Below are positions 1 through 64,000 of a DNA stretch of 64,000 bases, piece after piece. Each line of letters opens with the position of its first letter. Within the stretch, counting starts at the first letter, position 1. Source of the stretch: Pseudomonas migulae (lineage in GTDB: Bacteria; Pseudomonadota; Gammaproteobacteria; Pseudomonadales; Pseudomonadaceae); assembly GCF_024169315.1 (NCBI RefSeq), contig NZ_JALJWR010000001.1, positions 6,126,501 to 6,190,500 of the forward strand, written 5' to 3'. A program made the translations under genes and the position numbers. The notes under the pieces are model-generated. The model did not search any database. It saw only the letters and a list, made by a program, of their open reading frames with translations, and had not been told where the DNA came from.

Positions 1-726
1 GACGATCGACATCAGGTAAGCGCCGGCCTGCACGTATTGGCCTTCGCGGGCGGCACGCTGACCAATAAGGCCGCTGATGGGGGCGTGGATTTCGCTGCGG
101 GTCAGGTTCAGTTCAGCCTGGGCCAGATCGGTTTTGGCGTTGGCGATCATGGCGTCGAGGCGCTTGATTTCGGCGCTCAGGGAATTGACTTGCTGGCGCT
201 GACTTTGTGCGTCCGCCTGGGCCTTGATCACCTGCGAGCGGGCGATGTGGTTGTCGGCGGAGAGGGTGGTCACCCGTTCTTCCGAAACATAGCCGGGTTT
301 ACGCAGGGTTTGCGCGCGGGACAAGTCGATCTGCGAGCGACCGAGGCTGGCCTGGCTGGAGGCGACTTGCGCGTCGCTTGCGGCAATCAGGCTGGCTTGC
401 TGGGTCAGTTTGCTCTGGGCTTGCAGGCGTTCGGCCTGGCGGGTGGCGAGCGTGGCGTTGGCGCGATCGACGGCGAGGTGGAAGTCATCGCCTTCGAGCT
501 TGATCAGCAACTGGCCTTTCTCGACGTGCTGGTTGTCCTGCACCAGCACCTGATCAATGCGCGCGCCCAACTGGCTCGACACACGGGTGATCTCGCCCTG
601 GACATAGGCGTTGTCGGTGCTTTCATAAAACCGTCCCTTGAAGAACCACTGGGCAAAAAAGCCCCCGGCAATCAGCAGGACGATCAACAGGAAAATAAAC
701 AGGCGACGCTTGAGTTGGGCAGGCAT
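1..726 (-). CDS. HlyD/EmrA-type membrane fusion protein (efflux periplasmic adaptor), 3' end off the window
   Basis: The reverse strand opens at ATG 726 and stays open to base 1, giving the first 242 residues. An N-terminal anchor (about residues 8-28, rich in Ile, Leu, Val and Phe) is followed by the motif ESTDNAYVQGEI, typical of HlyD/EmrA adaptors. Next come a biotinyl-lipoyl-like half, a long Gln/Ala-rich alpha-helical hairpin (about 75-190) and the second lipoyl half starting IHAPISGLIG. Proteins of this family link an inner-membrane exporter to an outer-membrane channel for drug or metabolite efflux. The transporter and the C-terminus would lie to the left, outside the window. No clear Shine-Dalgarno sequence precedes the ATG. 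The family is secure; the substrate is unknown. Confidence 0.9.
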   Translation of the reverse strand, partial: MPAQLKRRLFIFLLIVLLIAGGFFAQWFFKGRFYESTDNAYVQGEITRVSSQLGARIDQVLVQDNQHVEKGQLLIKLEGDDFHLAVDRANATLATRQAERLQAQSKLTQQASLIAASDAQVASSQASLGRSQIDLSRAQTLRKPGYVSEERVTTLSADNHIARSQVIKAQADAQSQRQQVNSLSAEIKRLDAMIANAKTDLAQAELNLTRSEIHAPISGLIGQRAAREGQYVQAGAYLMSIV

Positions 727-946
727 GGGGCAAACTGTAGTCGAGAAATTGTAAGGAAAGTTATCAGCAGAAGAATCTGGCATACAGTCGATAGTGGGTA
801 AATGCCATCGGCTGATAATCCATCATTCATCCCGGCCCGAGCCCGTTGTAGACGCAAACTTGGCTTAAATGCCCTGCTTACTGGAGCCGGGCGGGCAACG
901 CCTGTTACCATTCGCCCTTTGTTTTATCTTCATTTCGAGACTTGCC

Positions 947-2428
947 ATGACCACCGTCCGCACGCGCATCGCGCCATCGCCTACCGGGGACCCCCACGTA
1001 GGTACCGCTTACATCGCACTGTTCAACTACTGCTTTGCCAAGCAGCACGGCGGTGAGTTCATCCTGCGGATCGAAGACACCGATCAGTTGCGTTCGACCC
1101 GCGAGTCCGAACAGCAGATTTTCGACGCCCTGCGCTGGTTGGGGATCGACTGGAGCGAAGGCCCGGACGTCGGTGGCCCGCACGGTCCGTACCGTCAAAG
1201 CGAGCGTGGCGACATCTATCAGAAGTACTGCCAGCAACTGGTCGAGATGGGGCACGCGTTCCCGTGCTTCTGCACCGCCGAAGAACTGGACCAGATGCGC
1301 GCCGAGCAAATGGCCCGTGGCGAAACCCCGCGTTACGACGGCCGTGCGCTGTTGCTGTCCAAGGAAGAAGTCGCGCGCCGTCTGGCCGCTGGCGAGCCGC
1401 ACGTGATCCGCATGAAAGTGCCGAGCGAAGGCGTGTGCGTGGTCCCGGACATGCTGCGTGGCGACGTCGAGATCCCGTGGGATCGCATGGACATGCAAGT
1501 GCTGATGAAGACCGACGGCCTGCCGACGTACTTCCTGGCCAACGTGGTCGATGACCACCTGATGGGCATCACCCACGTTCTGCGCGGCGAAGAATGGCTG
1601 CCTTCGGCACCGAAACTGATTCTTCTGTACGAATACTTCGGCTGGGAACAACCGGAGCTGTGCTACATGCCGCTGCTGCGTAACCCGGACAAGAGCAAGC
1701 TGTCCAAGCGCAAGAACCCGACCTCGGTGACGTTCTACGAGCGCATGGGCTTCATGCCCGAAGCGATGCTCAACTACCTGGGACGCATGGGCTGGTCGAT
1801 GCCGGACGAGCGCGAGAAGTTCTCGTTGCAGGAAATGGTCGACAACTTCGACCTGAGCCGCGTCTCCCTCGGTGGGCCGATTTTCGACATCGAGAAGCTG
1901 TCGTGGCTCAACGGCCAGTGGCTGCGTGACTTGCCGGTGGAAGAGTTCGCCTCGCGCCTGCAAACCTGGGCCCTCAACCCTGAATACATGATGAAGATCG
2001 CGCCGCACGTGCAAGGCCGTGTCGAGACTTTCAGCCAGGTCGCACCGCTGGCCGGTTTCTTCTTCGCCGGTGGCGTGAACCCGGATGCCAAGCTGTTTGA
2101 GTCGAAGAAACTGTCGGGTGATCAGGTTCGTCAGTTGATGCAGCTGATCCTGTGGAAACTGGAAAGCCTGCGTCAGTGGGAAAAGGACAGCATCACCGCG
2201 ACGATTCAAGCGGTGGTCGAATCCCTGGAGCTGAAGCTGCGTGACGCCATGCCGCTGATGTTCGCCGCGATCACTGGCCAGGCCAGTTCGGTGTCGGTGC
2301 TCGATGCGATGGAAATCCTCGGCCCGGACCTGACGCGTTTCCGTCTGCGCCAGGCAATCGACCTGCTCGGCGGCGTGTCGAAGAAAGAAAACAAAGAGTG
2401 GGAAAAACTGCTGGCGAATATCGCCTGA
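947..2428 (+). CDS. gltX: glutamyl-tRNA synthetase
   Basis: Charges tRNA-Glu with glutamate in the cytoplasm. The 493-residue product has the usual length for Pseudomonas GltX. The class I signature is seen as HVGT at residues 17-20 within [14 protein letters not shown], and the KMSKS-type loop appears as KLSKR near residue 255. The start at ATG 947 ([14 protein letters not shown]) is chosen because conserved class I sequence begins at once; the frame stays open upstream to 869 but that part looks non-coding. Two tRNA-Glu genes follow within 0.8 kb, so the enzyme and its substrate are neighbours. A REP element lies just after the stop codon. Confidence 0.98.
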
Positions 2429-2437
2429 CGACACGGT

Positions 2438-2530
2438 CCTGTGAGAGCGTGGCTTGCCCGCGAAGAGCGATGACGCGGTGTAACCGATACACCGCGGCGT
2501 CAAATTCGCCGGCAAGCCTGGCTCCTACAG
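2438..2530. repeat. REP-type inverted repeat after gltX
   Basis: Two outward-facing copies of the Pseudomonas intergenic palindrome core (left arm with GGCTTGCCCGCGAAG, right arm with GCCGGCAAGCCTGGCTCC) flank about 40 bases that also contain an inverted repeat (ACCGCGGCGTC with GATGACGCGGT). Similar elements occur at eight further sites in the window, almost always between genes. Confidence 0.75.
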
Positions 2531-2614
2531 CAAGAGATACCCCCGTTTTCCGGGGGGAGGGCGGTAAGTGATTGTTATGTCGGCAAAAAACTTTGGAAAT
2601 TGTTAAAAATAAAT

Positions 2615-2643
2615 TTGACACGTTTCCAAAGCGCCATTAAGAT
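2615..2643 (+). promoter_or_regulatory. sigma-70 promoter of the tRNA-Ala/Glu cluster
   Basis: TTGACA (2615-2620) is followed after 17 bases by TAAGAT (2638-2643) and a GC-rich discriminator, a pattern expected for stringently controlled stable RNA promoters. The first tRNA begins 22 bases after the -10 box. Confidence 0.65.
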
Positions 2644-2664
2644 TCGCCCCGTCCTCAGCGATGA

Positions 2665-2740
<76 letters not shown>

Positions 2741-2819
2741 ATTTACACTTCAAGGTCTGGCCACACCGGCCTTGAAGCGATCAACACTCAGCGTTGATCT
2801 GTTGTATAGAAGGGTTTGC

Positions 2820-2895
2820 GTCCCCTTCGTCTAGTGGCCTAGGACACCGCCCTTTCACGGCGGTAACAGGGGTTCGAGTCCCCTAGGGGACGCCA
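2820..2895 (+). tRNA. tRNA-Glu (TTC)
   Basis: 76 bases with encoded CCA. Acceptor arm GTCCCCT pairs with AGGGGAC, and the anticodon stem CCGCC/GGCGG encloses CTTTCAC, giving anticodon TTC. It lies downstream of gltX, whose product charges it. Confidence 0.97.
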
Positions 2896-2948
2896 GTTTT
2901 ACAGAAGCGATGTTGCAAGATGTCGCTCCGCCGCGAGGCGAAAAATCC

Positions 2949-3024
2949 GGGGCTATAGCTCAGCTGGGAGAGCGCCTGCATGGCATGCAGGAGGTCAGCG
3001 GTTCGATCCCGCTTAGCTCCACCA
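2949..3024 (+). tRNA. tRNA-Ala (GGC), second copy
   Basis: Same structure and anticodon GGC as the copy at 2665. The anticodon stem here is CCTGC/GCAGG instead of CTTGC/GCAAG, a paired change that keeps the stem intact. Confidence 0.97.
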
Positions 3025-3104
3025 ATTTTACAATTCAAGGTCTGGCCACACCGGCCTTGAATCGATCAGCTCTCAGCACTGATCAGTTGTATAGAAGGTT
3101 TTGC

Positions 3105-3180
3105 GTCCCCTTCGTCTAGTGGCCTAGGACACCGCCCTTTCACGGCGGTAACAGGGGTTCGAGTCCCCTAGGGGACGCCA
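3105..3180 (+). tRNA. tRNA-Glu (TTC), second copy
   Basis: 76 bases with CCA, matching the copy at 2820. It is the last tRNA of the cluster; a terminator hairpin follows 26 bases later. Confidence 0.97.
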
Positions 3181-3206
3181 CGATTACCCGCTCTGCGGGA
3201 TTTTAT

Positions 3207-3240
3207 AAGGGTCATTCAATTATTGAATGGCCCTTTTGTT
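3207..3240 (+). terminator. rho-independent terminator of the tRNA cluster
   Basis: AAGGGTCATTCA and TGAATGGCCCTT form a long hairpin with one T-G wobble, directly followed by a T-run (CCCTTTTGTTTG). Confidence 0.85.
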
Positions 3241-3328
3241 TGTCTGGCGTTTGGCCAAATTCCCCCATTTCTTTCAAACTGTGCTTCAGACCAACGGTCA
3301 CACCCGCGACTTGCGTAAAATTATTATG

Positions 3329-3341
3329 AGAATAATATTCT
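3329..3341. promoter_or_regulatory. candidate TetR operator
   Basis: Perfect inverted repeat AGAAT-AAT-ATTCT, 23 bases before the TetR start codon, next to a second TAATATTC half-site. The AT-rich dyads in the leader of an autoregulated TetR gene suggest an operator; binding is inferred. Confidence 0.45.
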
Positions 3342-3364
3342 AGTCGTAATATTCGGAGGCAACG

Positions 3365-3904
3365 ATGAACGATAAAAAAGCTCAAACCCGCGAACGCATC
3401 CTCAAGGCCGCCAGCGCAGCGCTGATTCAGCGTGGCCCGGCCGAACCGAGCGTGGGCGAAGTGATGGGCGCAGCCGGCCTGACGGTGGGCGGCTTCTATG
3501 CGCACTTCGAAAGCAAGGACGCGATGATGCTGGAGGCGTTCAAGCAACTGCTCGGTCACCGCCGTGGACTGATTGCCGACATGGACACCGAATTGACCGG
3601 CGAAGAGCGTCGCGCCTTGGTCGCTGCGTTTTACCTGTCACGCAAACACCGTGATTCCTCTGAGTCAGCGTGCCCGATCCCGGCGTCTGTCGGCGAGTTG
3701 GGGCGTCTGCCGGACGCGTTTCGCGTGGCGCTGAATGAGCATGTGGAAATGATGGTCGCGCAGTTGGCGGCCAGCCCGGAAGACACCGACAAAGCCCTGG
3801 CCGACATGGCCTTGATGGTCGGTGGTCTGGCTCTGGCGCGGGCCTTGGGGCCGGGAGAGTTATCCGATCGATTGCTGCGTGCCGCCAAGTCGGCGGTGTT
3901 ATGA
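3365..3904 (+). CDS. TetR/AcrR-family transcriptional regulator
   Basis: A 179-residue DNA-binding repressor-type protein. Residues about 9-55 form the TetR helix-turn-helix, with the diagnostic AGLTVGGFYAHFESKD segment covering the recognition helix. The C-terminal ligand domain includes CPIPASVGELGR, common in the subgroup that controls hydrolase or efflux genes. The start has a good ribosome site (GGAGGCAACG). The gene sits 31 bases before an alpha/beta hydrolase gene on the same strand and has AT-rich dyads in its leader, so it probably controls itself and the hydrolase. The effector is unknown. Confidence 0.93.
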   Translation: MNDKKAQTRERILKAASAALIQRGPAEPSVGEVMGAAGLTVGGFYAHFESKDAMMLEAFKQLLGHRRGLIADMDTELTGEERRALVAAFYLSRKHRDSSESACPIPASVGELGRLPDAFRVALNEHVEMMVAQLAASPEDTDKALADMALMVGGLALARALGPGELSDRLLRAAKSAVL

Positions 3905-3935
3905 CCTGAAGGCAATGGCCTGAGGAGTGAGAGCG

Positions 3936-4769
3936 ATGAGCACGTTAAAGTGGGTTCGTGGCGTTAATGGCACCTTGGGCTGGTTTGCACCGAAACTGGT
4001 CGCGAGCAAAATGCGACTGGCGTTCATGACGCCGCGGGATCTGCCGCCGCGTGACTGGGAATTGCCGCTGCTGGCGAAATCCGAGCGCATCACTTTACGC
4101 TTCGGCCTTTCGGCATTGCGCTGGGGGCAAGGCCCGGCGGTGTTGCTGATGCACGGTTGGGAAGGCCGGCCGACGCAGTTCGCCAGTCTGATCACTGCGC
4201 TGGTTGATGCCGGTTACACCGTCGTTGCGCTGGATGGCCCAGCGCATGGTCGCTCACCGGGCAACGAAGCCAACGTCGTGCTGTTCGCCCGTGCCATGCT
4301 TGAGGCCGCCGCCGAGTTGCCGCCGTTGCAGGCGGTCATCGGTCACTCGATGGGCGGTGCCAGCGCCATGCTCGCCGTTCAGTTGGGGTTGCGCACTGAA
4401 ACCCTGGTGACGATTGCTGCGCCGGCGCGGATTCTCGGGGTGCTGCGTGGTTTCGCTCGTTACGTGCGACTGCCGCCAAAGGCCCGTTCGGCATTCATTC
4501 GCCAGGTTGAGAAAGACGTTGGCATGCGTGCCGCTGCACTGGATGTCTCGCACTATCAACTCGACATGCCCGGGCTGATCGTTCACGCCGAAGACGATTG
4601 CTTCGTTCCGGTCAAGGAATCCCAACTGATCCACGAAGCCTGGTTCGACAGCCGTCTGTTGCGACTGGAAGAAGGCGGCCATCAACGGGTATTGGCTGAC
4701 CCTCGGGTGATTGATGGGGTGTTATCACTGCTGGCCGGCCGCAGCCTGCAATCGCGCCAATCGGCCTGA
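3936..4769 (+). CDS. alpha/beta-fold hydrolase
   Basis: A 277-residue protein of the alpha/beta hydrolase superfamily. Seen are the oxyanion-hole motif LLMHGWEGRP, the nucleophile elbow GHSMGGAS with its Ser, a late Asp in VHAEDDCFVPV and the His in EGGHQRVLADP, so the Ser-Asp-His triad is complete. ATG 3936 is chosen because GAGGAG lies 8 bases upstream; a GTG three codons earlier overlaps that ribosome site. It follows a TetR gene and precedes a thioesterase gene, suggesting a small ester- or acyl-processing group. The substrate cannot be told from the sequence. Confidence 0.92.
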   Translation: MSTLKWVRGVNGTLGWFAPKLVASKMRLAFMTPRDLPPRDWELPLLAKSERITLRFGLSALRWGQGPAVLLMHGWEGRPTQFASLITALVDAGYTVVALDGPAHGRSPGNEANVVLFARAMLEAAAELPPLQAVIGHSMGGASAMLAVQLGLRTETLVTIAAPARILGVLRGFARYVRLPPKARSAFIRQVEKDVGMRAAALDVSHYQLDMPGLIVHAEDDCFVPVKESQLIHEAWFDSRLLRLEEGGHQRVLADPRVIDGVLSLLAGRSLQSRQSA

Positions 4770-4817
4770 GCATCCGTTACACTGCCCCGGTCGACATAAT
4801 CTGACCGGGAGTGGGGC

Positions 4818-5255
4818 ATGGGCTGGGATCGGGCAACGCCATTTATCATTGATCTGGAAGTGGGCGCCGAGGACATCGACGGGTTGGGTCACGCGAATAA
4901 CGCGGTATATGTGACCTGGCTCGAGCGTTGCGCCTGGCGTCACTCCCAGCGACTCGGTCTGGACCTGGTCGAGTATCGGCGACTGGATCGGGCGATGGCA
5001 GTGGTGCGGCACGAGATCGATTACCTGGCGGCGGCCTACGAGGGCGATGAGTTGCAATTGGCGACCTGGATCGTCGATTGGGATCAGCGTCTGAAAATGA
5101 CCCGGCACTTTCAGCTGAAACGACCGAGTGACAACACCACGTTGCTGCGGGCGCAGACCACGTTTGTCTGCATCGAGTTGTCCACGGGCAGGCCCAAGCG
5201 CATGCCGGCGGAGTTCATCGAGGGTTATGGCCCAGCATTGCAAATCGCACTCTAA
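4818..5255 (+). CDS. acyl-CoA thioesterase, 4HBT (YbgC/FadM-like) family
   Basis: A 145-residue hotdog-fold thioesterase. The N-terminal half holds the family signature DGLGHANNAVYVTWLE, where the Asp and His-Ala-Asn positions match the 4-hydroxybenzoyl-CoA thioesterase active-site region. Such enzymes hydrolyse acyl-CoA or acyl-ACP thioesters in the cytoplasm. The start is ATG 4818 after GGGAGTGGGGC. The gene lies 48 bases after the hydrolase and could share its transcript. A REP element separates it from dusC. The acyl preference is not predictable here. Confidence 0.92.
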   Translation: MGWDRATPFIIDLEVGAEDIDGLGHANNAVYVTWLERCAWRHSQRLGLDLVEYRRLDRAMAVVRHEIDYLAAAYEGDELQLATWIVDWDQRLKMTRHFQLKRPSDNTTLLRAQTTFVCIELSTGRPKRMPAEFIEGYGPALQIAL

Positions 5256-5262
5256 GTGATCT

Positions 5263-5330
5263 CTTCGCGGGCAAGCCACGCTCCCACAGGTGTGCACGGA
5301 ACTCTGTAGGAGCGAGGCTTGCCCGCGAAG
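5263..5330. repeat. REP-type inverted repeat before dusC
   Basis: Arm CTTCGCGGGCAAGCC with GCTCCCACAG and its mirrored partner CTGTAGGAGC with GGCTTGCCCGCGAAG enclose about 14 bases. Confidence 0.85.
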
Positions 5331-5425
5331 GCGTCCGCACAATCAACACCGTCCGGCCTGACGAAATACCTTCCAGCCGCCGAAACCAGTAAACTGCCGC
5401 ACGTTTTTCCTCGAGTGTGTTTTTC

Positions 5426-6385
5426 ATGCAAATTGCTTTGGCACCCATGGAGGGGTTGGTCGACAACATCCTGCGGGACGTGCTGACCCGTGTGGGCGGT
5501 ATCGATTGGTGCGTGACCGAGTTCATCCGGATCAACGACCAGCTGCTCACGCCTGCCTATTTCCACAAGTTCGGCCCTGAATTGCTGGCGGGCGCGCGCA
5601 CCGCGTCTGGCGTGCCGTTGCGCGTGCAGCTGTTGGGTTCCGATCCCGTGTGCCTGGCGGAAAACGCCGCGCTGGCCTGCGAGTTGGGTTCCGAAGTCAT
5701 CGACCTGAACTTCGGTTGCCCGGCCAAGACCGTCAACAAGTCACGCGGTGGCGCGGTGTTGCTCAAAGAGCCCGAGCTGCTGAACCAGATCGTCGAGCAT
5801 GTTCGTCGCGCGGTTCCGGCGCACATTCCGGTCACCGCGAAAATGCGACTCGGCTTCGACAGTCCTGACGGTTCTCTGGTCTGCGCCACGGCCCTGGCCG
5901 AAGGCGGTGCGGAACACATCGTGGTGCATGCGCGGACCAAGATGGACGGTTACAAGCCGCCGGCACATTGGGAGTGGATCCCTCGCGTGCAGGAAGTGGT
6001 CAAGGTGCCCGTGTTCGCCAATGGTGATATCTGGAGCGTTGAAGACTGGCGCCGCTGCCGCGAAATCAGCGGCGTGGAAGACATCATGCTGGGTCGCGGG
6101 CTGGTATCGCGTCCGGACCTGGCACGGCAAATCGCAGCCGCTCGCGCCGGTGAAGAGGTCGTCGAGATGACGTGGGCCGAACTGCTGCCGCTGATTCAGG
6201 ACTTCTGGCTGCAAGCCAAGGCACAGATGACGGCGCGCCAATCGCCCGGTCGCCTGAAGCAGTGGCTGGCGATGCTGACGCGCAATTATCCCGAAGCCGT
6301 TGAGTTGTTTACCGAGCTGCGCCGTGAAACCGAGCTGGATCAGGTCTCGCGATTGCTGGGGTTGCAGGTGCTGGAGGCTGCTTAA
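5426..6385 (+). CDS. dusC: tRNA-dihydrouridine synthase C
   Basis: An FMN enzyme that reduces a uridine in the tRNA D loop (U16 in E. coli DusC). The 319-residue protein starts with [14 protein letters not shown], the Dus N-terminal signature, and has the catalytic Cys at residue 98 in [18 protein letters not shown]- and tRNA-binding segments such as VTAKMRLGF and [10 protein letters not shown] follow. ATG 5426 is preferred over the GTG three codons upstream because family members begin at this point. The DusC assignment, rather than DusA or DusB, rests on length and the MEGLVDN and VTEFIR motifs. Confidence 0.93.
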
Positions 6386-6403
6386 AAAATTTGAAAAGAA
6401 TCT

Positions 6404-6432
6404 CTTGAAAAGCAATCGGCGGTCCTTATTTA
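6404..6432 (+). promoter_or_regulatory. sigma-32 (heat-shock) promoter of ibpA
   Basis: CTTGAAA (6404-6410) matches the sigma-32 -35 box exactly. After 13 bases comes CCTTATTTA (6424-6432), close to the -10 consensus CCCCATNT. The downstream gene is a small heat-shock protein, which fits. Confidence 0.7.
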
Positions 6433-6440
6433 AGGATTAC

Positions 6441-6503
6441 GCGATGCCGAATTCGGGTCGCGGAGACAAAAAACTTGCTGATTGTTTTCAGGAGATTTGA
6501 ATC
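6441..6503 (+). ncRNA. ROSE-like RNA thermometer in the ibpA leader
   Basis: Two hairpins are visible. The first is GCGA...CCGAATTCGG...TCGC (6441-6461). The second pairs CTTGCTGA (6474-6481) with the ribosome site TCAGGAG (6488-6494); one G of TTGCT is left bulged, and C-G, U-A, U-G, C-G, U-A, G-C and A-U pairs form. A UUGCU segment opposing AGGA with a bulged G is the hallmark of ROSE thermometers, which melt on heating and free the start of small heat-shock mRNAs. Confidence 0.8.
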
Positions 6504-6950
6504 ATGACTACTGCATTTTCCCTGGCTCCACTGTTCCGTTCCTCGGTAGGTTTCGACCGTTTCAACGACCTGTTCGAAACCGCCCTGCGCAACGAACCAG
6601 GCAGCACCTACCCACCTTACAACGTGGAAAAACACGGTGACGATCAATACCGCATCGTCGTGGCGGCAGCCGGTTTCCAGGAGGAAGACCTGGACCTGCA
6701 AGTCGAGAAGGGTGTGCTGACCATCAGTGGCGGCAAACGTGACGCGACGGAAGGCGTGACCTTCCTGCATCAAGGCATCGCCCAGCGTGCGTTCAAACTG
6801 TCGTTCCGCCTGGCCGATCACATCGAGATCAAGGCCGCCGACCTGCGCAACGGTCTGTTGAGCATCGACCTGTTGCGGGTGGTTCCGGAAGAGGCGAAAG
6901 CCAAACGCATCCCGATCAACGGGACGCAAAAACCAGCCTTGCAGCACTAA
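6504..6950 (+). CDS. ibpA: small heat-shock protein, Hsp20/IbpA family
   Basis: An ATP-independent holdase chaperone of 148 residues that binds unfolding proteins during heat stress. The N-terminus MTTAFSLAPLFRSSVGFDRF resembles IbpA. The alpha-crystallin domain covers about residues 35-125, including PPYNVEKHGDDQYRI and the edge motif LLSIDLLRVVPEE near its end. Transcription from a sigma-32-like promoter and translation control by a ROSE-like leader are both supported by sequence. A strong hairpin terminator follows, shared with the convergent gene. The leader and position match the ibpA locus of other pseudomonads. Confidence 0.95.
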   Translation: MTTAFSLAPLFRSSVGFDRFNDLFETALRNEPGSTYPPYNVEKHGDDQYRIVVAAAGFQEEDLDLQVEKGVLTISGGKRDATEGVTFLHQGIAQRAFKLSFRLADHIEIKAADLRNGLLSIDLLRVVPEEAKAKRIPINGTQKPALQH

Positions 6951-6962
6951 GGCAGGGCAATG

Positions 6963-6988
6963 AAAAGGGCGCCAATGGCGCCCTTTTT
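6963..6988. terminator. bidirectional terminator between ibpA and the convergent GGDEF-EAL gene
   Basis: AAAAGGGCGCC-AAT-GGCGCCCTTTTTT is a perfect stem with A-runs and T-runs on both sides, so it can end transcription from either direction. Confidence 0.92.
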
Positions 6989-6996
6989 TGTGCTCG

Positions 6997-9900
6997 TCAT
7001 TTGAGCAGCTTCTGAAACGCCTCCACCGGCAGCGGCGAGCTGTGCAAATACCCCTGATAAAAATGGCAGCCCAGCCCCTGCAAGAATTCAAGCTGCTCCG
7101 GGGTCTCTACCCCTTCGGCAATCACTTTCAATTCCAGGCTGCGGGCCATGGCGACGATGGCGCGGATGATTTCGGCGTCGTTGGGGTCGGTGGTGGCGTC
7201 GCGGATGAATGACTGGTCGATTTTCAGCGTGTCGACCGGCAGTCGCTTGAGGTAGGTCAGCGAGGAATAACCGGTGCCGAAGTCGTCCATGGCGAAGCTC
7301 ACACCGAGTTTTTTCAGGCGCCGCATTTTGCTGATGGTGTCTTCCAGATTCTGGATGACGATGCCTTCGGTGATTTCCAGTTTCAGCAACGAGCAGGGGA
7401 GGCCGTGGCTGACGAGGCTGTGCTCGATGCGTTCGACGAAATCGTTCTGGCGGAATTGCCGCGGGCTGATGTTCACGCACAAACTGAAATCCAATGGGTC
7501 GATCAGGCCCTTGGCGATCAGCTTTTTGAAGGCCGCGCACACTTCCTCGACGATCCAAGTGCCGACCTCCAGAATCAACCCGCTGTCTTCCAGCACCTTG
7601 ATGAATTCGGTCGGCGATTGTGCGCCGAGTTCCGGGTGGCACCAGCGCACCAGCGCTTCGGCGCCGACGATGCGGTTGTCGCGAGCATCCACTTGCGGCT
7701 GGTAATGCACCTCGAACTCGCCCCGGGAAAGGGCCAGGCGCAAGTCGGTTTCCATGCGCAGGCGTTCACTGGCGGCCTTCTGCATGGTGTTGTGGTACAT
7801 CTGCGTGGTGTTACGCCCGGAATCCTTGGCCCGATAAAGCGCGATGTCGGCGCGTTTAAGCAAGTCGGTCGGGGTCGAGCCGTGATCGGGAATCAGCGCG
7901 ATGCCGATACTCGGCGTCACTTGCAGGCGTTGACCATCAAGGAACATCGGTTCGGACAACAGTTCGCGCAAGGTGTCCGCGAGCTCGCGGACCTGGGCGC
8001 TGACTTCGTTGTGCGAACCTTCCAGGCCACTGAGCAACACCACGAATTCGTCTCCGCCGAGTCGCGCAACAGTGTCTTCCATGCGCACGCTGGCTTCAAG
8101 GCGGGCGGTGATGATCTTCAGCACCGTGTCGCCCACCGGGTGGCCGAGCGAGTCGTTGATGTGCTTGAAATGGTCGAGATCGAGAAACATCAAGGCGCCG
8201 CGCAGATTGTGGCGTTTGAGCAGGGCGATCTGCTGGCTCAGGCGGTCCATCAACAGTGCACGGTTCGGCAGGTTGGTCAGCGGGTCGTGGTAGGCCAGGT
8301 GGCGGATCTGCGCTTCGGCGTTTTTCAGCAGGCTGACGTCACGCGCGGTCAGCAGCAGGCACGCGGTTTCGTTGAGCGTGATCGGTTCCACCGACACTTC
8401 GACGGTCAGCAGTTCACCGCGCTTGTTGCGGCCGAGCATCTCCTGGTGATGCACCCGGCCCTTGATCTGTATCTCGGCCAGCAGCGCCGAGCGTTGTTTT
8501 TCTTCAGCCCAGATGCCGACCTGGTAAACCGTGCGGCCGACCACCTCATCGGCTCGGTAGCCGGTCAGTCGGCAGAAACCGTCGTTGACCTCCAGATAGC
8601 GCCCGGTGTCGCGTTCCGTGATGGTGATGGCGTCGGGGCTGGAGTGGAAGGCCTTGGCGAACTTCTCTTCGCTGGCCTTGAGCGCCGCTTCCGAGCGTTG
8701 TTGCTGGGTGATGTCGCGCAGGGTGGTGACGATGCACGGCTGGTCGCCAACGCTGATCTGGCGGCTGGAAATCACGCAGGTCAGCGATTGGCCGTCCTTG
8801 TGTTGCACCAGGATCGCCACGTTGTTCAGGCCCTGCTCGCGGATGACCTGCTCGATCCTTCGCAGGCTTTTTGCCGACGCGTCCCACAGGCCGATTTCAT
8901 CGGCGCTACGGCCAATCACTTCGGCGGTGCTCCAACCGAAGGTCTGGGTGAAACTGGAATTGATTTCGATGAACTGGCCGGTGTCCTGGCGAGTCACGCA
9001 GATCGGGTCCGGGCTGACCTGGAACAGGGTGGCAAACTTCTCTTCGGAGGCGACCAGCTTCTGTTCGCGTTCGACCTGATCGGTGATGTCCAGCAAGGTG
9101 CCGGCCATGCGCAACGGGGCGCCGTTTTCATCGCGGTAGAGGCGGGCGCGGCTTTCCAGGTAGCGCGAAGTGCCATCCTCGAGTTGCACGCGGTAGGTCA
9201 GCTGATAGTTGCCCGCCGGGCCTTCGCGCAGGCTGCGATAGGCATCGCGCATGCTGTCGCGCTCTTCGCCGGGCACGCCTTCGAAAAACTCTTCGAACGA
9301 CTCATGGAACGGTATGGGATCCAGCCCGTGCAGTTGCGCGGCCCGGGCCGAGCCGTAAAGCATGCCGCTGGGAATGTGCCAGTCCCAGGTGCCGAGCTGT
9401 GCCGAGTCCAGCGCCAGGTCGAGGCGTTCCTGGCTGTCTTTCAGGGCGAGCTCGGCGACTTTGCGCTCGGTGGTGTCGAGAAAGGTGCTGAGCAGATAGG
9501 GCTGGCCTTCGAGCTCGACTTTCTGTGCGCTGAGGATGCCGTCATGAACCTGGCCGTTGCTGGCGCGAAACTGCACTTCCATGCTGACCAGCTCGCCTTT
9601 GGCCTTGGTCGCCTTGACCAGTTTCTCCCGTTGCTCCGGGTGCACCCACAAGCCTAGTTCAAGGGTGGTGCGGCCAATTGCGTTTTGCACCGGCCAGCCG
9701 AACAGGCTTTCGAAATACTGGTTGGCCTCGGTGATCAGGCCGTCTTCCTGGCGGGTCAGCAGAACCATGTTCGGGCACAGGTGAAACAGCGTTGCGAAGC
9801 GTTTTTCCGAACTGCTCAGTGCCTGTTCGCGCTGGCGCTGGTGGGTGATCTCGCGGATCACCCCGATCATGCGCGGCCGACCGTGTTTATCCGGCAGTAA

Positions 9901-10275
9901 ACTGCCGTTGATCTCCAGCCAGTGCAGGCTGCCGTCGGGCCAGCGGATGCGGTGGTGCATCGCCTGCTCCAGCGGGGCGCCGGCGATCACGGCGTGGAAC
10001 GCGCGAATGGTTTTGGCCCGGTCTTCGGGGGGCAACAGGTCAAGGTATTCCAGGTCGGCCGGCAATGGCTGCCGGGGATCGAAGCCGAATAACGCCTGCG
10101 TGCCCCGCGACCAACTGATCTGCCCGCGCTCGATGTCCCAGTACCACGCGCCCAACCTTGCGCCGTTGAGGGCGGCCAGCAACTGTGGCGCGCTTTCCCA
10201 ACTTTGCTCGGACCGTTTCGGGTCTAGCGCCTGTATACGTGGCATCGGCGGAATACGGTCAACAGATTTCGGCAT
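6997..10275 (-). CDS. multi-PAS GGDEF-EAL cyclic-di-GMP signalling protein
   Basis: A 1092-residue sensor. Five PAS-type repeats can be counted at about residues 25-150, 155-275, 277-405, 406-530 and 530-650, several opening with SEEKFA and then SPD. The GGDEF domain (about 660-825) keeps the active motif LGGDEF and has RMED five residues before it, fitting the RxxD product-inhibition site. The EAL domain (about 835-1085) keeps EALVRW, KLEITEG and DDFGTGYSSL, so it could be an active phosphodiesterase. No membrane segment is seen, so it is probably cytoplasmic. ATG 10275 has AAGG eight bases upstream. It likely turns c-di-GMP over in response to redox or a ligand. Confidence 0.93.
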   Translation of the reverse strand: MPKSVDRIPPMPRIQALDPKRSEQSWESAPQLLAALNGARLGAWYWDIERGQISWSRGTQALFGFDPRQPLPADLEYLDLLPPEDRAKTIRAFHAVIAGAPLEQAMHHRIRWPDGSLHWLEINGSLLPDKHGRPRMIGVIREITHQRQREQALSSSEKRFATLFHLCPNMVLLTRQEDGLITEANQYFESLFGWPVQNAIGRTTLELGLWVHPEQREKLVKATKAKGELVSMEVQFRASNGQVHDGILSAQKVELEGQPYLLSTFLDTTERKVAELALKDSQERLDLALDSAQLGTWDWHIPSGMLYGSARAAQLHGLDPIPFHESFEEFFEGVPGEERDSMRDAYRSLREGPAGNYQLTYRVQLEDGTSRYLESRARLYRDENGAPLRMAGTLLDITDQVEREQKLVASEEKFATLFQVSPDPICVTRQDTGQFIEINSSFTQTFGWSTAEVIGRSADEIGLWDASAKSLRRIEQVIREQGLNNVAILVQHKDGQSLTCVISSRQISVGDQPCIVTTLRDITQQQRSEAALKASEEKFAKAFHSSPDAITITERDTGRYLEVNDGFCRLTGYRADEVVGRTVYQVGIWAEEKQRSALLAEIQIKGRVHHQEMLGRNKRGELLTVEVSVEPITLNETACLLLTARDVSLLKNAEAQIRHLAYHDPLTNLPNRALLMDRLSQQIALLKRHNLRGALMFLDLDHFKHINDSLGHPVGDTVLKIITARLEASVRMEDTVARLGGDEFVVLLSGLEGSHNEVSAQVRELADTLRELLSEPMFLDGQRLQVTPSIGIALIPDHGSTPTDLLKRADIALYRAKDSGRNTTQMYHNTMQKAASERLRMETDLRLALSRGEFEVHYQPQVDARDNRIVGAEALVRWCHPELGAQSPTEFIKVLEDSGLILEVGTWIVEEVCAAFKKLIAKGLIDPLDFSLCVNISPRQFRQNDFVERIEHSLVSHGLPCSLLKLEITEGIVIQNLEDTISKMRRLKKLGVSFAMDDFGTGYSSLTYLKRLPVDTLKIDQSFIRDATTDPNDAEIIRAIVAMARSLELKVIAEGVETPEQLEFLQGLGCHFYQGYLHSSPLPVEAFQKLLK

Positions 10276-10341
10276 TGGCAGGCCTTGGGCTGAATTGGGC
10301 GTTAGGCACAGGAGTTCGCGGCTCTATAGGAGTAGCACAAG

Positions 10342-11232
10342 TTAGCCTGGAGTCCCTGGCAGATCGATTTGTGCATCCAGCAAGGCCATAAAAGCCCGTG
10401 CCGCGTTCGACAGCGTCCGTTCGGTATGCAAGATATAGCCTAGCTGGCGAGTCAGTTGTATGCCCGGCAAAGGTATTCGTGCAACTTGATCGTCGAGCAT
10501 GGTGCGCGGCAACACGCTCCAGGCCAGGCCGATCGAGACCATCATCTTGATGGTTTCCAGATAATTCGTGCTCATGGCGATGTTCGGCGTCAAGCCTTGC
10601 GCTTCAAACAGGCGCTGGACGATATGGTGAGTAAAGGTGTTGCCGCCGGGAAACACGGCTGGATGCAGGGCAATGTCCGCCAGGGTCACAGCGCCATTGC
10701 TGATCAATGAGTGCTCCGGGGCGACCACGAAATCCAGCGGGTCGTCCCACACCGGGGTGGCCTTGACCAGGGCGTGTGGCTCGGGCGCGAGGGTGATGAC
10801 CGCCAGTTCGGCGCGGCCGTGGAGAATTTCTTCGTAGGCCACTTCCGAATCGAGGAACTGAATATCCAGCGCGACTTGTGGGTAGCGGCGAGTGAACTCC
10901 CTTAATAAGGGCGGCAAACGGTGCAGGCCGATGTGGTGACTGGTGGCCAGGGTCAGGCGGCCGCTCACTTCACCGGTCAGGTTGGTCAGGGCGCGGCGGG
11001 TGTCGTCCAGCACATTCAGAATCTGATAAGCCCGTGGCAGCAGGGCGCGACCGGCCTCCGTCAGGCCGACTTCGCGGCCCAGTCGGTCAAACAGGCGCAC
11101 CTTCAATTGCTGCTCCAGCCCGGCAATGCGTTTGCTGATCGCCGGTTGTGTCAGGTGCAGCCGTTCGCCGGCGCCGGAGAAGCTTCCAGTCTCGGCGATG
11201 GCAATAAAGGCATTGAGGTTGGCGAGGTCCAT
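10342..11232 (-). CDS. LysR-family transcriptional regulator, divergent from leuC
   Basis: A 296-residue LysR protein. The N-terminal winged helix (MDLANLNAFIAIAETGSFSG, then LHLTQPAISKRIAGLEQQL) is canonical, followed by a co-inducer-binding domain of two alpha/beta lobes. The start is placed at ATG 11232 because family members begin with MDLANLNAF; the frame stays open a few codons upstream to 11262. It is read away from leuC, with about 150 bases between. In other pseudomonads a LysR gene occupies the same place, which suggests control of leuC or of itself, but no target is proven here. Confidence 0.92.
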   Translation of the reverse strand: MDLANLNAFIAIAETGSFSGAGERLHLTQPAISKRIAGLEQQLKVRLFDRLGREVGLTEAGRALLPRAYQILNVLDDTRRALTNLTGEVSGRLTLATSHHIGLHRLPPLLREFTRRYPQVALDIQFLDSEVAYEEILHGRAELAVITLAPEPHALVKATPVWDDPLDFVVAPEHSLISNGAVTLADIALHPAVFPGGNTFTHHIVQRLFEAQGLTPNIAMSTNYLETIKMMVSIGLAWSVLPRTMLDDQVARIPLPGIQLTRQLGYILHTERTLSNAARAFMALLDAQIDLPGTPG

Positions 11233-11379
11233 TGCTGTATTCCAGTTGGTTATCCAAAGCATAAAAAATATGAATTTGAGTTATTTAATGTAACCCCCTA
11301 GGATCGACCTCACAAGCCAAAGGGTTATTGAAATTCTCAAGACCCGGGGCATAGAAACAAGCTGATGAGGAACCGTCTG

Positions 11380-12798
11380 ATGGCCGGCAAAACGCTCTAC
11401 GACAAGCTCTGGGATTCGCATTTGGTCAAGCAGCGCGACGATGGCTCTGCGCTGATCTACATCGATCGTCACATCATCCACGAAGTGACCTCGCCGCAAG
11501 CCTTTGAAGGCCTGCGTCTGGCCGGGCGCAAGCCTTGGCGCATCGATGCCAACATCGCGACCCCGGACCACAACGTACCGACCACGCCGGAGCGCAAGGG
11601 CGGCATTGAAGCCATTGTCGACCAGGTCTCGCGTTTGCAGGTTCAGACCCTCGACGACAACTGCGATGAATATGGCATCGTCGAATTCAAGATGAATGAT
11701 GTGCGTCAAGGCATCGTGCACGTGATCGGCCCGGAGCAGGGCGCGACCTTGCCGGGCATGACCGTGGTCTGCGGCGACTCCCACACCTCGACCCACGGCG
11801 CCTTCGGTGCTCTGGCTCACGGTATCGGCACTTCCGAGGTCGAGCACGTGCTCGCCACCCAGTGCCTGGTCGCCAAGAAAATGAAGAACATGCTGGTGTC
11901 GGTCGAAGGCAAACTGCCGTTCGGCGTGACCGCCAAGGACATCGTTCTCGCGGTCATCGGCAAGATCGGCACCGCTGGCGGTAACGGCCATGCGATCGAG
12001 TTCGCCGGTAGCGCGATTCGCGATCTGTCGGTCGAAGGCCGCATGACCATCTGCAACATGTCCATCGAGGCCGGCGCTCGCGTAGGCCTGGTAGCGGCAG
12101 ATGAAAAAACCGTGGCCTACGTGAAGGGCCGTCCATTTGCCCCGAAAGGCGCGGAATGGGACTTGGCCGTCGAAGCCTGGAAAGACCTGGTGACTGATAA
12201 AGACGCCAAATTCGACACCATCGTCGAGCTCGACGCGACCCAGATCAAACCGCAAGTCAGCTGGGGCACTTCGCCTGAGATGGTATTGGCCGTTGACCAG
12301 AACGTTCCCGATCCTGCGAAGGAAATGGACCTGGTCAAGCGCGGTTCCATCGAGCGCGCCTTGAAATACATGGGTTTGACCGCCAATCAGGCGATCACCG
12401 ACATCCAGCTCGACCGTGTATTCATCGGTTCCTGCACCAACTCGCGGATCGAAGATTTGCGCGCTGCCGCCGTCATCGCCAAGGGCCGCAAAGTGGCTTC
12501 GACCATCAAGCAGGCCATCGTGGTGCCGGGCTCGGGTCTGGTGAAGGCGCAGGCGGAATCCGAAGGCCTGGACAAGATTTTCCTCGACGCCGGTTTCGAA
12601 TGGCGCGAGCCGGGTTGCTCGATGTGCCTGGCGATGAACCCGGACCGTTTGGAGTCGGGCGAGCATTGCGCGTCGACCTCCAACCGTAACTTCGAAGGCC
12701 GTCAGGGCGCCGGTGGTCGTACCCACCTCGTGAGCCCGGCCATGGCCGCCGCCGCCGCGGTGAACGGTCGTTTCGTCGACGTCCGTGAATTGATCTAA
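11380..12798 (+). CDS. leuC: 3-isopropylmalate dehydratase large subunit
   Basis: With LeuD it isomerises 2-isopropylmalate to 3-isopropylmalate, the second step of leucine synthesis. The 472-residue product is aconitase-like. The 4Fe-4S ligands are seen in [14 protein letters not shown] and in [10 protein letters not shown], and HxxDHNVPT-type sequence ([15 protein letters not shown]) is present. ATG 11380 ([14 protein letters not shown]) is the family start; an upstream ATG at 11365 is less likely. leuD follows after 10 bases, so the two subunits are co-translated from one operon. Confidence 0.98.
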
Positions 12799-12808
12799 GG
12801 AGCGCAGC

Positions 12809-13453
12809 ATGAAAGCTTTTACCCAGCACACTGGTCTTGTCGCGCCTCTGGATCGTGCCAACGTCGACACCGACCAGATCATCCCGAAGCAGTTCTTGAA
12901 GTCGATCAAGCGCACCGGTTTTGGCCCGAACCTGTTCGATGAGTGGCGTTATCTGGATGTGGGGCAGCCGTATCAGGACAACTCCAAGCGTCCGTTGAAC
13001 AAGGACTTCGTCCTCAACGCCGAGCGTTATCAAGGCGCCAGCGTGTTGCTGGCCCGCGAAAACTTCGGTTGCGGCTCCAGCCGCGAGCACGCGCCGTGGG
13101 CGCTGGAAGAGTACGGTTTCCGCAGCATCATCGCGCCGAGCTACGCCGACATCTTCTTCAACAACAGCTTCAAGAACGGCTTGCTGCCGATCATCTTGAG
13201 CGACGCCGAGGTGGATGAGCTGTTTCAGCAGGTTGAAGCGAGTCCTGGCTACCAGTTGCAAGTCGATCTGGAAGCCCAGACCGTGACCCGTCCGGACGGC
13301 AAAGTGTTGAGTTTCGAAATCGACGCGTTCCGTAAGCATTGCCTGCTCAATGGCCTGGATGATATCGGCCTGACCTTGCAGGACCATGAGGCGATTGCAA
13401 CGTTTGAAACCAAGCATCGGGCGAGCCAGCCTTGGTTGTTTCGCGATGCTTGA
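12809..13453 (+). CDS. leuD: 3-isopropylmalate dehydratase small subunit
   Basis: A 214-residue partner of LeuC that carries the swivel domain of the aconitase fold. The signature [17 protein letters not shown] is present near residue 90, and the N-terminal [16 protein letters not shown] is typical. Ribosome site AAGGAGCGC precedes ATG 12809. After the stop codon there is a REP element, and the next gene is a methyltransferase rather than leuB. Confidence 0.98.
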
Positions 13454-13486
13454 TTGAGCTGAAATTTATGTAGACAGGGCCGGCCT

Positions 13487-13553
13487 CTTCGCGAGCAAGC
13501 CCGCTCCCACATTTGAAATGCATTCCCCTGTGGGAGCGGGCTTGCTCGCGAAG
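13487..13553. repeat. REP-type inverted repeat between leuD and the methyltransferase gene
   Basis: CTTCGCGAGCAAGCCCGCTC and its exact inverse on the right enclose about 20 bases. This copy uses the GCGAGCAAGC core variant, as do those at 30714 and 47218. Confidence 0.9.
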
Positions 13554-13601
13554 GCGGCAGTTCCGGCAACACAAGGCTAAACCTTAAAAAAGGAATTCCC
13601 C

Positions 13602-14369
13602 ATGACCAGCACCGCCCAACACTCTCAGGTTGTACAAAAGCAATTCGGTGAACAGGCCGCGGCCTACCTGAGCAGCGCCGTTCACGCTCAAGGCACCGAA
13701 TTCGCACTGCTACAAGCCGAAGTGGCCGGGCAGGGCGATGCCCGGGTGCTGGACCTGGGTTGCGGCGCCGGTCATGTGAGTTTCCACGTGGCCTCGCTGG
13801 TGAAAGAAGTGGTGGCCTACGACCTGTCGCAGCAAATGCTCGACGTGGTTGCCGCCGCAGCCGTTGATCGGGGTTTTAGCAATGTGACCACGGTCCTCGG
13901 CGCCGCCGAACGCCTGCCGTTCGCCGATGGCGAGTTCGATTTCGTCTTCAGCCGTTATTCGGCGCACCATTGGAGCGATCTCGGCCTGGCCCTGCGCGAA
14001 GTCCGTCGGGTGCTGAAGCCGGGCGGCGTGGCGGCGTTCGTCGACGTGTTGTCACCGGGCAGCCCGTTGTTCGACACTTACCTGCAAAGCGTCGAAGTGC
14101 TGCGCGACACCAGCCATGTGCGCGATTATTCCGCCGGCGAGTGGTTGCGTCAGGTCAGCGAGGCGGGGTTGCACACTCGCAGCACCACGCGCCAACGCCT
14201 GCGTCTGGAATACACCTCCTGGGTTGAGCGCATGCGCACACCTGAAGTGATGCGCGCCGCGATCCGTGAGTTGCAGCAGTCGATGGGCAACGAAGTGCGC
14301 GAATATTTTGAGATTGAGGCCGATGGTTCGTTCAGTACCGATGTGCTGGTACTGATGGCCGAACGATAG
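13602..14369 (+). CDS. class I SAM-dependent methyltransferase
   Basis: A 255-residue Rossmann methyltransferase of the UbiE/Methyltransf_11 type. SAM-binding motif I is VLDLGCGAGHVS (about residues 47-58), the acidic loop is VAYDLSQQM, and motif IV/post regions are FVFSRYSAHHW and LKPGGVAAFVDV. The start follows AAAGGAATTCCCC. It sits between leuD and leuB, with about 150 and 50 bases on either side, a place also taken by a methyltransferase in related genomes as I recall. A link to leucine synthesis is not evident; the substrate is unknown. Confidence 0.9.
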   Translation: MTSTAQHSQVVQKQFGEQAAAYLSSAVHAQGTEFALLQAEVAGQGDARVLDLGCGAGHVSFHVASLVKEVVAYDLSQQMLDVVAAAAVDRGFSNVTTVLGAAERLPFADGEFDFVFSRYSAHHWSDLGLALREVRRVLKPGGVAAFVDVLSPGSPLFDTYLQSVEVLRDTSHVRDYSAGEWLRQVSEAGLHTRSTTRQRLRLEYTSWVERMRTPEVMRAAIRELQQSMGNEVREYFEIEADGSFSTDVLVLMAER

Positions 14370-14420
14370 AATTTTTCCGGGTGCGCCCAAGGGCGCACCG
14401 ACTGATGACATGAGGAAAGC

Positions 14421-15503
<1,083 letters not shown>

Positions 15504-15572
15504 TCTCTCGGGCCCGCTGCAACTTTCACTCTTGAAAGCAGCGGCCCACTTTTTAAAGAAGGTGTAGTTGCG

Positions 15573-16685
15573 ATGAAACGTGTAGGTCTGATCGGTTGGC
15601 GCGGTATGGTCGGTTCCGTGCTCATGCAGCGGATGCTGGAAGAGCAGGATTTCGATCTTATCGAGCCGGTGTTTTTCACCACTTCGAATGTCGGTGGCCA
15701 AGGCCCGTCCGTGGGCAAGGACATTGCTCCGCTCAAGGACGCTTACAGCATTGAAGAGCTGAAAACCCTCGACGTGATTCTGACCTGCCAGGGTGGCGAC
15801 TACACCAGCGAAGTCTTCCCGAAGCTGCGCGAAGCCGGCTGGCAAGGTTACTGGATCGACGCCGCTTCCAGCCTGCGCATGCAGGATGACGCGGTGATCG
15901 TGCTGGACCCGGTGAACCGCAAGGTCATCGACCAGCAGCTCGACGCGGGCACCAAGAACTACATCGGCGGCAACTGCACCGTCAGCCTGATGCTGATGGG
16001 CCTGGGCGGTCTGTTCGAAGCCGGTCTGGTCGAGTGGATGAGCGCCATGACTTATCAGGCGGCCTCCGGTGCCGGCGCGCAGAACATGCGTGAACTGATC
16101 AAGCAGATGGGCGCGACCCACGCCGCTGTCGCCGATCAACTGGCCGACCCGGCCAGCGCGATCCTCGACATCGACCGCCGTGTCGCCGAAGCCATGCGCA
16201 GCGACGCGTACCCGACCGAAAACTTCGGCGTACCGCTGGCCGGCAGCCTGATCCCGTGGATCGACAAGGAACTGCCGAACGGCCAGAGCCGCGAAGAGTG
16301 GAAGGCCCAGGCCGAGACCAACAAGATCCTCGGTCGCTTCAAGAGCCCGATCCCGGTGGACGGCATCTGCGTGCGCATCGGCGCCATGCGCTGCCACAGC
16401 CAGGCGCTGACCATCAAGTTGAACAAAGACGTGCCGATCGCCGACATCGAAGGGCTGATCAGCCAGCACAACCCTTGGGTCAAACTGGTGCCGAACAACC
16501 GCGACATCAGCATGCAGGAGCTGAGCCCGACCAAGGTTACCGGCACCCTGAATGTTCCGGTGGGTCGTCTGCGCAAGCTGAACATGGGTTCGCAGTTCGT
16601 CGGCGCGTTCACCGTCGGCGACCAGCTGCTGTGGGGCGCGGCCGAACCGCTGCGTCGCATGCTGCGGATTCTGCTTGAGCGTTGA
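15573..16685 (+). CDS. asd: aspartate-semialdehyde dehydrogenase
   Basis: Reduces aspartyl phosphate to aspartate semialdehyde with NADPH, feeding lysine, diaminopimelate, threonine and methionine synthesis. The 370-residue sequence has the nucleotide loop [14 protein letters not shown], the catalytic Cys in [12 protein letters not shown], and [14 protein letters not shown] near the C-terminus with the active-site His. The length and the inserted segment fit the gamma-proteobacterial Asd type. Ribosome site AAGAAGGTGTAGTTGCG precedes ATG 15573. A terminator hairpin follows the stop codon. Confidence 0.98.
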
Positions 16686-16704
16686 TGGATTGAAGCAATG
16701 AAAG

Positions 16705-16738
16705 AACCCGCGCCTTGAAAGAGGTGCGGGTTTTTTTA
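16705..16738 (+). terminator. rho-independent terminator after asd
   Basis: AACCCGCGCC and GGTGCGGGTT form a hairpin with an 8-base loop, followed by seven T. Confidence 0.9.
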
Positions 16739-16765
16739 TGCCTTGTTGGGTGTCAGCTCCGCCGC

Positions 16766-16855
16766 CATCGCGGGCAAGCCCGCTCCCACAAGGTTTGTGT
16801 CGTGCGAAAGTTTGGGGGCAACACAAAACCTGTGGGAGCGGGCTTGCCCGCGATG
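16766..16855. repeat. REP-type inverted repeat between asd and usg
   Basis: CATCGCGGGCAAGCCCGCTC and its exact inverse lie at the two ends. The inside also folds, as AGGTTTTGTGT is mirrored by AGGTTTGTGT-type sequence. Confidence 0.9.
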
Positions 16856-16939
16856 AGGCCGGTACAGACGCCACATAATTGCCTGCACGCCACCCACCCG
16901 GTAAAGTGCCGCTCCCCCCGTTTCGCCAGAGGTAGAACC

Positions 16940-17950
16940 ATGAGCCAGTCCTTTGATATTGCCGTGATCGGCGCCACCGGTACTGTCGGCGAAACGCTGG
17001 TGCAGATTCTCGAAGAACGCGATTTTCCGGTCGGCAACCTGCACCTGTTGGCCAGCAGCGAGTCCGCCGGGCATTCGGTGCCGTTTCGCGGCAAGAACGT
17101 GCGGGTGCGGGAAGTCGATGAATTCGACTTCAGCAAAGTGCAATTGGTGTTTTTCGCCGCAGGCCCGGCGGTGACCTTGAGTTTCGTCGCGCGCGCCACG
17201 GCCGCCGGGTGCTCGCTGATCGATCTGTCCGGCGCCTTGCCGTCCGACCAGGCGCCGCAAGTAGTGCCGGAAGCCAATGCCGAGGTGTTGGCGGGTCTGA
17301 AAAAACCGTTCCAGGTCAGCAGCCCAAGCCCGTCGGCCACCACATTGGCCGTGGTGCTCGCGCCGTTGCTCGGTTTGCTTGACCTGCAACGCGTCAATGT
17401 GACTGCCAGCCTGGCGGTTTCTGCCCAAGGTCGCGAAGCCGTCACTGAACTGGCCCGGCAAACCGCCGAACTGCTCAATGTGCGTCCGCTGGAGCCGACT
17501 TTTTTCGATCGGCAGATGGCTTTCAACCTGTTGGCGCAAGTCGGCAAGCCCGATGATCAAGGCCATACGCTGCTGGAAAAACGTCTGGTGCGTGAGCTGC
17601 GTCAGGTCATGGCGTTGCCTTCATTGAAGATTTCCGTCACTTGCATTCAAGCCCCGGTGTTTTTTGGCGATAGCTTTAACGTGACCTTGCAGTCAGCGAG
17701 CGCTGTGGACCTGGCAAAAATCAACGAAGCGCTGGAAGACGCGCCGGGTATCGAGCTGGTGGAAGCCGGCGATTACCCGACCGCGGTAGGCGACGCGGTA
17801 GGGCAGGATGTGGTCTACGTCGGTCGGGTTCGCGCTGGAATCGACGACCCGTCGGAACTTAATTTGTGGCTGACGTCAGATAACGTACGCAAAGGGGCGG
17901 CGCTCAATGCTGTGCAGGTGGCTGAATTGTTGATAAAAGACCTGCTGTAA
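16940..17950 (+). CDS. usg: Asd paralogue of the Usg type, probably without dehydrogenase activity
   Basis: A 336-residue protein with the semialdehyde dehydrogenase fold: NAD loop IAVIGATGTVGETLVQIL at the N-terminus and the dimerisation half after about residue 125. The position of the Asd catalytic Cys is taken by SSPSPSATTLAVVL, with no Cys, so the usual thioacyl chemistry is not possible. Usg proteins are known as Asd-like genes of unclear role next to fimV or truA-region genes. ATG 16940 follows CAGAGGTAGAACC. It is separated from asd by a terminator and a REP element. Confidence 0.9.
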   Translation: MSQSFDIAVIGATGTVGETLVQILEERDFPVGNLHLLASSESAGHSVPFRGKNVRVREVDEFDFSKVQLVFFAAGPAVTLSFVARATAAGCSLIDLSGALPSDQAPQVVPEANAEVLAGLKKPFQVSSPSPSATTLAVVLAPLLGLLDLQRVNVTASLAVSAQGREAVTELARQTAELLNVRPLEPTFFDRQMAFNLLAQVGKPDDQGHTLLEKRLVRELRQVMALPSLKISVTCIQAPVFFGDSFNVTLQSASAVDLAKINEALEDAPGIELVEAGDYPTAVGDAVGQDVVYVGRVRAGIDDPSELNLWLTSDNVRKGAALNAVQVAELLIKDLL

Positions 17951-18157
17951 AAGATACTTGCAGTAATTTGCAGAATGATTCTGGCCGGGCGCCATGCCTG
18001 GCCGGATTGCTGAAGGCGAGTCACCCTGCGGGGCTTTCCGGGGCATGACAGAAATGATCGCGCGCGACGACCCTTCGCCGCCGCGCGCAATGCCTTACGG
18101 CAGCGACTATCAATACCTTCTCGCTGGCCGAGGAATGTTCAAACAAAGGATGAGGCT

Positions 18158-20785
18158 ATGGTTCAAGTTCGCAAACTGGTGTTAGCAATAGCGGCCGCCT
18201 CGGCGCTGTCCTCCGGTATGGCGCATGCCCTCGGACTCGGGGAGCTGACCCTGAAGTCGTCGGTGAACCAGCCGCTGGTGGCGGAAATCGAGTTGCTCGA
18301 CGTCCAGGACCTCACCGCTGCCGAAGTGGTGCCGAGCCTGGCGTATCCTGAAGACTTCATCAGGGCCGGTGTCGACCGTCAGGCATTTCTCAATGATCTG
18401 AGCTTCACTCCGGTGCTCAACCCCAGTGGCAAAAGCATTCTGCGTGTGACATCCAGCAAGCCGCTGTCCGAACCGATGTTTAAATTTCTGGTTCAAGTGA
18501 CGTGGCCCAACGGTCGCCTGCTGCGCGATTACAGCGTGCTGCTCGATCCGTCCAAATTCTCGCCGCAAACCGCTGACGCGGCTGCGCAACCGGCACCGAC
18601 CCAGACGGTCACTGCACCCGTGACCGGCGCCGCCACGCCGACCCAATACACCACCACGCCACGGGATACCCTCTGGGAAATCGCCGCGAAGGCGCGCAAT
18701 GGCGGCTCGGTCCAGCAAACCATGCTGGCCATCCAGGCGCTGAACCCGGATGCGTTCATCAACGGCAACATCAACCTGCTGAAGACCGGCCAGGTCCTGC
18801 GCCTGCCGGATCAGACGCAAGCCACCAGCGTGCCGCAACCCAAGGCCATTGCTGAAGTCGCGGCGCAGAACACCGCGTGGCGGCAGGGTCGTCGTTATGT
18901 AGCGAAGCCCGGGACCGGGCAGCAGCAACTCGACGCGACCAAACGCGCTCGCGGTGAAGGCGCTCCTGCGCAGCCTGCCAAGGACAATTTGAGCCTGGTG
19001 TCCGCCGAGACCGGCAAAGCGGGTGGCAAAGGTGCGGGCGGTGATGCCAAGGCCTTGAGCAACAAGCTGGCCGTGACCCAGGAAAGCCTCGACACGACCC
19101 GTCGTGACAACGCTGAACTGAAAAGCCGCATGACCGATCTGCAAAGCCAGCTGGACAAGCTGCAACGCCTGATCGAACTGAAGAACAATCAACTGGCCAA
19201 GTTGCAGGCTGAAGGGTCTGCTGGCGCGCCGGCTGCTGCGACGACGGCTCCGGCCATCTCGGCCGAATTGAGCCCGAGCCCAGCACCTGTCGCAGCCACG
19301 CCGGCAACACCAGCCCCTGAGGCCACCCCGGCCCCGGCCGAGACGCCGATCGAACCCGCGCCTGCGACATCCGACGAGCAGAAATTCAACGAACTGCTGA
19401 CCAATCCGTGGTTGCTGGGCATGGTCGGTGGCGGAGCGGTGGTTGTGCTGCTGTTGCTGCTGTTACTGGCCCGTCGCCGCAAAGCCCAGCAGGAAGCCGA
19501 GAAACACCTGCGCATGGCCCGTGCCTTGTCCGAGGAGCAGGAGTTCTCCGTTGATCAGGATCTGCCGGAAAGCAGCTTCGAAGGTCTGGAAGTTCCTCCG
19601 CCAAGCGTGAAGCTTGCGACCGCGCCGGCTCCTGCTCCTGCACCAGCGCCGACCCCTGCACCAGCTCCGGCTCCGGTAATTGCGCCAGTAGTGGTGACGC
19701 CGCCGATCGCTGCGCCACTGGTCGCGCCTGCCGCTGAACGCGATGACGACGTACTGGCCAACGCGCAGTCGCACATGGCGGCCGGTCGCCTGAATCAGGC
19801 GGCTGCGTTGCTGGAAGACGGCATCAAGCAAGAGCCTCAGCGCAGTGATCTGCGTCTGAAGCTGATGGAAGTCTACGGTCAGCAGGGCGATCGCGATGCG
19901 TTCGTGGCCCAGGAGCGTCAGCTCGTGGCCAACGGCGAAAACTTCGCCCGTGTCGAAGAACTGAAAACCCGCTTCCCGGCCATGGCTGTCATCGCGGCCG
20001 GTGGCCTGGCTGCAGCGGCCGTCGCTGCGGAACTGGACGCCCAGTACGTCCAGGATCTGTTGAAGGACGAGCCCGAAGCACCGGCACCGGCACTGGCCGA
20101 TGACGACTTCGACAGCGCGTTTGATCTGAGCCTGGATGATCTGGAAACGGCCTCTCCTGCGGTGGTTGCACCTGAGTCGACGCCTGCACCAGAAGCGTTG
20201 GCCGAACTGGAAGAGTTCCCGCTGGACGACGACCTGAGCTTTGAGTCGGTTCTGCAGCAGCAGACCGAAATCAAGGAAAACCTCGACGACCTGTCTGACT
20301 TCGACCTGGACATGGACCTCGGTGCCACGCCTTCGCCGGCAACGCTGGCCGAAGACGATTTCCTGTTGAGCCTGGATGACGACGTCAAGGACTTGCCTGT
20401 TGCCGAAACACCGGCCGTCCCTGAGGTTCCACTGGATGATCTGGAGCTTCCGGCGGATTTCGATCTGTCGCTGGCCGATGAAATGGACGCTCCGGATGCC
20501 TTCGCGGCCGAGCTGGATGACGTCAACGCCGAACTGGATCGTCTGTCCCAGAGCATTGGCGAACCGACCTTCACGGCAGAAGACGCCTTGGCTTCCGCCG
20601 CTGACGAGCCGGAATTCGATTTCCTCTCCGGCACCGACGAAGTCGCCACCAAGCTCGATCTGGCCCAGGCCTACATCGACATGGGCGACGCCGACGGCGC
20701 GCGGGACATCCTCAACGAAGTCGTGACCGAGGGTGATGCGGGTCAGAAGAGCGAAGCCAAGGAAATGCTTGCGCGTCTGGCTTGA
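18158..20785 (+). CDS. fimV: FimV/HubP-family polar organiser
   Basis: An 875-residue inner-membrane protein needed in Pseudomonas for type IV pilus assembly, twitching and polar signalling. A signal peptide (about 1-24) precedes the periplasmic FimV core (GLGELTLKSSVNQPLVAEIE). A LysM-like peptidoglycan-binding motif (about 165-215), a coiled coil (about 300-350) and a Pro/Ala linker follow. One membrane helix of Leu and Val lies near residue 425. The cytoplasmic part has TPR-like repeats, acidic DL/DD-rich segments and the C-terminal FimV domain (KLDLAQAYIDMGDADGARD). ATG 18158 follows AAAGGATGAGGCT. A terminator follows. Confidence 0.97.
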   Translation: MVQVRKLVLAIAAASALSSGMAHALGLGELTLKSSVNQPLVAEIELLDVQDLTAAEVVPSLAYPEDFIRAGVDRQAFLNDLSFTPVLNPSGKSILRVTSSKPLSEPMFKFLVQVTWPNGRLLRDYSVLLDPSKFSPQTADAAAQPAPTQTVTAPVTGAATPTQYTTTPRDTLWEIAAKARNGGSVQQTMLAIQALNPDAFINGNINLLKTGQVLRLPDQTQATSVPQPKAIAEVAAQNTAWRQGRRYVAKPGTGQQQLDATKRARGEGAPAQPAKDNLSLVSAETGKAGGKGAGGDAKALSNKLAVTQESLDTTRRDNAELKSRMTDLQSQLDKLQRLIELKNNQLAKLQAEGSAGAPAAATTAPAISAELSPSPAPVAATPATPAPEATPAPAETPIEPAPATSDEQKFNELLTNPWLLGMVGGGAVVVLLLLLLLARRRKAQQEAEKHLRMARALSEEQEFSVDQDLPESSFEGLEVPPPSVKLATAPAPAPAPAPTPAPAPAPVIAPVVVTPPIAAPLVAPAAERDDDVLANAQSHMAAGRLNQAAALLEDGIKQEPQRSDLRLKLMEVYGQQGDRDAFVAQERQLVANGENFARVEELKTRFPAMAVIAAGGLAAAAVAAELDAQYVQDLLKDEPEAPAPALADDDFDSAFDLSLDDLETASPAVVAPESTPAPEALAELEEFPLDDDLSFESVLQQQTEIKENLDDLSDFDLDMDLGATPSPATLAEDDFLLSLDDDVKDLPVAETPAVPEVPLDDLELPADFDLSLADEMDAPDAFAAELDDVNAELDRLSQSIGEPTFTAEDALASAADEPEFDFLSGTDEVATKLDLAQAYIDMGDADGARDILNEVVTEGDAGQKSEAKEMLARLA

Positions 20786-20805
20786 TTGATCGGTAAGGCG
20801 TTAAC

Positions 20806-20840
20806 AAAACGGCAGCCCATTGAGGCTGCCGTTTTTGTTT
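20806..20840. terminator. bidirectional terminator after fimV
   Basis: AAAACGGCAGCC and GGCTGCCGTTTTTG form a perfect hairpin with a six-base loop. It lies between fimV and the convergent M24 gene and has A- and T-runs on both sides. Confidence 0.92.
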
Positions 20841-20895
20841 GTGTCGTGTTGCTGTGGTGTCTTTTGGATCCGACTTGCCCGCGAAGCTTTTTGCC

Positions 20896-21558
20896 TCAGG
20901 CCAGCAAGTCCTCATAAAACGCACCAAACGGGCGGGTAGGGTGTGCGATCTGGATTTCCAGAATCCACAGCCCGACATTCGGGCACTCCTCGAAATTGCC
21001 CAAATCCCCGGCTCGATAAATCGCATGGGGGAAATCACTGACCCGATGCCCCTTGATTTCCAGGTTCAACTTCCAGCCCATCGCTGTCGCCTGTTCGTCG
21101 GCGTAACGGTACAGCTCAGGGCCAGCCACCTGTCGGGTGCGCCAGTAATCGTGGACCTGATCGAACAAAGTCTTGGCTGCCGTCGCGCACGCCTTCATCT
21201 CGGGATCGTCGCCGACGACAAACGTTGCGCCAGAGTCGCCTTCATGGCGATCCCAGACCACGCCGAGGTCGATAAAGAAAATGTCGTTCTCAGCCAGTAC
21301 CGGATCGCCTTCGGAGCGTTGCTTGAAAGTTTTCAGGGTGTTTTCGCCAAAACGGATCTTCGAGGGGTGCCAGATGCGATCCATCCCCAGCTCGTTCAAG
21401 ACTTCAAGGCTCATGGTCAGCGCCTCGGATTCGCGCATGCCGGGTTTGATGCGTCGGGCCATTTCGTCGATGGCTTCCCACGTCTTGCGTTTGGCGTGCA
21501 GCATGCCGTCCAGGCTGTAAGCCAGGCCGACGGCTTCTTTGAGGAGTGCGGTCATCAT
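20896..21558 (-). CDS. M24-family metallopeptidase-like protein (Xaa-Pro aminopeptidase fold)
   Basis: A 220-residue protein with the pita-bread fold of methionine/prolyl aminopeptidases. Visible are the N-terminal helix region IKPGMRESEA, the strand with the first metal Asp in FFIDLGVVWDRHEGDSGATF, and a His-containing segment IKGHRVSDFPHAIY. It lacks the N-terminal creatinase domain and is shorter than full aminopeptidase P, so it may be a minimal or non-standard M24 enzyme. Two adjacent ATGs (21558 and 21555) are possible starts; neither has a strong ribosome site. It is convergent with fimV and divergent from truA. Confidence 0.85.
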   Translation of the reverse strand: MMTALLKEAVGLAYSLDGMLHAKRKTWEAIDEMARRIKPGMRESEALTMSLEVLNELGMDRIWHPSKIRFGENTLKTFKQRSEGDPVLAENDIFFIDLGVVWDRHEGDSGATFVVGDDPEMKACATAAKTLFDQVHDYWRTRQVAGPELYRYADEQATAMGWKLNLEIKGHRVSDFPHAIYRAGDLGNFEECPNVGLWILEIQIAHPTRPFGAFYEDLLA

Positions 21559-21714
21559 CAGGTCTCGGTGGGTTTCTATTTATTCGTTGTGTAGTTATCT
21601 ATATAGCGAAGTCAGCATGGGCACTGCAACGGCACAAACGACACGCGCCTCTGGCGTCCCGGTCCGGCGGCCTTATAATGCCCGCCTTTGCGTTGATCAG
21701 CAGGCTGTTACTCC

Positions 21715-22569
21715 TTGGCAAATATAGATAACCCGGCTGCCGAAATGGCGGCTGACGGCTTTTTCCGCATCGCCTTGGGCGTTGAATACAAAGGTTCGCG
21801 CTTTCGCGGCTGGCAGCGTCAGGCGTCCGGTGTGCTCACGGTGCAGGAAACCCTGGAGAAGGCCTTGTCCAAAGTCGCCGATTCACCGGTGTCACTGCTC
21901 TGCGCCGGGCGTACGGACGCGGGCGTGCATGCGTGCGGTCAGGTGGTGCATTTCGATACGCAGGTCGAGCGTTCGATGAAAGCCTGGGTCATGGGTGCCA
22001 ACATCAACTTGCCCCACGACGTCAGCGTCAGTTGGGCCAAGGTCATGCCGGCGCATTTCCATGCGCGGTTCAAGGCCATTGCCCGGCGCTATCGCTACGT
22101 GATCTACAACGATCAGATCCGCCCGGCGCACCTGAACGAAGAAATCACCTGGAATCACCGCCCCCTCGACGTCGAGCGCATGGCCGAGGCCGCGCAATAC
22201 CTGGTTGGCACCCACGATTTCAGTGCTTTCCGCGCGGGCCAGTGCCAGGCCAAGTCGCCGATCAAGGAACTGCATCATCTGCGTGTCACGCGACACGGCA
22301 AGATGATTGTGCTGGATATCCGCGCCAGCGCCTTCCTGCACCACATGGTGCGCAACATTGCCGGTGTATTGATGACCATTGGCGCTGGCGAGCGTCCGGT
22401 GGAGTGGATGAAAGAAGTCCTCGAGAGCCGGATTCGCCGCTCCGGCGGGGTGACGGCGCACCCATTCGGCCTGTATCTGGTGCAGGTCGAGTACCGCGAC
22501 GAGTTCGAATTGCCCGAGCGTTACATCGGTCCACACTTCTTGACCGGTTTCGCCGAACTTGACGGCTGA
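21715..22569 (+). CDS. truA: tRNA pseudouridine(38-40) synthase
   Basis: Makes pseudouridine in the anticodon stem-loop of many tRNAs. The catalytic Asp is in CAGRTDAGVHACGQVVHF, and the family motifs RRYRYVIYN and SAFLHHMVRNIAGVL are present. The start is uncertain: a TTG at 21715 (284 residues) keeps residues that read as coding, while the ATG at 21745 has no ribosome site. I report the longer form. It heads a run of biosynthetic genes reaching purF; the spacing to trpF is 63 bases. Confidence 0.93.
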   Translation: MANIDNPAAEMAADGFFRIALGVEYKGSRFRGWQRQASGVLTVQETLEKALSKVADSPVSLLCAGRTDAGVHACGQVVHFDTQVERSMKAWVMGANINLPHDVSVSWAKVMPAHFHARFKAIARRYRYVIYNDQIRPAHLNEEITWNHRPLDVERMAEAAQYLVGTHDFSAFRAGQCQAKSPIKELHHLRVTRHGKMIVLDIRASAFLHHMVRNIAGVLMTIGAGERPVEWMKEVLESRIRRSGGVTAHPFGLYLVQVEYRDEFELPERYIGPHFLTGFAELDG

Positions 22570-22632
22570 CGCCCTCGAACGCATTTGTTACCATCCGGGA
22601 CTTTCCCGGATATGCCCTGAGGTTTTATCGAC

Positions 22633-23256
22633 ATGTCAGCCGTTCGCAGCAAGATTTGCGGGATTACCCGCATAGAAGACGCGTTGGCAGCGGTCGAGGC
22701 TGGTGCGGATGCGATCGGGTTTGTGTTTTACGCCAAGAGCCCGCGGGCGGTGACGTTCCAGCAGGCGCGCGACATCATCAAGGCGCTGCCGCCGTTCGTG
22801 ACCACCGTAGGTTTGTTCGTCAATGTCAGCCGTTGCGAGTTGGGCGAACTGCTCGACGCCGTGCCGCTGGACTTGCTGCAGTTCCATGGCGACGAAACCG
22901 TTGACGACTGTGAAGGCTGGCACCGGCCGTACATCAAGGCGCTGCGGGTCAAGGCCGGCGACGACATTGCGGCAGCATGCAATGCGTTCCCAAGTGCCAG
23001 CGGAATCCTGCTCGACGCCTACGTCGAAGGCATACCCGGCGGAACCGGCGAAGCATTCGACTGGTCTCTGATACCGCAAGGCTTGAGCAAACCGATCATC
23101 CTGGCGGGCGGTTTGACGCCGGACAACGTCGCCGAGGCGATTGCCCGGGTCCGGCCTTACGCCGTGGACGTCAGCGGTGGGGTAGAGGCGAGCAGGGGCA
23201 TCAAGGATCACGCAAAGATTCAGGCATTCATCAAGGCTGTACGCAGTAGCACGTAG
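22633..23256 (+). CDS. trpF: phosphoribosylanthranilate isomerase
   Basis: Third step of tryptophan synthesis from chorismate: isomerises N-(5-phosphoribosyl)anthranilate. The 207-residue TIM barrel shows the catalytic Cys in [19 protein letters not shown] on the central strand, and the phosphate loops [10 protein letters not shown] and [11 protein letters not shown] 22633 follows TGAGGTTTTATCGAC. As in other pseudomonads it lies apart from other trp genes, between truA and accD. Confidence 0.97.
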
Positions 23257-23465
23257 TTGATGTGACGGCTGGCAGACTGCCGCCGTCCCAAAATGCACTG
23301 CGCTGCACAAAGCAGGCACGGCTGAGGATTGATGGGTTGTACGCAGGTCACGCTTCACTGACCCGGCCATCCACCGATCATCGCCACACACATGAATTTA
23401 GCTCAAGGGCATACGCGGGGCTGCGAACCAGAGCGTTCGGGCCGCCGGTACTGGAGAAAGAAAGC

Positions 23466-24386
23466 ATGAGCAACTGGTTAGTAGACAAACTGATCCCTTC
23501 GATCATGCGTTCCGAGGTCAAGAAGAGCTCGGTGCCTGAAGGTCTGTGGCACAAATGCCCGTCTTGCGAGGCTGTGCTGTATCGTCCGGAGCTGGAAAAG
23601 ACCCTGGACGTTTGCCCCAAGTGCAACCACCACATGCGTATCGGCGCACGCGCCCGTATCGACATTTTCCTCGACGCCGAAGGCCGCAATGAGCTGGGTG
23701 CGGACCTGGAGCCGGTCGATCGCCTGAAATTCCGTGACGGCAAGAAGTACAAGGACCGCCTGACCGCTGCGCAAAAGCAGACTGGCGAGAAAGACGCACT
23801 GATCTCCATGAGCGGCACCCTGCTGGGCATGCCGGTGGTGGTTTCGGCGTTTGAATTCTCCTTCATGGGCGGTTCCATGGGCGCCATCGTTGGTGAGCGC
23901 TTCGTGCGCGCCGCCAACTACGCCCTGGAAAACAAATGCCCGATGATCTGCTTCGCCGCCTCCGGTGGTGCGCGGATGCAGGAAGCCCTGATCTCCCTGA
24001 TGCAAATGGCCAAGACCTCTGCGGTGCTGGCGCGTCTGCGTGAAGAAGGCATTCCGTTCATCTCCGTCCTGACCGACCCGGTCTACGGCGGCGTTTCCGC
24101 CAGCCTGGCGATGCTCGGCGACGTGATCGTCGGCGAGCCGAAAGCCCTGATCGGCTTCGCCGGTCCGCGCGTGATCGAGCAAACCGTTCGTGAAAAACTG
24201 CCGGAAGGCTTCCAGCGCAGCGAATTCCTGCTGGAGCACGGTGCGATCGACATGATCATTCACCGTCAGGAACTGCGTCCGCGTCTGGGCAACCTGCTGG
24301 CGCAACTGACCGGCAAGCCGACGCCGAAATTCGTCGCTGCACCCATCGAACCGATCGTGGTTCCGCCGGTGCCTGCAAACATATGA
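23466..24386 (+). CDS. accD: acetyl-CoA carboxylase carboxyltransferase subunit beta
   Basis: Part of the carboxyltransferase that makes malonyl-CoA for fatty acid synthesis. The 306-residue protein has an N-terminal zinc ribbon with Cys 31, 34, 50 and 53 (CPSC...CPKC) and the crotonase-like body with [16 protein letters not shown] and [12 protein letters not shown] 23466 ([12 protein letters not shown]) is the family start, with AGAAAGC just before. About 210 bases separate it from trpF; this gap has no gene I can support. Its stop overlaps the folC start by 4 bases (ATGA), so translation is probably coupled. Confidence 0.98.
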
Positions 24387-25690
24387 CCCAACGCACCCTT
24401 GGCGAGTGGCTCGCCTACCTTGAGCAGTTGCACCCTTCGGCCATCGACATGGGGCTGGAGCGCTCGCAACAGGTAGCGTCCCGCATGGGACTGGGCAAGC
24501 CGGCACCTCGGGTGATCACGGTCACCGGCACCAACGGCAAGGGTTCTACCTGCGCATTCGTGGCTTCGTTGCTGCGGGCGCAGGGCCTGAAAGTCGGTGT
24601 CTACAATTCTCCGCACTTGCTGCGTTACAACGAGCGGGTGCAGGTCAACGGCGTCGAAGCGACCGACGCCGAGCTGTGTGAAGCCTTCGCCGCAGTAGAA
24701 GCCGGTCGTGGCGACACTTCCCTGACGTATTTCGAGATGGGCACCCTGGCGGCGTTCTGGCTGTTTCAACAGTCCGGACTTGATGCTGTGGTGCTGGAAG
24801 TCGGCCTGGGCGGGCGTCTGGACACGGTCAACGTGGTGGATGCCGACATGGCACTGGTGACCAGCATCGGCGTTGATCACGCCGATTATCTGGGCGACAC
24901 CCGTGAATCCGTGGCCTACGAAAAAGCCGGCATCTTCCGCCAGGGCGCGCCTGCGCTCTGTGGCGATCTGAATCCTCCTCAACCTCTGCTGGATAAAGCG
25001 CGCGAGCTGGCTTGCCCGTTTTTCCTGCGTGGGCGCGATTTTGACCTCGGCGTGACCGATCACAACTGGCAATGGCGCGGTCTTGACGCTCAAGGGCAAG
25101 GTGTCGAGTTGCATGATTTGCCATTGCTCGATCTGCCGATGGAAAACGCCGCGCTGGCGTTGCAAGCCTATCTGCTGCTCGGTTTGCCTTGGGTGGATGC
25201 GCAAATTGTTGATGCCCTGAAAGCTACGAAAGTGGTCGGGCGTCTCGATCGCAGGCAGTTCGACTGGCAGGGCAAGCGCCTGAACCTGTTGCTGGATGTG
25301 GGGCATAACCCCCATGCGGCCGAATATCTGGCTCGTCGTCTGGCGAGCCGACCACCGGCCGGCAAGCGTCTGGCCGTATTTGGATTGCTGGCGGACAAGG
25401 ATCTGGATGGTGTTGTCGGCGAATTGAATGCTAGTGTCCAGCACTGGGCTGTTGCGCCGCTGGATTCGCCGCGGGCGCGGCCGGTTGCCGATTTGCACGG
25501 GGCGTTGCAGAGCCTTGGCGCTTCAGTAACGTCCTATGACAGCGTGGCCGCGGCCCTGGAAGGGCAGTGCGCGCTGGCGACGAGCGACGACGAGATTCTG
25601 TTGTTCGGATCATTTTATTGTGTTGCCGAGGCCCTTGAATGGCTGGCCCGGCGCTCCACGGAGGAAGCGGCAAATGGCATTGCTGGATAA
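24383..25690 (+). CDS. folC: bifunctional folylpolyglutamate / dihydrofolate synthase
   Basis: Adds glutamate to dihydropteroate and tetrahydrofolate with ATP. The 435-residue Mur-ligase-like protein has the P-loop GTNGKGST at residues 49-56, [11 protein letters not shown] with substrate contacts, [14 protein letters not shown], and [15 protein letters not shown] at the start of the C-terminal domain. It overlaps accD by 4 bases and the next gene by 17, a compact operon seen in gamma-proteobacteria (accD-folC-dedD-cvpA-purF). Confidence 0.97.
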
Positions 25691-26339
25691 GGCTTACAAA
25701 CAGCGGATGGTCGGCGCCCTGGTGCTGGTGGCGCTGGCAGTGATTTTCCTGCCGATGCTGTTTTCCCGTCAGGATGAGCAGCGGCAGGTCACGGTCGAAG
25801 CACCGGCTGCGCCGCAGGCGCCTTCTGTCCCTCAGGTTCAGGTTGAACCGGTGGTCGTGCCCGAACCTCAAGCCTTGCCGCAAGAGCCCGTGCCGAGCGA
25901 TGACGACATCGCGCAGCAGGAAGAGCCATCGATACCCGTCGCACCGACAGCGCCCGTCGCACCTGCGCCTGTCGCGAAACCGGTAGCGCCACCTCCGGCA
26001 CCGGCTCCGGTCAGCAAACCAACGACCGCGCCGAGCCAGCCGATTACCGCCGCACCGGGCAAACCGGACACGACTCAAAGCCGCGTCGATGCCAATGGCC
26101 TGTCGGTCAGCTGGTCGGTGCAACTGGCCAGCCTGTCGAACCGTGCCAGCGCAGAAAACCTGCAAAAAACCCTGCGCAGCCAGGGTTACAACGCCTATAT
26201 CCGGACTGCCGATGGCAAGAATAGGGTGTTCGTCGGACCGCTGATCGAGCGTGCGGAAGCCGATCGTCTGCGTGACTTGTTGAACCGTCAGCAGAACCTC
26301 AAGGGTTTTGTGGTGCGCTTCCAGCCTGAGCGCGGTTGA
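25674..26339 (+). CDS. dedD: SPOR-domain cell-division protein (DedD-like)
   Basis: A 221-residue inner-membrane protein. One membrane segment (about residues 12-30, GALVLVALAVIFLPML) is followed by a Pro/Ala/Val-rich periplasmic linker and a C-terminal SPOR domain (about 140-221) with VQLASLSNRASAENLQKTL and the RVFVGPLIERAEAD strand. SPOR domains bind denuded glycan at the division septum. The ATG lies inside the end of folC, with GAGGAAGCGG before it. Context matches dedD between folC and cvpA; the symbol is assigned from that. Confidence 0.9.
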   Translation: MALLDKAYKQRMVGALVLVALAVIFLPMLFSRQDEQRQVTVEAPAAPQAPSVPQVQVEPVVVPEPQALPQEPVPSDDDIAQQEEPSIPVAPTAPVAPAPVAKPVAPPPAPAPVSKPTTAPSQPITAAPGKPDTTQSRVDANGLSVSWSVQLASLSNRASAENLQKTLRSQGYNAYIRTADGKNRVFVGPLIERAEADRLRDLLNRQQNLKGFVVRFQPERG

Positions 26340-26438
26340 AAACTATCGCCCCGATTTGAAATGCACTGACAATCGCAGCTTACCGATAAGCATGGGCTCT
26401 GCTAAAATGCGCCGCCTTATCCGTCTGTAGGCTGCACT

Positions 26439-26999
26439 GTGCCATTTACCTGGGTTGACTGGGCGATCGTTGCAATCATCGCCATCTCCGCATTGATCAG
26501 TCTGAGCCGCGGCTTCGTCAAGGAAGCATTATCGCTGGTGACCTGGATCATCGCAGGAGTCGTCGCCTGGATGTTCGGTGGTGCATTGTCCGAGTACCTC
26601 GCCGGATACATCGAAACGCCATCGGCTCGCGTGATCGCGGGCTGCGCAATAATGTTTGTCGCCACGCTGATCGTAGGCGCAATGATCAATTATCTTATCG
26701 GCGAATTGGTTCGCGTCACCGGGTTGTCCGGGACCGATCGATTCCTCGGCATGGCCTTCGGCGCCGCGCGTGGCGTGTTGCTGGTGGTCGTGGCGGTCGG
26801 GCTGTTGAGCCTGGGGCCGGTACAGCAGGACGGGTGGTGGCAACAGTCGCAGCTCGTGCCAAAATTTCTATTGGTCGCAGACTGGTCCAAAAACCTGATC
26901 CTTGGGTGGAGCAGTCAGTGGCTTGCCAGCGGTATCAGCGTACCCGCTGAAATACCGTTCAAGGAGCACCTCTTGCCGACGGCCAAAACGCCTCAGTGA
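26439..26999 (+). CDS. cvpA: CvpA-family membrane protein
   Basis: A 186-residue polytopic protein with about four hydrophobic segments (near residues 5-25, 28-48, 62-85 and 100-122). The N-terminus PFTWVDWAIVAIIAISALIS and the motif LSRGFVKEALSLVTWI are typical of CvpA, known from E. coli as needed for colicin V production and bile or envelope stress. The start is GTG 26439; no ATG precedes it in the conserved part. It lies 41 bases before purF, as in many gamma-proteobacteria. Confidence 0.95.
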   Translation: MPFTWVDWAIVAIIAISALISLSRGFVKEALSLVTWIIAGVVAWMFGGALSEYLAGYIETPSARVIAGCAIMFVATLIVGAMINYLIGELVRVTGLSGTDRFLGMAFGAARGVLLVVVAVGLLSLGPVQQDGWWQQSQLVPKFLLVADWSKNLILGWSSQWLASGISVPAEIPFKEHLLPTAKTPQ

Positions 27000-27040
27000 G
27001 TTGTGTTCAGTTCAGATCCATTAAGTAGGGGTTGCGTCGC

Positions 27041-28546
27041 ATGTGTGGCATCGTCGGTATCGTCGGTAAGTCGAACGTCAATCAGGCGCTGTATGACGCG
27101 CTAACCGTCCTCCAGCACCGCGGCCAGGACGCTGCCGGTATCGTGACCAGCCATGACGGCCGGTTATTCCTGCGCAAGGACAACGGCCTGGTGCGTGACG
27201 TGTTCCATCAGCGTCACATGCAGCGTCTGGTTGGCCACATGGGCATTGGCCATGTGCGTTATCCGACCGCGGGCAGCTCGACTTCGGCCGAAGCTCAACC
27301 GTTTTACGTCAACTCGCCTTACGGCATCACCCTGGCGCACAACGGTAACCTGACCAACGTTGAACAGCTGGCCAAGGAGATTTACGAATCTGACCTGCGC
27401 CACGTCAACACCAACTCCGATTCGGAAGTGCTGCTGAACGTGTTCGCGCACGAACTGGCCCAGCGCGGCAAGCTGCAGCCAACCGAAGAAGACGTGTTCG
27501 CTGCCGTCACTGACGTGCACAACCGTTGCGTCGGTGGTTACGCCGTTGTTGCGATGGTGACCGGCTACGGCATCGTCGGTTTCCGCGACCCGCACGGCAT
27601 CCGCCCGATCGTCTTCGGTCAGCGTCACACCGACGAAGGCGTCGAGTACATGATCGCCTCCGAAAGCGTGTCCCTGGACGTGCTCGGTTTCACCCTGATT
27701 CGCGACCTGGCACCGGGCGAAGCGGTCTACATCACTGAAGACGGCAAGCTGCACACCCGTCAGTGTGCGACCAACCCGTCCCTGACCCCGTGCATCTTCG
27801 AACACGTCTACCTGGCGCGTCCGGATTCGATCATCGACGGCGTGTCGGTCTACAAGGCCCGTCTGCGCATGGGTGAGAAACTCGCCGAGAAGATCCTGCG
27901 CGAGCGTCCTGATCACGACATCGACGTGGTTATTCCGATTCCGGACACCAGCCGCACCGCGGCGCTGGAGCTGGCGAACCACCTGGGCGTCAAGTTCCGC
28001 GAAGGCTTCGTGAAGAACCGCTACATCGGCCGCACCTTCATCATGCCGGGGCAGGCTGCGCGGAAAAAATCCGTACGCCAGAAGCTCAACGCCATCGAAC
28101 TGGAATTCCGCGGCAAGAACGTGATGCTGGTGGACGACTCGATCGTTCGCGGCACCACTTGCAAGCAGATCATCCAGATGGCCCGCGAAGCCGGCGCCAA
28201 GAACGTCTACTTCTGCTCCGCGGCACCGGCCGTTCGCTACCCGAACGTCTACGGTATTGACATGCCAAGCGCTCACGAACTGATCGCCCACAACCGTTCG
28301 ACTCAGGACGTGGCGGATCTGATCGGCGCTGACTGGCTGATCTATCAGGACTTGCCTGACTTGATCGAAGCGGTCGGTGGCGGCAAGATCAAGATCGACA
28401 AGTTCGATTGCGCGGTGTTCGACGGCCAGTACGTCACCGGCGACGTCGACGAGGCTTACCTGAACAAGATCGAGCAGGCACGTAACGATGCCTCCAAGGT
28501 CAAGACGCAGGCAGTCAGTGCGATCATCGATCTGTACAACAACTGA
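27041..28546 (+). CDS. purF: amidophosphoribosyltransferase
   Basis: First committed step of purine synthesis: PRPP plus glutamine gives phosphoribosylamine. The 501-residue enzyme begins MCGIVGIVG, with the catalytic Cys2 of the Ntn glutaminase domain. The phosphoribosyltransferase domain has [16 protein letters not shown] for PRPP binding. ATG 27041 is chosen over upstream in-frame codons because Cys must follow the initiator Met. Confidence 0.98.
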
Positions 28547-28559
28547 GTAAACGAGCGGC

Positions 28560-28635
28560 CTGTAGGAGCGAGGTTTGCCCGCGAAGCTTTTGGCGTCCCC
28601 AAAGGCCCCTTCGCGGGCAAGCCATGCTCCTACAG
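28560..28635. repeat. REP-type inverted repeat between purF and metZ
   Basis: CTGTAGGAGCGAGG with TTTGCCCGCGAAG at the left is mirrored by CTTCGCGGGCAAGCC with GCTCCTACAG at the right. Confidence 0.9.
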
Positions 28636-28680
28636 GCCGGTTTTGTATCTACTGATTAGAGCAAGGCAAGGAGTGACAGC

Positions 28681-29892
28681 ATGAGTCAGGATTGGGATGC
28701 CGGTCGGCTGGACAGCGACCTCGAAGGCGTAGCGTTCGATACCCTGGCCGTACGCGCCGGTCAGCACCGCACGCCGGAAGGCGAACACGGTGATCCGATG
28801 TTCTTCACTTCCAGCTACGTATTCCGTACCGCCGCCGACGCGGCTGCACGCTTTGCTGGCGAAGTGCCGGGCAACGTTTACTCGCGTTACACCAACCCGA
28901 CCGTTCGCGCGTTCGAAGAGCGCATTGCCGCGCTGGAAAGCGCTGAGCAAGCGGTAGCTACGGCGACCGGCATGGCCGCGATCATGGCGGTGGTGATGAG
29001 CCTGTGCAGTGCTGGCGATCACGTACTGGTCTCGCGCAGCGTGTTTGGCTCGACCATCAGCCTGTTCGAGAAGTACTTCAAGCGTTTCGGCATCGAAGTC
29101 GACTACGTGCCTCTGGCGGACTTGTCCGGCTGGGATGCGGCAATCAAGGCCAACACCAAGTTACTGTTCGTCGAGTCGCCGTCCAATCCGCTGGCCGAGC
29201 TGGTGGATATCGCCGAATTGTCGAAAATCGCTCACGCCAAAGGCGCGATGCTGGTGGTCGACAACTGTTTCTGCACGCCTGCGTTGCAGCAGCCGCTGAA
29301 GATGGGCGCGGACATCGTCGTGCACTCGGCGACCAAGTTCATCGACGGCCAGGGCCGTTGCATGGGCGGCGTGGTGGCGGGGCGTAGCGAGCAGATGAAG
29401 GAAGTGGTCGGTTTCCTGCGCACTGCCGGACCAACCTTGAGCCCGTTCAATGCCTGGATTTTCCTCAAGGGCCTGGAAACGCTGAGCCTGCGCATGAAGG
29501 CGCACTGCGCCAATGCCCAGCAACTGGCCGAGTGGCTGGAGCAGCAGGACGGTATCGAGAAAGTCCATTACGCCGGCCTGAAAAGCCACCCGCAGCACGA
29601 TTTGGCTCAGCGTCAGCAGAAAGGTTTCGGCGCCGTGGTGAGTTTCGAGGTCAAGGGCGGCAAAGAGGGCGCGTGGCGCTTTATCGATGCGACCCGGTTG
29701 ATCTCGATCACTGCCAACCTCGGCGACAGCAAGACCACCATTACTCACCCGAGCACGACTTCTCACGGCCGTCTGGCGCCGCAGGAACGTGAAGCGGCGG
29801 GCATCCGTGACAGCCTGATCCGCATTGCGGTCGGTCTGGAAGACGTGGCCGACCTGCAGGCCGATCTGGCGCGCGGGTTGGCTGCCTTGTGA
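28681..29892 (+). CDS. metZ: O-succinylhomoserine sulfhydrylase
   Basis: A PLP enzyme that makes homocysteine directly from O-succinylhomoserine and sulfide in Pseudomonas methionine synthesis. The 403-residue Cys/Met-metabolism family protein has [34 protein letters not shown] and the PLP lysine in [14 protein letters not shown], with the C-terminal [13 protein letters not shown]. Start ATG 28681 follows AAGGAGTGACAGC. It overlaps the next gene by 4 bases. MetZ is favoured over MetB or MetC from the purF-metZ order. Confidence 0.95.
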
Positions 29893-30665
29893 TCGAGTTG
29901 TCCATCCCGATTACCGGTTCCAATGGTCGCGTTGCACTGGTGACCGGTGCAGCGCGGGGCATTGGTCTGGGGATCGCCGCCTGGCTGATCAGTGAAGGCT
30001 GGCAGGTGGTGTTGGCGGACCTGGATCGGGTGCGTGGTTCGAAAGTGGCGAAGGTGCTGGGTGAGAACGCCTGGTTCATCGCCATGGACGTCTCGAACGA
30101 GGGACAGGTCGCGCTGGGCGTTGCCGAAGTGCTGGGGCAGTTCGGGCGTCTGGATGCGCTGGTGTGCAACGCGGCAGTGGCCGATCCGCACAACATCACC
30201 CTGGAAAGCCTTGATCTGGCTTACTGGAATCGGGTGCTGTCGGTGAATCTCAGCGGGCCGATGCTGTTGGCCAAGCACTGTGCGCCGTACCTGCGCGCTC
30301 ACAGCGGTGCGATCGTCAACCTGGCCTCGACCCGCGCCGGGCAGTCGGAACCCGACACAGAGGCTTACGCGGCGAGCAAGGGCGGGCTGTTGGCCCTGAC
30401 TCACGCATTGGCGATCAGCCTGGGGCCGGAAATTCGCGTCAATGCTGTCAGTCCGGGCTGGATCGATGCGCGAGACCCAGCAGTGCGGCGTGCCGAACCC
30501 CTCACCGAAGCTGACCATGCACAGCATCCGGCGGGCAGGGTAGGGACGGTTGAAGATGTGGCGGCAATGGTTGCCTGGTTGTTGTCGAAGAATGCGGGTT
30601 TCGTCACGGGCCAGGAGTTTGTGGTCGATGGCGGAATGACCAAGAAGATGATTTACAGCGAATAA
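29889..30665 (+). CDS. short-chain dehydrogenase/reductase (SDR)
   Basis: A 258-residue classical SDR. The cofactor motif is [13 protein letters not shown], the NAG-type motif is CNAAVADP, the catalytic Tyr and Lys are in YAASKGG, and the C-terminal [10 protein letters not shown] is standard. The GTG start overlaps the end of metZ by 4 bases, so the two are probably co-translated. The Asp after strand 2 ([11 protein letters not shown]) suggests NAD rather than NADP. The same gene follows metZ in PAO1 as I recall; the substrate is unknown. Confidence 0.92.
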
Positions 30666-30713
30666 TTCGGACAGGGGTGATTTCTTCAGCCTTTATGTCG
30701 AATGTCCCGCCGC

Positions 30714-30798
30714 CTTCGCGAGCAAGCGCGCTCCCACAGTTGACCGCATTTCTTCAGGCTACGCGCGGTCAACCGTGGGAGCGGGCTTGCTCGCGAAG
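30714..30798. repeat. REP-type inverted repeat after the SDR gene
   Basis: CTTCGCGAGCAAGCGCGCTC at the left and its inverse at the right enclose a second palindrome (GTTGACCGC with GCGGTCAAC), so nearly the whole 85 bases can fold. Confidence 0.9.
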
Positions 30799-30871
30799 GC
30801 GATCTGGCTGTTGCCGACGTTGCCCCGAATGACACGATTTTGTCTTTTTCAGAAAAACTTCAAGCGGGCTA

Positions 30872-30900
30872 TTGACTTAGCTTCGTTAGGTGCGTAAATT
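30872..30900 (+). promoter_or_regulatory. promoter of the tRNA-Val/Asp cluster
   Basis: TTGACT (30872-30877), 17 bases, TAAATT (30895-30900), then a GC-rich discriminator (TCGCGGCC) 22 bases before the first tRNA. Confidence 0.65.
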
Positions 30901-30921
30901 TCGCGGCCTCAGAGAAGCAAA

Positions 30922-30997
30922 GGGTGATTAGCTCAGCTGGGAGAGCGTCTGCCTTACAAGCAGAATGTCGGCGGTTCGATCCCGTCATCACCCACCA
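30922..30997 (+). tRNA. tRNA-Val (TAC)
   Basis: 76 bases with CCA. Acceptor arm GGGTGAT pairs with ATCACCC; the anticodon stem TCTGC/GCAGA encloses CTTACAA, giving anticodon TAC. Confidence 0.97.
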
Positions 30998-31051
30998 CTT
31001 CTTGAGAGTCTTGCGAAAGCAAGATGGAAGCTGAAAAGCCTCCACCGACGC

Positions 31052-31128
31052 GCAGCGGTAGTTCAGTCGGTTAGAATACCGGCCTGTCACGCCGGGGGTC
31101 GCGGGTTCGAGTCCCGTCCGCTGCGCCA
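31052..31128 (+). tRNA. tRNA-Asp (GTC)
   Basis: 77 bases with CCA. Acceptor arm GCAGCGG pairs with CCGCTGC, discriminator G; the anticodon loop CTGTCAC gives GTC. Confidence 0.97.
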
Positions 31129-31217
31129 TATTTTCCGGATCAGGTTTATCCCTGATTCGAGATTGAAAGCCTCGAAGCTTCAATCAGACGAGTTAGGACG
31201 CAAGTCCAAAGCGATAC

Positions 31218-31294
31218 GCAGCGGTAGTTCAGTCGGTTAGAATACCGGCCTGTCACGCCGGGGGTCGCGGGTTCGAGTCCCGTCCGCTGCGCCA
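31218..31294 (+). tRNA. tRNA-Asp (GTC), second copy
   Basis: Identical in sequence to the copy at 31052, including CCA; spacer between the two copies is 89 bases and not repeated. Confidence 0.97.
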
Positions 31295-31369
31295 TATCTG
31301 CCTCAAGGCCCACTGAACGCCTTGGAGCTACGAAGAAAGCCTTTGGTTTATCTTCGAGTCGATAGCAAA

Positions 31370-31400
31370 GACCCTGGTCGAAAGACCGGGGTTTTTTGTG
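31370..31400 (+). terminator. rho-independent terminator of the tRNA-Val/Asp cluster
   Basis: ACCCTGGTC-GAAA-GACCGGGGT forms a hairpin with one T-G wobble, followed by TTTTTT. Confidence 0.88.
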
Positions 31401-31493
31401 TCTGAAATTTGGCTTTTATGCCTCTCCATTATCTCCAGTACCAACTTTCTGCACGTCCGATGCATAAAGGACTTGGTCCACGCCTCCGACATT

Positions 31494-31515
31494 AATTAGA
31501 ATCACTCTCATTTAC
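31494..31515 (+). promoter_or_regulatory. candidate Fur box before the FecI-like gene
   Basis: AATTAGAATCACTCTCATTT resembles the Fur consensus (repeats of GATAAT with an inverted ATTATC half). It lies about 30-50 bases before the start codon of an iron-type ECF sigma gene, where Fur control is usual. Confidence 0.5.
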
Positions 31516-31544
31516 GATAACTCCTTGGCACAGGGCTTCTTGAG

Positions 31545-32054
31545 ATGAGTGATGCAGCGATGCCGAAGGAGCAAACCCTTCACGACCTGTACCGCGATCA
31601 CCGTGGCTGGCTTGAAAGCTGGTTGAGAAGACGCATGGGCAACGGCTGTGATGCAGCGGACCTGAGCCAGGATACGTTCCTGCGTTTGCTTGCCAGCTCC
31701 CAGCGGATCGCCGACCTGAAAGAACCCCGTGCCTATCTGCTGACCGTGGGCAAACGCCTGCTGAGCAATTTCTACCAGCGTCGCAGTCTGGAGCAGGCCT
31801 ATCTGGCCGCGTTGGCATCGATGCCCGAAGAGTGCGCGCCATCACCCGAGCAGCGCTGGCTGCTGCTGGAAACCCTGCAGGCGCTGGATGAACTGCTCGA
31901 TGGACTGCCGAGGGCGGTGCGACGGGCGTTTCTCTGGAGTCAGCTCGAAGGCTTGAATTACCAGCAAATCGCCGAGCGCCTGGAGGTGTCCGAGCGCACG
32001 ATCAAACGCTACATGGCGCAAGCCTACGAGCATTGCCTGTTGGTCGAACTGTGA
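31545..32054 (+). CDS. FecI-type ECF sigma factor
   Basis: A 169-residue extracytoplasmic-function sigma factor. Sigma region 2 is seen in DLYRDHRGWLESWLRRRMG and AADLSQDTFLRLLAS, and region 4 in LEGLNYQQIAERLEVSERT followed by IKRYMAQAY, the ending usual in FecI proteins. Such factors direct transcription of the adjacent TonB receptor gene when the siderophore signal arrives. The FecR-like gene overlaps its stop (GTGA), and a Fur-box-like site lies upstream, giving two layers of iron control. A start three codons downstream, or at 31560, cannot be excluded. Confidence 0.93.
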   Translation: MSDAAMPKEQTLHDLYRDHRGWLESWLRRRMGNGCDAADLSQDTFLRLLASSQRIADLKEPRAYLLTVGKRLLSNFYQRRSLEQAYLAALASMPEECAPSPEQRWLLLETLQALDELLDGLPRAVRRAFLWSQLEGLNYQQIAERLEVSERTIKRYMAQAYEHCLLVEL

Positions 32055-32995
32055 ACAGTCAAACGTCCGATCCCCGGCAGGCGGTCCGTGCTGCGGCGCA
32101 GTGGCTTGCGCTGCTGGAATCGGGCGGTGCCAATGAGCAGGACCGAGCGAATTTGCAGCGTTGGCGTGATACCAGTGCCACTCACGAGCAGGCCTGGCAG
32201 AAGGCGCAAGCCTTGCGTCAGCGTTTCGCCGATCTGCCTCCGGGGCTGGCGCTGAGCAGTCTGGATCGTCCTGATCCGGGGCGGCGTGTGGTGCTCAAGC
32301 GGGCATTGGGCGCCGTGGCGTTGGTGCCGACGGCCTGGCTGATCAGCCGACAGTTGCCCCTGGATGTCTGGCGTGCCGACCTGCACACCGCCACAGGCGA
32401 GCGCAAAAAAGTGCAGCTCGCCGATGGCAGTTCCTTGCAACTCAACACCGCCAGCGCCGTCGATGTGGATTTGCAAAGTCGCCGCGTGAAGTTGATCGAG
32501 GGCGAACTGTCGCTGAAGGTGTCGGGTACTGCGCCGCTGACGATCCAGACGAAGTTCGGCAATGTCATCGTCAGTCAAAGCGAAGTCTGCGTTCGCCAGC
32601 ACGCACAAGGCTGTCGAGTGTCGGTGTTCAACGGTTCCGTGCAGTTGCAGCCCTTGCACGGGCCGACCCTGGCCGTGCGCGGCGGTCAGCAGGTCAGCCT
32701 GCAAGCGGTGGGTGCCGGAGCGATCACGCCATTCGATGCGCTGGCTCCCGGATGGCGTGAAGGTGTGTTGATGGCGAAAAACCAGCCGTTGGGCGATTTC
32801 CTCCGCGAGCTTGGCACCTACCGTCCCGGCGTTCTGCGCTGGGAACCGGAGCTGGAAACACTGCGCGTCACCGGCAGTTTCCTGCTGGACGACACTGACC
32901 GCGTCCTCGCGCTGCTCGCGGCCAGCCTGCCGCTGGAGGTGCATTCCCGAACCCGTTATTGGGTCACGTTGCTGCCGCGCAAAAATAGTGTGTGA
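32051..32995 (+). CDS. FecR-type anti-sigma / sigma regulator
   Basis: A 314-residue inner-membrane signal transducer. The N-terminal cytoplasmic part binds the sigma factor (AAQWLALLESGGANEQDRAN, then WRDTSATHEQAWQKAQ, a FecR signature). One membrane segment falls at about residues 84-102. The periplasmic FecR domain has TATGERKKVQLADGSSLQLN and the C-terminal STN-like part (LGTYRPGVLRWEPELETLRV). GTG 32051 overlaps the sigma gene stop, so the two are translationally coupled. It should receive the signal from the receptor encoded next. Confidence 0.93.
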   Translation: MNSQTSDPRQAVRAAAQWLALLESGGANEQDRANLQRWRDTSATHEQAWQKAQALRQRFADLPPGLALSSLDRPDPGRRVVLKRALGAVALVPTAWLISRQLPLDVWRADLHTATGERKKVQLADGSSLQLNTASAVDVDLQSRRVKLIEGELSLKVSGTAPLTIQTKFGNVIVSQSEVCVRQHAQGCRVSVFNGSVQLQPLHGPTLAVRGGQQVSLQAVGAGAITPFDALAPGWREGVLMAKNQPLGDFLRELGTYRPGVLRWEPELETLRVTGSFLLDDTDRVLALLAASLPLEVHSRTRYWVTLLPRKNSV

Positions 32996-33062
32996 AGCCT
33001 GTCCCCTTTTTTTGGCTCGCTTGTCATTCAAGGCATGTGAACGAATCAAGAGAGCCCTTTCA

Positions 33063-35480
33063 ATGTCCGCTACTTGCCATCCACGCCCGGCTTCTTTCCG
33101 CCTGCGTCCCTTGTTGCACCTGAGCCTGTTGTTGGGCCTGAGTGCCAGTCCGTTGTTCATCACCGCCAGTTGGGCCGACGAGAGTAGCCGGCGCAGTTAT
33201 CAGGTACCTGCCGGCAGCCTGAGCGATGCGCTGACCCGTTTCGCCGGGTTGGCTGGCGTCAATCTCTCGGTAGACCCGGCGTTGGTGAGCGGTCGCAACA
33301 GCACCGGGCTGTCCGGTGAGTACGCGGTGGAGGAGGGCTTTGCCCGGCTGTTGCAGGGTTCCGGCCTGCAACTGCAACCGGTGGGCGAACAGGCTTACAT
33401 CCTGACCCCGGCGCCAGAAGGCAGCAGCCTGCAACTGGCCCCGACCTCGATTCTCGGTGCCACCGGCGGGGCGGACGGCGAGGTGTATGCCGGCGGCCAG
33501 GTCGCGCGCCGCGGATCGCAGGGCTTGCTGGGCTCGAAAGACTTCATGGAAACGCCGTTCAGCATGACCACCTACACCAGCGAGGCGGTCAAGAACTTGC
33601 AGGCGCGTACTTTGGGCGAGCTGATCGCCAGCGATCCCTCGGTTCGCGCCACCAACCCGGCCGGTGGGCGGTATGAGCAATTCACCATTCGCGGGTTCAG
33701 CCTGTTCAACAGTGATGTTGCCTACAACGGTCTCTACGGCGTTTTGCCAACCTATACGATCGACATGGAAATGGCCGATCGCGTCGACATTCTCAAAGGC
33801 CCGAGCCAGCTCATCAACGGCATCTCGCCGCGAGGCGCCGTGGGTGGCGGGATCAACGTGGTGCCAAAGCGCGCGACCGATAAGCCGATCACTTCCTTTA
33901 CCGGCAACTACGCGTCCGACAGCCAGACCGGCGGTGCCGTGGATATCGGCAGGCGCTTTGGTGAAGACAACAAGTTCGGGATTCGTTTCAACGGCGTGAA
34001 GCAGTCCGGCGACACCGAATGGGATCATCAGAATGTCGACCGCGAGATGGCCGTACTGGGCCTGGATTTTCGCGGTGAACGCCTGCGACTCTCGACCGAC
34101 CTCGGACGCACCGAGCGTGATACCGACGCGCCGCAAGAGCGCGTGCAGGTCGGCGCCAACGCGCAGGTTCCGCATGCCAGCGATGTACGTCACAACTATG
34201 CGCAGCCCTGGAGCAAGGCCAGTACCAACGACACGTTCGGTACGGTAAACGGCGAATTCGATGTCAGCGATAACGTCATGTTGTACGGCGGCGTAGGCGC
34301 GCGTGAAAGCAATCATGACTTCCTCCGTCATGCCGTTTCAGTCACCAACAACCGGGGCGACTTCACCGTTCAGCCCCGTGACTTCACCCGTGACGAAAGT
34401 GTCCGCACGGCCACCGCCGGGGTGCGCAACTGGTTCCACACCGGCCCGGTGAGTCATGAGGTCAACCTGGCCGCCAGCTATTTCTACATGGATTTCGAAA
34501 ATGGCGGCGCCCGTTATGCCAATGCCAACAGCAACCTCTACAACCCCGTGGAAACCCGCACGCCTGTCAGGCCCACGCGATTGGATGACAAGGTCTACAC
34601 CGAGAACCGCTCCACCGGTGTGGCGCTGTCCGACACCCTGGGTTTCTTCGATGACCGACTGCTGCTGACCCTCGGCGCTCGCTGGCAGCGCGTGAAGGTC
34701 GACGACTGGACGGCTGATGTCAAAGGCGACACCGCCTACGATGAGGAAAAGGTCTCGCCGTCGGGCGGTATCCTGTTCAAGGCGACCGACAAGCTGTCGC
34801 TGTATGCCAACTACATGGAAGGCCTTAGCCAAGGCAAGATCGCACCGTCGACCTCGATCAACGAGGACGAGATCTTCCCGCCGTTTGTCAGCCGCCAGGT
34901 CGAGGTCGGCGCCAAGTATGATGCGGGTAAGTTCGCCGTGACCGCCGCGGTATTCCGGATCAAGCAGCCGGCCTACGAGACCAACGCCACGACGCGCGTC
35001 TTCGGTCCGAATGGCAAACGTCAGAACGACGGTGTGGAGGTGAGTGTGTTCGGTGAGCCACTCCAGGGTTTCCGCTTGCTCGGCGGTGTCATGTACATCG
35101 ACAGTGAGTTGACCAACACCACCAATGGCACCTTCGACGGCAACCGCGCGCCGGCCACGCCGAAATACAACGTCAACCTGGGTGCCGAGTGGGATGTGCC
35201 GCCCGTGCAGGGCTTGACCCTGACCAGCCGCGGCATCTATTCCAGCTCGCAGTTCCTGGACCAGTCCAACAACAAGGAAATCGATTCGTGGGAGCGTTTC
35301 GACGTGGGCGCACGTTATGCGTTCAAGGTCGAGGACAAGAACATCACCCTGCGGGCCAATGTCGAGAACGTGGCGGACAAACGCTACTGGAGTTCGGCCG
35401 GGGCTTCGGATGACAGCGAGCCTGGGTTAACGCTGTCGACGCCGCGGACTTACCTGCTTTCGGCGACTGTGGACTTCTGA
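33063..35480 (+). CDS. TonB-dependent siderophore receptor with N-terminal signalling domain
   Basis: An 805-residue outer-membrane receptor of the FecA/FpvA type. A signal peptide (about 1-40) precedes an STN signalling domain (about 45-115, VPAGSLSDALTRFAGLAGVN and YAVEEGFARLLQGSGLQL). Then come the plug domain, with TIRGFSLFNSDVAYNGL and VDILKGPSQLINGISPRGAV, and a 22-strand barrel ending in the terminal Phe (LLSATVDF). ATG 33063 gives the normal signal peptide; the frame is open further upstream but overlaps fecR coding. With the sigma and FecR genes it forms a complete cell-surface signalling unit, presumably for a ferric siderophore made by another microbe. Confidence 0.94.
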   Translation: MSATCHPRPASFRLRPLLHLSLLLGLSASPLFITASWADESSRRSYQVPAGSLSDALTRFAGLAGVNLSVDPALVSGRNSTGLSGEYAVEEGFARLLQGSGLQLQPVGEQAYILTPAPEGSSLQLAPTSILGATGGADGEVYAGGQVARRGSQGLLGSKDFMETPFSMTTYTSEAVKNLQARTLGELIASDPSVRATNPAGGRYEQFTIRGFSLFNSDVAYNGLYGVLPTYTIDMEMADRVDILKGPSQLINGISPRGAVGGGINVVPKRATDKPITSFTGNYASDSQTGGAVDIGRRFGEDNKFGIRFNGVKQSGDTEWDHQNVDREMAVLGLDFRGERLRLSTDLGRTERDTDAPQERVQVGANAQVPHASDVRHNYAQPWSKASTNDTFGTVNGEFDVSDNVMLYGGVGARESNHDFLRHAVSVTNNRGDFTVQPRDFTRDESVRTATAGVRNWFHTGPVSHEVNLAASYFYMDFENGGARYANANSNLYNPVETRTPVRPTRLDDKVYTENRSTGVALSDTLGFFDDRLLLTLGARWQRVKVDDWTADVKGDTAYDEEKVSPSGGILFKATDKLSLYANYMEGLSQGKIAPSTSINEDEIFPPFVSRQVEVGAKYDAGKFAVTAAVFRIKQPAYETNATTRVFGPNGKRQNDGVEVSVFGEPLQGFRLLGGVMYIDSELTNTTNGTFDGNRAPATPKYNVNLGAEWDVPPVQGLTLTSRGIYSSSQFLDQSNNKEIDSWERFDVGARYAFKVEDKNITLRANVENVADKRYWSSAGASDDSEPGLTLSTPRTYLLSATVDF

Positions 35481-35506
35481 CTGCATCTCATTGGCTGACC
35501 TGACGC

Positions 35507-35599
35507 CATCGCGGGCAAGCCCGCTCCCACAGGGCCTTTGTTGTTCACACAATTTGTGCAACAACGCAGATCACTGTGGGAGCGGGCTTGCCCGCGATA
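35507..35599. repeat. REP-type inverted repeat between receptor gene and aldA
   Basis: CATCGCGGGCAAGCCCGCTC at the left and its inverse at the right flank a second internal palindrome (TTGTTGTTCACACAA with TTGTGCAACAA). It separates convergent transcription units. Confidence 0.9.
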
Positions 35600-35623
35600 G
35601 CGGCATCAGCAACACCGCAAAAC

Positions 35624-37048
35624 TCAGCCCTGCAAATACACCGCATGCGTATGCGTGTACTCATACAACCCATGCTTGCCATCCGCACCGCCAATCCCGG
35701 ATTTACGCACCCCGGCATGGAAGCCCTGCATGGCTTCGAAATTTTCGCGGTTGACGTAGGTTTCGCCAAAATCCAGCTCGCGCATCGCGTGCATCGTTTT
35801 GCTCAGGTCGCGGGTGTAGATCGACGAAGTCAGGCCGTACTCGCAGTCATTGGCCAGGGCGATGGCTTCGTCGAGGTCATCGATGATCTGGATCGGCAGC
35901 ACCGGGCCGAAAATCTCTTCGCGCATGATTTCCATCGTGGCGTCGCAACCGGCCAGCACGGTGGGCTGGAAGTGGAAACCATTCGGCAGATCGGCAATCT
36001 GCCCGCCGCTGATCAAACTCGCACCCTGGCTCAACGCCGTGCGGACTTTACGGTTGACGCTGTCCAGACCCTGACGGTTGATCAGCGGTCCCATTTCCAC
36101 ATCCGGCCGGGCAATCGGGTCGCCATAGCGCGTGGCGCTCATCGCCGCCGCGATACGCTCGATGAATTGATCGGCAACCTTGCGCTCGACATACACCCGT
36201 TCGGCGCAATTGCACACCTGGCCGCTGTTGATAATCCGCGAATCACGGATGGCCTTCACCGCCAGATTCAGGTCGGCATCCGCCAACACAATCGCCGGCG
36301 CCTTGCCGCCCAGTTCCAGATTGAGCTTGGTGATATTCGGCGCGGCGGCGGCCATGATCCGCGAGCCGGTATCAACGCTGCCGGTGAAGCTGATCATGTC
36401 GACTCCCTTGTGCGCGCTGAGCGCCGCACCGACTCGGCCGTCTCCGCAGACCACATTGAACACGCCGGGTGGCAGGTCGGTTTCGGCTACCAGTCGGGCG
36501 AATTCGAAGCAGTTGTTCGGGGTTTCTTCGCTGGGCTTGATCACGATGGTGTTGCCGGTCAGCAGCGCCGGCGCCATCTTGCGGGCGATCAAAAAGAACG
36601 GGAAATTCCAAGGTAGAATCCCGGCGACGACGCCCAGCGGTTTGCGAAACAGGAAGATGTTTTCGTTTTGACGGTCGCTGGTGATGATTTCGCCTTCGAT
36701 GCGTCGCGCCCACTCCGCCATGTAATCGAGGTAATCGGCGGTGAAGTTGACTTCAACTTCCGCCAGGCCACTGATCTTGCCTTGTTCCAGGGTGATGGTG
36801 CGCGCCAGGAGCGCGACGTTTTCCCGCAGCTTGGCGGCGATGCGCCGCAGATGCCCGGCGCGTTCAATCGCCGGTTTGCGCGACCAGTCCTTTTGCGCGG
36901 CGCGGGCGGCGGCGAGGGCGCGATCCACGTCTTCAGCAGTCGAGGCCGGGACTTGCGACAGCACCGCGCCGGTGGCGGGGTTGATCACATCGATATGAGC
37001 AGTACTGGCGACAAACTGGCCGTTGATGAAGTTTTCGTAGACAGGCAT
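35624..37048 (-). CDS. aldA: aldehyde dehydrogenase of the AldA type (lactaldehyde/glycolaldehyde)
   Basis: A 474-residue NAD-dependent aldehyde dehydrogenase. It resembles E. coli AldA over its whole length: TADYLDYMAEWARR, GILPWNFPFFLIARKMAPAL, the Glu in LELGGKAPAI and the catalytic Cys in INSGQVCNCAERVYV. The C-terminus NRENFEAMQGFHAG with GIGGADGKHGLYEY is nearly diagnostic of AldA. It would oxidise L-lactaldehyde to L-lactate. It is the last gene of a four-gene operon, 16 bases after the aldolase gene, which fits lactaldehyde release by that aldolase. Confidence 0.93.
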   Translation of the reverse strand: MPVYENFINGQFVASTAHIDVINPATGAVLSQVPASTAEDVDRALAAARAAQKDWSRKPAIERAGHLRRIAAKLRENVALLARTITLEQGKISGLAEVEVNFTADYLDYMAEWARRIEGEIITSDRQNENIFLFRKPLGVVAGILPWNFPFFLIARKMAPALLTGNTIVIKPSEETPNNCFEFARLVAETDLPPGVFNVVCGDGRVGAALSAHKGVDMISFTGSVDTGSRIMAAAAPNITKLNLELGGKAPAIVLADADLNLAVKAIRDSRIINSGQVCNCAERVYVERKVADQFIERIAAAMSATRYGDPIARPDVEMGPLINRQGLDSVNRKVRTALSQGASLISGGQIADLPNGFHFQPTVLAGCDATMEIMREEIFGPVLPIQIIDDLDEAIALANDCEYGLTSSIYTRDLSKTMHAMRELDFGETYVNRENFEAMQGFHAGVRKSGIGGADGKHGLYEYTHTHAVYLQG

Positions 37049-37064
37049 GGAGACGACTCCTTGA

Positions 37065-37865
37065 TCAGTAGGTGCGTGACGGCGCTTGAGCGGTGGCCGG
37101 TGTGCGATAGCGCGCCAGAGTGGTCATTGCGCTCTGACGCAACAGGCTGATATCGATCGCCACGGCGATAAACTGGCAACCCCAGCTCTGATAGCGGCGC
37201 GCGTCCTCTTCGTTCGGCGCAAGAATGCCGCAGGCCTTGCCGGCCGCCAGCGTGGCGTGTACCGCGTTTTGAATCTGTTCCTGGACTTCCGGGTGGCCGG
37301 GATTGCCGGCATGGCCGAGGCCGATGGACAGATCCGCAGGCCCGATAAACACCGCATCGACGCCTTCGACGGCAGCAATCGCTTCGACGTTTTCAACACC
37401 CATTCGCGATTCCACCTGAACGATCAGGCACAGCTGCTCATGGGCGGTGGTCAGGTAATCCGGTACGCCATCCCAGCGGGTGGCGCGAGTCAGGCCGCCG
37501 CCGACGCCTCGAATACCGTGCGGCGGATAACGCATGGCACGGACCAGGGCCGCCGCCTGCTCGGCGGTTTCGACCATGGGGATCATCAGCGTCTGCGCGC
37601 CGATATCCAGCAACTGCTTGATCAGGTTGGCGTCACCCGTCACCGCACGCACCACCGGCGCGGTGGCGTAGGGCGCCACCGCCTGCAATTGCGCGAGTAC
37701 GCCAGGCACGGTGTTCGGTGCGTGTTCACCGTCGATCAGCATCCAGTCGTAACCGGTGGTGGCGACGATCTCGGCGGCGTAGCCGGTGGCGAAACCGGCC
37801 CAGATGCCGTACTGGGTCGCCGGGTTTTTCAGGGCGGCCTTGAAAGCGTTGTGAGGCATGTTCAT
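37065..37865 (-). CDS. rhmA: HpcH/HpaI-family class II aldolase (2-keto-3-deoxy-L-rhamnonate aldolase type)
   Basis: A 266-residue TIM-barrel aldolase of the HpcH/HpaI family. Seen are YDWMLIDGEHAPNT near residue 40, the metal-binding Glu and Asp in VQVESRMGVEN and FIGPADLSIGLG, and the phosphate-type loop PPHGIRGVGGG. ATG 37865 (MNMPHNAFKAALKN) is preferred to a frame extension upstream. In E. coli the homologue (RhmA/YfaU) splits 2-keto-3-deoxy-L-rhamnonate to pyruvate and L-lactaldehyde. Context between a rhamnonate dehydratase and AldA supports that role. Other 2-keto-3-deoxy acids remain possible. Confidence 0.85.
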   Translation of the reverse strand: MNMPHNAFKAALKNPATQYGIWAGFATGYAAEIVATTGYDWMLIDGEHAPNTVPGVLAQLQAVAPYATAPVVRAVTGDANLIKQLLDIGAQTLMIPMVETAEQAAALVRAMRYPPHGIRGVGGGLTRATRWDGVPDYLTTAHEQLCLIVQVESRMGVENVEAIAAVEGVDAVFIGPADLSIGLGHAGNPGHPEVQEQIQNAVHATLAAGKACGILAPNEEDARRYQSWGCQFIAVAIDISLLRQSAMTTLARYRTPATAQAPSRTY

Positions 37866-37879
37866 GACGGGGTCCTTTC

Positions 37880-39064
37880 TCAACGGTTGTACGGCCGATG
37901 CAGTTGGCATTCCGGATTGAGCGTCACGCCGAAGCCCGGTTGATCGAGTGCCGACAGGCGCATGCGGCCGTTCACCGGCACCGGTTCGCCGAGCAATTGC
38001 GGATGGAACATCGGCACCACTTCGTCAGCCTTCGGCGCCATCATCAGGAACTCGGCAAACGGGCTGTTGTGCCGCGTGGCGACGAAGTGATAGCTGTAAA
38101 CCGACGAGCCGTGAGGAATGACCAGCGCGTTGTGGGCGTCGGCCAGGGCGGAGATTTTCACCAGTTCGGTGATCCCGCCGCACCAGCCGACATCCGGCTG
38201 GATGATGTCGCAGCAGCCCATCTCCAGCAGCATGCGGAAACCCCAGCGGGTCGCTTCATGTTCGCCGGTGGTCACCAACATGCCTTTGGGCACATTGTTG
38301 CGCAGCGCGGCGTAGCCCCAGTAATCGTCCGGCGGCAGGGCTTCTTCGATCCACTTCAAGCCGTATTCGTGAGCGCCGACCGCCAGTTTCGTCGCGTAAT
38401 TGAGGTCCAGGCTCATCCAGCAATCGAGCATCAGCCAGAAGTCCGGGCCGACCCGTTCGCGCATGGTCGCCAGTTCTTCGAGGTTCTTGCGCAAGCCTTC
38501 CTCGCCTTCGGCCGGGCCGTGATGCAGCGGCATCTTGCCGCCGATGAACCCCATTTTCTGCGCCAGGTCCGGGCGAGCGCCGGTGGCGTAGAACTGCAAT
38601 TCGTCGCGAACCGCGCCGCCGAGCAATTGATGCACCGGTTCCTGACGGATCTTGCCGAGCAAGTCCCACAACGCCAGGTCAACGCCGGAGATCGTATTGA
38701 TGACGATGCCTTTGCGCCCGTAATACAGGGTCGACTGGTACATCTGGTCCCAGATTTTTTCGATGTCGGTGACCCGTGCGCCTTCGAGGAAACGTGCCAG
38801 GTGTTTCTCGACGATGTAGGCAGCGGGCTCGCCACCGGTGGTCACGGCGAAACCGACGGTGCCGTCGCTGGCTTCGATCTCCACCACCAGCGTGCCGAGC
38901 ACGTTGATGCCGAAGGTGCGGCGGCTCTGGCGGTACTCCGGGTATTTGCTCATTGGCGTGGCAATGTGATCGTCGATCCAGTGGCCGTCCGCCTGATCGT
39001 GGTAATCCGCGCCGCCGCCTCTCAAGGTAAAAGCGCGGACGTGTTTGATGGTTGGAATGCCCAT
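37880..39064 (-). CDS. rhmD: L-rhamnonate dehydratase (enolase superfamily)
   Basis: A 394-residue member of the mandelate racemase/enolase superfamily. It aligns by eye with E. coli RhmD (YfaW) at [49 protein letters not shown], the metal Asp in WLMLDCWMS, the second ligand region [10 protein letters not shown], and QPDVGWCGG with HGSSVYSYH for the His catalyst. It dehydrates L-rhamnonate to 2-keto-3-deoxy-L-rhamnonate. The start follows GAGGAGTCACACC. No rhamnose dehydrogenase or lactonase is seen here, so the operon seems to use the acid rather than the sugar. Confidence 0.92.
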
Positions 39065-39081
39065 GGTGTGACTCCTCAGGT

Positions 39082-40377
39082 TTAAACGGTGGCCGGTTTG
39101 TTCGAGGCTTTATGGCCGGGCGCACGCACGCCCAGCACCAGCAACGCGGCAATGACGGTGGTGCCGGCCAGCACGTACAAGCCTGCGGCGGGTGAATGGA
39201 AGGCGCCTTCGGCCCAGTTTTTCAGCACCGGGGCGATGAAACCGCCGAGGGCGCCGAACGAATTGATCAGGGCGATCCCGGCCGCTGCGGCGCTGCCGGC
39301 GAGGTAACTGGAAGGGAAGGTCCAGAACACCGGTTGCACGGCGATGAAACCGGACGCGGCGAAGCACAAGGCGATGATGCCGAGGAACGGGCTGCTGAAC
39401 GTCACCGAGCAGGCGATCCCGGCGGCCGACATCAGCAAAGTCAGGCAAGCGGTGCGTCGACGTTCGCCGGTGCGGTCGCTGTAGCCGGGGATCAGGTACG
39501 CCGCGACGATCGCGCAGATCCACGGAATCGCCGTGACCAGTCCGACCATCAGCCCGACCTTGGTGCCCAGCAATCCGCCGACCTGGGTAGGCAGATAGAA
39601 CACCACGCCGTAGACGCTGGCCTGGATCAGCAGATAAATCAGGCACAGGTACAGCACCGAGGGCTGGCAGATCACGTTGAGCAGGCTGCGGCCATGGTTC
39701 TGTTTGTGGCTGTCTTCCTGATCGAGGATGCCTTGCACTTGCTGGCGTTCTTCAACCGTCAGCCACTTTGCATCGGCCGGGCGATTGTCCAGGTACCAAT
39801 AGGCCCAGACACCTACCGCCGTGGCCATCAGGCCTTCAACGGCGAACAGCCATTGCCAGCCGTGGACACCGGCAAAGCCGTCCAGCTCCAGCAGCAGACC
39901 GGACAACGGGCTGCCGAAGATAAACGCCAGCGGCGCACCGAAGTAGAAGAAGCCCATGGCTTTGCCGCGCGCGGCGCTGGGGAACCAGTAGGTGAGGTAC
40001 AGGATGACTCCGGGGAAGAAACCGGCTTCGGCCACGCCCAGCAAGAAGCGCAGGACATAGAAACTGGTTTCGGTGTGGGCGAAGACCATGGCGGCGGAGA
40101 CCAGGCCCCAGGTGACCATGATCCGGCACATCCACAGACGGGCGCCGACGCGGTGCAGGATCAGGTTGCTCGGCACTTCCAGCAGTGCGTAACCGACGAA
40201 GAACACCCCGGCGCCGAAGGCGAACGCGGCGTCACTGATGTTGGTGTCGGCTTGAAAGGCTTGCTTGGCGAACCCGACGTTGGCGCGGTCGAGGAAGGCC
40301 ATGATGTACATCAGCAGCAGGAACGGGAGCAGCCGCCAGGAAATTTTGGCGAGCAGAGGCGCGGGTAGAGTCTTCAT
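39082..40377 (-). CDS. rhmT: MFS transporter, probable L-rhamnonate (sugar acid) uptake
   Basis: A 431-residue major facilitator of the anion:cation symporter group (12 membrane helices). The first helix carries [19 protein letters not shown], which is characteristic of the ACS family that includes tartrate and sugar-acid transporters; [20 protein letters not shown] marks helix 4-5. The start at ATG 40377 ([15 protein letters not shown]) has AAAGGAAAA nearby upstream; the frame is open a few codons earlier. It is the first gene of the operon, so import of the substrate heads the pathway. The role as rhamnonate carrier is inferred from the neighbours. Confidence 0.88.
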
Positions 40378-40468
40378 CGCAGTTTTCCTTTGGTAGGGCA
40401 TTTGTTCTTATGGGAAAGACTGTACGGCCGCGGATCGATGCGTTACAAATCGAATCTAGCTAACAACT

Positions 40469-40485
40469 GATACCTTCAGGGTATC
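40469..40485. promoter_or_regulatory. candidate LysR operator in the rhm divergent region
   Basis: Perfect inverted repeat GATACC-TTCAG-GGTATC, 17 bases, in the 125-base gap between the transporter gene and the LysR gene. LysR-type proteins bind dyads of about this size (T-N11-A core), so it is a good candidate control site for both directions. Confidence 0.6.
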
Positions 40486-40502
40486 GATAAAAAAGGCTCG
40501 TC

Positions 40503-41444
40503 ATGACGACACCCACCGTTTCCCGCAGCCTGCTCAACCGTCTGCGCTACAAGCATCTGCACATGCTGGTGGCGCTGAGTAGCAGTCTGAACCTGCACCG
40601 CGCCTCGCAAAACCTCAACATGTCGCAACCGGCCGCGACCCGCATGCTGCATGAGATCGAAGACATGTTCGGTTGCGACCTGTTCGAGCGCCTGCCGCGC
40701 GGGATGCGGCCGACGGCGTTGGGCGCCGAGTTGATCCGCTTCGCCGAGTCAGCCATCAGTGGCCTCGACCGCTGCGCCGAAGACCTGATTGCGCGGCAGC
40801 AGGGCGGCTACGGTTATCTCTCGATCGGCACCATCATGGGCGCCGCACCGGACCTGGTCATGGATTCGATCGCCGAGATCAAGGCGCTCAATCCTCAGCT
40901 GCGAATCCGCATCATGGGCGACACCAGCGACCAGGTGATTCAACTGCTGGAGCAGGGCCGTATCGACCTTGCCATCGCTCGGCGCAACGCGGCCACGGAC
41001 AGCGAGCATTACGAGTTCGAGCAATTGGGCAATGAACGATTGCTGGTGGTGGTGCACGCCGGTCATCCATTGGCCAAACGCAAAAAACTCGAGCTGTCGG
41101 AACTGGTCAGCGGCTGGCCGTGGATCCTGCAACCGGAAACCAGTCCGGCGCGCATTGGGCTGGATCAGGCCTTGCAACGCCTGGCCCTGCCGACGCCTGC
41201 CGACATCATCGAGTGCAGCTCGGTGTACTCGATGCAGCAACTGATCCAGCTGACCGACGCGATCATGGTGCTGTCGGAAACCGCGTTGCGCGACTACCTG
41301 AAAATGGGTCTGGTGGTGGCGCTGCCGGTGGCGCTGGACGTGCAGCTGGCGCCGTTCGGATTGCTGCTGCGCAAGGGCGAACACATCAGTCGGGAGTTGG
41401 GTCTGTTCATCGATTTGCTCCGCCGCAAAGCAGCGGTTTTTTGA
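40503..41444 (+). CDS. LysR-family regulator divergent from the rhamnonate operon
   Basis: A 313-residue LysR protein with winged helix at residues about 15-70 (LHMLVALSSSLNLHRASQNL and MSQPAATRMLHEIEDMFG) and a substrate-binding domain after about 95. The type resembles GalR/Cbl-like LysR proteins that regulate sugar-acid genes. It is divergently placed from rhmT, with a perfect dyad between them, so it likely controls the rhamnonate operon. E. coli uses an IclR-type regulator for its rhm genes, so the regulator differs while the enzymes match. Confidence 0.92.
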   Translation: MTTPTVSRSLLNRLRYKHLHMLVALSSSLNLHRASQNLNMSQPAATRMLHEIEDMFGCDLFERLPRGMRPTALGAELIRFAESAISGLDRCAEDLIARQQGGYGYLSIGTIMGAAPDLVMDSIAEIKALNPQLRIRIMGDTSDQVIQLLEQGRIDLAIARRNAATDSEHYEFEQLGNERLLVVVHAGHPLAKRKKLELSELVSGWPWILQPETSPARIGLDQALQRLALPTPADIIECSSVYSMQQLIQLTDAIMVLSETALRDYLKMGLVVALPVALDVQLAPFGLLLRKGEHISRELGLFIDLLRRKAAVF

Positions 41445-41629
41445 TTGTTCGGTCAGATTTTTGTAACCAGTTGTTTTCTATAAGTGCATAAATCTATAAA
41501 GTTAACCTTTCGGTCAGCTTTGCACTGTCAATACAGCCCTTTGCCTCGTCAAAAAGGGCTTCTGCAAGACTCGAGATTCCCCAGTACATAACCAGAAGGG
41601 CGGGCCCATAACCGCCCAGAGGATGATCC

Positions 41630-44461
41630 ATGTCCAACCGTGAAATATCCCGGCGCTCGTTCCTTCAGGGCGGGCTGGTGGCGGGTGTGAGCGTGACGCT
41701 GACGCCGCTCAGCAGTCAGGCGCTGGCAGCCTTGATGGAAAACAGCGTGACCGTGCCGTCCGAGCAATGGCTCGGCAACAACGGCAAGGCGCGCTCGCGT
41801 AACGATGCCTTGTCCAAGGTCTGTGGCAGCAAAGTCTTTGCCCGTGACATCCGCGCCAAGGACATGCCGGGCTGGCCGCAGCAGCAAGGCCACGCCATGC
41901 TGCTGAAAACCATCAAGGCCGACCGCATCTACGCAGGCTATGACTTGTCGTGGCTCGGCGCCGAGTTGCAGCCGGATCGCATCGTCACCGCCGCCGACCT
42001 GGACAAGGACGGCATCGCTTTTCCGGAAGAGCACGCGCCTGATCCGCTGCTGCCGGAAGGCAAAGTCCCGATGTTCATCGGTCACCCGGTGGCGATCCTG
42101 ATCTGGAACGATTTCGAGCGTTTCCGCCAGGCCAAGGCCCAGCTCAAATTCAATGACAAAGCGATTCGTTACGGTGCCCAGGTGCCGTTCTACGAAGGCG
42201 ACCCCTACGGCAGCTTCCGCTATGTGCGCGTCGGTGGTGCGACCTCGGCGGACGAAGACGAATTCGCCAGCCTCAAGGATTCGATCCTGTTCCCGATGCT
42301 GAAAAACCGTCGCCCGGTATGGAATTCCCAGCCGGACCTGCACGGCAACCTGACCGAGCGCGGACTGTTTTACGCCGAGCGCATGAAACAGCAGATCGAC
42401 ACACCGCCAGACAATTGGCTGGTGTTCGACGAGCGCTACAAAACCCCGTCGATCGAACCGGCGGCGATGGAGCCGGACAACGGCAACGGCTGGTACGATC
42501 CGGCGACCAAGACCCTGCATTTTGTCGTCGCCACCCAGTGCCCGCTGGAAACCGCGACCGAGACCGCGAAGATGATCGCGCCGTCGCGTTTCGGCCTGGC
42601 CAACCTGAACATGCACCCTGGCTACACCGTCGGCTACGGCTCCAAGGACCACAACATTTTCGTTTACTACGCGGCGCTGGCGGCGTTGTACGGCGCCGGT
42701 GTGCCGGTGCGTCTGGCCAACGATCGCTACGAGCAATTCCAGAGCGGCATCAAGCGTCACCCGTTCGACATCCGCTACCAACTGGCGGTGGACAAGACCG
42801 ATCACAGCTTCAAGATTTTCCGCGCCGAGATGAGCGTCGATGGTGGCGGACGGATCAACTACAGCCCTTCGGTGGCGGCGGTTGGCGCCACGGCGGCGCA
42901 GTCGATCTACTACATGCCGCAGAACGATTTGCAGGTCACGGCCTACCATTCCCGCGCTGTTGAAGCCGGGTCGATGCGCGGTTACGGCACGCTGCAAAGC
43001 ATGGCCTCAACCGAAATGATGGTCGATGAAATTGCCGATCGCCTCGGCATCGACGCCATCGACCTGCGCAAGAAAAACGCCATGGTCTCGGGCATGAAAA
43101 ACACCCAGGGCGCCGTGCCGGCGGGTGCCTTGCGTCTGCATGAAATACTCGATAAGGCCGCTGTCCACGAAGTCTGGAAAAACCGTGACGCGATCAAGAA
43201 ACAACGCGAAGCGCAGGATCCGGATAACTGGTATGGCGTGGGTTTCGCCATCTGCCAGAAAGACTTCGGCACCGGTTCGGAAGCACCGATGGCCAGCGTC
43301 GAATTCACCGCTGAAGGACGCATTCACCTGCGCCACATCGGCATTGAAATCGGCACCGGCATGTCCACTTCGCAAGCGATGGTCGTGGCCGATTTCCTCG
43401 GCAACCCGGCGCACGAAGTGAAGACCGGCGAGACCGAATGGAAAGAGTTGCAGCTGATCACCGGCGGCAACCCTTACATCATGAGTCAGGCCGAGCAGGA
43501 CAACTTCCTGCGTAACCCGCGCTGGGTCGGCAAGCTCGCTTCGGCCTCATCGGCGACCAACTCCGCGTACTACTTCAGCCACGCCACCCGTGAAGCGGCG
43601 CGCGTGCTGTTCAACCACGGCTTGTGGCCGGCAGCGTTGCAGATCTGGGGGCAGGGCCCTTACGGCGGCCAGGCCAATCCGTACGTGGTGCGTCGCGAAG
43701 ATGCGCATTGGGTCGACGGCAAGCTCACCGCCAACGGCATGCAGCCGCTGAGTTTCGAACAGCTGGCGAAACACGCCCACGAAAAAGGCCTGGTGACCGG
43801 TGCGACCGTGCACGGTTTCAACCGCTGGAGCTGGGCCGAGGCCGAGTTCAGCATCGACGGCGTGCGTGAACGCCTGCCGCTCGACGGCCTGGCGGTGAAG
43901 TACGGCGACGGCGCGCCGAACGTGAAAAAGGCGCAGATGAACAGCACCGGTTTCCATCTGCTGGACCGGCAGAACGTGCATTACCCGGACACTCAGTTGA
44001 ACAACGCGGCGGTGACTTACTACAGCCCGGTGGCGACGCTGGTGGAATTGAAAGTGAACAAGGGCTCGGCCGAAGTGCAGGTGCTCAACCATCACTCGTG
44101 GGTCGAGTGCGGTCGGGTGCTGGTGGAAGAACTGGTCAGGGGCCAGCTCGAAGGCGGGATCGCCATGGGCATTGGCCACGCGCTGATGGAAGAGATGCCG
44201 CTGTACGAAGGCGGGCCGGGGGAGGGTGACTGGAACTTCAACCGTTACCGCTTGCCGATGGCGCGCCACGTTGCGGTCTGGAAGCAGACGGCCGAGATCC
44301 TGCCGCCGCTGTCGCCGAGCGATCCATCGAAGGGCATCGCCGAAGTGGTGATGATCCCGGTGGTCGGTGCCATCGGTAACGCCGTGGCCCACGCCATCGG
44401 CAAACGGGTCCGCGACCTGCCTATCACTTCTGCTCGCATCAAGGAGGCCCTCAATGGCTAA
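41630..44461 (+). CDS. molybdopterin-binding subunit of an exported xanthine-dehydrogenase-family oxidoreductase
   Basis: A 943-residue large subunit. The N-terminus has a twin-arginine signal (ISRRSFLQGG, Arg 8 and 9), so the enzyme is exported folded. The body is of the isoquinoline 1-oxidoreductase/aldehyde dehydrogenase beta type, with cofactor-binding segments SRAVEAGSMRGYGTLQS and HIGIEIGTGMSTSQA and the C-terminal HHSWVECGRVLVEELVRG followed by GGIAMGIGHALMEEM. The catalytic Glu is plausibly in the last of these. It overlaps the 2Fe-2S subunit gene by 8 bases. A cytochrome c and an XdhC-type factor follow. The substrate (an aldehyde or N-heterocycle) is unknown. Confidence 0.9.
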   Translation: MSNREISRRSFLQGGLVAGVSVTLTPLSSQALAALMENSVTVPSEQWLGNNGKARSRNDALSKVCGSKVFARDIRAKDMPGWPQQQGHAMLLKTIKADRIYAGYDLSWLGAELQPDRIVTAADLDKDGIAFPEEHAPDPLLPEGKVPMFIGHPVAILIWNDFERFRQAKAQLKFNDKAIRYGAQVPFYEGDPYGSFRYVRVGGATSADEDEFASLKDSILFPMLKNRRPVWNSQPDLHGNLTERGLFYAERMKQQIDTPPDNWLVFDERYKTPSIEPAAMEPDNGNGWYDPATKTLHFVVATQCPLETATETAKMIAPSRFGLANLNMHPGYTVGYGSKDHNIFVYYAALAALYGAGVPVRLANDRYEQFQSGIKRHPFDIRYQLAVDKTDHSFKIFRAEMSVDGGGRINYSPSVAAVGATAAQSIYYMPQNDLQVTAYHSRAVEAGSMRGYGTLQSMASTEMMVDEIADRLGIDAIDLRKKNAMVSGMKNTQGAVPAGALRLHEILDKAAVHEVWKNRDAIKKQREAQDPDNWYGVGFAICQKDFGTGSEAPMASVEFTAEGRIHLRHIGIEIGTGMSTSQAMVVADFLGNPAHEVKTGETEWKELQLITGGNPYIMSQAEQDNFLRNPRWVGKLASASSATNSAYYFSHATREAARVLFNHGLWPAALQIWGQGPYGGQANPYVVRREDAHWVDGKLTANGMQPLSFEQLAKHAHEKGLVTGATVHGFNRWSWAEAEFSIDGVRERLPLDGLAVKYGDGAPNVKKAQMNSTGFHLLDRQNVHYPDTQLNNAAVTYYSPVATLVELKVNKGSAEVQVLNHHSWVECGRVLVEELVRGQLEGGIAMGIGHALMEEMPLYEGGPGEGDWNFNRYRLPMARHVAVWKQTAEILPPLSPSDPSKGIAEVVMIPVVGAIGNAVAHAIGKRVRDLPITSARIKEALNG

Positions 44462-44993
44462 CCGTCCGCTTCAACTGACCCTCAACGGTCAATCCGTCGG
44501 CCCGGTGGACATCCCTGATGACCTGCCGATGATCGATTACCTGCACGAATACAAAAACCTCACCGGCTCGCGTCTCGGTTGCGGCCAGGGCATTTGCCAC
44601 GCCTGCGTGGTGATCGTCGACAACCCCGACGGCACCAGCGAAGAAGTGCGCACCTGCATCACCGGCGCGCATTACTTCGAAGGCAAGAAAGTGCGGACCA
44701 TCGAAGGCCATGCGACCCGCGACGAACAGGGCAAGGTCACCGAGCTGAACCCGATCCAGCAGCGCTTCGTCGATGAATTTGCCTTCCAGTGCAGCTACTG
44801 CGCGCCGGGTTTCGTGAATGCCGCGACGGTGCTGGTGGAGAAGCTGCAACGTCAGCCGATCGTCAAAAGCCAGTTAAAACAAGTGATCGAGGACAGCCTC
44901 GGTCACCACGTCTGCCGCTGCACCGGCTACGTGCGCTACTACAGCGCAACACGCAACGTGCTGACCGATCTCGGTCTGGTCAAGGAGGGTTAA
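44454..44993 (+). CDS. 2Fe-2S subunit of the same molybdenum hydroxylase
   Basis: A 179-residue small subunit with two 2Fe-2S domains. The N-terminal plant-type cluster motif GSRLGCGQGICHACVV and a later Cys in RTCITGAHYF are present, and the second cluster is in QCSYCAPGF and HHVCRCTGYVRY. It passes electrons from the molybdenum centre to the cytochrome encoded next. The ATG overlaps the end of the large-subunit gene. No own signal peptide is seen, so it probably exits by hitch-hiking with the Tat-signalled large subunit. Confidence 0.94.
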   Translation: MANRPLQLTLNGQSVGPVDIPDDLPMIDYLHEYKNLTGSRLGCGQGICHACVVIVDNPDGTSEEVRTCITGAHYFEGKKVRTIEGHATRDEQGKVTELNPIQQRFVDEFAFQCSYCAPGFVNAATVLVEKLQRQPIVKSQLKQVIEDSLGHHVCRCTGYVRYYSATRNVLTDLGLVKEG

Positions 44994-44996
44994 GCC

Positions 44997-46232
44997 ATGA
45001 ACCGTTTACTTACCCGACTGGCGTTGGCGGTGGGGCTGGCTGCGCCGGTGTTGCTGGCGCAGGCGGATGATCAGGTGGTTCGCGGGGCCTATCTCGCTCG
45101 CGCCACTGACTGTATGGCCTGTCACACGGCGCCGGGTGGCGCGCCGTATGCGGGCGGTCTGCCGATCGTCTCGCCTTTCGGCACGATCTACGGCACCAAC
45201 ATCACGCCAAGCAAAGAGCACGGCATCGGTCTGTACAGCGATGATGAATTCTTCGCCGCGCTCACCGAAGGCAAACGCCGCGACGGCGCGAACCTGTACC
45301 CGGCGATGCCTTACACCTCGTATCACTTGATGCCGCGTGAAGACTCCGATGCAATCCACGCGTACCTGAAAACGATCGAGCCGATCGAGCGAGCGGCGCC
45401 GGTCACCAGCCTGAGCTTCCCGTTCAATGTGCGCCTGGGTTTGACGGGCTGGAACATGCTCTACGGCAAGGACGTGAAACTGTCGTCCACCGAGGGTAAA
45501 AGCGAAGCCTTCAAGCGCGGCCAATACATGGTCGACGTGCTCGGCCACTGCGGCGAATGCCACACGCCGCGCGGTTTGCCCGGCGCGATGCAGCAAGACA
45601 AACGCATGACCGGTGGCCTGCTCAACGGCTATCTCGCGCCGAGTCTGTTGGCCAATGATCTGGCTGCGCGCGGCTGGAATCATCAGGACCTGAGCACGTT
45701 CCTCAAGCACGGCATGAGCGCCCAGGGCACGATGTTCAACGAGATGTTCCCGGTGTTCCACAACAGCACCCAAGGCCTCAATGACCCGGACCTGGCGGCG
45801 ATGGCGACCTTCCTGCTCGGCGATCAGCCACCGGCGGCGAAAGTGCTGAGCGACGTGCCGTTGGAGAAACTGAGTGCCAGCGCCCAACGCGGTCGTCAGG
45901 ACTACCTGAACGTCTGCGCCGGTTGCCACGCGGTCGACGGCGCAGGCAAGCCGCACATCGCGGTCGCCATGCGTGGCAACACCACGCTGCGTCTGGAAGA
46001 TCCACGCAACCTGGTGCGCGTGATCGACGATGGCATCGGTGAGCAGAAGTTTGCCGGCTTCGAACACATGCAGCCGATGCCGGGGTTCGCCGAGAAGCTC
46101 AGCCACGAGCAACTCACGGATCTGTTGAATTACCTGCGTCAGGGTTGGGGTGGCCAGTCGGGCGATCTGGCTGTGAGCGACGTGCAGACGTTGCGGGCTG
46201 ATGCACCGCCGCTCGAGCACAAGGCGCACTGA
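44997..46232 (+). CDS. triple-haem cytochrome c electron acceptor
   Basis: A 411-residue exported cytochrome with a Sec signal (about residues 1-23) and three CXXCH sites: CMACH at 39-43, CGECH at 185-189 and CAGCH at 307-311. This is the layout of cytochrome subunits of periplasmic alcohol or aldehyde dehydrogenases. Spacing to the 2Fe-2S gene is 3 bases, and to the XdhC gene 1 base, so the four genes form one operon. It probably hands electrons to the respiratory chain instead of NAD or oxygen. Confidence 0.93.
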   Translation: MNRLLTRLALAVGLAAPVLLAQADDQVVRGAYLARATDCMACHTAPGGAPYAGGLPIVSPFGTIYGTNITPSKEHGIGLYSDDEFFAALTEGKRRDGANLYPAMPYTSYHLMPREDSDAIHAYLKTIEPIERAAPVTSLSFPFNVRLGLTGWNMLYGKDVKLSSTEGKSEAFKRGQYMVDVLGHCGECHTPRGLPGAMQQDKRMTGGLLNGYLAPSLLANDLAARGWNHQDLSTFLKHGMSAQGTMFNEMFPVFHNSTQGLNDPDLAAMATFLLGDQPPAAKVLSDVPLEKLSASAQRGRQDYLNVCAGCHAVDGAGKPHIAVAMRGNTTLRLEDPRNLVRVIDDGIGEQKFAGFEHMQPMPGFAEKLSHEQLTDLLNYLRQGWGGQSGDLAVSDVQTLRADAPPLEHKAH

Positions 46233-46233
46233 C

Positions 46234-47205
46234 ATGCAGCATCTCGATCTGCAAGTGGTGCGCCGGGCGCTGGACTGGTCGATGGCCGGCCAGCGCCTCT
46301 GGCTGTGCACCGTGCTCGCCACCTACGGTTCGGCGCCCCGCGCGCCGGGATCGCTGCTGGCGGTGAATGCCGAAGGGCAATGGATCGGCTCGCTGTCCGG
46401 CGGCTGCGTTGAGGAAGATTTCCTTGAGCGCGTCGCCGAGGGCGCATTTGATCAAGCCGTTAGCGTCGTGCGTTACGGCGAGGGTGATGATCCGCGTTCC
46501 AGGGTCAGCCTGCCCTGTGGCGGCGTGCTCGATGTGCTGGTGGAGAAGCTCGATCCCGATTGTGAGGTTCAGGCGCATTTGCGGGAATTGGAATCGGCGC
46601 TGTTGGGTCAGCGTCGCTTGATCCGCGAAGTCGATCTTGCCAGCGGTGCGCGCAGCGTGTTCGCAGATCGCGAGCAGGGCGTACGCGTCGAGCGTGAGAT
46701 TGACCGGGTTCGACTGCGGATCGGCGCGGCTCAGCGCTTGCTGCTGGCGGGGTATTCCAGCGTCGCTCAGGCGTGTGCCGAGTTTGCGGTAGGCCTGGGT
46801 TTCGAGGTGATTCTCTGCGATCCCCGTGACGAAGTGCTGGAAGGCGTGGTGTTGGAAAACGTCGAGATCCGCCGTCAGTTGCCCTCGGTGTTCATCGCCG
46901 ACGGCGGCTGTCACCGCGACACGGCGGTGGTGGCGCTGACCCACGATCCGCGCATCGACGATTTGGCGATGATGGAAGCCGTGCGCACCGAGGCGTTTTA
47001 CATTGGCGTGATGGGGTCGATGCAGACGTCGCAGAAACGCTTCGAACGGTTGCGCAGGATTGGTGGTTTGGGGGAGGCGGAGTTGGCGCGGATTCATGCG
47101 CCGATCGGTCTGAACCTGGGCAGCAAGACCCCAGCGGAAATTGCCCTGGCCGTCCTTGCCGACATCTTGCGAATTCGCAGCGGTATCCCACGAGATCGGC
47201 TTTAA
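46234..47205 (+). CDS. XdhC/CoxI-family molybdenum cofactor maturation protein
   Basis: A 323-residue protein of the XdhC family, which binds molybdenum cofactor and helps sulfurate or insert it into xanthine-dehydrogenase-family enzymes. The N-terminal part has VLATYGSAPRAPGSLLAV and GSLSGGCVEEDF with the conserved Cys. The C-terminal Rossmann half includes LLLAGYSSVAQACAEFA, LTHDPRIDDLAMMEA and YIGVMGSMQTSQKRFERL. ATG 46234 is preferred because an earlier start would overlap the cytochrome gene for 11 codons. Its place as last gene fits a dedicated maturation factor for the upstream enzyme. Confidence 0.92.
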   Translation: MQHLDLQVVRRALDWSMAGQRLWLCTVLATYGSAPRAPGSLLAVNAEGQWIGSLSGGCVEEDFLERVAEGAFDQAVSVVRYGEGDDPRSRVSLPCGGVLDVLVEKLDPDCEVQAHLRELESALLGQRRLIREVDLASGARSVFADREQGVRVEREIDRVRLRIGAAQRLLLAGYSSVAQACAEFAVGLGFEVILCDPRDEVLEGVVLENVEIRRQLPSVFIADGGCHRDTAVVALTHDPRIDDLAMMEAVRTEAFYIGVMGSMQTSQKRFERLRRIGGLGEAELARIHAPIGLNLGSKTPAEIALAVLADILRIRSGIPRDRL

Positions 47206-47217
47206 CCCCAAGCCAAT

Positions 47218-47305
47218 GTGGGAGCGAGCCTGCTCGCGAAGAGGCCGGCACATTCAACATTCATGTTGACTGTCTCGCCGCCTTCGCGAGCAGGCTCGCT
47301 CCCAC
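47218..47305. repeat. REP-type inverted repeat between xdhC-like gene and puuB-like gene
   Basis: GTGGGAGCGAGCCTGCTCGC at the left is mirrored by GCGAGCAGGCTCGCTCCCAC at the right, in the gap between convergent genes. Confidence 0.9.
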
Positions 47306-47324
47306 AATGGTATTGCAGTGTCGG

Positions 47325-48608
47325 TCAGTACCCGAACTTGTCCCGCAACCCGTAATACCACGCGCCCAACGCCGCAAACGGCGTGCGCAGCAATTGTCCA
47401 CCCGGAAACGGATAGTGCGGCAAGCCAGCAAACGCATCAAAACGCTCCGCCTGACCGCGCAATGCTTCGGCCAATACCTTGCCCGCCAGATGCGTGTACG
47501 TCACACCGTGACCGCTGCAACCCTGGGAATAATAAATGTTGTCGCCCAGGCGCCCGACCTGCGGAAGGCGCGATAGGGTCAGCAGGAAATTGCCGGTCCA
47601 GGCGTAATCGATCTTCACGTCCTTGAGTTGCGGGAACGCCTTGAGCATCTTCGGCCGGATGATCGCCTCGATGTTCGCCGGGTCCCGCGCGCCGTACACC
47701 ACGCCGCCACCGAAAATCAGGCGCTTGTCACCGCTGAGGCGATAGTAGTCGAGCAGGTAGTTGCAGTCTTCGACGCAATAATCCTGGGGCAGCAGGCTTT
47801 TCGCCAATTCATCGTTCAAGGGTTCGGTGGTGATGACCTGAGTGCCGCAAGGCATCGACTTGGCGGCAAGCTCCGGCACCAGATTGCCAAGGTAGGCGTT
47901 GCCCGCGACGATGATGAACTTGGCCCTGACCTTGCCCTCAGGCGTATGCACCACCGGGCTTGCGCCACGCTCGATGCGCACTGCCGGTGATTGCTCATAA
48001 ATAGTGCCGCCCAGCGACTCGACCGCCGCTGCTTCGCCGAGCGCCAGGTTCAGCGGATGAATGTGCCCGCCGCTCATGTCGAGCATGCCGCCGATGTATT
48101 GATCGCAGTTCACCACTTCACGGATGCGCTTCTGATCCATCAGCTCAAGCTGCGTGTGACCGAAGCGTTCCCATAGACGCTTCTGCGATTCCAGATGGCC
48201 CATCTGCTTGGCGGTGATCGCGGCGAACACACCACCGTCCTTCAGGTCGCACTGAATATTATATTTGGCGACCCGCTCACGAATGATCCGTCCGCCCTCG
48301 AACGCCATCTGCCCCAACAACTGCGCCTGCTTGGGGCCGACGGTGCGTTCGATCACATCGATATCGCGGCTGTAGCTGTTAACGATCTGGCCACCGTTGC
48401 GGCCCGACGCGCCAAAACCCACCTTGGCGGCTTCCAGCACCGTGACCTTGAATCCGTTCTCCAGCAGAAACAGGGCAGAGGACAGACCGGTGTAACCGGC
48501 ACCGATCACACAGACATCAGTCTCTACGTCACCCTGCAAGGCCGGGCGCGGCGGAACCGCATTGGCCGACGCGGCGTAATAGGACTCTGGGTAGGGGGTG
48601 TTCGCCAT
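47325..48608 (-). CDS. puuB: FAD-dependent oxidoreductase, gamma-glutamylputrescine oxidase-like
   Basis: A 427-residue DAO-fold flavoenzyme. The FAD loop VCVIGAGYTGLSSALFL lies at about residues 32-48, followed by GFGASGRNGGQIVNSYS, a segment seen in PuuB/PauB polyamine oxidases. The C-terminal YYSQGCSGHGVTYTHLAGK is also typical. It would oxidise gamma-glutamylputrescine to the aldehyde, making ammonia and peroxide. GAGG lies 7 bases before ATG 48608. Pseudomonads carry several such paralogues, so the exact polyamine substrate is open. Confidence 0.9.
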   Translation of the reverse strand: MANTPYPESYYAASANAVPPRPALQGDVETDVCVIGAGYTGLSSALFLLENGFKVTVLEAAKVGFGASGRNGGQIVNSYSRDIDVIERTVGPKQAQLLGQMAFEGGRIIRERVAKYNIQCDLKDGGVFAAITAKQMGHLESQKRLWERFGHTQLELMDQKRIREVVNCDQYIGGMLDMSGGHIHPLNLALGEAAAVESLGGTIYEQSPAVRIERGASPVVHTPEGKVRAKFIIVAGNAYLGNLVPELAAKSMPCGTQVITTEPLNDELAKSLLPQDYCVEDCNYLLDYYRLSGDKRLIFGGGVVYGARDPANIEAIIRPKMLKAFPQLKDVKIDYAWTGNFLLTLSRLPQVGRLGDNIYYSQGCSGHGVTYTHLAGKVLAEALRGQAERFDAFAGLPHYPFPGGQLLRTPFAALGAWYYGLRDKFGY

Positions 48609-48750
48609 CCTGCAGCCTCTGTTTAATATATTTTACGAGTGCCCCGATCCTACCCGACTTAAAAATCGTCCGCCAGCCACCGCAAAATCTTCTTCGCAGC
48701 GACGAAATTAAATATTTTGCATATTCATAGGGTTAGCTCGAAAAAAGGTG

Positions 48751-48778
48751 TTGACACCCCTCCGGAATTCCGTAGAAT
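48751..48778 (+). promoter_or_regulatory. promoter of tRNA-Val(GAC)
   Basis: TTGACA (48751-48756), 16 bases, TAGAAT (48773-48778). The tRNA starts 14 bases later, and the leader is GC-rich. Confidence 0.7.
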
Positions 48779-48791
48779 GCCGCCTCACAGC

Positions 48792-48868
48792 AGGCACGTA
48801 GCTCAGTTGGTTAGAGCACCACCTTGACATGGTGGGGGTCGTTGGTTCGAGTCCAATCGCGCCTACCA
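48792..48868 (+). tRNA. tRNA-Val (GAC), integration target of the island
   Basis: 77 bases with CCA. Anticodon stem CCACC/GGTGG with loop TTGACAT gives GAC. The acceptor arm AGGCACG pairs with CGCGCCT except at position 5:68, which is A (48796) opposite C (48860). The 3' part from base 48824 on is repeated at 61904, showing where the element entered. The tRNA stays complete at this left end. Confidence 0.93.
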
Positions 48869-48931
48869 AACAAAATCCGCTCTGCTGGGCGGTCTAGAAG
48901 GGCCCACCGAAAGGTGGGCCCTTTTTTGTTG
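48824..48931. repeat. attL-type direct repeat of the genomic island
   Basis: 108 bases from the tRNA anticodon loop through CCA and the whole downstream terminator. They recur at 61904-62011 with a single difference (C at 48904, T at 61984). The preceding base and the base after the repeat differ between the copies. Confidence 0.93.
48898..48928 (+). terminator. terminator of tRNA-Val(GAC)
   Basis: AAGGGCCCACC-GAAA-GGTGGGCCCTT with a T-run. It lies inside the direct repeat; the copy at 61978-62008 has one T for C, leaving a G-T wobble. Confidence 0.93.
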
Positions 48932-48970
48932 TCTTGGATTTCTTCAGAACGTTCACAAAATATCGGGTTC

Positions 48971-48992
48971 GTTCACACTGGGCAATGTGAAC
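48971..48992. promoter_or_regulatory. inverted repeat at the left end of the island
   Basis: GTTCACA-CTGGGCAA-TGTGAAC is a perfect 7-base dyad with no T-run. An extra GTTCACA lies at 48953. The same half-site (TTCACA/TGTGAA) forms the dyad before the XRE gene at 57747, so both may bind one protein. It precedes the DUF4145 gene by about 170 bases. The rest of 48932-49158 shows no gene. Confidence 0.5.
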
Positions 48993-49158
48993 GCCGAAGG
49001 CGTCCTTCTATTGGTGCGATTCTTCCGCTGTATCTGGACTGAATTTGAATGGCTTCAGCTTGACTCCGTCGATAAGCTCGGCCTGTTTGTGTCGCTCGCG
49101 AAAGCAGGTGGCGCTAGCGACTTTCGTTTCTACTGATCGATGCGAGGATAAGATCGGC

Positions 49159-49827
49159 ATGCCAAGACTCAAGGTTGAAGGAAGCTTATACGATGTTGAT
49201 CAGCATCCCGATGAATGTCCGTGCTGTCATCATGCGATGGAGCCGGGAGCGCTGGAGTCAATTTTTTCTGATAATGGCAGGGTTATTGATGCGGCCTTTG
49301 TGTGTCCTCGGCATAAATGTTCGAGAATGTTCATTGCCATATTTGAACGGGCTCTGATGCAGGGTGGGAGCTATTCTGATCGGTTTTATTTGCGTTCGAC
49401 ATTTCCCAGAAATCCATTGGCGCCAACTATTGCTCCCGAAGTGGCAAAAATATCTCCTCAGTTTGTAGAAATATTCACGCAGGCGAGCAAGGCTGAGGCG
49501 TTTGGGTTAGGGGAGGTTGCAGGGGTTGGGTATCGAAAGGCGCTTGAGTTCCTTGTCAAAGATTACTGCGTCACTACATCTCCAGACAAAGAAGACGATG
49601 TAAAAAAGCGGCCGCTGGGGCAGGTCATCGAAACGTATGTAGATAATGAAAATATCAAGCAGTGTGCAAAAAGAGCTGTCTGGCTCGGGAATGACGAGAC
49701 GCACTACGTTAGAGCGTGGGTTGATAAGGACATTAAGGATTTGAAGCTACTGATCAAGCTGACTGTCGGCTGGATTGAGCAAGCCATCATCACGGCGATA
49801 CTGATAGAAGATATGCAAAAGCATTGA
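49159..49827 (+). CDS. DUF4145-domain protein
   Basis: A 222-residue protein. The N-terminal part has possible metal-binding cysteines (CPCC, then FVCPRHKC). The C-terminal half matches DUF4145 as I know it: a helix-rich segment with FTQASKAEAFGLGEVAGVGY and RKALEFLVKDYC. ATG 49159 follows GAGGATAAGATCGGC; the frame is open upstream to 49045 but that part looks non-coding. DUF4145 proteins are common in mobile elements and defence islands, alone or fused to restriction enzymes. Their function is unknown, so no role is claimed here. Confidence 0.75.
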   Translation: MPRLKVEGSLYDVDQHPDECPCCHHAMEPGALESIFSDNGRVIDAAFVCPRHKCSRMFIAIFERALMQGGSYSDRFYLRSTFPRNPLAPTIAPEVAKISPQFVEIFTQASKAEAFGLGEVAGVGYRKALEFLVKDYCVTTSPDKEDDVKKRPLGQVIETYVDNENIKQCAKRAVWLGNDETHYVRAWVDKDIKDLKLLIKLTVGWIEQAIITAILIEDMQKH

Positions 49828-49861
49828 GGCGGTATGATGAGCTTGTTGAGGGGCGTAGTAC

Positions 49862-50155
49862 TCAGGAGCAGGAATATGAAACGGTGTGGCCTTCAATTCC
49901 CTTCTCTGCATCTTCCATAAGGAAGTGGACGATGCTGTCCCTCCCGGCTGAATCGCATTCCCGTAGGTTTTTGAATACGCGATCTAGCCGAGTATCCGCA
50001 CAGCCATAGCCTTCAGTGCAATGACGAATCGTGATGAGCGTGGCGCGTGTGTCTTCGCTCACGAGTGGTTTCATTCCTGCGTTCTGCAAAAGGTCGTCAG
50101 CATTCGCTGTGGTGCAAGCTAGTATCAGGGCGATCCCTGCGATCAGTTTTTTCAT
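49862..50155 (-). CDS. small secreted protein, function unknown
   Basis: A 97-residue product with a clear Sec signal peptide (MKKLIAGIALILACTTANA, cleavage near residue 19). The mature part has four Cys, including TIRHCTEGYGCADTRL and the C-terminal SYSCS, which suggests disulfide bonds in the periplasm. The start at ATG 50155 is well supported by AAGGAG seven bases upstream; a longer open frame to 50209 has no such site. It is read against its neighbours. Two other secreted small proteins occur in the island (57806 and the broken one at 58653). I do not recognise the family. Confidence 0.75.
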   Translation of the reverse strand: MKKLIAGIALILACTTANADDLLQNAGMKPLVSEDTRATLITIRHCTEGYGCADTRLDRVFKNLRECDSAGRDSIVHFLMEDAEKGIEGHTVSYSCS

Positions 50156-50263
50156 AAAATTACTCCTTGTGTGTAACATCGGGCCACCCCACTCCAAGCG
50201 AATCCTCATGAAAGTATTGTTGCTAGTGTGGTGGACTGGCGTCTGGATTTTGTGGAGGGAAGC

Positions 50264-50932
50264 ATGGCTACAGATGATGATGGGAGTCTTCCAAAGACAT
50301 CGTGGGTCTTGTCTATGTCTGATGGAGTGGTGGCTCTAACGCAGCAAGATGGGAGAAACGTTCGTGTCAGCGTAGATGAAGGTAGGGGGAGGGCTTCCAG
50401 CGGGGACTTGTGTCCCGGCGGTGGCGTCACTCTAGGAATGCTCGGAAAGCCTCCTAGAGGTGAGGAGGGCACTAAAGAAACCAGCGGGCGGCTATTTCAA
50501 CACTTGAATGCTTCGGGTGCACGCTTCACCGACCTTGAGCACGTGGAGCACATCAAGCACGTTGACGCATTCGTATGCTCACCAGATGGGGCTAAAGTGA
50601 GCATTCAGGTTGTGAGGGCGCTCACTGACTCAACGTTTTGGGAAGAGCTAGCCAGAAGTAAGAGTGAAGAGATTGAGCGAGTCGTACCGATGGCTGAAGC
50701 AGTCGAGATGCTGAAGAAGTCGATTTCGCACAAGCAGAAGCCAGAGCTGGACGGCTTCATTTTGGCACTCGACGCTACCGACGTTCCCGGTCTTTCTCTT
50801 GATGCGGTGCACGAAGCTTTTAACGCCCAATATGGTGGCTGGGTCGACTCACTTGGCTTCTATCAAGTGTGGGTAGTTGGGCCGTGGCCTGAAATGATTC
50901 ATCAGCTAGGTTTGAGTAACCTCGATTGCTAA
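50264..50932 (+). CDS. hypothetical cargo protein
   Basis: A 222-residue protein I do not recognise. The N-terminal third is Gly/Asp-rich; the rest looks globular, with a conserved-looking strand pattern ARFTDLEHVEHIKHVDAFVC and GFILALDATDVPGLSLD. The middle part (GAKVSIQVVRALTDSTFWEEL) resembles the strand-and-helix layout of restriction-endonuclease-like domains, but I see no full PD-(D/E)XK set and make no such call. ATG 50264 follows GGAGGGAAGC; GTG codons at 50228 and 50231 are other possible starts. No signal peptide or membrane segment. Confidence 0.6.
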   Translation: MATDDDGSLPKTSWVLSMSDGVVALTQQDGRNVRVSVDEGRGRASSGDLCPGGGVTLGMLGKPPRGEEGTKETSGRLFQHLNASGARFTDLEHVEHIKHVDAFVCSPDGAKVSIQVVRALTDSTFWEELARSKSEEIERVVPMAEAVEMLKKSISHKQKPELDGFILALDATDVPGLSLDAVHEAFNAQYGGWVDSLGFYQVWVVGPWPEMIHQLGLSNLDC

Positions 50933-51414
50933 GAGAGATGCACCAAAAATCCAGCCCCGGCGAAAATAGGGATAGCACTTCAAATGTGATTTCCCAAAAT
51001 CCCGCCAAAAATAATGGCCCCGAATTTGAAGGATGCCCCCTCCATTCTGAAAACGGTCGTCGTGTCTCAGGTGCTAAGCACGGCACGAGTAGGCCAAACG
51101 GCAACTCGACAAATATGAAAATAAGTTGGGAAGCTTCGAGATTCTGTTGGTCTTGTAACTATATGATAAATGCGGGCATGAGGCAGGTTGCAGCCTCGGC
51201 AGTGAAATTGCGCACCAACTATCTTTACTAATTGATTTTAAAAGTATTTTCCAGTAAAAAATCTCGAAGTGTGACAGCGTTTTTGTACACCTAAGTGGTG
51301 CGCCGTGCTGTAGCAGCCACATTCAAAGCTTGATATTGCTCTGTTTTTTACAGTCCACCTTCCAATTGATGGTGTGCGAAAATATTGCTTATTTACCGTA
51401 TGTGGGTCGATTTC
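50933..51414. other. gene-poor stretch before the DUF4238 gene
   Basis: About 480 bases, AT-rich from 51120 on. A 305-base open frame at 50926-51231 on the plus strand has no ribosome site and an odd composition, and I do not call it. The stretch holds the first copy of the 56-base leader repeat (51256-51311), described separately. Confidence 0.5.
51256..51311 (+). repeat. leader repeat, copy 1 (before the DUF4238 gene)
   Basis: AAAAATCTCGAAGTGTGACA followed by about 36 less conserved bases that keep a CACC...GGTG dyad and GTGCTG. The same block is found at 52542-52597. The copies stand 104 and 76 bases before the next start codon. Confidence 0.7.
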
Positions 51415-52278
51415 ATGTCAAAACAGCAAGTCTCTACAAAACACCATTTCATTCCTAAATTTCTTCTGAGAGAGTGGCAGGACGAAAGTGGATGCCTATG
51501 GATTTATCATAGAAATGGTGGGGGTGATATTTCTCTACGGAAAGGTGCTCCCAAGTCGGTTGCGTACGTAGAAAATCTGTACACCTTGTACCCGGAATAT
51601 CGCGGAGCTAAACAGTCATCCGATAAAATCGAAAAAGAAGTCATGGCGAAGATTGATGATCAAGCTGCTATTGTTCACAGAAAGCTGCTGGATTGTGGGG
51701 TTAACGCATTGACGGTAAAAGAACGAACTATTTGGTCAATATTTATAGCTTCCATGATAGAGCGAAGCCCTCAAAGGCTTGAAAGATATAAAAATATATC
51801 TCAAGTAGATGACTATATCGACGACCTTCATGAAGCGCATCCAAATGTAGCCGGTCTTATTGAGACTCTCGGGTTCAATGTCCAAGCAGTAAGAGATAAC
51901 ACAATCCTGAAGTTTATGGTGGAGAGGGTACTCGACTCAGAGCTTTCTCAGTCAATAGGTAAGATGGAATGGATTATTGCTCAGACTAATACGTCAGGCG
52001 AACATTTTGTTTTGGGTGATAGTGCATTAATAATTAACAATGATGCAGCTGAAGATGAGCCGCTATATTTTATTAGACTTGCTATTTCTGCTGATAAGCT
52101 ATTGATTTTGGCATATGATTCGTCCAGTCTGAGTTTCGACTTTATCGCAACATTAACGATAACCTATAATATTGCGGTTATTTCAAAGTCCGAAAAGTAT
52201 GTCATCTCTAGTAGGGCGTTGAAAGACGAAGCCTGCACTAAGTTCAATAAGATTCTTGAAAAAATGCATCGAGTGTAA
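51415..52278 (+). CDS. DUF4238-domain protein
   Basis: A 287-residue protein. The N-terminal KHHFIPKFLLREWQDESG is the opening motif of DUF4238, and later EHFVLGDSALIINND matches the family block that usually reads FITSDNPV. The middle is helical (MIERSPQRLERYKN). No signal or membrane segment is seen. ATG 51415 is the start that begins just before the motif; a longer frame to 51385 is possible. Codon use is far more AT-rich than in the chromosome, a sign of recent gain. DUF4238 proteins turn up in defence-gene neighbourhoods, but their activity is unknown to me. Confidence 0.8.
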   Translation: MSKQQVSTKHHFIPKFLLREWQDESGCLWIYHRNGGGDISLRKGAPKSVAYVENLYTLYPEYRGAKQSSDKIEKEVMAKIDDQAAIVHRKLLDCGVNALTVKERTIWSIFIASMIERSPQRLERYKNISQVDDYIDDLHEAHPNVAGLIETLGFNVQAVRDNTILKFMVERVLDSELSQSIGKMEWIIAQTNTSGEHFVLGDSALIINNDAAEDEPLYFIRLAISADKLLILAYDSSSLSFDFIATLTITYNIAVISKSEKYVISSRALKDEACTKFNKILEKMHRV

Positions 52279-52417
52279 TTCGACACACGCCTTGGCCCCA
52301 ATATCGCCCGTGAGCTGTGGCGGAAATTCCACTGATGTATCTGGCGAATCGTTCAAAATACCGCATAGGCAGGGTCGGGGTTAAGGGATATTTCCGTTCC
52401 GGCTCGCTATCATTGGT

Positions 52418-52437
52418 CACGATATCAAAATATCGTG
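52418..52437. promoter_or_regulatory. perfect hairpin/dyad CACGATAT-CAAA-ATATCGTG
   Basis: An 8-base perfect inverted repeat with a 4-base loop. It has no T-run, so a terminator is unlikely; an operator or a recombinase site is possible. No repeat of it was found elsewhere in the window. Confidence 0.5.
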
Positions 52438-52541
52438 GAATGAAAAAACCGCCCGCGAGCGGCTATCGTCACGCTGTGACAGCTTCTACTATGTGTGTCG
52501 GGTTATCTCTAAGTCCTTGACTCTACAAGGATTTATAAGTC

Positions 52542-52597
52542 AAAAATCTCGAAGTGTGACAGTGTTTAGGTTCACTAGGCGGTGCACTGTGCTGGCA
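52542..52597 (+). repeat. leader repeat, copy 2 (before the PIN-like gene)
   Basis: AAAAATCTCGAAGTGTGACA is identical to copy 1, then similarity falls while CAC...GGTG and GTGCTG are kept. It ends about 75 bases before the next start codon. Confidence 0.7.
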
Positions 52598-52672
52598 ATC
52601 CTACCTCGTTCATGCTGTTCAAGCCATCGCAGAAATGCTATTGCTTGATAGTTAGCTTATGAAGGAAAGCTT

Positions 52673-53914
52673 ATGGGCCCAATTACTCTTTTTGATAAAT
52701 CATTCTTACAGTCCTTGAGTGTGGACGAGTCGGTCTGGTTTGATAATTTTTTTAAAGTGAATATTTCACCTTTATTTTATATCGAGACTTTGGCTGATTT
52801 AGCTAAGGAAGTGAGTAGGGGGCGAACAGCGGAGCAAATTGTCTGCGAAATTGCTTCTAAAACCCCAGAGATGGGTGGTACTCCAAATGTTCATAGCAGG
52901 GACTTGCTGATAAGCAATTTGCTCGGCCAAAAAATTATTATGGATGGACGGCCAGTTTTGGCGGGAGGTAAGCCTGTTGTGTCGGGTGGAAAAAAGGGCC
53001 TTGCCTTTGATATATCCCCAGAGGCCAAAGCATATAGTAGATGGCAAAATCGAGAGTATTTAGAAATTGAGCGTGAGTTTGCTAGTCAGTGGCGGGCTCA
53101 AGTCAAGGCGATGACATTTGAAAGCTCTTTAGGGTATGCGGAAAAATTGGGTATAGATTTTCTGCGATGCAAGAATATGGATGATGCGTTTTTGGCCGCT
53201 ACGGCTGTGGTCGAGTCCACTAGCAAACCATATGATTTAATAGGTTTTGTTCTATCTTCGCTGGCTATTCCTCTAGAGTTACATCGGACGGTTGTTCAAC
53301 GATATCAGGTTAGCGGATTTCCCCCTATAGCTAGATATGCACCGTATGTGGCACATGTCATCAAGGTAGAGGTATTTTTTCATATTTGTGTTTTAAGAGG
53401 TTTTATCTCTTCTGAGCGACCCTCTAATAAAATAGATATTGCATACTTGCATTATTTGCCGTTTTGTAAGTTGTTTGTTTCTGGGGATAAGCTGCATAAG
53501 AAAACTGCTCCTCTATTTATGAGTAAAGGGCAGTTGTTTGTTTGGGGGGCGGAGCTTAAGGCTGATTTATGTGGATTGAATAATTACTATATGGATTTAC
53601 CTCAGGAAACAAAGGATAAAGGTCTAGCATCTTTTGCTGCCAAACCTCCATTAGATGGCGATTTTTTAACCTCGAAATTGTGGGATTTGATGGGGGCGCA
53701 ATGGCGTAAGCCTCGAGAGATGGAAATGCCTTTGTCTAAACATGCTAGTGATAATATGGTTGGGTATATTAATAGCTTTAAAGAGGTGGTCCTTTCTGAT
53801 TCTGACTTTTCTGAATTCGATATAGACAGTTTGGATTCTGTATCCTTGCAGCATTCGGTAAGTAAACGGAAAGGAAGTTGGTTTCAGTTACCTAAAGATT
53901 TAAAGAGTAGCTAG
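52673..53914 (+). CDS. PIN-like domain protein, cargo of unknown role
   Basis: A 413-residue protein with very AT-rich codon use. A possible PIN-like nuclease pattern can be read: LFDKSFLQSLS with Asp 8 at the N-terminus, YIETLADL with Glu 38, and KIDIAYLHYLPFCKLFVSGD with Asp 255, His 260 and Asp 272, where PIN domains carry their acidic cluster. The insert between residues 45 and 240 is long, and the C-terminal tail (after about 330) is Ser/Asp-rich. No signal or membrane segment. ATG 52673 follows GGAAAGCTT. A nuclease effector is a reasonable guess, not shown. Confidence 0.6.
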   Translation: MGPITLFDKSFLQSLSVDESVWFDNFFKVNISPLFYIETLADLAKEVSRGRTAEQIVCEIASKTPEMGGTPNVHSRDLLISNLLGQKIIMDGRPVLAGGKPVVSGGKKGLAFDISPEAKAYSRWQNREYLEIEREFASQWRAQVKAMTFESSLGYAEKLGIDFLRCKNMDDAFLAATAVVESTSKPYDLIGFVLSSLAIPLELHRTVVQRYQVSGFPPIARYAPYVAHVIKVEVFFHICVLRGFISSERPSNKIDIAYLHYLPFCKLFVSGDKLHKKTAPLFMSKGQLFVWGAELKADLCGLNNYYMDLPQETKDKGLASFAAKPPLDGDFLTSKLWDLMGAQWRKPREMEMPLSKHASDNMVGYINSFKEVVLSDSDFSEFDIDSLDSVSLQHSVSKRKGSWFQLPKDLKSS

Positions 53915-54166
53915 CCTTAAAGACGGTTTTTTTGGTGTTCTGCCTCGGAGGTGTATTAGGGCTATCCAATCGGGGGGGGCTCCAGTACCAATCGCTTAAT
54001 ACGTACCCATACCCCCACTCGCTACCCTGTTAAGCCACTACCGTGTCCATCAGACTAATGAAAAATCCGTGCTGTCCAGACAGGTGCAGGCGTTTGCACT
54101 ACTCTACGTAGCAATCGCACTCTAGATATTGTATAAATACCGTTTGTCACAGGAGTATTGTCGAAA

Positions 54167-54559
54167 ATGGAACAGTTAACATTCGCAACACAGTGGATTG
54201 GTTTACACTTAAATGAACTTGGGTTGATTGTTGCTGTTTTGGCTTTTTTGCTCTCTATTGTAGTGCTGGCATTCTCTGCTTACAGATATGTCACTGTAAG
54301 AAAGGATGAGTTGAACAATGAGCGGTATGGCAAATACCATAAGCTCATCAGAGATATCAGCACAGGAAGTGATGGTGCTGGATTGTTAAAGCTTGCCAGT
54401 CAGCGAGCTTATATATACGAACTCCGTCATTTTCCAGAGTACAAGGTTCTCACAAAAAGATTACTTGCATCGTTAATGGATGAGTGGGGTGGAGAGGAAG
54501 ATAGGAAGAACGCCATCCTAAAAGATGAAATTAAAGAAACTGTTAGCGCATTACGCTGA
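54167..54559 (+). CDS. small single-pass membrane protein, unknown
   Basis: A 130-residue protein with one strong membrane helix (about residues 15-38, GLIVAVLAFLLSIVVLAFSA) and a basic, helical cytoplasmic part. AGGAG lies 11 bases before the ATG at 54167; a TTG at 54158 is too close to it to be likely. The C-terminal half (YGKYHKLIRDISTG, then YELRHFPEYKVLTKRLL) resembles the short tails of other membrane proteins found in defence islands, but I do not recognise a family. The 250 bases before it (53915-54166) hold no gene. Confidence 0.6.
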   Translation: MEQLTFATQWIGLHLNELGLIVAVLAFLLSIVVLAFSAYRYVTVRKDELNNERYGKYHKLIRDISTGSDGAGLLKLASQRAYIYELRHFPEYKVLTKRLLASLMDEWGGEEDRKNAILKDEIKETVSALR

Positions 54560-54761
54560 GAGTCCAGTCCCGCACCAAAAAATAATGTACTTGATATATT
54601 TGGTTCCTTGGCTGGCAAAGTAATTGTGGTGTTTTTTTCTGGCCTGCTAAACCAAGTGCGAGGAGGTCAAATCATAGCCGCCAAAATCTAGAAATAAGTT
54701 CCAGCTTACCCTGTATCCGCTGACCGGACCAACAGACACAGGGCGACTGTCCGCAACGCCG

Positions 54762-55388
54762 TCACGCCGCCTTTGTTTCTTTCTTGATCCTGTACACTGT
54801 GGCAACACCGCAGTCAGCCAACTTAGCGATCATCTCAGCAGACATGGTTGGATGGTCTTGCATCAGCGCCCGCACTTTCGCCCACTTATTAATGTTCCGT
54901 CCTTTGCCTGCTGGTTTCCAATCAGGGTCAGCAGTCTTCTTGTTTTCCAGTCCTTGCTTGATGCGTTCTACCCGTTTCTCTTGATCCAGTCGTGCCATTG
55001 TGGCCATCAAGTCGATCAGCATGTTGTTGATCACATCCATGATCTGGCCTGTGATCCCCTTCGCCTCTACCAGCATATGACTAGTAGGCAGATCAGCTAC
55101 AACCAACCTTAGCCCCTTGGCCTTGATGGTGGCCTTGAGTGTGTCCCAGTCAGCCTGTGAGAGACGACTGAGGCGGTCTACGGACTCAACCAATAGCACG
55201 TCTCCTCTCTCGGCTTTGCCAAGCAAGGCGAGCAGCTCAGGGCGGTTGAGCTTAGTCCCACTGATGTTTTCTGCGTACACGCCAACGATGCTCAATCCTC
55301 TCTCGGTAGCGAACGATTCAAGGGCAACTCTTGCACGATGGGCGTCTTGATCTTTGGTCGATGCACGTAGGTACAAGTTGGCATTCAT
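54762..55388 (-). CDS. serine recombinase (resolvase/invertase family)
   Basis: A 208-residue small serine recombinase. The catalytic Ser is residue 10 in LYLRASTKDQDAHRA, followed by NRPELLALLGKAERGDVLLV and ESVDRLSRLSQADWD. The C-terminal helix-turn-helix has PTMSAEMIAKLADCGVATVY. The length fits a resolvase rather than a large phage integrase. The ATG at 55388 stands next to a stretch with three dyads, a likely res site. It may resolve multimers or invert DNA within the island. Confidence 0.92.
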   Translation of the reverse strand: MNANLYLRASTKDQDAHRARVALESFATERGLSIVGVYAENISGTKLNRPELLALLGKAERGDVLLVESVDRLSRLSQADWDTLKATIKAKGLRLVVADLPTSHMLVEAKGITGQIMDVINNMLIDLMATMARLDQEKRVERIKQGLENKKTADPDWKPAGKGRNINKWAKVRALMQDHPTMSAEMIAKLADCGVATVYRIKKETKAA

Positions 55389-55392
55389 GGCT

Positions 55393-55457
55393 GGCTATCC
55401 TTTGTCATTAATTTTGATAGCCAAATGATAATCGAATCATATAGCTATTAACAATAG
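55393..55457. promoter_or_regulatory. res-like recombination site and operator of the resolvase
   Basis: Three inverted repeats follow each other: GGCTATC (55393-55399) with GATAGCC (55416-55422), ATGAT-AATCGA-ATCAT (55425-55440) and CTATT-AAC-AATAG (55445-55457). Resolvase genes commonly have a res site with three dyads at this position. A run of TAGTTGTTTCTCGAC and another GATAG follow to 55520. Confidence 0.6.
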
Positions 55458-55521
55458 ACGATTGATAGTTGTTTCTCGACCTCTATCGCACTACCGGATA
55501 GGTCTACTGCTTTGATAGTGG

Positions 55522-55737
55522 TTATTGCCGGAGCTTGAGAATTCCAATGGTGATAGCAGACGCGTTCGCATCGAGAGTCTGCAATGCAGTGACGGCGTTC
55601 TCGTGGGTTTCGCTTGAGCCACTGGCTTTAGCCCATAGGGCCACTTCTTCGATTGCAGAAGCCAAAGCGTGCTGGTTGTGCAGCAGGAGTGTTAGAACGT
55701 CTGCTATAGCTATATGGACATCTGTGTTTTCTGCCAT
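55522..55737 (-). CDS. small hypothetical protein
   Basis: A 71-residue, largely helical protein (AIADVLTLLLHNQHALASAI and then THENAVTALQTLDANASA). AAGGATG lies about 9 bases before ATG 55737, which supports it as a real gene. Separated from the resolvase by the res-like region and read the same way. I do not recognise it; size and helix content would also fit an antitoxin or a regulator, but nothing shows this. Confidence 0.55.
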   Translation of the reverse strand: MAENTDVHIAIADVLTLLLHNQHALASAIEEVALWAKASGSSETHENAVTALQTLDANASAITIGILKLRQ

Positions 55738-55897
55738 GGGTGGTCATCCTTGAGGGGTGGCAAGGATAGTAGTTCAACTTGAAGCTGGCTGAGGCTGTAG
55801 TGCGGACATGTCAACAGGAGCCTAAGCACTGGGAGGTTGGTGGCATTGCCGAATGGCCAGTACACTCAGGCATGACCAGTTCGAAGCAAGGTGAGTG

Positions 55898-56830
55898 ATG
55901 GGAAACGTTTTTGAGAAGCCTTTTGATACTGCACGTCAGTTGCTTGACTACGTTTCACCTCTTAATGAAGTTTGGAAAAACGGCAAATACGTCTTCAGGG
56001 GCCAGCCAAGCGACGAATACAAGCTAACCCCTTCTGTATGCCGTAATGGCGAGGGGTCATTTGGGTACGGCTCCCCTCGAAGAATGTTCGACAAATCAAG
56101 TTCAGGCCAAGTCCGCTTTGAACTAGACATTCTGAAGAAATTCTTAGATGGCTGTGACCGGTCTGGATTAATTGTGCCCGGATATACAGAACAGATTAGA
56201 GACAGGTTGCTAACTGCTCAACACTCGTTCATGAGTGGACACAGACCATGGCCTCAGCAAGAAATGCACCAAATCATGGCGATAGCTCAGCACTATGAAG
56301 TGCCAACCCGCCTTCTAGACTGGACTGATCGAAGCTTTGTTGCATGTTACTTCGCCGCAGCATCAGCGAGCTTTGAGATTGACTTTATGGGGATGCCAAA
56401 GATTGCTGTGTGGGCGCTGGAAACAACTTCTGCTCCTTTCTGGAAAACGGTGAAGATCATTCGACCACCGGGAGGCACAAGCCAGAATCAAGCGGCTCAG
56501 TCTGGTTTGTTCACTGCTCACCACGCGAAGGATTACAGTGTAGACGATACATACACGACTGATGCACTTGAGGACGTTCAAGAGATATACGACATAACGA
56601 GTGGCTATGCTCCGCTTATCAAAATGACGCTACCATTAAGTGAAGCACCGGACTTGTTGGAGTTGTGTTCAAAGATGGGCATTGATGGCTCAACCCTCTT
56701 CCCCGGATTCCACGGTGTAGCAAAGATGGTTAAAGACTGGGGTAATGTCGAGATTGGAGTCAGGCATACACAGTCAGCAATAGACGAATACAACGCTGAT
56801 AACTTCGACCATGATCCAGACTTCCATTGA
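55898..56830 (+). CDS. FRG-domain protein
   Basis: A 310-residue protein. The FRG domain is recognised from its name-giving motif YVFRGQPSDEYKLTPS (about residues 31-46) and from QHYEVPTRLLDWTDRSFVA (about 130-148), whose Gln-His-Tyr and Leu-Leu-Asp-Trp are conserved. FRG domains are found widely in bacteria near mobile genes and have been seen in defence systems; the biochemical activity is unsettled. ATG 55898 follows AAGGTGAG; a GTG three bases earlier is an alternative. A small gene follows on the same strand after 117 bases. Confidence 0.85.
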   Translation: MGNVFEKPFDTARQLLDYVSPLNEVWKNGKYVFRGQPSDEYKLTPSVCRNGEGSFGYGSPRRMFDKSSSGQVRFELDILKKFLDGCDRSGLIVPGYTEQIRDRLLTAQHSFMSGHRPWPQQEMHQIMAIAQHYEVPTRLLDWTDRSFVACYFAAASASFEIDFMGMPKIAVWALETTSAPFWKTVKIIRPPGGTSQNQAAQSGLFTAHHAKDYSVDDTYTTDALEDVQEIYDITSGYAPLIKMTLPLSEAPDLLELCSKMGIDGSTLFPGFHGVAKMVKDWGNVEIGVRHTQSAIDEYNADNFDHDPDFH

Positions 56831-56947
56831 TAGCAAAAAAAACACGATAATGGCGGATAGCCATTGAAAAGCCAGCATCCTGCCCCCATACCTTGATCAC
56901 ACCGCACTTCGCGGTTAGTCAGGCTACAATGAGAAAGGATGCATCGT

Positions 56948-57274
56948 ATGATCAAGGTAATGCTGTCGCTGGACCTCACAAATGCAAAGGATAACCGACC
57001 TGAGTTCTATAGCGCCTTGGAAGACGCTGGTTGGAAAAAGGCACAAAATGTTGATACCGTCTGGTTGCAAGATTTCAGTAAGTATACAAGTCTCGATGAG
57101 CAGACTCTAACCAATATTAGGAATGATATTGCTAGGCCGCTCCTAGATGCTTATAAAAACCTAAAGCTGGATAAAATTTACTACGTCGCCCAAATAGGTA
57201 ACGGCGCAGTCATTAGCCGCGTAGTTGAAAAACGTAATGGCGAGCTGAAGGCTTACGTTGAAAACCTGTTTTGA
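56948..57274 (+). CDS. small protein with possible Cas2/GhoS-like ferredoxin fold
   Basis: A 108-residue protein. AAAGGA lies 8 bases before the ATG at 56948. The order of elements reads strand (MIKVMLSLDL), helix (RPEFYSALEDAGW), strand with TVWLQDF, a second helix (TLTNIRNDIARPLLDAY) and strand (KIYYVAQIG), as in Cas2-like and GhoS-type ferredoxin folds. An Asp at the end of the first strand fits Cas2, but the match is by eye only. It follows the FRG gene on the same strand, so the two may act as a pair. The 189 bases after it (57275-57463) show no gene. Confidence 0.5.
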   Translation: MIKVMLSLDLTNAKDNRPEFYSALEDAGWKKAQNVDTVWLQDFSKYTSLDEQTLTNIRNDIARPLLDAYKNLKLDKIYYVAQIGNGAVISRVVEKRNGELKAYVENLF

Positions 57275-57463
57275 TTAGCTAATCCTATAAGAATCCGGTG
57301 ACTAAACACCACCGGATTTTAAGCAGTAGGTAAACCAGATACACCACTTCCCGGAGTAACACCAGTGTGTTTGTGGGTATCAAATGGAATCCCGTTGAAT
57401 GCCCATGTTTCGCTGATTTTGGTGTTGCCCGTTAGTAACCTAGCCATCATAGGAAATCCCCGC

Positions 57464-57691
57464 CTATCTCCCCAACTCCTTCTCCACCAAGAGAATCAGC
57501 GTGGATGGGCTGCACTTCAACGCACCGGCTAACTTGAATAGGATTGCAATCGTAGGCTGATTGACGCCCCTTTCGATCAGACTGACGTAGTTGCGTTGCA
57601 CATCTGCTTCCAGTGCTAACTGTTCTTGGGTCAGGCTCGCTTCCTGTCTTTTCTGTCGCAGTACACGCCCAAAGGCTACCCCGATCTCCAA
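57464..57691 (-). CDS. XRE-family helix-turn-helix regulator
   Basis: A 75-residue lambda-repressor-like DNA-binding protein. The five-helix domain covers nearly the whole length, with LTQEQLALEADVQRNYVSLI for the two HTH helices and ERGVNQPTIAILFKLAGAL after. The start is TTG 57691, supported by GGAGGG about 6 bases upstream; no ATG fits. A perfect dyad (TTCACA-N6-TGTGAA) lies 56 bases upstream, between it and the divergent secreted-protein gene. It resembles controller proteins of restriction or phage-like systems. The role is inferred. Confidence 0.88.
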   Translation of the reverse strand: MEIGVAFGRVLRQKRQEASLTQEQLALEADVQRNYVSLIERGVNQPTIAILFKLAGALKCSPSTLILLVEKELGR

Positions 57692-57746
57692 TGCAATCCC
57701 TCCACGCTAGTGAGCGGGCACTGTCATGGTTGAGCATCGGCGGGTC

Positions 57747-57764
57747 TTCACAATATACTGTGAA
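57747..57764. promoter_or_regulatory. candidate operator of the XRE regulator
   Basis: TTCACA-ATATAC-TGTGAA, a perfect 18-base dyad in the divergent region between the XRE gene and the gene at 57806. The half-site recurs at 48971-48992 and 48953. Confidence 0.6.
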
Positions 57765-57805
57765 TATCACGTCCAAATAAATGAAGCCCACCAAAGGAAC
57801 GCTTG

Positions 57806-58126
57806 ATGAACACCGTTACTCGTTTGCTCTGCCTGCTGCCCCTGATCGCGTCTGCTGCCGCTATGGCTGACACCTACCCAAAGCGAACGCTCGTTGCTGG
57901 TTCGATGGTTTGCTACAAGGCTGGTGACTGGACAAAGATGGTGGAGGCGTCCCTTGATCAGGACGAAGATGAGGCTGAACGCTTGATCGACTCGGGAAAG
58001 TGCCGAACGATCTCAACAGCTACCAAGGTCAATTTCATCGAAGGTCCTAAGGACGGCGACAAGTCAGCATTGATCCAGCTTCCCAGCGGGAAAACCGCCA
58101 TGACAGCGAATGGTTGGCTGCGTTGA
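57806..58126 (+). CDS. small secreted protein, unknown
   Basis: A 106-residue product. A signal peptide (about 1-21, ending in SAAAMADT) is followed by a short mature domain with two Cys (VCYKAGDW and SGKCRT) that may form a disulfide. AAAGGAACGC stands 8 bases before ATG 57806. It is divergent from the XRE gene and next to a dyad that may control both. The gene after it codes for a small membrane protein. I do not recognise the family. Confidence 0.75.
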   Translation: MNTVTRLLCLLPLIASAAAMADTYPKRTLVAGSMVCYKAGDWTKMVEASLDQDEDEAERLIDSGKCRTISTATKVNFIEGPKDGDKSALIQLPSGKTAMTANGWLR

Positions 58127-58187
58127 TTCATTATCCAATGAGCCATTGGGCACACCACACCAGCCTCAGACCGAGTAAGGGCAGGAC

Positions 58188-58496
58188 ATGAACGAAAAAC
58201 TGTTTGTACTCACCACCCAGAAGAAGAAAACGAATCACATCCTGCACGTGATTATGACGGTGCTCACTGGAGGACTCTGGCTGTTGGTGTGGGGAATCAC
58301 CATGCGGAGCAATGACGCTCACAACAATAAAATCGACAAACAGATCAATCAGATCATGCTCTATAAGACGCAAGGCTTGAGTGATACCGGCACTTACCAA
58401 CAAATCAAGAATGACCAATTGAACTGTGATGTGCTTCAAGGGCGAGTGATCTTTGTGATTCTGGTAGTGGTGTTTCTGTACTTCTACTTGCGATAA
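58188..58496 (+). CDS. small two-helix membrane protein
   Basis: A 102-residue protein with two membrane segments (about residues 18-38, HVIMTVLTGGLWLLVWGI, and 82-100, GRVIFVILVVVFLYFYL). The N-terminus MNEKLFVLTTQKKKTNHIL resembles short hypothetical proteins seen in many gamma-proteobacterial islands. GGGCAGGAC lies before the ATG. It is 61 bases after the secreted-protein gene and probably in the same transcript. No function can be given. Confidence 0.72.
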   Translation: MNEKLFVLTTQKKKTNHILHVIMTVLTGGLWLLVWGITMRSNDAHNNKIDKQINQIMLYKTQGLSDTGTYQQIKNDQLNCDVLQGRVIFVILVVVFLYFYLR

Positions 58497-58652
58497 CTGC
58501 TGCACACGTAAAGCGGAGCTTTGAGCATGAGACCCTGCCAGCTTCGCTGAAGTGTGTTTGAGCCAAAGTGTTCGCATCGAAAGCGTGAGCTTCAACTGTA
58601 CTCAGCTACGGCGTGACAGCCGACTTTCCTTCGGATGTACTCTAATAATTAA

Positions 58653-58860
58653 ATGAGATTTACACAAAATCAGCTCTTCGCTTTTGATCTTGCTCTTCTT
58701 TGTTGGTGCAAAAATGAATGCGGAAGTATTCAGTGCTCCTTCGTTAGCGGATGCTGACAGTTATACACATCACCTTCGGTGGAAGCAGATCAAGAGCTTG
58801 GATGTTGATACTATATTAATCTACTGGAGTGCTGATCCAGAATCGGGACGATACGACTGA
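58653..58860 (+). pseudogene. frameshifted remnant of a small secreted protein
   Basis: From ATG 58653 the frame reads MRFTQNQLF and soon stops. Removing one T at 58659-58661 would join it to the frame that ends at 58860, giving MRLHKISSSLLILLFFVGA, a textbook signal peptide, then NAEVFSAPSLADADSY to the end. As it stands the second frame has only an internal ATG at 58714. A single-base change thus separates a plausible 68-residue secreted protein from a broken one. No strong ribosome site is seen. The rest of 58497-58964 is empty. Confidence 0.35.
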
Positions 58861-58964
58861 TGTTATTAAAACTGCACACCTTTCCTAGTAAGGCTCTTAG
58901 GATCAATGTGCATTTTTTACCTTGCAAACTAAAGCTAGGGTTGCGATGTGCAACTGGTTTTAAC

Positions 58965-60449
58965 TTAAGCTGCTTGACCCGCTCGCCAGTCCTCTCTCCA
59001 GCTTGGTAGTGTGTTTCGATGTACACCAGTCAGGCGAGCAATTTCAGCATTCTTCTTGCCTTGTGCAAACAACTCGCAGACTTGAACTCTACGTACGTCC
59101 ACAGTCGTTCTACGGTCTTCACCCACTGGACATATTTCAGACAAGCTCCAATCGATCACGGCATGTGGCATATAGGTGGCGATAAGATAATCAGCCACTC
59201 GCCCATCTTGCACAAACAGTTGTATTGGCTTGGTGTTACGTCTGTCTCGTACTGCTGTCCGAGTCGCTGCCTGTAAGCTGGGCTCCAAAAATCTGGTGAC
59301 GATGAATCCTTGGCGAAACTCTCGACCATACTTTGTTGCCAGAAACTCCAGTGCGAGCTGATCGGATGGCGATGGGTTTCCACCAAACAGAAGAATTGCA
59401 TCAGTTTCGCCCTGATACTCGTTCAAGCCTCGACTGTCGATTGAGCAGCGATGCACAGTTCCCCTTGGCAACCATCTCAAACCCGCCCAATTGTTGCTGA
59501 ATAGCAGAGGAGTTCCAGTAGTTCGCTGGAGAGCTGCCTTCAAAATGTCGTCAATCACCAGAAGCTCTCCCTGCTTCGGCTGATCCGTAGCACCGCCACC
59601 ATGGGCAATCATAGTCACTGCGGATTTGCTGTAGTTGCGCCCCTTTGGCATGACAGGGTAGATCGTGACAGCAGAGGTGTAGCCTTCAAACGCTGGAGTG
59701 AAATCCGACCTAGCGTATGTGACACCATGCACCTGAGCAAAATCATCGAACTGACTGCCAATTACACTGGCCGCAAGAACGTGCACCTCTTCTGCCGCAG
59801 CGAAGGTGTCCCAGCAACTGGACTCAACAACTGCTCGAACATATCTGTTGCCATTGGGAATCTCCGAATCAATAAAGACCGGGTGCCCATCCTTCAAGCA
59901 CTCGTAGATGCGAGCCCCTTCCTTGCTCAGCATCGACGTGCGTTCAGCTCCCGCTGATACCGCCTTGAAAGTCGCCAATGATGTTTCAATCGCACCAGCA
60001 CAACCTTCCCGGATGTATAAACGCCCATCATGCTCCATTGCATTCACGAACAGTTGAGCAAGCTCTGACGGCTCGAATGGGAAAGCTGGAAAATCAACCA
60101 CAGGAGGTAGTTCGTCGACGACTAGCGTCCAGCTCCTGAGCAAATTGGGTCGTACGGCGAAAATGCTCTGATGTGTCGTGATTATCAGATGGCTTTCTTT
60201 CTTTTTCAAAGCAGCCATCAGCTCCGTGCCAACGTGATCACAGGTGGTGGAGTTGATGACACGGTAAGGCACGCCAGCTGGCAAGCGGCGAACAAAGCTA
60301 TCAGAGAGATCAAGGGTAGGGAGTGCAAGAACGATGGAGTGTCGCGCAGAAAGCAGAGACGGAATCTGGGTAATGAATGCTTGAGTCTTGCCCGCTCCGG
60401 GAGCGGATACGGCGGTGTTGATTACTTTATTGGGGGCGATACTAGTCAT
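58965..60449 (-). CDS. DEAD/DEAH-like helicase or ATPase of mobile-element type
   Basis: A 494-residue protein. Walker A is SAPGAGKTQAF (about residues 15-25), a motif Ia-like THQSIFAVR follows at about 92-100, and Walker B with DEL is VVDELPP (110-116), as in superfamily 2 helicases. The second RecA-like half is less clear (RQGFIVTRFLEPSLQAATRT). The C-terminal 40 residues form a helix-turn-helix of the resolvase/transposase type (FAQGKKNAEIARLTGVHRNT). ATG 60449 has GAGAAACC upstream. Such proteins occur in plasmids and islands, perhaps for replication. It is downstream of the integrase on the same strand. Confidence 0.75.
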   Translation of the reverse strand: MTSIAPNKVINTAVSAPGAGKTQAFITQIPSLLSARHSIVLALPTLDLSDSFVRRLPAGVPYRVINSTTCDHVGTELMAALKKKESHLIITTHQSIFAVRPNLLRSWTLVVDELPPVVDFPAFPFEPSELAQLFVNAMEHDGRLYIREGCAGAIETSLATFKAVSAGAERTSMLSKEGARIYECLKDGHPVFIDSEIPNGNRYVRAVVESSCWDTFAAAEEVHVLAASVIGSQFDDFAQVHGVTYARSDFTPAFEGYTSAVTIYPVMPKGRNYSKSAVTMIAHGGGATDQPKQGELLVIDDILKAALQRTTGTPLLFSNNWAGLRWLPRGTVHRCSIDSRGLNEYQGETDAILLFGGNPSPSDQLALEFLATKYGREFRQGFIVTRFLEPSLQAATRTAVRDRRNTKPIQLFVQDGRVADYLIATYMPHAVIDWSLSEICPVGEDRRTTVDVRRVQVCELFAQGKKNAEIARLTGVHRNTLPSWREDWRAGQAA

Positions 60450-60869
60450 CTAGGTTTCTCCTGTTCAGTTTATGTCATAGGCAATTCCCTCGGGGTTGTG
60501 CCGGTTTGATTTGGTAAATCACAGGCGTTAAAAAGCCCCCTTGCAAGGCACCGATTCGGTGGTCGCGGTGGAGGCTTCTAAGTTGTCTGTCTACCTACTT
60601 GGTAGACGATGTATTATGCATATTTTCGACTGGCGGTCAAGGGCAGTCTTGACAGGGGCGATTTCATCAGAAACCGTTTTTCGTGGTGAAGAACGCCTTT
60701 TGCTTAGCTCAGACACCCATGTAAGCCCGTAAACACGGGGCGGGACGGAAGTGCTCGTTCGGAAACCGGCGAATCTAGTGCAGGTTTTGACGCGGTTCTC
60801 GGAGGTATTGAGTAAGTTTCTGGAACCGCCAACCCTACGTTCGCCAAGGTTGGCAGTCCGTCCGTTGCA
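60450..60869. other. non-coding region between integrase and helicase
   Basis: About 420 bases without a gene I can support; short open frames at 60541-60732 (plus) and 60704-60901 (minus) lack ribosome sites. It contains several dyads: CACCG-AAT-CGGTG on the minus strand near 60550-60562, CCTTGCAAGG near 60539-60548 and the 60589 palindrome. This could hold the helicase promoter, an excision-factor site or an origin. Confidence 0.5.
60589..60607. promoter_or_regulatory. perfect palindrome between integrase and helicase genes
   Basis: GTCTACC-TACTT-GGTAGAC, 7-base arms and a 5-base centre, 140 bases before the helicase start. It has the form of an operator or iteron-like site; no second copy was seen. 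Confidence 0.55.
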
Positions 60870-61826
60870 TCAGTCGATGAGGTGCAGTACGTCCCTGACA
60901 TTGAGGTGGGAATATCGTGCGACGGATCGAGTATCTCTATGTCCTGAGACGATCATGATCTGGGAATTGTTGAATCCCTTCTTTGCGACGTTGGTGATTC
61001 TGGTGTGCCTGAGTTGGTGCAGTCTGACGCTACTGTCCAAACCTGCCTTTACACGTGCCAGACGCACAGCCTGAGATACGGCGTGTGGAGTGACGGTGAA
61101 TAGCACTCCATTTGGGTAGCGTTCCACAGTGGCCCACAGTTGGGCGAATTCAAGAATTTCGACGGCTCGGTGGGTAAGGGGAACTGATCGTGTACCGTTC
61201 TTCCCGTCGATCACATCGGCAATACGATCTTTGAGGTGCAGGCAGTCCTTGGTCAGCTTCAGGATTTCAGACCGTCTCATCGCAGTCTCATATGCCAACT
61301 CAATGATGGGTTTCATGGTGGGAGATAACTTTGCCAGCAGTCGCTCAAGCTCGGTTGCACTGATCACCTTGTCAGAAGACCGGTCTGGCTTCGGTAGTGC
61401 GATATCAGCTACAGGGTTGTGAATGTCGATCAGCAAGCCGCGTTTTGCGAATCGGTAGAACCGCGACATGAAGGCGAGTTGAATTCTGCATGTGGCTGGC
61501 TTCACCTTCTTCAATCTCATGATCTTGAAGTCGTTGATCATCTGAGGCGTGATTTCGTGAATAGGCTGAGTGAAGTGTCTACCCAGATGCTCCACGATCT
61601 TCAGTGCGTGGTCGTAGCTGCCTTTCCCCTTGAGCATCGTTTCGCAATACGTCATGCCCAACGTATAAATGGTGTGGTGCTTGCAATCCATCGTCACGGC
61701 TTCTAGCTGGTTCGCCCATGACTCTGCTTCAGCTTTGGTGTTGAAGGTTTTCGACTGGGGAGGTTTGCCCTTTATCCGTACCTGAGCATTCCAGTTGCCG
61801 GACGGAAGTAAGCGGAAATTGGCCAT
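60870..61826 (-). CDS. tyrosine-type site-specific integrase
   Basis: A 318-residue phage-type integrase. All catalytic residues are visible: Arg 184 in TAMRRSEIL, His 270 and Arg 273 in LHQLRHTRIT, His 296 in VSGHRDTRS and the nucleophile Tyr 305 in ARYSHLN. The N-terminal arm-binding part (GNWNAQVRIKGKPPQSKTF) and a SAM-like core-binding domain (about 55-145) precede. The gene starts 78 bases inside the right direct repeat and points inward, the standard place for an enzyme that inserts its element at the tRNA. Confidence 0.96.
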   Translation of the reverse strand: MANFRLLPSGNWNAQVRIKGKPPQSKTFNTKAEAESWANQLEAVTMDCKHHTIYTLGMTYCETMLKGKGSYDHALKIVEHLGRHFTQPIHEITPQMINDFKIMRLKKVKPATCRIQLAFMSRFYRFAKRGLLIDIHNPVADIALPKPDRSSDKVISATELERLLAKLSPTMKPIIELAYETAMRRSEILKLTKDCLHLKDRIADVIDGKNGTRSVPLTHRAVEILEFAQLWATVERYPNGVLFTVTPHAVSQAVRLARVKAGLDSSVRLHQLRHTRITNVAKKGFNNSQIMIVSGHRDTRSVARYSHLNVRDVLHLID

Positions 61827-61903
61827 TGTTGACGCCTCATAATGTGAATGGGCGTTCTGTGAAACCCTTGAGCACCAAGGCTTGAAGCTTGCTCAAGCAG
61901 ACA

Positions 61904-62011
61904 TTGACATGGTGGGGGTCGTTGGTTCGAGTCCAATCGCGCCTACCAAACAAAATCCGCTCTGCTGGGCGGTCTAGAAGGGCTCACCGAAAGGTGGGCC
62001 CTTTTTTGTTG
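61904..62011. repeat. attR-type direct repeat of the genomic island
   Basis: Copy of the last 45 bases of tRNA-Val(GAC) plus its terminator, matching 48824-48931 with one mismatch (61984). The upstream tRNA half is missing, so it is not a functional tRNA. Bases to the right continue the chromosome. Confidence 0.93.
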
Positions 62012-62166
62012 CCTGCGTTTATACATCGTTTGCAAAGGCTCCCCGTCATTCCAGTCAGGTACCGCCCTCCGTACCAGATGCAAAGCTGAGGTGATGGCAA
62101 TTTGGCATTGCTCAAGTTTACGGGTATTGTAGCGCCCGAGATCACCCCCACGGCATGGACGCGGTA

Positions 62167-62544
62167 ATGACAACAGAGCCTTCAATCGTTACGAAGCAAG
62201 AGACTCACTTGGGCTACCAAATCCAGGTTGCTACAGTCGGGCCGATCAAAACACAGCAGGACGAACCGGAAAACCTGAGCGCGCATCACAACGCCAGGAT
62301 TTCGATTTGGTTCGACGGCAAAGAGATCAGCGAGGCAAGTGAAGCGCCTTCGATGCGTTTTGTGTCGCGTGAAGATGCCGCTGAGTTTGGTTTCGAAATC
62401 GGCCGAATGATTGTCGCGCAGCGTCGCAAATCTACTGCTTTCCAGCTTATCGATCGTGCGTGCGAACTCTTCAAGTTGCCGCGATTGCTGTTCCGTCCTC
62501 AGGATTTCAGGTCGCGTCAGGGGCGCGAAGTGGGCGGACTCTGA
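62167..62544 (+). CDS. hypothetical protein
   Basis: A 125-residue basic protein without signal or membrane segment. It has a strand-rich N-terminal half (GYQIQVATVGPI, then ARISIWFDGKEIS) and a helical second half (FVSREDAAEFGFEIGRMIVA). The frame opens at ATG 62155; the next ATG at 62167 is preferred, but neither has a good ribosome site. It is the first gene after the island, in chromosomal-type codon use. I do not recognise it. The stretch 62012-62166 before it holds nothing else I can support. Confidence 0.6.
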   Translation: MTTEPSIVTKQETHLGYQIQVATVGPIKTQQDEPENLSAHHNARISIWFDGKEISEASEAPSMRFVSREDAAEFGFEIGRMIVAQRRKSTAFQLIDRACELFKLPRLLFRPQDFRSRQGREVGGL

Positions 62545-62760
62545 TTCACTTTCGTTTACTGATCTCAGCCGTGAGCGCATCACCGAGGACGTGACCCGGG
62601 TGATTGCCTCATTCAGTACTGCGCGCAAGCATTCCCGGCAGCCGTACGAGTGTTGGCAGTTCTGAGCGATTCACGTCTTCCATCCTTGGCGCAGGCAAGC
62701 TCCTGCTTTTTGGGCTACTACTTCAGGCCAATCCGAATGTTGGCTTGAGGGAGTATTTCG

Positions 62761-63216
62761 ATGCTTGTGCACTGGTTTCTTGCTGCGATCCATCTCTTGG
62801 CGTTTGCCCTGGGTTTTTGGGCGGTCCTGTCCCGCGGTACGGCTTTTCGGCGCCTGGCCAAAGGCGTGGGGGACGCTCGCAGCGTATTGATAGCGGATAA
62901 CCTATGGGGCATTTCTGCAGTCATCCTGTTAGTGACCGGTGGGATGCGTGCCTTCGGCGGGTACGAAAAAGGCACTGACTACTATCTTCATCAGCCGCTG
63001 TTCCATCTCAAGATGACGCTGTTCGTCCTCATTCTGCTGCTTGAAGTCGCGCCGATGGTGACGCTGATCAAATGGCGGATTGCGCAGGCGCGGGGTGCAT
63101 CCATCAATTCCGGCCGTGCAACGCTGTTTGCACGGATCAGTCATATCGAAGCGCTGCTGGTGCTGCTAATGGTCGTGGCGGCTACGGGTATGGCGCGGGG
63201 TGTGACGTTTGGTTAG
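62761..63216 (+). CDS. DUF2214-family membrane protein
   Basis: A 151-residue protein with four membrane segments (about residues 5-25, 48-66, 80-102 and 128-146). The sequence ARSVLIADNLWGISAVIL with the following TGGMRAFGGYEKGTDYYL and HLKMTLF matches DUF2214 as I know it. Role unknown. The ATG at 62761 has GAGGGAGTATTTCG before it. The 216 bases before it hold no gene. Confidence 0.88.
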   Translation: MLVHWFLAAIHLLAFALGFWAVLSRGTAFRRLAKGVGDARSVLIADNLWGISAVILLVTGGMRAFGGYEKGTDYYLHQPLFHLKMTLFVLILLLEVAPMVTLIKWRIAQARGASINSGRATLFARISHIEALLVLLMVVAATGMARGVTFG

Positions 63217-63398
63217 GCGGGTGCGATTGCGCTCTTCCCCCGGGATTTATCCGAAACGTCCGACAGCCATGACGTGAGACATGCCGCTAGTATCGGCTTC
63301 ACGTTGTGTGTGGGTGACTGCGGTGATGATGGCGACGCTTGAATCTTAGCCAGCCGTGGTTCCGGGGCGAACGGGCTGGCTACTGATTGCAGCAGGAT

Positions 63399-63590
63399 TC
63401 AGGATTGTGGCTTGTCCGGGGCGGTCAGGCCGGCCTGAATGCGCTGATAGATTTCTTCGCGGTGCACCGCAACGTCTTTCGGGGCGTTGATGCCAATTCT
63501 GACTTGCTGACCGCTTACGCCCAGAATGGTGATCGTAATGTCATCGCCAATGTTTATGCTTTCACCGACTTTGCGGGTGAGTATCAGCAT
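63399..63590 (-). CDS. csrA: CsrA-family translational regulator (RsmE-like)
   Basis: A 63-residue RNA-binding protein. The sequence [20 protein letters not shown], then [19 protein letters not shown] is that of CsrA/RsmA. Arg 44-type and Leu 4 positions for GGA binding in target leaders are present. The C-terminus [10 protein letters not shown] fits RsmE of the P. fluorescens group rather than RsmA as I recall. ATG 63590 begins at the family start; a longer frame to 63620 is possible. It represses or stabilises mRNAs of secondary metabolism and motility and is itself titrated by Rsm small RNAs. Confidence 0.95.
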
Positions 63591-63840
63591 GGTCTTCTCC
63601 TTGATTGCTTTATAGGGCACCTGATTCGGACAGTGCAGAGGTCGGTGGTATGTATAGATTAGTGCGAAGTCTCACGGTTTGGGTGCCTCTTTCTGACGCG
63701 CAGATGCTGCATTAATTCCCAAGGCGTAACTATACAGAGGCCGCATCCATCATTCTCGTTGTTTTGAGCCCATTTTGCGGCACTCGGGAAGTATTCATGA
63801 ATGTTAAAATCCCCGCTTTCAGCATTCAGAGGGAAGCGTT

Positions 63841-64000
63841 GTGCGCAAAATGGCCTTGGTAATCGCAGTACTGGCATTGGCGGGATGTGGTGAAGGCAAG
63901 AGCGTAGATGCGCAAAAGCCGCAGCCGGCAGCGACTGCCGCGCCGGTGGTGGCCTCCGCACCCCAGTGGGATCTGGAAGTGCGAGGTGAAATAACTCAGG
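63841..64000 (+). CDS. putative lipoprotein, 3' end off the window
   Basis: The frame opens with GTG 63841, preceded by GAGGGAAGC, and is still open at 64000. The first 17 residues (MRKMALVIAVLALAGC) form a lipoprotein signal with the lipobox LALAGC; the mature part is Ala/Pro-rich. An ATG three codons later is an alternative. The 250 bases before it, shared with the divergent csrA gene, contain promoter space only. Confidence 0.75.
   Translation, partial: MRKMALVIAVLALAGCGEGKSVDAQKPQPAATAAPVVASAPQWDLEVRGEITQ

Follow-up and report, generated by a model that had tools for sequence, protein, structure and literature searches.

The Tycheposons of marine bacteria are modular integrative elements that reside at tRNA genes and carry swappable cargo, as does the island described here. 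In Pseudomonas, islands at the tmRNA gene without transfer genes are described to be transduced by jumbo phages (PMC12595487). According to the part of that report used here, the IntY/AlpA tmRNA islands I23, I44, and I55 resemble our island in their tyrosine integrase and their direct repeats at a small-RNA gene, and the class shares with it the defence cargo, the lack of transfer genes, a variable content, and a Pseudomonas-wide distribution. The same part describes a tmRNA target, AlpA, frequent YqaJ and inovirus Gp2-like genes, and sizes from <20 to >70 kb, whereas AlpA, YqaJ, and Gp2-like proteins were unrecognised in our island, which carries a resolvase, a res-like site, and a helicase-like ATPase of the SF2 type instead. 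The assignment to this class was rejected, the site being tRNA-Val and AlpA being absent from the Pfam matches.

The PICMI of Vibrionaceae, as outlined in the section of their description consulted (PMC10803314), are similar in their minimal form of about 6 kb, the combination of an integrase with a replication gene, the defence cargo, and the direct repeats. They require int, alpA, and a primase and integrate at fis, whereas we find a helicase-like ATPase at tRNA-Val or ffs sites, and any helper is putative. The PICMI class was also rejected, with no AlpA or primase (DUF3987/DUF5906) in the Pfam results for the 15 open reading frames (ORFs) scanned in the island and with tRNA-Val, not fis, as the site. 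The P. aeruginosa genomic island hotspots PAPI, PAGI, and LESGI are further modular defence carriers, including DUF4238 and CBASS; the passages of that study considered here (PMC12629846) place hotspots, for example, beside Tra genes and do not describe the chassis and sites found here, and its main text contains 0 mentions of "resolvase", "serine recombinase", or "ffs".

The window, meaning the whole stretch of DNA analysed, comprises 64,000 nt of Pseudomonas migulae (GCF_024169315.1, NZ_JALJWR010000001.1:6,126,501-6,190,500, forward strand). The integration target is an intact tRNA-Val(GAC) gene (48792..48868, forward strand), which is found intact once in this genome, with its 3' part occurring again at attR. 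The attL site (48821..48934, forward strand), composed of the tRNA-Val 3' part and the terminator, and attR (61901..62014, forward strand) form a direct repeat of 114 nt with 97% identity. Its 108-bp core (48824-48931 and 61904-62011) has exactly one mismatch, at position 48904, and spans the final 45 nt at the tRNA 3' end and the terminator downstream. The GC content is 0.477 in the island, 0.609 in the left flank, and 0.553 in the right flank. Several features of a site-specific integrative island are present, namely, direct repeats at a tRNA 3' end, an intact tRNA, an integrase beside one end, and empty sites in relatives.

The integrase of the tRNA-Val type (60870..61826, reverse strand) is a tyrosine recombinase with a Pfam Phage_integrase match of 1e-21. 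Empty sites were found at 7 of the 20 relatives' loci examined, each consisting of the left flank, the tRNA, a single att, and the right-flank region within 0.5 to 1.7 kb, and the 20 stretches contain no relatives of the window integrase. Such relatives are present in 13 of 249 genomes of the genus (its own included), at 16 loci of named genomes, and on 2 viral contigs. In the resulting set of 31 same-integrase sequences, window included (islands L053 and L106 are identical, as are L045 and L099), an att copy lies beside the integrase start in 30 and the left att is also seen in 21; the other 10 lack the left end, and therefore some of their genes are possibly unseen. The cargo varies among these islands, including several genomes in which the integrase is 90 to 94% identical. 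The empty sites in relatives, together with the same-integrase islands with other cargo, strongly support the view that tRNA-Val(GAC) harbours a genomic island of the mobile type.

A sequence-only reading of this DNA had anticipated most of this anatomy. The 108-bp repeats with one mismatch, the intact tyrosine integrase at the right repeat, and the low-GC cargo all hold, as do the presence of a resolvase and a helicase-like ATPase and the lack of conjugation and virion genes among the ORFs scanned; the predicted empty sites and the predicted islands with the same integrase and att but other cargo were both found. The Pfam scan covered 17 ORFs, 15 in the island and 2 in the right flank, and small or overlapping ORFs in part, and returned no relaxase, type IV secretion, or capsid families. 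The term "mobilisable" used in that reading is consequently unsupported in the conjugation sense, as the ORFs scanned yielded no relaxase.

The SF2 helicase-like ATPase with a C-terminal helix-turn-helix (HTH) (58965..60449, reverse strand) matches PHROG_2467 (3.1e-42), with Pfam DEAD below the cut-off. The C-terminal HTH gives a subthreshold match to Terminase_5 (E = 0.036), the only packaging-type name in the Pfam scan. The best match of the ATPase profile to PDB sequences is a replication origin-binding protein, a weak match (3.2e-5) limited to residues 8 to 119, a region common to many SF2 helicases, followed by weaker matches to reverse gyrase, NS3, and PriA. The class compared here is the origin-binding SF2 helicase of the UL9 type. 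The invariant residues are G18-G20-K21, D112-E113, and Q393-R397-R401, and of 59 family members, 48 match DEAD, 36 HTH_23, and 4 Herpes_ori_bp. The ATPase is a candidate replication initiator.

This ATPase is found in 15 of 249 genomes of the genus. In eight loci it occurs with other integrases, and in seven of these the integrase is located within 1.6 kb; a resolvase is likewise present in 7/8, and five of the eight are located at ffs, the 4.5S RNA gene. The window fits this chassis, with the integrase adjoining the PHROG_2467 ATPase and the resolvase toward the cargo side. Among the 31 same-integrase sequences, the ATPase cluster is present in 10, with L051 being an 11th that carries another PHROG_2467 protein, and the resolvase cluster is also present in 10, the window being the only sequence with both. 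A compact clade of tRNA-Val islands (6.4 to 6.6 kb) has no resolvase and carries near the ATPase a winged HTH like that of replication initiators (phrog_270, 1.9e-6). Distant ATPase homologues are found in 166 phage records, all at <60% identity; the one examined belongs to a Straboviridae phage, in which the gene lies beside a late sigma factor, near gp46/gp47. No relatives were found in plasmids and no close ones in IMG/VR, and the island DNA had no megablast match in 50,697 phage and 72,556 plasmid records; therefore, the element is known neither as packaged DNA nor as a plasmid.

The resolvase (54762..55388, reverse strand; Pfam Resolvase, 8.7e-25) is a small serine recombinase, with the Resolvase domain at 88 bits against a cut-off of 23.3 and HTH_7 at 23.6 bits, slightly short of the required 23.8. 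It is 84 to 85% identical to the resolvases of three ffs-type islands. The region upstream (55389..55521, reverse strand) contains CTATC/GATAG-type repeats, a pattern that recurs ahead of the resolvase gene in 9 of the 10 copies aligned. CTATCA/TGATAG occurs three times against 0.15 expected (0 of 1,000 shuffles), with the motif picked after the alignment. We regard this region as a candidate res site with repeated inverted subsites.

The island contains two copies of the end sequence typical of ffs-type islands, the first (51212..51310, forward strand) probably being a relic and the second (52504..52613, forward strand) containing a terminator-like hairpin; a search of the window for the 21-base core, with up to 3 mismatches allowed, gave no further copies. 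The copies include the terminator found after ffs in islands of the ffs type, and the matching DNA is mostly 60 to 130 bp long, reaching 288 bp with L095. At the ffs gene of the host itself this end sequence is missing, both genomic copies being inside the tRNA-Val island. The end sequence is found in 29 of 249 genomes, and in 25 of 27 contexts outside the two tRNA-Val islands it lies beside the SRP RNA (ffs) as identified with Rfam, with a 26th having the ffs 3' end alone, at a contig end. Wherever the resolvase was seen (16 loci), its side and strand were the same; it was not seen in 13 of the 27 contexts, some of which stop at contig ends. Two copies 4 kb apart are also present in genome G222 (L160).

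Further traces of ffs-type islands lie close to the integrase. A segment (60423..60714, reverse strand) is 80% identical to the DNA immediately downstream of the integrase of the ffs-type island L156, placing a mosaic junction at about 60.7 kb, and fragments of ffs-type integrases are kept in the sister islands L045 (= L099), L100, and L104. These sequence comparisons support a mosaic that combines a tRNA-Val-type integrase with the ATPase, the resolvase, part of the cargo, and the distal ends of an ffs-type element. The whole resembles a small mobile element assembled from elements targeting two different RNA genes. The sequence-only reading included neither the link to ffs-type islands nor the res-like site nor the resemblance of the ATPase to replication initiators.

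The cargo next to attL starts with a DUF4145-like protein (49045..49827, forward strand; likely ATG at 49159) matching PHROG_1305, "DNA binding protein" (8.1e-36). Its earlier DUF4145 label is not confirmed, the match of 15.3 bits being under the Pfam cut-off of 23.1. It is followed by a 115-aa protein (49862..50209, reverse strand) and an uncharacterised 234-aa protein (50228..50932, forward strand; 222 aa in its database record), both without a Pfam family, the latter matching 34 database proteins (E <= 0.001), one of which is its own record. Between the two ffs-end copies lies a DUF4238 protein (51385..52278, forward strand; likely ATG at 51415), whose domain is clearly identified (5.1e-24; 85.6 bits against a cut-off of 27). 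A lone DUF4238 protein has been described to confer strong resistance to T7 (PMC9122126); as far as the section used here goes, the likeness to this E. coli system is at the level of the shared Pfam domain, and the system is located in a P2-like phage hotspot, as opposed to the tRNA-Val island here.

The 413-aa protein (52673..53914, forward strand) belongs to an unnamed family of considerable size, with 1888 proteins at E <= 0.001. Searches of Pfam, PADLOC, PHROGs, and NCBIfam gave no match to it, and neither did a 50-sequence profile against the PDB sequences. Its invariant acidic residues are D8, E38, D42, D255, and D272, some of which would be compatible with a PIN nuclease. The earlier PIN-like label is not confirmed, with no PIN profile or structure match. 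It is followed by a 133-aa protein (54158..54559, forward strand) in which, judged from the sequence, a membrane segment is likely at the N terminus. Beyond the resolvase lie a 71-aa protein (55522..55737, reverse strand), whose DNA is common to islands L095, L102, L104, and L112, and an FRG-domain protein (55895..56830, forward strand; likely ATG at 55898; Pfam FRG, 1e-18, 68.4 bits against a cut-off of 25), which also matches PADLOC PDC-S15 (8.1e-33) and is a candidate ART-superfamily NADase. A 111-aa protein (56939..57274, forward strand) lies downstream of FRG. The region 57463-58858 is 83% identical to L098 and encodes an XRE-type HTH regulator (57464..57691, reverse strand), a 107-aa likely secreted protein (57803..58126, forward strand) that is 93% identical in L046, and a 102-aa likely membrane protein (58188..58496, forward strand), part of which is 67% identical in L046 and whose DNA is common to L095 and L102.

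The DUF4238 and FRG proteins are likely anti-virus genes, as judged by their domains, and a defence role of the 413-aa and 222/234-aa proteins is a guess. The earlier expectation of undescribed defence or toxin modules thus holds only in part, as DUF4238 is published and FRG is a listed candidate (PDC-S15), whereas the 413-aa and 222/234-aa proteins lack a family name here. Among the 10 tRNA-Val cargo proteins scanned, 4 have no PADLOC or Pfam match.

We consider it probable that the locus is a tRNA-Val integrative element, an ffs-type mosaic, and the bearer of a replication and transfer cycle, all jointly. Anatomy and comparison support a 13.1-kb segment that would insert at the tRNA-Val(GAC) 3' end through its own integrase, restoring the tRNA. 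The ffs-type chassis would consist of an integrase, the SF2 helicase-like ATPase, the serine resolvase, and defence cargo. The integrase would excise a circle, the ATPase would open the origin of this circle and drive its replication, and the resolvase would turn multimers into monomers at res. The DNA would then be brought to the next cell by a helper, of which a transducing phage is the most likely kind, and the integrase would insert it there at tRNA-Val; DUF4238, FRG, and the other cargo may be the reason why the host retains the island. The inconstancy of the chassis in tRNA-Val islands counts against this explanation, and so do the compact clade without a resolvase, the narrow reach of the origin-binding match, the ffs-end contexts in which no resolvase was seen, the absence of the island DNA from the phage and plasmid records searched, and the cargo proteins that PADLOC and Pfam leave unmatched.

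It is possible, though somewhat improbable, that the island is a true phage satellite (PICI or PICMI-like) that depends on a helper phage for its induction, replication, and packaging; this would apply above all to the compact 6.4- to 6.6-kb sisters. The jumbo-phage transduction of Pseudomonas tmRNA islands without transfer genes, in the part of that account cited (PMC12595487), is in line with it, and so are the size class, the integrase with a replication-like gene and defence cargo, the lack of visible capsid genes, and the ATPase homologues in phage records. However, AlpA, a primase, a terminase small subunit, and a capsid-remodelling gene were unrecognised among the ORFs scanned, and the island is in none of the phage records searched, the two viral-contig integrase matches being putative packaged DNA at most. 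Many integrative islands move by means of an oriT together with a co-resident plasmid or ICE, and an island without transfer genes of its own might do so with an oriT alone; with no relaxase by Pfam and the DNA in no plasmid record searched, we hold such conjugative mobilisation to be very unlikely. That the island is a fossil, an old integration now immobile whose cargo the host retained, agrees with a history of decay and fusion, as seen in the relic ffs-end sequences and lost modules, and with the shortened integrase match in the sister islands L053 (= L106), L055, L094, L105, L107, L109, and L110. It appears unlikely given that the window integrase, ATPase, and resolvase are all open reading frames, that the invariant ATPase residues are present, that there is a single difference between attL and attR in 108 positions, and that close relatives of the integrase reside in other genomes with other cargo.

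Defence systems often include SF2 helicases, and the ATPase could be a defence or accessory helicase in an island that never replicates itself. The weak PDB match and the 20 of 31 same-integrase sequences without such an ATPase point this way, but the ATPase adjoins unrelated integrases with unrelated cargo, the compact clade has the initiator-like winged HTH nearby, and in resolvase-bearing islands the main cargo lies beyond the resolvase, all of which make this reading doubtful. The two ffs-end copies could also be working cassette boundaries for the gain and loss of cargo instead of relics, as a cargo gene follows each window copy within about 0.1 kb, the pair brackets DUF4238, and G222 shows a similar pair. 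We find this quite improbable, since the copies hold the ffs-following terminator, as expected from old insertions, and the whole window contains just these two, mostly with short matching DNA.

A wider reading, which we put forward as a speculation unlikely to hold as a whole, is that Pseudomonas and close kin carry a class of integrative elements that replicate themselves and travel in phages. If true, an origin-binding helicase would make concatemers, a helper phage would package them, and the element's resolvase would turn them into monomers on arrival in a new cell, while a block of defence cargo and resolvase would move between ffs and tRNA-Val elements. Such block transfer between elements with different RNA-gene targets would therefore mean one cargo pool with several integration sites. 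The island could serve as a readable case of integration-site change in mobile elements, with fossils of the old site still inside. The comparison also ties an "unknown" island to a chassis recurring in Pseudomonas with other integrases. This chassis accompanies the known defence systems Dsr1, CBASS cyclase, AriA/AriB, and RT-protease, and therefore the chassis genes and the ffs-end sequence can serve as bait in searches for new defence genes; the cargo of other islands also includes NACHT, RES, and DUF4238 proteins.

The window holds an island that is real, of a mobile type and mosaic, and that belongs to a known class of defence-carrying integrative islands; its points of interest are the change of integration target and the chassis shared between islands. 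No description of this island family was found in open-licence papers, though one may exist elsewhere. The genome is 6.54 Mb in size, and the window lies inside one contig (G000:C1:6126501-6190500). The integration target is the tRNA-Val(GAC) gene at 48792-48868, of which the genome has a single intact copy, with the 3' part repeated once more, at attR. A direct repeat of 114 nt with 97% identity links attL (48821-48934) to attR (61901-62014), bearing out the 108-bp repeat with one mismatch described in the sequence-only reading, the mismatch being at position 48904. The GC content is 0.477 within the island, compared with 0.609 in the left flank and 0.553 in the right flank, in line with the AT-rich cargo noted earlier, and the observation of the sequence-only reading is confirmed.

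Matches above the Pfam cut-offs in the island comprise Phage_integrase, Resolvase, DUF4238, FRG, and HTH_3, and the DUF4145 and DEAD matches fall below them. The FRG protein, assigned to PDC-S15, is the sole convincing PADLOC match among the 10 of 15 listed island open reading frames (ORFs) that were run. PHROGs assigns the protein at 49045-49827 to phrog_1305 and the helicase-like ATPase (58965-60449, minus strand) to phrog_2467. Pfam detected no family of relaxase, secretion, or capsid proteins in the scanned ORFs, in line with the earlier remark that conjugation and virion genes are lacking.

If the island is mobile, relatives should include empty sites, and these are present. The tRNA-Val loci were fetched from 20 hand-picked genomes out of 57 relatives. 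The left flank and the tRNA are kept in all 20 loci, none of the fetched stretches has a relative of the window integrase (60870-61826, minus strand), and in seven (L056-L061 and L069) the right-flank region follows 0.5 to 1.7 kb past a single att copy. The loci L062, L063, L064, L070, and L072-L075 show other insertions or a second tRNA-Val/att, without the window-type integrase; judged by its sequence, L062 seems to carry a spanin-like lysis gene. Elsewhere in the window, 2665-3180 has two tRNA-Ala(GGC)/tRNA-Glu(TTC) pairs in tandem.

Of 249 genus genomes, 13 (that of the window included) carry the window integrase, which also occurs in 16 loci of named genomes and two viral contigs. This yields a set of 31 sequences (the window, 12 from the genus search, 16 named, and 2 viral), which includes two pairs of identical islands, L053/L106 and L045/L099; L094 and L109 are similar but not identical. 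An att copy lies beside the integrase start in 30 of the 31 sequences. Both copies are present in 21, giving island sizes of 3.4 to 13.2 kb, and the left copy is missing from the other 10 owing to contig ends or the fetched length. Clustering of the longest ORFs of at least 75 aa, which misses small genes, finds only the integrase, the resolvase, the ATPase, and two small ORFs in common between the window and the other 30; two of the longest-ORF calls overlap the annotated XRE and 102-aa genes of the window. On the basis of tblastn and DNA matches, the 71-aa and 102-aa genes also belong to this shared set. Islands sharing the integrase and carrying different cargo, the second expectation of the sequence-only reading, are thus found among the 31 sequences. 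The L103 island has a divergent DUF4238 protein outside the window DUF4238 cluster. In the 3.7-kb island L053/L106, a single reading frame joins integrase residues 1 to 210 to the C-terminal part of the resolvase, an apparent deletion fusion.

The mosaic nature of the island is seen around DUF4238, which is bracketed by copies of an end sequence (51212-51310 and 52504-52613). These 59-nt repeats recur in 29 of 249 genomes at 31 places and are absent from plasmids. A reading of them as attC-like cassettes or as RNA was dropped, as they have no strong fold (z scores of -0.77 and +0.73) and no Rfam family; at gathering score, Rfam finds only the tRNA within the island. We fetched 27 contexts of the end sequence, leaving out the window and the tRNA-Val island L046, and Rfam places the small SRP RNA gene ffs beside the repeat in 25; of the remaining two, one lies at a contig end and shows just the 3' end of ffs, and one has neither. 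Since ffs adjoins nearly all contexts, the 59-nt repeat is the distal end of islands integrated at ffs. There is no ffs at the second copies of the end sequence in genome G222 and in the window. The G222 locus L160 (G222:C40) has two copies about 4 kb apart, like those around the window DUF4238, and only one is beside ffs. The host ffs (5,996,347; Rfam) is without the end sequence, and the copies of this genome occur only at the two island places. A C4 antisense RNA (RF01695) lies at 471-567 of L122 (G190:C27), about 0.8 kb from an ffs bearing the island-end sequence.

The ffs connection extends to the resolvase (54762-55388, minus strand), which is 84 to 85% identical to the resolvases of the ffs-type islands L156, L162, and L167. 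A resolvase is seen at 16 loci (14 of the 27 contexts, L046, and the window), and its position relative to the end sequence is constant, always to the same side and on the opposite strand. The best alignment between the integrase types of tRNA-Val and ffs islands covers only 52 aa, at 37% identity. Fragments of the ffs-type integrase, 76 to 83% identical, are present in the sister tRNA-Val islands L045 (identical to L099), L100, and L104, and end-sequence copies also occur in L046, L095, and L107. In L156, an ffs-type island, the DNA immediately downstream of the integrase is matched by window DNA at 60423-60714; from 60.67-60.73 kb onward, the match switches to tRNA-Val islands. The simplest reading is that an ffs-type element became joined to a tRNA-Val integrase and lost its own.

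The ATPase and the resolvase clusters are each found in 10 of the 31 tRNA-Val sequences, and both occur together only in the window. Six Pseudomonas genomes have compact elements of 6.4 to 6.6 kb in tRNA-Val(GAC) (L047-L052), whose integrases are 78 to 79% identical to that of the window. Their gene set consists of the integrase, two small proteins, the ATPase, a 113- to 162-aa protein, and a few variable genes; the L051 ATPase is a different PHROG_2467 protein. A small wHTH protein is present in five of the six, the L048 copy resembling replication initiators (phrog_270, 1.9e-6). With their near-constant core, the compact elements are candidate minimal satellites. Their 118-aa protein was considered as a terminase small subunit, which was dropped for want of any such match.

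The ATPase is found in 15 of 249 genus genomes, its named relatives being Pseudomonas and Ectopseudomonas; apart from the genome of the window itself, a 293-genome order sample with few Pseudomonas gave no match at an E value of 1e-20 or better. At eight loci (L111-L118), the ATPase is accompanied by other integrases. In seven of them no more than 1.6 kb separates the integrase from the ATPase, and seven have a serine resolvase on the far side of the ATPase; in L118 the integrase and the ATPase are both broken. The family alignment has invariant Walker A residues (G18, G20, and K21), a DE Walker B motif, and Q393, R397, and R401, and 36 of 59 members have a C-terminal HTH_23. In a comparison with PDB sequences, residues 8 to 119 match replication origin-binding proteins best (3.2e-5), which we take to be of the herpesvirus UL9 type, with other SF2 helicases matching more weakly. 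These features suggest that the ATPase may be a replication initiator.

The 133 bp upstream of the resolvase (55389-55521) hold three CTATCA/TGATAG motifs against 0.15 expected, reached by 0 of 1,000 shuffles, and seven TATC/GATA motifs against 2.8 expected (3 of 1,000 shuffles), the motif having been selected after the alignment was inspected. A CTATC/GATAG-type repeat pattern is common to nine of the 10 aligned copies, and the region looks like a candidate res site. As such a site is useful where multimers arise, it would point to a replicating circle. The working cycle of the island as a whole is inferred. The locus L116 (G214:C5) is a 13.4-kb (13,390-bp) contig with identical 61-bp ends, the ATPase, and AriA/AriB-like genes. 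It was considered as a circular plasmid, a reading that was dropped, as the contig end resembles the 3' terminus of a protein gene; the contig may equally well be an integrated copy that was cut at its att repeats. L116 represents either a circle or a further integration site, at the 3' terminus of a protein gene.

Cargo proteins were chosen by size (large ORFs, 10 from each group), so the shares below are not representative of all cargo. Six of the 10 tRNA-Val proteins match RT-protease, NACHT, DUF4238, AAA/PDC-M28C, RES, and HNH/type IV by PADLOC or Pfam, and four have no match in either. The second set of 10 proteins comes from the ATPase loci with other integrases (seven of the eight), where the far end of some islands (e.g., L118) is unfixed. 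Nine of these proteins match PADLOC: Dsr1, CBASS cyclase, TmtA (in part), RT-protease, AriA, AriB, PDC-M60A (in part), MTase, and PDC-M36A. The RT-proteases of the tRNA-Val island L097 and the ffs island L115 are 67% identical. In E. coli, DUF4238 has been published as a single-gene system that acts against T7 (PMC9122126), and FRG is discussed as a candidate ART-superfamily NADase (PMC9503650).

The 413-aa protein (52673-53914, plus strand) has 1,888 database relatives at an E value of 0.001 or lower, the named ones including Cellvibrio and Marinobacter, and all 120 of those listed lack a Pfam domain. A 50-sequence alignment has 59 invariant columns, with D8, E38, D42, D255, and D272 among the invariant acidic residues. 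These residues would fit the acidic motif of a PIN-like nuclease. The PIN-like label of the sequence-only reading is unproved, as the family profile had no match in the PDB and no PIN family appears among the Pfam matches of the 50 scanned members.

As to transfer, no relaxase was found among the ORFs scanned, and an occurrence of the islands in phages or plasmids was dropped, since the phage and plasmid collections searched held no island DNA. Jumbo-phage transduction, as described in PMC12595487, is the nearest precedent for the transfer of such Pseudomonas islands. Distant ATPase relatives occur in 166 phage records, which gives only a hint as to transfer. In the one record examined, that of Aeromonas phage 65.2 (Straboviridae), a PHROG_2467 homologue annotated as hypothetical adjoins the late sigma factor gene, near gp46/gp47.
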